The notes under the pieces are model-generated. The model had not been told where the DNA came from and made no database searches. It saw only the letters and a program-made list of their open reading frames with translations. The position numbers were made by a program, and so were the translations under genes. 22,971 nt of DNA from Beroe ovata. Lineage: Eukaryota; Ctenophora; Nuda; Beroida; Beroidae. Location: assembly GCA_946803715.1 (NCBI GenBank), contig CAMPET010000400.1, positions 1 to 22,971 on the forward strand, given 5' to 3'. Positions 1 to 22,971 of this stretch are shown here, one piece after another (position 1 is the stretch's first letter; every line of letters begins with the position of its first letter).

Positions 1-283
1 AGGGGAGGAGGACGTGAGTCGGACAGAGTTGAACGTCCAGTAAACCTGAAATAGATCGTGGTAAGGTTTAAAAACAAACAAAAACTTCATTTTGAGGGCG
101 ATATATTTTCCCAGAAAATTGATCCTCAATTTAAGATGTGTCTCACCTCCGGAGCTGGGATCCCCTCAACTTCACACGTCAATTGAGTGAAGGAGCCCTC
201 GTCGACTTCTTGGTTCCGTGGTGTCAAGGACGATATAAGTGGTGGTGCTACCAGCATAACCATAGCAGACGTCATGTTGACAC
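1..283 (-). CDS. Start of Ig16, truncated by the window edge
   Basis: Exons 147-283 (phase 1 to 0) and 1-45 (continues outside). The first completes the Ig15 G strand (SAMVMLVAPP), then begins a new domain with GSFTQLTCEVEGIPAPE and, across the splice, VYWTFNSVRL with the core Trp. The second Cys lies beyond position 1. One minisatellite monomer is embedded in the coding part (SLTPRNQ, about 220-235). Confidence 0.82.
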
Positions 284-3200
284 CTAGAGGCAGGAAAATG
301 GTGTCAATAAGATGAGTTCCCGTCACTAATGGTGTCAATAGCAGAAGTGGTGTCAGTGCTTGGAAACTCACCCTCAGAGTTAGTTCCAACACATGAGAAA
401 CATGGACCATCCTCCATTGTAACTTCACACATTGTCAACATGGAGAAGAACTCCCCGTTACGAATTTCAACCCTGCAACACATTGATTTTGAGATCTTGT
501 TCTCTTCTTAAGTTCCTCTGTGGTTATTTTAGTTTCTTAAATATCTCGTGGTGTCAAATGTGGTGTCACCCAAGGTATCACACGTGACACATGACTCACG
601 TGTCCATGTCATACCTGTCATCTGCTGTTGTTATTTGACCGTGGTCGTTCCACCAGGTGATATTGGGTTCAGGTCGGCCCTCAATCTCACAGACGAATGT
701 CAGACACTCTCCAACTCTTATCATGACATCTTCAATAGGACCGGTAACCAATGGTGAGCCTGAATCATGTCACGGTTGGAATATCTATAATTTGCCAACT
801 TGCAACTCGGTAATAACCAGAAATGCACATGTTTAAAAACTCACTATCTTTGCAGGTGATATGGGAGTTGCACGGCACAGTTTCGCTACTCTCGCCCACG
901 CAAACATTCCGGTCCTTGTTTTGACACACTCTCTCCCGGGTCTTGACACCACCGTCACACTCAGATGAGCACGGAGTGAACTCACTCCACTCCGTCCACC
1001 CTGACAGAAACAAAATGTGAAATTAGAGGTATCAGTTGCTAAATTCACAAGATAAATCAGCTACACGAAGATGTATTGATGTACGATCGATGTGTTTCAC
1101 TCCAGCTGGATGTGGACTGAGATCGGCATTTTGTCTCACCCAGAATTACAGTGACATCCATCTCCTGAGAGTCTTCCCCCGCAAAGTTATATCCAATACA
1201 CGTGTACTCTCCACTGTCAGATTCCGTCGCATTGGTGATCTGAACAGATACATGTGTCAAGGAAAATGACAGTCATGAGGTGGTGTCAACGATTTGAAAT
1301 TGCTCAATCATAGACATTAGACAGGTACTGTTTTCAAACCTTGAGGGTGAAGGTATTGTCTGAATTCAGAATGTGCACATTGTTACAGTTCTCCAGAGAC
1401 TCCCCATCCTTGAACCATTCAACGTGAAGTGGGAAACTTCCCGACATCTGAAAATAAATGAAAGTCGGTGTCAAGCTATGTTGTTAGGCAACCAAGAACA
1501 GATCTATAGTTGACCAAGAAGACGGGATGTCGATAAAAACAGCTGTCATGCGAATAGAAGCTAGTCGGTGTCCCAGTTCCAAATGAAATGGTGCCAATAT
1601 TCAGTGTCATGACTATTATATAACCTCGCACGTGAGAGTCAGTGTGTCTCCAGGTGAGTATGTCTCCTCATCGGAACCGTATGATTCCACCACTGGGGTC
1701 ACGGGACACGGCATAGTGGAACATGTCCTCGTCTGGGCAATGGGGGGGGTGAGAGTGAGAATCGTGTTTTAAAGTTGATTGAGAGATGAAAAACATGAAA
1801 GATGGAATTTGATGTCGTGATATACGTTGAGTGATGAGAAAGCAACGTAATCCTACGCCTACAATGGTAAGACTTATCAGATCACATGGATTACTGATGA
1901 GCTGGAGATGATGACTGACCTGTCGTCCAGATTGATCGTGACACATTCCAACGTTCATGTTCAGTGTATTGTAACACTTTTCATCTCTGTACTGCACGCC
2001 ATCACCACAGCTTACGTCGCATTCAGACCACTCACCATAATCACGCGGCACTACAAGAATTAGTTGTCGAACACAAGGAAATATTTCGAGCAGATGATAA
2101 GTAAGATCATCATTAATTCTGTTTGACAGACAGTATTTTCACCTTCCATATTGAGCTTGATGGTTTTTAGGTCATTACTGATGAAATTGGTAGCCTTGCA
2201 CGAGTATCGACCAGCATCCAGCTCAGTAAGATCAGAAATTGTGAGTGAAGTGAAGGAATCGTTGAGACGATTGATTTTGTATCTCTCACCATCTTCAAGA
2301 ACCTGTAAACAGACAAATTGACCAAAAAATTATAACCGTTCATCTGATGTACTTTTGCCAATGCAATGGAAGAACACGGCAATTCTGAAGAATTGGCTCC
2401 ATATCATTGGATTCACTTTGAATTTCAAGTTCAACTAAAACTCGTGATTAAAATTCACCTCGTTATTCAAAGTCCATGTTACATTGGGAGTTGGAGCACC
2501 GTTCACGTGACAAACCAATGTGATACTCGTTCCCTCCACCACACGCTCGTGTAACAGTATCTCACGAGGGAAGTCAGCTACAGCAGTACTGAAATCTGTA
2601 TCCTCCGGAGCAGAACTCTCGATAGAGAAGTGGACTAGGGACACTTTCACTTTCTCTGGAAGCGAGAGAAAATGTTAGATATCCTGAATTTGATTTCATG
2701 GGTGATGCTAAATGGTGTCAAGTGTTAAGATGCTAAATAGTGTCAAACAACTACATTTCTGAATTACCGAACACAGTGATGACACCCTCCTTCTTGTCAG
2801 CTCCTCTGCTATTGACAGCGACACAAGAGTATACACCGGTCACAGAGGTGTCCTCGACCATGAAGGAGAACGATATTGTCACCGTGTCTGAAGCGGTGTC
2901 AAAAAGTGGATTCTCATGGGATACTACTCAGCAACATGTCAAGGAAGGATGATGAATGTCAAGAAGTGGTTATGTCAAGAAGTGGTGTCAATAAGTTGTG
3001 TCAAGCAATAATGTCCGCAAGTGGTGTCAGCAAGTGGTGCCAAGAATTGATGCAAATAAGTGATGTCAGGCAGTATATTGTAAAGAAGTGGTGTCAAGCA
3101 ATAATGTCCGCCAGTGGTGTTAGCAAGTGGTGTCAAGCCTCACCGTCGCTCTCGTAGACCACATCAGAGGTGACCGGCTCATCGTCTTTCAGGATGTAAA

Positions 3201-6200
3201 TCTGAGGAGAGGGTCCTGCCGATGCTATACACGACACCTTCACTCGCTGTCCAATAAACACGGTCTGAGTTTCCGGTCCAGTGATAATCTCCGGTACTTG
3301 TTGACCTGATGGAGACGACTGATAATAGCGGTGGAATAAGCAGCGTTTAGCGGAAAATAAACCGGAGTTTTCGTCGATAAACAGCGGTAATTTGTACAAG
3401 TACAACTTGTTCAAAACTGGAGTTATCCAAAGCAAACCATGCCGAGAGACACGTATTCTTCACTAACTTCATCCTACCTCTCACACCAAGCGTGGCACTA
3501 GCACTGATAGTCTCATATCCATTCCGAGCGGTACACTTGTACAATCCAATCTGGTCACGTGACACTGGATCGATCACTAGATTGCCATCAGATGTCACAA
3601 GTGTGACGGCCGTCGTGAAAATCTGAATGAATTCAGCGTAAATATATTGATAAACCCTTCTGAATTCTGATTCCCTCCACAGCTTTTACCTCATTAGTTA
3701 TGACAACGAATCAGGCATATTACCTCTTCATCTTTGAGATACCAGGAAATCTCAGGAGTTGGTGAGCCAATAGCATTACACGACAGTGTCACACTGCCAC
3801 CAACGTTAGCAGTGGTGTCAACCGGTGTTACTGTGAACTCCAGCTTACCTGGTGAAGTGTCAACAGTCATCGCACTAGGATAGCTCTGAGCCCACCCTAC
3901 ATTGACACTGTGTACAATGTACATTGTACAACACAGGGAACATTATACAATGACAGCATGTACATTGTACAACACAGGGAACATTATACAATGACACCAT
4001 GTACAATTTACATAAAACATTGCACAAACCAGAGCATACATTACACATTGACACCATCACTCACCCCGAACTACGAGTTGGGCACTAGACTCTATCTTCT
4101 CCCGACCATTGCTTGCTTCGCACGTGTACGTGTGCCCACTATCCGCCGCGGTGGCGGGGGCGAATAGCAGACCACCCGTTGGCAGTGTCATGAGTCTGTC
4201 GGAGTCCGATGTGATGGGTGCCCCGTCCTGAGGGGTGTGTGTGTGTGTGTGTNGCATGTGCAGGCATTTCCCGACCGAGTTGGACCAAAAAATTTCTTGT
4301 GGGTGATTTTGAGGCTAGGGAGCAATGGATGAGCAGGGATTCGCATTGATTGGAGAAACTCGGGTTTTTTTGGTTCGCCCTAATGTACAATGTACATTGC
4401 ACAAACCAGAGCATACATTACACATTGACACCATGTACATTGTAAAAACCAGAGCATACATTACACATTGATACCATCACTCACCCCGAACCACTAGTTG
4501 GGCACTAGACTCTATCCTCTCCCGACCATTGCTTGCTTCGCACGTGTACGTGTGTCCACTATCCGCCGCGGTGGCGGGGGCGAATAGCAGACCACCCGTG
4601 GGCAGTGTCACGAGTCTGTCGGAGTCCAATGTGATGGGTGCCCCGTCCTGAGGGGTGTGTGTGTGTGGTTATGGGACGACGGTTCAGACGTCAGACCGGA
4701 TTCTACGATCATCTATCCTAGTTCAGATCCATGGACCATGATTCAAATCTCGATCCCGGAATTCTAAGATAATTGGAATGGAACGCTATATCATGATCTC
4801 TACTCAAGCCACTGCCCGTAATCCTCACCTTGTACCAGGTAATTGTGGGAAGGGGCAGGGACGTAGCACCGCACAACATCACGTGATTCTCCCCTGCTTC
4901 CACCACGGTGTCTTCGGGTTCCTCCACAAACTCCAACTTCTCTGTAAATTACACGACGTCATGATGAAAACATGACTATGTCACCTTGCCCAATCAAGTG
5001 CATGATTGTCATCGAGTGTTGCTCTGTGCTCAAGCTCTCATCGCATGTCGATATTTTAAAACGAGTGAATTTTAATAATTGATCAAGTTCAAAACTCACG
5101 GAGGATGAGGACTTGGAAATCTTGGTAATCTGTGCCGTACATGTTACTTGCCGTACACCGGTACCATTCAGCCATGCCCTCCTCAGCTTGGATGCGGATG
5201 ATGCTTGTTACCACGGAAACCTGCACATTATGCCATATATGGTATGATTGACGAACTATTCCCTCCCCCACCCGCCGAAATGTGACATATTCCATCACAA
5301 ACCTCCATGTCGGCTACATTCTCAGATCTGTAGAGTCCCCTGTAATCGACAGCAGGGAGATCGTCTCCACGGGGAATAATGGTCTGGGTGTTGGTCGGTG
5401 TGCCCCGTGCCTCGCATTCCATCTCAATGTCATCCCCGGGTTGGACATAGTACGTCTTGGGCGATGAGAGAATGGTCGGAGTTCTGCTATCTGGAGGAAA
5501 ATGGGTGTTTGAAGAGGCATCTTATTTTCACTTTTTGTATAGATGGTAGTTTACATCGGCATCACTAAGACACTTACTTATTCGGAGAGTGGTTATGTAG
5601 GCAGCATGACGAATATCATGAGTCTGCTCATCCTCCCTCCACCCGACATCTGTCCATCTGAGGAGTGTGTTCGTGGCGAAATCACGTGTTTCCTCGTCAT
5701 CTTCCATGGCAACTCTCCTCGGATATCCGATCATGGGACCAGGCACGCTGAAAAGTGTGTCGATTCCCACGCGAGAGAACTCCTGTAGTTTTCCTTCCTC
5801 TATGTCACTGATACTCAGAGCAAAGAGGATGTCCTCACTGCCATAGCTCAGTATGAGGTTCTCATCATGTGTTGTCATGGATACCATATTGGACAGGGGA
5901 CGAAGGAGGACAGGCGGAGTGGACGTGATGTTGTAGATACCTGGGCATGACAGAGGGTTACTCGGGCACTGATTGACAATCAAATTCCTCTCTCAGAATG
6001 ACATGTTTCTATGACAACATACCTCGCTTGTTGAGAGCTAGTACAGTCTTGTCGGGCAATGTCACCACAGACAATGCAGTTATCAGGCTAGGGTGACGGG
6101 TGGGATACGAGGTGAAGGTACGAGACACGAGTAGTGTGTCACTCGGGTCTGTGTAGTAAACAGTTCCTTCCCATGATACATGAAGAACCTGTAGAAAGAG

Positions 6201-9200
6201 AAATGGGGATACAGAACAACCCGCATAGTTAGCAATTTAATCCGCATAATGAGTAACTGATCCAGGGAATACGTCTTCCCAAACCTACCTTATTTCGAGG
6301 GGTGTGAATCTCTTCTCTCCCTTCTCCTATGCTATTCACTTTGAATCTCGCGATATCTCCCCCCATTTCCACCACATAGACCCAGCCGTCGCGTGACACT
6401 GCAGCACACTCCACCCCACTAACGGTGGGGATAGCACGCCATGAGGGCGCAGCTTGTCCCACACCTGAATCATCCACATACAACGTCCTGTCATACCCCA
6501 CTCCGTACACCGAGTCACCGTGGATACCAGCCCAGTGTAACATAGGACCGTATTCGGATAGACGACCAGTCCAGTTTCCATGGATACTCGGTTTTGTGAT
6601 CACGTGACCGGTCTTGCGCTCCTTAGCAACGATCGTGCTGTCCAGTAGGACTCCCACAGAGCTAATTTGTGACGGGGATGTATCCTCAGTCCATTCAGAC
6701 GCCCCTGTGTCCAGATTCCTGGTAAAGGGAGGGATTTTCCTAACAGTTTGTCAATATATAGGCCGAGTTTTTGAAACTTCTTAAGTTCTTAAAGCTCATT
6801 TTCCACGTACACGAGTTACTATATTGACCCGATAGAAAATTTTCGCCGGCGGAAAGGTATGTAAGTAGGAGAGCAGATGAAAGTTTTTATCATCACCATA
6901 TGACTTATTATGTGCTGTGTAATATGTGTATACAAAGTGAGGGTTGTCAGGCATTTATAGCGGCCTGCAGTTTCTGAGCTCAGGATAAAATGGAATATCA
7001 TATTGGAATGACGGGCGTAGTATAGTGTCAGAATAATATGTGTATAATATCTGTGTGTAAAAAGCATTCAAACGAATATGCCTATCATCGATAATAAGGT
7101 GGGAAGGAGGATTAGATTTTTCGAGAAATTCTACAGTTCTGAGAAAATTTAGTCTTTGAGAAGAAAAGAGGGAGAGAATAATTGCGAAAAAGTGATATTA
7201 CTCACAACATGTGGAAGAATTGTAACAGAAAAGTGTTTTCAAGTCATTCAGGTGTCAAAGGAAAACTTTGTTATGAAATTTTGGTGTCCTTACCTGTGCA
7301 GCATCTTGAAGGACACAACGTGAGATCCGAGGAGGACACCGTCCACCACAGCAATACTGTTCACACAGCACGAGTTGGGGAGGAGAGTGGGGTTGTCATG
7401 GTTACCACTCCTCGTGGTAACTGGTAGCGTGTACACGTGGTAATCACTCAGCACCAAGAACAGCGTCTGGGAATTATACGAATTTTGAGCGCGCTCGGAT
7501 TCCATGATGTCAAAAAGCCCCAGGTGGACAATCAAAAACTAAAAACTTAAAAAGAAGACGGGGATACCGCAATAACCGACAAGGACCTAACCTCCTCATA
7601 TACGGCAATATCTAGAACTCCGGCTGTGATGCCCACTGGAACAAAATCTTTCAAATCGGGGGACACGTAGGTCTTACCATCACCAAGCGTAGCAAGATAC
7701 TTGGGTTCTGAGAAAATGATTCCGGGATTAATTTCAATTTGTATGATTATTTCGATGATTCATGCCTCTGACAATTCTTTCTCTTACCGATAATTGCTTC
7801 TCTTACCGATAATTGAGAGGTTGACAGTGCGACTGGTGACACGGTCACGCCCATTAATCGCTGTCACCCTGTACCCTCCCTCGTGGTACGCTTGCACATC
7901 GAATATTTGCAGATGTCCATTTTCTTCACTGATACTGCAGTGCTTCCAGTCCTTGTCTACTGGGACAGCTGTACCATCCAACCTGCGAAATTACAATAAC
8001 ATTATCGTTAAAAGCAATTCAAACTACATTTGACCATTAGTTCATATTGCGAACAAGAATAACTTTGCGAAGGAGAACTCACTCAATCCTCTCCCAGATG
8101 TATCTCAGAGAAACACTACTCTCCACCTCAACTTCCATCTTGATATTTCCACCCAGATAGGTGATCTGTGACTCTGGGTGCTCCAGTATTCTCAGGGTAT
8201 CTAGGCGATTGTTCATTAGATGGTCTGAATGTAACAGAACCGTCCAAACTTTTTTATAATCACTATATCATATAGTCATCTTTAATTAGGGTTGTCAATT
8301 ACCGTAAACATTGACATCAACACTGTCGTGTGACATCACGCCATCAGTTTCAGCCTGACATCTGTAGTTGCCTTGATCCTCAAATCCAATGCTCGGAATT
8401 TCAAATTTCAGAGTCACCATGCCAACACTCTCCTGAGGGGAAAGCACGTCATTATGCACGTGACAAACACGTGATAACACGTTACCACAAAGTGTTGTCA
8501 GCTGTTCGTGGAATTCAATATGAACAATTTCCGGGGAATCGGTTGTTTTTGATCATAGTACTGCTCAACTTAGCAACATAGATTTTATAATCCCACTCTG
8601 TTATAGCCTTCGTGAATTTCCATGGTCATTGCAACATGTTATTGCATGCAGAGAGGGGAAAATAATATATGCAAACTTCCGGTACTTTTCACTCTCACAG
8701 CCTCGTACAAAACAAGTCTGAGACATAATAATAAAGTTGTGTACTACTCGGTGGAATTTGTTAAAGCTCTGCTGCAGGTGACAGGTCACATATTATAGTG
8801 TCAAAACATCGGGTGTAGGTCAGTTTGTGGAGAGCTGAAGGTGGAAGCCTTCAACATCGTCTATAACGCGTAGTACAGTGCTCGTAGATAGCAAAATAAT
8901 ATGTAGTCGTGAAAATCATTCAGCATCATTATGCTTTTGAGAGATGAGAAGAGTCACGAACCATTTTGTTGAATTGGACATCTCCCGGAATCACGTCCCG
9001 ATCATCGTGGGTAAGGCGTAGGACCGGCTTCTCCGATCCGGTATAGGTTACGTGACAGGTGGCAGTCACGTAAGATGCGGCGCTTATGTTGACAGATGAG
9101 GAGTAGGGGTTGTCATGGGAACTGACAGCAAGGTCTAACTTAACAACTGTTCCTGTAGGGATGAGTCAATGAGATTGATTACTGGACAATATTTTCTGTC

Positions 9201-12200
9201 AGAGTGAGTGGTTCAACTGACATAAACAGACTTGAAGAATAGACCAATTTTCGGGGAAATAATGGCAAATCAGAGTCATGTTCTGTAGAAGGAAGCCAGT
9301 TTAGGTACTCGCCAGTTTAGGTACTCGCGAAAGTAAAGGAACAAACCAGAACAAAAAGGAGCAGATATGAGTCGTGCAGCATCAATGAGTCCACAATTCT
9401 GCCCAGTGTAGGGTACCCACACGGGGTCAGTGAGAGAGAACTTCACGATGACGTCACCATCACGAGTTACTCCCAGCAGACCAGCGTGGTGGTAGCTCGA
9501 TATTGACACCAGGTCTCGATTGCCAGCACGTCCCATCGGCTGAAAATTGTACAATTGCTGTAACAATGAAGTGAATGTGAGGCGTTAGCTATAAAACCTG
9601 TACTATTATCATAACTCGACAAAACATACCTTCATGTCTCCATCACGACTGATAACAACCAGATCTCCGAACTGGGTGATACCGACAAAACCACTCCCGT
9701 ATACAGCAAAGTCTGACAGACCCAATCCGGAGGTAGTTCGAGTAGCGGAGTATTGACGGGATTGAGTGACGTCATGGTGGACTGAGAAGAGATCTCCGTC
9801 TTGGAGAATCCACACTTGACCAGAACAATCGACCTAGGGGAGAAGGGGGAGGTAACTGCCCTGTTACCCTTCTCACAATATGAGCAATAACGGCCATCGA
9901 CCAATGACCCGACATAGGGTGACGGCCCGCTACGGAAGTAGCAGATGCCCCCCAACTGGATTCGAATTAAAAGTGCGTTAATAAGGGCGCAAAGTCAATA
10001 CTCACCGCGATAGAGGAAGCAGTGAGGTCACCAAGTGTCCGGTGCCAGTTGTTGGACATCTTGTTCCGGGCATAGAGATACCCATCCTCTTCTCCGACTC
10101 CATACACGGCGCCCGATACTGACACTGCTATGCTCGTCATGGGCTGGTCAACCGTGGGAATCCTGCAGAGGATGACAGTATTACAGGAGCTTGAATATCC
10201 GTTGTCAACTTTGATTATGAGGGTCGAAACAAGCAGTCAATCAATCAAAGCGCTGGCCAGCGCCACTGTCACGGTCATAAGATACTGACGTCTGACAGCT
10301 TGTCCCAATGCGCGGAAACCAGTACATTTTTTGTTTGTTTTTTTGTTTGTTGTTGTTATTTTTACTTTTCTATAAGTTCTAATCCCCAGATCGACATCTC
10401 ACCTGACCCTGCTCCACCTATCCCCGTTCCTTCTCGCGATTCTGTAGTTCCTCGTGACCTGATAGTTCACCTCCGCAATATTCTCATCATCCAGTGTCTC
10501 GCCGTGACACCGTGACACCGTGGTGTCACACGCCACGTACTGACCACCTCCTCCCTCGCTGATGTACAGCTGACCACGTCGGGAGGTGATGTCCGACACT
10601 CGTTGAAGCGGATCGGAGAGTACTGTTTCCTGTGTGGAGATGAATCATGGGGGTGTGTCAAAGTTAGTTCGTTCGGTTAATGTAGCTGCCAGAGCCTTGT
10701 CATCCAATTTAAGGAATCTGAACGCGTTTCAAGACAACAACCCTCTCTGAGTAAATGAATTCTCGCATTGTTGAATTATTGATTTGCGCCCAACTTATCA
10801 CATACCCAGGTAAGGTTCCGTGGGTTCCATTTCACGAGCCAGTTAGAGGGGGTGACCCCGTAGACCACACCAGACACAACCGCCACCTTCTTCACACAGC
10901 AACTACCGTGAATATGTACCTGCGGCAGAGATATGTGAGATGGGATCACTAGCTGCGGGGATACAAATCTGTGCAGATTTGTGGTTAAATTAGGCGGTCA
11001 GGGGTTAGGTTTAGGGTTGTGAACATCGCATTGGTGTCCTTACATAAAGAGTAAAGCTCGGCGATTTGAACTGATTTGCAATTCAAATATCAGTACAGAG
11101 CTGTATACTTACAGGGGGAGTGTCAGTGTTGGGTGCGGTGTACAACTCATTGTCTCTCCCGACATAGAAAATGGAGTTGTCAGTCTCTGAAAACAGACAC
11201 ATGTCATGTTAGTCACTGTTATCGAGCAGTGTTGCTGTAATGACGATAGTAGGATGTGGTAAATGGATGATGATAAGATTAAGAATCGAACCTGCTATAT
11301 CGATGAACAGAGTGTCAGATTCGAGTTCCTCGCAAGAGGAATTGGCTGGAATTCTGTACAGGTTCCTGCCATCAGTACCGATAACTACCGGATCTAAGGA
11401 ATGGATATTGGATACAGGATATGGTTAATGGTTCACAATTTGCAGCGTATAATCGAGTGAAAAGCGTTAGTATAGCAGCTAAACTGAGTATTAGGTAATT
11501 CTAAGTACTGGGTACTGCATTTTGTAGCTTACCTTTCAAGGTAACTTTAGCCTCAGCAGTGATGCTACCCAAATCATTGCTAGCAACACAGCTATATCTA
11601 CCAGTATATTCTCGAGTCAGGAGGAAAGTTAGCTGGTGCTCTGGCAGATTCTAGACAGCGAGAGAATGCAAATCATTAGCAGTGTGCAAGATACTAGCTA
11701 AGATAGTGCAATTCCGGGAAGTAGGAGGAGTTGCGGAAGTAAGAAAAGCGAAACTTAGCAAATAAGATTAGCCACTAAAATAGCTACCAGAGGATAGCCA
11801 CTAAAATAGCCACCAGAGGATAGCCACTAAAATAGCGTAAATGTTACTCACAACGTCTTCATTATCGATCATCTTGTCGTTCCTATACCATGTGATGTCA
11901 GGTTTTGGACTACCAGTTGCTACACACATCAGAGTAACGTATTTGGAGTTAGGTAGTTCCGCCGTGGAGAGCGTTTGAGTTAGGGGTCGTACTTTGAATA
12001 CAGGAGCAGCTAGACGGGGGTGAGTGGTGTCAAGAAAAATGGTGTCACAGAAAAGTGGTGTCAAGAAAAGTGGTGTCAAGGGAAGTGGTGTCAAAGAAAA
12101 GTGGTGTCAGGGGTAGTGTGGAGTGAATTGGAGTCAAGGGATGTGGTGCCAAGGGGAGTGGTGTCTGGAGAATTGGTGTCAAGGGCAATGGAAGTAGTGG

Positions 12201-15200
12201 GAAGTGGTGTCAAGGGAAGCAATGTCAGGGGATGTAGTGTCAGGGGAAGCGGTGTCAAGAAAAATGGTGTCAAGAAAAGTGGTGTCAGGGGTAGTGTGAA
12301 GTGAAGTGGTGTCAGGGGGAGTTGTGTCAAGATGGTTCCTACCTCCGACAGTGAGAGACATGGTTTTCTCAGCAGTCCCATCATCAGTCCTTACTGAGCA
12401 TGTGTAATGCCCTTCATGGCTAGAATCAACATATGTAATGTTGTGCGCAGCTATGCTCACAATCGAATCCGAGGTGAGATTCGTCACCAGTGTTTNATAG
12501 TGCAATTCCGGGAAGTAGGAGGAGTTGCGAAAGAAAAGCGAAACTTTGCAAATAAGATTAGCCACTAAAATAGCTACCAGAGGATAGCCACTAAAATAGC
12601 GCAAGTGATACTCACAACGTCTTCATTATCGATCATCTTGTCGTTCCTATACCATGTGATGTCAGGTTTGGGACTACCAGTTGCTATACACATCAGAGTA
12701 ACGTATTTGGAGTTAGGTAGTTCCACCGTGGAGAGCGTTTGAGTTAGGGGTCGCACTTTGAATACAGGAGCAGCTAGACGGGGTGAGAGTGGTGTCAAGA
12801 ACAGTGGTGTCAAGGGAAGTGGAGTCAAAGAAAAGTGGTGTCAAGAAAAGTGGTGTCAAGGGAAGTGGTGTCAAAGAAAAGTGGTGTCAAGGCAAACGGT
12901 GTCAGGGGATGTGGTGTCGGGGGAAGTGGTGTCAAGGGACGTGTTGTCAGGAGGAGTGGTGTCAAGGCACGTGGTGTCAGGGGGAGTGGTGTCAGGGGGA
13001 GTGGTGTCAAGATGTCTCCTACCTCCAACAGTGAGAGACATGGTTTTCACAGCAGTCCCATCATCAGTCCTTACAGAGCATGTGTAATGCCCTTCATGGC
13101 TAGAATCAACATTTGTAATGTTGTGGGCGGCTACGCTCACAATCGAATCCGAGGTGAGATTCGTCACCAGTGTTTCCGTCCCTGTGGGGAGGGTACAGAA
13201 TGAGCATCACCGTGTCAGTACTCATCGTCAAACAAATCAAAACAAATACAATCCCAGCCGCAGGGGTAATACTAGTCCCGAACACCATACAGACTCAGAG
13301 GGTGGGTGGGGGCAATTGTCAGTTGTCACACTACGGGGGGCAATAGTATAACACTTCACAAAACCCACCAGTTATGTCGACATGGAGAATGGTGATGGAA
13401 ACGGGTGGAATTCCCCGGACAACACACTGCACTGAGAAGAGCTGTTCTCCGGCCGCAATCAGCGAGTCAGGGGTGAAGTATAGGATGTCTGGGGACAAAT
13501 CATCTGAAAATCGTGGGTTCAATAGTATGAGACATGAGTCGAAAATCAAAGCATGATAATGTCACGAGGGTTGAAGAGGGTTTACATTTATACGGTGGTG
13601 CTCAAACCTTCCGAAGATGTCGGTAGGATGAAATTGGACGAGAATAAGATCAGATAAAGCCAAGGCATTAGCGAGATGGATTAAAGTTTTTCTCACATTT
13701 CCCGAACTACAAAATCCACGATAATAATTATCAGTAAATTGAGATAAAATGCTCGAAGAATGATATAAGTAGATTACAAAGTAGACTATTTCTAGCACTC
13801 ACAAGGAGCAACAATTTCACACGATATTGCGATATACTTAGAATAATATAAAACTTGGTTCCTCCTGCTGCTACAGATATGTATAACAAGACACAGTAAA
13901 GCAGTGAAACGCATATAATATGCAGCTCGCAAACTTCGGGTCCCATGCAGGTTGGTAACCACTCAGATCTTGCCAGAGAAGAACAATATATGAATACAAG
14001 ATTCTGAGGAGTTCTGAGTAGTGACATGGAAACTTAAGAAGTGATAAGACATTAAATTAGTGAATCAAGAAGCATTTATGCGGCCGATATATTGAATCTG
14101 AATTTCATAACATTTCAAGTGCTTGCTTACTATACAGAAATTTTCACAGATGTTAGATATGCAGAAATGCACAAAGCTTCAAAATTTGATGGAATTTTAT
14201 AATTTCGTGAATTGTACATGAATTCGAGATTAAGTTATTTGATTCAAGCGTGTGAATTTATGTGAAATAAGTTTTCCAAGTGCACATATGTCATAATATC
14301 GGGTATCAAAACCGAATATTACAGATCGAAAAAATTGAATAAACTAAAATATTTGACGCGTGAAATTTGATTATCAAGCTGGTTAGAAAAAATTCTTTAT
14401 CGAAGAGTTCAAAATAGAATATTTTGAATACTTCCATGCAGCATCCTGTGCTTCTCATCGATTTTCAGCCAAGTATATAAACGGTAAACTTCATTACAAC
14501 TTTACTAATGGAAGTATAGTGTCTGAATGCTACTTAGACAGTACATGAATAGTATCATGATGGCGATATCTGATACAAACACCATTATATGAGCAGAATA
14601 CATGTATCCCATATAATATATATGGTGTGCTTGTAGGGTCATAAGTAGGACTATAGCTATTAGCACAATGTCAGTGCATGTAGCATGATGGACAATCTCC
14701 AGCTCCAATGATACAGAGCGGAATGGATATATATGGTCACCTTAAGCATAGGCAAGTGGGTACTTGGTATGGCAAAGATTGAATTCTTTCTCTACTTTTG
14801 CTGATACTGTTAACTGAGTATAGATAGTTCCTATACTGAGTACAATAGATAGTCTCTTTAAAGTATTAAGTATAGAGATGTCCTATATAGGTATCGGATT
14901 GATATAGGAATCTGGAATACTTCCTAACCTGCCTCAGTGTCATCTCCAACATAATCTTCCCAATAGAGAACTCCCCCCTCAGGAGTAGAGCACGAGTCCT
15001 CCACCTTCCATCCACTGCGGTAAAATGTATCCTGGATGAAGAGTGGCTCCATTTCCCGCCCCGACACGACCACATGGGACTGGACGGGCGAGTAGGCGAT
15101 GGTAACGGGGGTTATAGGGAGACTAGTGTCCTGTAGAGGGGATGCAATTGTCAAGATGAAGATGGAGATAATTTGTCAAAACTGTATAACATGACATTCT

Positions 15201-18200
15201 ATAGATGTATTGATGTATGTATAGAGGTATGTATAGAGGCATGTATATTGTATAACAAGTATGTATAGATGTATGACGTATGTATAACATGTATGTCACA
15301 CAGAAACATTCACGGAGAGAATGCCCTCTCCCTCTCTCCTGTCACTTTAACTACCATGACTCACCTCTTGCCACGTGGCGGTAGAATCTCTCCACTCCAG
15401 GTGGAACAAACCACCCTCCTCCGTTACCACCCAGATCTTGTAATCGTCCACAGCTATACTCGTGATGGCGCCATTGGCAAATCCCGGGATCGTATCCAAC
15501 TTTGTAACCATGGTAACCAATCCCGACTTGGTTACGTCGCTCTGATCATCAGTGACGTCTTCATCACTGATTGTGACGGTTGAAAATGTGTTGTCGTCGG
15601 TAACAGCTAGATACATCGCGATAGAGGAGTTGAGATATTCTTCATTCTGCAGCATCTCAGCACCTGGGGGTATCACCAATTAATAACAAGCAATTAGCTA
15701 ATTGTCTATGACTCAATTATAAACGACCCAAGTTATCATGAATCACACGTGATCATGTCCGGCTCGTACCATCATGAAAAAGAGCGGTGATTGCCTGGAA
15801 ACAGCATGTGTCTAGTGGCATCCACTCCTCGGCTAGAGCTCTCTTCACCAGTAGCTCGCCACTGCTTGTATCCAGTGCTCTGATCAGTTTATCATCATGA
15901 CGGTTAAGTCGGATAGTATGATCGATAGATGCATCCAGAAGTAGGAATAATTCGAATAACGCATGAAAATAGAATTTGTCCCTCACATTAGCCTGTTCTT
16001 TGTATCGAGAGTCTGCAAGGAATACGTAGCTGTATCACTGCTTTCAGGGTAGTTGATTGTAGTCCACTGTCTGCCCATGCAAATGCTCAGCGAACCAGAA
16101 ACCATTGCCAAATACGTTGATTCTGAGATGCAGATGATACATCGATACATATTGCGATCCGGGAATTTGGAATCAGATATAACAATGGATTGGACATCAG
16201 ATAATAAGTCCTGATAATCGATCTATCATAGAAGTCGACGTTTAAACAATTCTAAATTCAATTCCATAATTCTGATTCCTTTAGGATTAAATTCATGTCA
16301 TACCTAACTTAATGACAGATGATGAGCCTGATATACGATCAAAGTGTGTTGATAGCTGACAGCTGATAACATCAAGATGCTCAACTTGGATTTGTGGCGT
16401 TGTGTCATTCTGAAATCAAGTAGAGACCAATTTGAAGTTAAAATCTTGTAATGGTCTTGTAATCATAATCCTGGTAAGCTCGCGAGAATTCGATACTCAT
16501 CTTATTACCTGTAAATCTGGGAGCTTGATCCCATTCCTGGACCATTCGATCAGAACACCATCTACAAAATTTGGCACACATTCAAAATATGCCATGGAAT
16601 CATCTCCAAAGGAGCCTCTGGACAAGAAGTATCGTTCACGAACGGGCCTTTCGAATTCCAGGGGCTCTGAAATGGAAATCTCGTCATATTCGCAAATGAG
16701 AAATATGTCACAACCATGAAATATATAGTGGCGAGTGCCCTAAACTCATTACAAACTGCCAAGCTTTCCCGAGTTACCAGTTCAATTCCTAGTGTTGCAA
16801 ATCAAACCGACATGTCACACATGGCAGCGGCAGAACTAACCATAAACAGTGATATCAGCCAGGGCTGAATCAGACCCGGCTGGGTTGACAGAGAAGCACT
16901 GGAGCTGTGTTGAGGATGTAATGTTACTGAGGATGTAAACTGTGGACTCGGTTACGTGCTCTGTGTTCACTTCCGTATACACAGCCTGAAGAAGGGTTCA
17001 CATTAATCATTGAATAACGCTTGACAGATCACAATAGCGCGTTACCATGGTAACACGCGTGGCCTTATGCTAACGCGCGTGACCCCAGTACCAACCTGTG
17101 CCGGGATTGGTTGTATGACGGTAGTAGGTGTGGGGATGCCAAACACTCGGCAAGTCAGCGTGACTGTACTACCGGAGGGAACGACCAGACTACTCGCCGA
17201 GAACGACATGATCTCAGCTCGGGATTGGGCTGAAATAGATATGATTCGTTAAACGATGCCGAATTCATTTCACACATCGAAACATTTCCCATGCGGGACA
17301 TAATATTGCACAAGCGATCAATATTTTACTTTTACTCACGCATGTCCATGATATTGATCGGAGAGATTGAGATGAGGCTACAGCTAGACCCTCTGACATA
17401 AGAATCAGTCGTCACGGAAACAATCTCGTTGGAAACTGTTAAACCTGCACGGGAAGAGAGTGGATTAGCACACGTGTACTGTGAACTATAACACGTGTCC
17501 ATCACGTTACGTGTCTATCATGGTCATCATGGCGCGCTTACCGAGAATGTCGCCGGAGTAGGAAGTGATGGAGTTAAGTTTAGCATTCACTGCGATGTTT
17601 TCCTTCCACGTTGATCGTACATCAGTGGTAGACTTTTTCTTTATCTGAGTATCAAACAATAAATTTTGAGAAAGAATGCCACATGAATTTTGAAGAATTC
17701 ATATCGAAGATTATCGCCATTGCAGAGCATGATATGATATATTGCACGTGTTCAGTGTGCACGCTGTACCTTATTATCCTGGGTGAGTGCTATGAGATAG
17801 CCCTCGTTGTCGAATGTAATACTCCGGAAATTGCCATTTCCCGGTGTTCTGATCTGAGGAAAATGAGGTATTGAGGTACCATAACGCTGGATCAAAATGT
17901 TACATACGACTTATTGGAAATGTTGTGTGAGTGGGGATATGATATTGGAAATGAAGGTTACAAAATTCACATCTCGGACACCAGTCTTAGGGTAGGTATA
18001 GAATTCCGTCTTTCTCTACCTTTTTCCATGGACCCTTCTTCATCTTAGTCCAGAAGGTTGAGAAACTGTCTACAGCGTAGAGCTTCTCATCTGGTCCCAT
18101 TGCAACATCAACCAACTTCAGACTGGAAAGAAAACAATTAAATTTTTCAAAAAATTTACATTTTTCAGGACAATTACCTAGGTACATTTTTCAATACATG

Positions 18201-20048
18201 AAGTTCATAATTCGAATCCGTGACGCCATTTTGTCGATTCGACTTTCAAGGGTCTCATCAAAATGAACTCTCCATACCTATTGGGGAGCTCATCATCCTT
18301 TACAAAGGTTGTACTGAAGAGCTGACCACTCCAAAGCCGTCCTTCATCATCGGCCACGAATATTTCAGATGAGTCGGACGACGCTGTCACTGCCTGAAGG
18401 GGATTGAATTTGAGATTCAGTTTTGAGTTTTCGTTTGAAACTGATGGAAATGGTTGGAGTGAGAAGAATCCTTCCATTTCCAACATAGCACACAGAATGC
18501 ATCAGCCATCAAGTCAAATTTGGAACACTGTACCTTGAAATTGGCCGAATATGGAGCTGGAATTTCATGACAAGAGCTGTCCAAGCTATCTTTTATCACA
18601 ACTCGACCGTCTGATCCAATACCAATGAACTTGGGAACTGAAACAACAATAACCATGGAAAAGCTTGGCAAATATCAGGATCATTAATTCCTCATCTTAA
18701 AGTTTACAAATGGGCTGCTTCAATTGAGACCCACCCTTCACGTTGACATGAGCTGTTTCCATGATCCTTCCATTCCGGTTTTCAGCTACACACGTGTAGG
18801 AGCCCGAGTCCTCGATCTTAGCTTGTTCAATAACCAACTGTCCGTCCTCGAATAGGATCCCCTCCGCTGGTAAATCCATTATCTTGTTATCTGAAGTTTG
18901 TTATCGCTTCAATACACTTGTTTAACACTTGTTTCTCAAGAAGATTGAAAAACCCAATTCATGAACTGGGGTCACATATCAGGATTCACATGCCAATGTA
19001 ACCATGGTAACCACCATACCGTGTAACCAGTAGGTAGAAATGAGGGGTGGTGAGCTCTCCACAGCACAATGGAGTGTCAGAGTGTGTCCTGCATAGGTTT
19101 CCGAGTCCTTGGGGCGTTCCGTTAAGCGAAGATAAAACTCTGAGAGAAATGGCAATGATGTTGGAGTGAGCTTAGAAGTTAGAGTTATGCAGTTTCAGGG
19201 TATATTCTGGAAGTTGGAAGAAGGATCTTACCTTGCTCAGGATCAGGCAATCCAGTGGGTAGAGAGGGATAAACCTCACTCACTGAGCGGAAACTGGGCT
19301 GTGACGTGATTTCATCTCGAGATGGTGTCCCAGTTGATCCTGCAAAGAAGTGGTGTCAGGAGAAGTGTAGTTAGTGTCAACGTCTCGTGGCAATGCAAAA
19401 TGTTGTCAATACGTTGCGTGACTTTGTGTCAAAGGAAATTGTGTCAAGTATGGTTTTGATGTCAACAAAATCATCCTATTTTACCGCCCGCGCTCCCACT
19501 CCCACCCCCACTCCCAGTTCCCCGTCTCACCCACCTTCCAGTACGAGACCCGCATGACTGGGTGGTGGACTAGACCTCTCACTAGTATACACTATCACTG
19601 GGGATGACGTCACTGAGCCGGCACTGCGAGTCGGCAGCCACGAATCACCGAGCGGCATTATCTCCCACGGAATTCTGGAGAAATCAAACTCTTCCCCCTC
19701 CTTCTCTGGCGGCAGGGAATGCTCATTCCCGTCCTGACAGTGCACCACAGACAGCTCAACAGTGGCACGTGTCACTTCTCCCTCCGTTCCCGTGACAATG
19801 TAACTATACACGCCACTGTCACTCAAGTGCAGATCCGTGATAACAAGAGTTCCGTTGCTTAGCAACGCGTGACGCGCCGATCCCTCCTTGATATTGGTAC
19901 TTTCAACCGCCGGGTCGCTAGGATACCCGTCAAAGTCCGGGGTTATGGTGACGTCATGACCGAGACACCGTGTTATCAGGTCCGGTAGAGTGGTGCGACT
20001 CGTCCGGGGATCGAGGGCGGAAAGGACGCTCAAGACCACCCAAAACAT
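1..20048 (-). CDS. Giant secreted Ig / beta-propeller / TSP1 mosaic protein, 3' end outside the window
   Basis: This is one multi-exon gene read from 20048 leftwards. Each exon was defined by an AG acceptor, a GT donor and an uninterrupted frame in the phase left by the previous exon. Counting one copy of each allelic duplication, 56 exons give 8871 nt, exactly 2957 codons. The predicted N-terminus is a signal peptide. The order is Ig1-Ig2-propeller1, Ig3-Ig4-propeller2, Ig5-Ig6-propeller3, Ig7-Ig8-propeller4, Ig9 to Ig13, TSP1, Ig14, TSP1, Ig15, partial Ig16. Ig and TSP1 modules are typical of extracellular adhesion and matrix proteins. The propeller regions resemble tectonin repeats, which often bind glycans or proteins. 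Binding partners are unknown and no transmembrane segment is seen. I know no family with this exact order, so no symbol is given. Exon edges are inferred without transcripts; a few donors (for example GTTTGT at 9346 and GTTCGT at 8961) are weak. Confidence 0.85.
372..759 (-). CDS. Ig15 module with extra cysteines (two exons)
   Basis: Exons 615-759 and 372-472, phases 1-2-1. The first Cys is in LTFVCEIEGRPEPNITWW, with the core Trp, and the second in MEDGPCFSCVGTNSEG. Additional cysteines (VGECL, TMCEV, GPC) could form a second disulfide. The final G strand must come from the next exon, so the phase-1 intron lies inside the domain edge. Confidence 0.8.
845..1000 (-). CDS. TSP1 repeat 2 (single symmetric exon)
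   Basis: One exon of 156 nt, phase 1 to 1. WTEWSEFTPCSSECDGG carries the W-x-x-W motif (the usual C-mannosylation site) and the C-S-x-x-C core; RERVC, NVC, VPC and ITC complete six cysteines. It ends with a short KD linker into Ig15. Confidence 0.93.
1140..1702 (-). CDS. Ig14 module (three exons)
   Basis: The rest of exon 1625-1732, then 1340-1447 and 1140-1239; inner introns are phase 0 and the exit is phase 1. The first Cys is in SPGDTLTLTCE, the core Trp in LHVEWFKDGES and the second Cys in ATESDSGEYTCIGYNFAGED. An extra Cys lies in LENCNN. Both inner donors (GTTATA and GTTTGA) are weak, but the joined frame gives a complete domain. Confidence 0.8.
1703..2050 (-). CDS. TSP1 repeat 1 (split by an intron)
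   Basis: Exon 1920-2050 (phase 1 to 0) plus the first ten codons of exon 1625-1732. YGEWSECDVSCGDGVQYR shows the W-x-x-W-type start reduced to one Trp, with the C-S-x-x-C-G core as CDVSCG. The remaining cysteines are in EKC, GMC and TRTCSTMPCP, giving six in all, as in a normal thrombospondin type-1 repeat. The second exon continues without a break into Ig14, unlike TSP1 repeat 2, which has its own symmetric exon. Confidence 0.88.
2143..2655 (-). CDS. Ig13 module (two exons)
   Basis: Exons 2459-2655 and 2143-2302, phases 1-0-1. The first exon begins with about 25 extra residues rich in Ser, Glu and Asp before the domain, perhaps a hinge. The first Cys is in GTSITLVCHVNGAPTPNVTW, which ends at the core Trp, and the second in ELDAGRYSCKATNFISND. 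This is the fifth Ig of the run and directly precedes the first TSP1. Confidence 0.87.
2768..3305 (-). CDS. Ig12 module (two exons)
   Basis: Exons 3144-3305 and 2768-2887, all junctions phase 1. The first Cys is in GQRVKVSCIASAGPSPQIYI and the second in SVTGVYSCVAVNSRGAD, with the G strand EGVITVF. The core Trp is replaced by Ile/Tyr. The acceptor CTCCATCAG at 3305 is the one that gives phase 1. The inner intron carries degenerate minisatellite monomers. Confidence 0.84.
2888..3143. repeat. Degenerate AAGTGGTGTCAA minisatellite
   Basis: Many diverged monomers of the GGTGTCAA family fill the Ig12 inner intron. They include a longer internal duplication: a block with GTGTCAAGCAATAATGTCCG appears near 2998 and again near 3092. 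Confidence 0.8.
3478..3848 (-). CDS. Ig11 module (two exons)
   Basis: Exons 3724-3848 and 3478-3622, phases 1-0-1. The first Cys is in GGSVTLSCNAIGSPTPEISW, which ends at the core Trp, and the second in RDQIGLYKCTARNGYET. The acceptor at 3848 (CACCAG) was chosen because it gives phase 1 and a normal strand A (KLEFTV), like Ig10. Strand A' contains PVDTTAN, encoded by one monomer of the intronic minisatellite family. Confidence 0.86.
3919..4045. repeat. 41-bp tandem repeat, two clean copies plus degenerate remnants
   Basis: A unit starting GTACATTGTACAACACAGGG and ending GACAGCAT or GACACCAT occurs at 3919-3959 and 3960-4000, followed by degenerate units. A related 43-bp pair lies at about 4391-4476 in the other allele. 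It lies in the Ig10-Ig11 intron. Confidence 0.8.
4065..4227 (-). other. Redundant allelic copy of the Ig10 second exon
   Basis: The length is identical (163 nt) to 4485-4647, with 7 substitutions that change three residues. It starts in phase 0 and ends in phase 1, so it can replace 4485-4647 but cannot follow it. It is followed on the plus strand by a GT run that ends in the N at 4253. The intron flanks are shared too. It is best read as the other haplotype. Confidence 0.82.
4236..4252. repeat. Short GT microsatellite abutting an N
   Basis: A GT run ends at the N at 4253. The allelic counterpart at about 4655-4668 continues into unique intron sequence, which shows where the left contig stops. 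Confidence 0.85.
4254..4383. other. Unexplained 130-bp segment after the N gap
   Basis: This segment sits between the N at 4253 and the start of the second allelic copy. It does not match the corresponding part of the first copy. It could be an allelic insertion or a contig-end artefact. No coding potential consistent with the gene is seen. Confidence 0.4.
4485..4941 (-). CDS. Ig10 module (two exons)
   Basis: Exons 4829-4941 and 4485-4647, phases 1-0-1. Visible are GENHVMLCGATSLPLPTITW with the first Cys, the P-x-P turn and the core Trp, then ATAADSGHTYTCEASNGRE with D-x-G and the second Cys, and the G strand AQLVVRG. A second copy of the 163-nt second exon lies at 4065-4227 beyond an N. Confidence 0.87.
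5100..5490 (-). CDS. Ig9 module (two exons)
   Basis: Exons 5303-5490 and 5100-5220, phases 1-0-1. The first Cys is in GDDIEMECEARGTPTNT and the second in GMAEWYRCTASNMYGTD, with the G strand FQVLIL. The core Trp is not obvious (TQTIIPRGD). This starts the run of five consecutive Ig domains after the fourth propeller. Confidence 0.82.
5578..7707 (-). CDS. Beta-propeller-like region 4, the longest (about 416 aa)
   Basis: Exons 7592-7707, 7294-7466, 6289-6718, 6023-6188 and 5578-5940, phases 1-0-2-0-1-1. Repeats include KYLATLGDGKTYVSPDL, LDIAVYEETLFLVLSDYHVY (across a splice), ASEWTEDTSPSQISSVGVLL, MLHWAGIHGDSVYGVGYDRT, PSWRAIPTVSGVECAAVSRD and GWVYVVEMGGDIARFKV. This is a strong tectonin-like pattern. 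The acceptor at 7466 (TTCCCAG) was preferred over one near 7543 because it joins a continuous strand and keeps phase 0. The intron 6719-7293 (575 bp) holds no exon I can support. Confidence 0.72.
7781..7815. repeat. 19-bp direct repeat duplicating a splice donor
   Basis: CTCTTACCGATAATTG occurs at 7781-7796 and 7800-7815. On the minus strand each copy reads CAATTATCG|GTAAGAG, so the donor of the Ig8 exon is present twice. Use of the distal one adds 19 nt and shifts the frame. Confidence 0.85.
7807..8224 (-). CDS. Ig8 module lacking both canonical cysteines
   Basis: Exons 8083-8224 and 7807-7982, phases 1-2-1. The fold signature is kept: strand B (NIKMEVEVESS), the C-strand Trp (LRYIWERIE) and HEGGYRVTAINGRDRVTS with the F-strand Tyr and the N-G turn. 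Both disulfide positions are lost (Val/Glu in strand B, Val in strand F). One unpaired Cys lies mid-domain (WKHCSIS). The donor at 7806 sits in a 19-bp tandem duplication that offers a second, frame-shifting donor. Confidence 0.75.
8303..9152 (-). CDS. Ig7 module (two exons)
   Basis: Exons 8962-9152 and 8303-8432, phases 1-0-1, separated by a 529-bp intron with no other exon seen. The first Cys is in ASYVTATCHVTYTGSEKP and the second in FEDQGNYRCQAETDG, with the G strand DSVDVNVY. The core Trp is replaced by Leu (VLRLTHDD). The donor at 8961 (GTTCGT) is weak but leaves the phase the next exon needs. Confidence 0.75.
9289..9328. repeat. 16-bp direct repeat, two copies
   Basis: GCCAGTTTAGGTACTC is followed immediately by a second copy, just inside the intron next to the last exon of propeller 3. 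It is probably a simple slippage duplication. Confidence 0.75.
9347..11393 (-). CDS. Beta-propeller-like region 3 (about 363 aa)
   Basis: Seven exons: 11292-11393, 11113-11186, 10806-10919, 10403-10629, 10006-10162, 9630-9833 and 9347-9557. Phases run 1-1-0-0-2-0-0-1 and all are open. It has the clearest tectonin-like repeats in the gene: SIFYVGRDNELYTAP, VVSGVVYGVTPSNWLVKW, NGDRWSRVRIPTVDQ followed by MTSIAVSVSGAVYGV and DGYLYARNKMSNNWHR, QVWILQDGDLFSVHHD, and HHAGLLGVTRDGDVIVKF. The donor of 10403-10629 (AG|GTGAGA) was preferred over an earlier in-frame GT because only it leaves phase 2, which the next exon needs. A 16-bp direct repeat lies just past the last donor. Confidence 0.72.
11533..12009 (-). 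CDS. Ig6 module (two exons)
   Basis: Exons 11852-12009 and 11533-11650, phases 1-0-1. Visible are KYVTLMCVATGSPKPDITWY with the first Cys, the S-P-K-P turn and the core Trp, then TREYTGRYSCVASNDLGS with the second Cys and the N-x-x-G turn. It is a clear I-set Ig and the last one before propeller 3. The first exon also exists as a near-identical copy at 12616-12773. Confidence 0.85.
11769..11838. repeat. 27-bp tandem repeat, about 2.5 copies
   Basis: The unit starts TAGCCACTAAAATAGC and ends ACCAGAGGA. It repeats in the intron between the two Ig6 exons. The allelic copy at about 12558-12600 has one unit fewer. Confidence 0.8.
12028..12335. repeat. GTGGTGTCAAGRRAA minisatellite, left allele
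   Basis: About 20 imperfect monomers of 15-16 bp with core GGTGTCAA. It fills the intron between the Ig5 and Ig6 exons. Because the period is mainly a multiple of three and lacks stops, it produces spurious open frames on both strands (for example LDTTSLDTT-like strings on the minus strand). Confidence 0.9.
12343..12773 (-). other. Redundant allelic exons (copy of Ig5 second half and Ig6 first half) around an N gap
   Basis: Exon 12616-12773 copies 11852-12009 with about 4 substitutions in 158 nt. Exon 12343-12495 copies 13023-13181 with three residue changes, but is cut at the N at 12496, losing its acceptor. In the order given, 12616-12773 ends in phase 0 while 12343-12495 is in phase 1, so they cannot be joined in frame. 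Dropping both leaves Ig5 and Ig6 intact and in frame. The simplest reading is that both haplotypes were placed in tandem at an assembly gap. Confidence 0.8.
12788..13014. repeat. GTGGTGTCAAGRRAA minisatellite, right allele
   Basis: About 15 monomers of the same 15-bp family as 12028-12335, at the equivalent intron position in the second copy of the duplicated unit. It ends a few bases from the donor of the Ig5 exon at 13022. Confidence 0.9.
13023..13503 (-). CDS. Ig5 module (two exons)
   Basis: Exons 13369-13503 and 13023-13181, bounded and split by phase-1 introns. The first Cys is in LFSVQCVVRGIPPVS and the second in SSHEGHYTCSVRTDDGTA, with the G strand KTMSLTVG. The core Trp is replaced (ITILHVD). 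The second exon is the complete allele of a pair: a truncated near-identical copy lies at 12343-12495. Confidence 0.82.
13504..14928 (-). other. Longest intron of the giant gene (about 1.4 kb), no exon seen
   Basis: The flanking exons match in phase (1 to 1). The interval is AT-rich, lacks the TTGACACCAC minisatellite seen in other introns, and offers no open segment with good splice sites in the required phase. Two hydrophobic open frames on the minus strand (about 14505-14708 and 13731-14027) have low-complexity, intron-like composition and no domain signature. I see nothing functional here. Confidence 0.5.
14929..16012 (-). CDS. Beta-propeller-like region 2 (about 248 aa)
   Basis: Exons 15770-16012, 15365-15663 and 14929-15130, phases 1-1-0-1, all open. 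Blade-like segments include IRLNRHDDKLIRAL followed by EEWMPLDTCC, FQAITALFHDG, and AITSIAVDDYKIWVV followed by GGLFHLEWRDSTATWQEV. The alternation of a hydrophobic strand, a D/G turn and a terminal W is the tectonin-like pattern. The first exon contains a very hydrophobic stretch near its start (FELFLLLDASI), which probably forms an inner strand; it is too short for a membrane helix. The acceptor at 16012 was chosen because it keeps phase 1 and the exon open over 81 codons. Confidence 0.62.
16304..16666 (-). CDS. Ig4 module, diverged (two exons)
   Basis: Exons 16509-16666 and 16304-16409, phases 1-0-1. The first half is clear: a strand-A segment (EFERPVRERYF), then SMAYFECVPNF with the first Cys and VLIEWSRNGIKLP with the core Trp. 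The second half is weak: the only Cys is in HLDVISCQLSTHF and the D-x-G-x-Y motif is absent. The Ig call rests on the first half, the position and the exon phases. Confidence 0.65.
16841..17229 (-). CDS. Ig3 module (two exons)
   Basis: Exons 17096-17229 and 16841-16985, outer introns phase 1 and inner intron phase 0. The first Cys is in GSTVTLTCRVFGIPTP, the usual B strand followed by the G-x-P-x-P turn. The second Cys is in SSTQLQCFSVNPAGSDS, followed by an N-x-x-G turn and the G strand ALADITVY. The C-strand Trp is missing, and the usual Tyr two before the second Cys is replaced, so this is a diverged Ig domain. Confidence 0.78.
17340..18637 (-). CDS. Beta-propeller-like region 1 (tectonin-like, about 205 aa)
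   Basis: Six exons: 18534-18637, 18278-18393, 18020-18122, 17770-17853, 17542-17644 and 17340-17444. Phases run 1-0-2-0-0-1-1 and all frames stay open. The repeating pattern is a short hydrophobic strand, then 'dG.lyv', then a W-containing turn. Examples are PKFIGIGSDGRVVIK, EIFVADDEGRLWSGQ, VDVAMGPDEKLYAVDSFS followed by GPWKK, and SITFDNEGYLIAL. This spacing fits tectonin or TECPR-type propeller blades of about 40-50 residues. The length suggests four to five blades. The tectonin label is pattern-based; another propeller class is possible. The segment lies between Ig2 and Ig3 with phase-1 introns at both ends. Confidence 0.65.
18735..19139 (-). CDS. Ig2 module (two exons)
   Basis: Exons 19020-19139 and 18735-18890, bounded by phase-1 introns and split by a phase-1 intron just after the C-strand tryptophan. 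Visible hallmarks are LTLHCAVE with the first Cys, YWLHD with the core Trp, then KIEDSGSYTCVAEN with the second Cys and the D-x-G-x-Y motif, ending AHVNVK. It is a textbook I-set Ig domain and completes the first Ig pair ahead of propeller 1. Confidence 0.88.
19232..20048 (-). CDS. Signal peptide, Ig1 (no canonical cysteine pair) and Ser/Pro/Glu-rich linker
   Basis: Exons 19535-20048 (514 nt) and 19232-19339. The ATG at 20048 is followed by a short hydrophobic run (MFWVVLSVLSAL), read as a signal peptide. An in-frame TGA lies four codons upstream with no acceptor in between, so this is the likely start. The Ig-like region ends in LTITDL-type sequence (TLVITDLHLSDSGVYSYIV) and keeps the D-x-G-x-Y motif. 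The second cysteine is replaced by Tyr (YSYIV, not YTCIV) and the first by Pro (VTITPDF). A polar linker of about 100 residues follows, rich in Ser, Pro and Glu, spanning the rest of exon 1 and all of exon 2. The donor after 19535 was chosen because only phase 1 keeps exon 2 open. Confidence 0.75.
19335..19450. repeat. Scattered minisatellite monomers
   Basis: Several degenerate AAGTGGTGTCAG or GTGTCAA monomers lie in the intron between the first two exons of the giant gene, the same family as the larger arrays further left. Isolated monomers also occur near 300-360, 548-560, 1278-1290, 2710-2750 and 20090-20125. Confidence 0.6.
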
Positions 20049-20504
20049 GCGTCATGTGCTGCAGTGGATCACACGGGAAATCAAGACGTGGTGTCACGAG
20101 AGCGGATATCAGCGGTGTCAACGTTGGAGTCAATGTAGTTTGTTACAACACTAACTCTATGAGGGAGGTCATGGTGTCAAAAGAGAGACTTCAAAAGTTG
20201 TTCAGCAAAAAGCAAGAAGAAAAGAAATCTTCCAATGATAATGAAATGATAATCATAAATTTAAGACTGAAGCCAAACAAAAATCAAACAAAAACTAAAA
20301 AAGCCATAACCTGCTACGGAGCCTGCTAGGGCGTGAATTATCACGCATAATATATGAATCACGCACTACATATCACGCATCACATTTATGCACTATGATG
20401 ACCTATAGCACGAAATGCGGAGTGTGTTTGTGTGTGTGTGTTTGTGTTTGTGTGTGTGTGNACACACTATTAGATTATCCGGTGTGTGTGTGTGTGTGTG
20501 TGTT

Positions 20505-20549
<45 letters not shown>

Positions 20550-21470
20550 TCGGCAGACATCACGGTACTCAACACTGTGAATACTGTCTTATATTCAATT
20601 CAGTCGTGCATGATATCAAACCGGTTTCGTATAACTATATGATATAGAGCAAGTCACGTGGGTCCTTATGTCATGTTTAAAATAGATGTGTATGGAATGA
20701 TTTTATTATGCATATACTAGGGAATATATTGGGGCGCATATGGCATCTGTTTGGTCAAAGGTGTACACAACCGCGACGAGGGCTGAACAGATTGATCAGC
20801 AGAGAGTTCGGTGGATGTACGTCGAGTGATAGGAAATACGGAGTTAAGCAGATCGGAATCGAGTGTATCTGAAAACAATATTTTCGAAGTTGGTCGGAAT
20901 TAAGTGATGAGTGATAGCTGATGATACTATAGATTACCCAGAAAATCGCAAAGTGTAGCAAGAAATAGATTTCACAAACCCGCACAAGACCCTCGTTAGT
21001 ACAGTAATGTAGCGATATTACCCCAATAGTAAGAAAAGCGCGCTGCAGCTTATACTGAAAAACTCTCTGCATAAAATGCTAGTGGCCACTAAATAACTGA
21101 CAACCCATCTAATAAATATAATATTTTATACGTTACATATAACGTGTGAAATATATACAGAAAATATATAGATAGCCGCTGTGATCAGAGTCCTAGCTAT
21201 AACCCGCCTGAGTGTTGAGTGGAGAGAAATATTATATCGATATTTTAGACAGCAACTTCGTAAAGAATTATATATTTTCCGTCGCTCACTCTCGCGATAC
21301 ACACACACACATAGAATATGTGTCGTAAACTAGTCATTCATCTGCGATAGGTATTTCACCAAATCACTATGCTGTCTCATGCAGAAGCTTGAGACCGCGA
21401 TTTTAGTGCAGTACATAGATTCGTAAGGTTTCAACCAATTTTTGCCTGAAATGCGGCTTGAAGAACAACT
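20049..21470. other. Intergenic interval, no gene supported
   Basis: It lies upstream of the giant gene and downstream of the small cysteine-rich gene. It contains the GT microsatellite, an N gap and AT-rich sequence. No clear TATA box or exon could be assigned. The promoter of the giant gene is presumably here. Confidence 0.5.
20420..20546. repeat. GT/TG microsatellite interrupted by N at 20461
   Basis: Long GT runs with TTTGTG interruptions lie on both sides of an N. The sequence just after the N (ACACACTATTAGATTATCCG) is unique. The reading frames in it (VCVCVC, THTHTH) are artefacts. The N very likely marks an assembly gap at a simple repeat, as at 4253. Confidence 0.92.
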
Positions 21471-21476
21471 TTTATT
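21471..21476 (-). promoter_or_regulatory. Candidate polyadenylation signal AATAAA
   Basis: TTTATT on the plus strand reads AATAAA on the minus strand, 160 nt past the proposed stop of the C8-like gene. A single hexamer in AT-rich DNA is weak evidence alone. Confidence 0.35.
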
Positions 21477-21636
21477 GCCCCATCCATCCCGATTTACTGA
21501 TTTACGTTTTTGAGTCCTCCGTCTGTGATGTATAGCTTGTTTATAAGTTTACAGTACTCATCCAATGCGTTGAAACTTGAATGATAGTGAACTTGCTGTG
21601 TGAAAACAAATCGGTACCGATCGGTTCCGGTACAAA

Positions 21637-21680
21637 TCAAAGTATGCAACATGCAGTTGCACAACTGTAACGAGACTCTC
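21637..21680 (-). CDS. Candidate terminal exon of the C8-like gene
   Basis: The acceptor CGTCTCTGCAG at 21681 has a good pyrimidine tract. In the required phase 1 the frame reads ESRYSCATACCIL and then TGA, adding three cysteines. An AATAAA lies about 160 nt downstream. If correct, the protein has 126 residues. The assignment rests only on phase, splice site and the polyadenylation signal; another exon is possible. Confidence 0.35.
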
Positions 21681-22190
21681 CTGCAGAGACGTGCGAAGGT
21701 ACATACTACAGCTCACCGATAACAAGCATAGCTATCCGCGAACAATACGTGTGCAATTTAAAATAAGAACAAAATGGAGTTTGAGTGACGGCGATCGGCA
21801 TCAAAGACCCTCAAATCGACACATAAGTAAACTATTTTAGTACACAAGCTTTTTTCTAAAACTCGAAACTGTCTGCTATAAACAGAACCCAATACCTTAT
21901 TATGGTATAGCTATGGCATAGTTTCCACCCCTGGTGTAACACTATAAATGGGTAACAAATGCGTTGTAGCTGTGGACAGCTATCAGCAAAACACGGCATT
22001 CCCATTGGTGACAATAGTAATTAAACCCAAGCAGCATACTTATTAATATAACGGCTACTCGACTCACGATAGGTTACAATGGTATGTAGTGGTGTGTGAG
22101 AATTCTATGTATAGGATCTTAAATAAGGATTCAGAGAGGAGTACCACCCTACTTCCCCCCTTCCTATGACTCATGTAATCCAGTACTGAC

Positions 22191-22700
22191 CTGATATACA
22201 GGAAGGCGGCAGCTCGACAGTCACCCCAATGGCAGCGCGACAGGCAGTCACGTATCTCCTAGCAACAGCACAATGGTCACGTGATGAACACACCGCTCGC
22301 AAACACAATTGGAAGTACGTTGTCTCGTCAACAACCTGTGGGGAGATATATTGACACTGACAACGAGATCTTGGTAGAAGCAGTTGCCAAGATCAGAACA
22401 AGATATATTAACAACTCAATCATGTTTCTCCCAAGTTAATGTAACTTACCTCATTGCACGTGTCTTTGTCACCCAAGTAGTAGTAAGAACACGTTGTCAC
22501 TGCTTTCTGCTGCCAGTAAACGTCATCATTACAGAAATTCTCCTGAAATAAACACGATTCCATTCATGAACAGCTAATAGATACATGAAAGGGGTACGTA
22601 CGAGGATATTGGCAAAAATTCTAGTTTCTTCTCTCATATAAGGTTCAAAGTCACATGAATGGCAAAAAATTAGGGCCGTGAGTGCCAGTAAAGCCTTCAT
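22191..22700 (-). CDS. Small secreted cysteine-rich protein with C8-like domain
   Basis: Exons 22602-22700, 22450-22542 and 22191-22335, phases 0-0-1. The start ATG at 22700 leads into a typical signal peptide (MKALLALTALIFCHS). Exons 2 and 3 encode a cysteine-rich stretch in which YFQLCLRAVCSSRDHC, followed by RRYVTACRAAIG and LPPSC, matches the cysteine spacing of the C8 domain found after VWD in von Willebrand factor, mucins and zonadhesin. No VWD domain is visible before it, which is unusual. The second and third exons have strong GT-AG sites and no stops. The donor of exon 1 could also be the next GTAC four bases on, but phase 0 fits exon 2. The gene needs at least one more exon. It is probably extracellular; its partner is unknown. 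Confidence 0.68.
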
Positions 22701-22704
22701 TCGA

Positions 22705-22938
22705 GACCCTCAAAATCGGAGTATAAAAGTGTGGTACTGAGATAGGCGGATATTTAGGTAGGGGTACGAGATAGAACCAGGAATTCGATCAGGAATCGAT
22801 TCAGCGTCCAAAAATACATAGGAATCGATGCTATTTGCTTGAAAATGGGATGAAAATTTAGGTTCGAATTTCTGATATCAGTATCGGTGGAATTACAAGT
22901 GAGTGATCCCACACTTTTATACTTCGATTTTGAGGGTC
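22705..22938. repeat. 30-bp inverted repeat flanking a 174-bp spacer, putative shared promoter
   Basis: The left arm 22705-22734 and right arm 22909-22938 are reverse complements with one mismatch. Each contains TATAAAAG: 22722-22729 on plus and 22914-22921 on minus. Each arm ends four bases before an ATG (22700 minus, 22943 plus). The arrangement fits a duplicated and inverted 5' region. Whether the TATAAAAG motifs act as TATA boxes (each 214 bp from the ATG it would serve) is unknown. Confidence 0.7.
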
Positions 22939-22942
22939 CCTA

Positions 22943-22971
22943 ATGGATACTTTTCTGTCACTTACAACATA
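22943..22971 (+). CDS. Start of a divergent paralogue of the C8-like gene, cut by the window edge
   Basis: Only nine codons are visible: MDTFLSLTT. They align position for position with the first nine codons of the minus-strand neighbour (MKALLALTA), and the identity continues upstream through the inverted repeat with the same spacing to the ATG. This suggests a signal peptide and a head-to-head paralogue. Too little is in the window to be sure it is a gene. Confidence 0.45.

Follow-up and report, generated by a model that had tools for sequence, protein, structure and literature searches.

Immunoglobulin (Ig), thrombospondin type 1 (TSP1) and β-propeller modules are each common in proteins. 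Hemicentins have an N-terminal VWA domain, late TSP1 modules, EGFs and a G2F barrel, and are not known to contain propellers. Propellers of the tectonin/tachylectin type include lectins, which are small and mostly stand-alone proteins, and many recognition proteins contain Ig domains. LRPs are built of propeller-EGF repeats and not of Ig pairs, while semaphorins are extracellular proteins with the order sema propeller-PSI-Ig, that is, one propeller and one Ig. ROS1/Sevenless is a receptor kinase with FNIII domains instead of Ig and with YWTD propellers, and it is not known to have TSP1 modules or an array of the kind described below. Its ectodomain, with nine FNIII domains and three YWTD propellers, is the nearest published design (PMC11743138). 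A single exon of Aphrocallistes vastus encodes a protein of 49,014 aa (PMC10282587); hence giant proteins are known in sponges.

The locus studied here lies in a window of 22,971 bases, the whole stretch of DNA analysed (positions 1-22971 of C399, a contig of 45,112 bases; GC 44%), and the genome searched comprises 77.8 Mb in 534 contigs. We consider it reasonably probable that a single gene encoding a giant adhesion or matrix protein of the extracellular space (~12,400 aa or more) has its 5' quarter in the window, and that this protein bears a binding head of four propellers; the function is proposed from the domains it would carry. If real, the architecture would be a test case for the construction of giant adhesion proteins.

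The gene was modelled by dynamic programming on splice signals and codon usage, with hand-chosen starting segments and window-trained parameters; GT-AG introns and matching phases are built into this model and are not a result. The program's output of 63 exons on the minus strand was curated by hand, by removal of three weak exons (one 1.4 kb intron), correction of three boundaries and removal of three exons in repeated blocks. An 87-exon version was over-spliced and was replaced. The curated predicted model has 57 exons and 8871 nt, encodes 2957 aa, is free of stops from window position 20048 to 1, and is preceded by an in-frame TGA two codons upstream of the ATG at 20048. Its order is Ig1, linker, Ig2, P1, Ig3, Ig4, P2, Ig5, Ig6, P3, Ig7, Ig8, P4, Ig9-13, TSP1, Ig14, TSP1, Ig15 and a cut Ig16, where P1 to P4 denote propeller-like regions; in short, (Ig-Ig-P) x4, Ig x5 and TSP1-Ig-TSP1-Ig-Ig, and then off the contig end. 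An earlier note on this DNA had read the same order, (Ig-Ig-propeller) x4, Ig x5, TSP1/Ig, from 56 exons, and the model reproduces it at the same place. The Pfam scan of the joined exons that the note had proposed bears out the Ig and TSP1 modules, with 12 I-set/14 Ig_3 stretches and two TSP1 in the 2957 aa. With codon usage derived from C176, the contig on which the gene appears to continue, the chosen frame was the best of six in 21 of 22 propeller-region exons (P1 6/6, P2 4/4, P3 6/7, P4 5/5) and in 28 of the 35 others, and one of the 56 window introns scored above 0; as parameters trained on the window had been used to find the exons of C176, the test is not entirely independent.

All features are on the minus strand, and the Ig assignments derive from the model and Pfam. 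Exon 1 (19535-20048) contains the ATG, a short hydrophobic start (MFWVVLSVLSALDP), Ig1 and the start of the linker, and is followed by the linker exon and Ig2 (three exons, 18735-19339). P1 (17340-18637; six exons, four to five blades by eye) precedes Ig3 and Ig4 (four exons, 16304-17229), and P2 (14929-16122; four exons) precedes Ig5 (two exons, 13023-13503) and Ig6 (11533-12773), whose exons 12773-12616 and 11650-11533 have a repeated block between them. P3 (9347-11393; seven exons, ~7 blades by eye) is followed by Ig7 and Ig8 (four exons, 7807-9152) and by P4 (5578-7707; five exons, ~8 blades by eye). Ig9 to Ig13 occupy ten exons at 2143-5490, with block 3958-4247 omitted. The first TSP1 (1625-2050) takes exon 2050-1920 and the start of exon 1732-1625, with a PF00090 match at 1929-2039; Ig14 is at 1140-1732, the second TSP1 at 845-1000 (PF00090 match at 861-992, E 1.6e-7), and Ig15 with the first part of Ig16 at 1-759, where the gene leaves the contig and, by the alignment of C399 with C176, continues on the latter. 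The P regions are unequal in size, at 206, 250, 358 and 417 aa from P1 to P4. In each of the four Ig pairs (18735-20048, 16304-17229, 11533-13503 and 7807-9152) the first Ig lacks Trp and the second has it. Module duplication is not supported, as sequence scores did not group the odd-numbered and the even-numbered Igs (13 of 35 splits were as good).

Long Ig runs and TSP1 modules are shared with hemicentin-1 and hemicentin-2, and hemicentins lead the results of a full-length homologue search, in which 189 of 7983 proteins scored reached E<=1e-3. By name, the best 120 of these 189 were mostly hemicentins, titin-like proteins, obscurin, IGSF10, MXRA5, perlecan and other Ig proteins of that sort, with some unnamed entries, and in none of the 120 did the best single local alignment extend over more than 30% of the query. 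Unlike hemicentin, the model opens with Ig1, and no VWA was among the best 25 of 29 Pfam families (the rest being weaker than E 0.04). Hemicentin-type G2F and EGFs were absent from the last 273 aa modelled, which may stop short of the C-terminus, and an exon-by-exon genome search for G2F gave no match in a search in which the control match was also lacking. The likeness to tectonin, tachylectin-2 and fish egg lectin (PF14517; PDB 5fsb, 5fsc, 4ruq), which are among the natural lectins matched, consists in blades of ~40 aa and the pattern SIAV..G.VYGV..DG.LY..W; the difference is that the P regions score below the family cut-off and are embedded in a giant Ig protein. With ROS1/Sevenless the locus shares β-sandwich domains and several propellers in one polypeptide (three in ROS1), and with LRP5/6 and other LRPs the repetition of propellers within a single surface protein, entries for LRP2, LRP4 and LRP6 being among the best 50 Foldseek rows for an exon of P4. 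None of the ROS1/LRP features (YWTD, FNIII, EGF) was among the Pfam families listed, and the modelled part has no membrane span. The fourfold alternation of Ig pair and propeller thus appears unmatched by any known protein family in the searches made, and the earlier note's statement that it knew of none holds for the proteins and literature searched: in open PMC literature we found no paper joining tectonin with Ig/TSP1 domains or with Porifera, and none on a sponge (homoscleromorph) Ig-thrombospondin protein. For a hemicentin of Porifera with thrombospondin and Ig modules that literature offered three papers, all on sea anemones, and for a giant protein with β-propeller and Ig domains one paper, on lipocone domains. 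At E<=10, neither P4 (5084 candidates, proteins of ~1630-5170 aa) nor P3+P4 (7987 candidates, ~650-2060 aa) had a homologue; these searches need exact 5-residue words and length windows, and therefore a 12,000-aa orthologue would be missed.

The P regions are likely to be β-propellers, and their type would be tectonin/tachylectin-like at best, which is the nearest named kind and lies below the cut-off. Against Pfam, P1 matched PF14517 Tachylectin at E 1.1e-4 and 22.5 bits (cut-off 29.8; E 0.004 in the whole protein), and P2 matched PQQ_2 (E 1.5e-3) and AvrE_T3Es (E 3.6e-3; 5.9e-4 in the whole protein) below cut-off; P3 gave Kelch_6 only, at E 0.22, P4 gave nothing, and no family was above cut-off for any P region. 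When the region sequences were compared with PDB sequences, P3 found designed Pizza propellers at E 9e-4, with no single stretch passing alone, while phmmer returned nothing for P4, a best E of 0.13 for P1 and a single match at E 0.73 for P2. With the tectonin pattern as a guide, we cut by eye 21 blades of ~40 aa, 20 of which entered a hand alignment and 13, the better-looking ones, a profile. At E<=10 this 13-blade profile matched 91 PDB sequences, among them tectonin 2 (E 8.8e-4); among the best 60 of the 91, the first 37 are what we take to be propellers, many of them designed. Two of these 37 had a stretch passing on its own, and the first non-propeller appeared at E 0.78. A column-permuted control of the profile had no matches, its alignment being slightly looser (mean column identity 22% vs 28%).

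In a leave-one-out blade test on the hand alignment, P2 and P3 scored 15.6 and 19.8 bits, with none of 500 shuffles as high in either case, and the Ig parts of the protein reached at most 4.0 bits. P1 passed narrowly (7.6 bits, 0/500 shuffles, best shuffle 7.4 bits) and P4 failed (4.5 bits, 9/500 shuffles). With a MAFFT blade alignment, a poor one, shuffles equalled or exceeded the real score in 0/200 cases for P1, 1/200 for P2, 0/200 for P3 and 3/200 for P4. For P4, an alignment-free fold of its 143-aa exon (6717-6289) had low confidence (pLDDT 49), and Foldseek returned 1565 matches at E<=10 and none below 1e-3; 49 of the best 50 of these 1565 rows are, we presume, known propeller proteins, 9ya3_J being unplaced. 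P3 and P4 have in common a 50-aa block (hhalign E 1.3e-5 in one comparison), and a CC motif within this block is present in P2 as well. The earlier description of the propellers as tectonin-like survives as the nearest named type, below the family cut-off; the propeller check by Pfam that it had proposed came out in a mixed way, with Tachylectin in P1 and PQQ_2 in P2, yet all below cut-off and none in P4. A search with the propellers in the genome that carries them yielded 27 matches at E<=1, which among the candidates scored fell only in this gene and in a piece of contig C37 considered below. An exon-by-exon genome search with Tachylectin found nothing; P1 itself was also missed, and the result is therefore no sign of absence elsewhere.

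The window appears to be the N-terminal (5') part, about a quarter, of one giant predicted gene product. C399:1-3628 aligns at 92% with C176:6107-2473, an overlap of 14 exons, and C176 is the other allele of the window gene's 3' part. Beyond the window the gene runs on for ~42 kb on C176, with 19 more TSP1, more Ig (including a run at 15-19.5 kb) and then 30 units of a 119-aa domain plus Ig. Along C176 the coding score climbs steadily and without a break between 6 and 48 kb (to 3246) and then flattens (3359 at 57 kb). After hand correction of three mis-spliced TSP1 exons on C176, the joined predicted model has 12,403 aa in 171 exons (57 + 114); it is a composite of two alleles in which some small exons are doubtful, and it ends at C176:48034, the 12,403 aa excluding the gene's 3' end. 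Within C176:48035-51000 there is an open exon-like stretch, 50416-50638, splicing into which is weakly supported. The earlier claim of one giant polypeptide in the window is supported as to giant size and a single open reading, but the window does not hold the whole protein, which continues past base 1.

Pfam scans of C176 covered three pieces: 1656 aa gave 15 TSP1 and 9 I-set, 273 aa gave four TSP1, and three of the 30 array units gave three I-set. TSP1 stretches total 21 in the pieces scanned (2 in the window, 15 and 4). In the array at C176:19606-46858 each of the 30 units consists of the 119-aa domain and an Ig, encoded by one exon pair (~450 + 200 nt). Copies of the domain have a mean pairwise identity of 38% (range 16-64%), and 28 of 30 are free of Cys, the remaining two having one Cys. 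A genome search with one unit hit 30 places, all within C176:19.6-46.6 kb (30 candidates scored). Outside the Ig parts, Pfam gave nothing above cut-off for the domain in the 3/30 units scanned, and the PDB gave no match better than E 0.18. If real, the domain could be the source of a possible new β-domain family.

Purifying selection acts where the alleles could be compared, namely in P4 and in the Ig/TSP1 part; the comparison covers two alleles, and P1-P3 are without a second allele here. Over window 1-3622, the C176 allele has 610 codons with no stops and no exon gaps, and the introns contain 119 gap columns. Mismatches number 52 in 1830 exon columns and 131 in 1742 intron columns (7.5%), and pS is 0.089 and pN 0.011 (pN/pS 0.12). 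Splice dinucleotides are retained at 26 of 27 testable sites (14/14 acceptors, 12/13 donors), the sole altered one being the donor after exon 759-600, which is AT. In the P4 area, a copy of window 5200-8257 on C37 has 591 codons with nine synonymous and two amino-acid changes and no exon gaps. This piece of 3.06 kb has an N at its start, no mismatch over window 5200-7017, allele-like sequence beyond, and then an inverted repeat, features that speak against a second gene. It is taken as an allele fragment or a mis-join, and it may be a segmental duplication. The sequence adjoining this allele-like piece (C37:367294-370354) carries the same ORFs on both strands and thus forms an inverted repeat of some length, which might be a mobile element.

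The protein is probably secreted, judging from its short hydrophobic start (residues 2-13, mean KD 1.88), the lack of a membrane span in the modelled part (no 19-aa window above KD 1.8 in 12,403 aa), 127 N-glycosylation motifs in the joined model, and its Ig and TSP1 content; a membrane anchor is possible in any C-terminal part beyond the model. We propose that the four N-terminal propellers, spaced by Ig pairs, would serve as a multivalent head that probably binds glycans or glycoproteins and whose propeller faces could hold several ligands at once. The TSP1 modules might bind matrix molecules. The Ig/TSP1 part and the 30 units of new domain plus Ig would extend as a very long fibre into the matrix or between cells, and the long array would fix the protein's reach. 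By likeness to propeller lectins and TSP1 matrix proteins, such a head on a long fibre is the most likely role of the four propellers. A bolder version, which we hold as speculation with perhaps a minor share of the probability, is a new giant animal adhesion class, with four lectin-like propellers set apart by Ig pairs on a fibre made of ~60 Ig (a figure based in part on exon pattern), 21 TSP1 and 30 gene-private domains; in its lineage it would serve tissue adhesion or the species-specific aggregation of cells.

Other readings of the locus overlap with each other, and the weights given to them and to our main reading do not sum to one. A wrong joining of two or more genes that lie side by side, one for the (Ig-Ig-P) x4 part, one for the Ig/TSP1 part and one for the array, seems improbable to us. 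The gene finder was made to continue throughout the region, and the passage beyond base 1 depends on the allele overlap, but that overlap spans 14 exons, a stop-free and usable splice path exists at all junctions, and the coding score is unbroken from 6 to 48 kb. We are similarly doubtful that the P regions have some other β fold, a view that draws on the weak sequence support for P4 and P1, the absence of a family above cut-off and the unconvincing phmmer results of P1, P2 and P4 against the PDB. The blade profile with its empty permuted control, the Pizza propellers found with P3, the Tachylectin match in P1 and the Foldseek result for the P4 exon all speak for propellers instead.

As to function, the earlier note had suggested adhesion or self/non-self recognition; an allorecognition or immune receptor with polymorphic recognition surfaces on its propellers and Igs would fit the lectin role of tectonin/tachylectin propellers, the Ig domains of recognition proteins and the high allelic divergence (7.5% intron mismatches). 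The differences between the alleles are mainly silent, in the pN/pS of 0.12 as in the nine silent against two amino-acid changes near P4 (two alleles, not P1-P3), which weakens this idea for the parts compared; with no propeller paralogue among the genome candidates scored, the C37 piece aside, we regard such a receptor as unlikely. Somewhat more weight, yet clearly that of a minority view, goes to a structural matrix protein of the hemicentin kind, in which the P regions would be mere spacers without a binding role. Consistent with it are the Ig and TSP1 modules, the extreme length, the purifying selection and the place of hemicentins at the top of the homologue list, whereas the VWA start is missing, the modelled part shows none of hemicentin's C-terminal domains, and to use four propellers as mere spacers would be costly. 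An adhesion or matrix protein with a propeller binding head is hence the reading we prefer.

Two stretches of Ig exons in the window occur twice: 3958-4247 and 4390-4667, beside a single N at 4253, and 11703-12495 and 12497-13175, at the N at 12496. A repeat search and self-BLAST gave identities of 93-96% in ungapped blocks and 82-89% in longer gapped BLAST pieces that include minisatellite. At N 12496 one copy stops and the other starts, as with overlapping contig ends set end to end, and the blocks are probably such overlaps, that is, assembly artefacts and not domains; the adjoining single Ns speak against genuine domains. The exons in the repeated blocks code for half Ig domains, and one copy was therefore omitted from the model, which in the second case is 11703-12495, the probable artefactual copy of 12497-13175. 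Allele overlaps in an assembly are thus able to make false tandem domains and to conceal three quarters of a gene. A minisatellite of the GTGGTGTCAAG type, with a 15-16 bp unit, fills introns at window 11992-13012 and 2700-3140 and occurs in scattered single copies. Upstream of the gene, a GT microsatellite at 20401-20546 contains a single N at 20461, perhaps another contig join.
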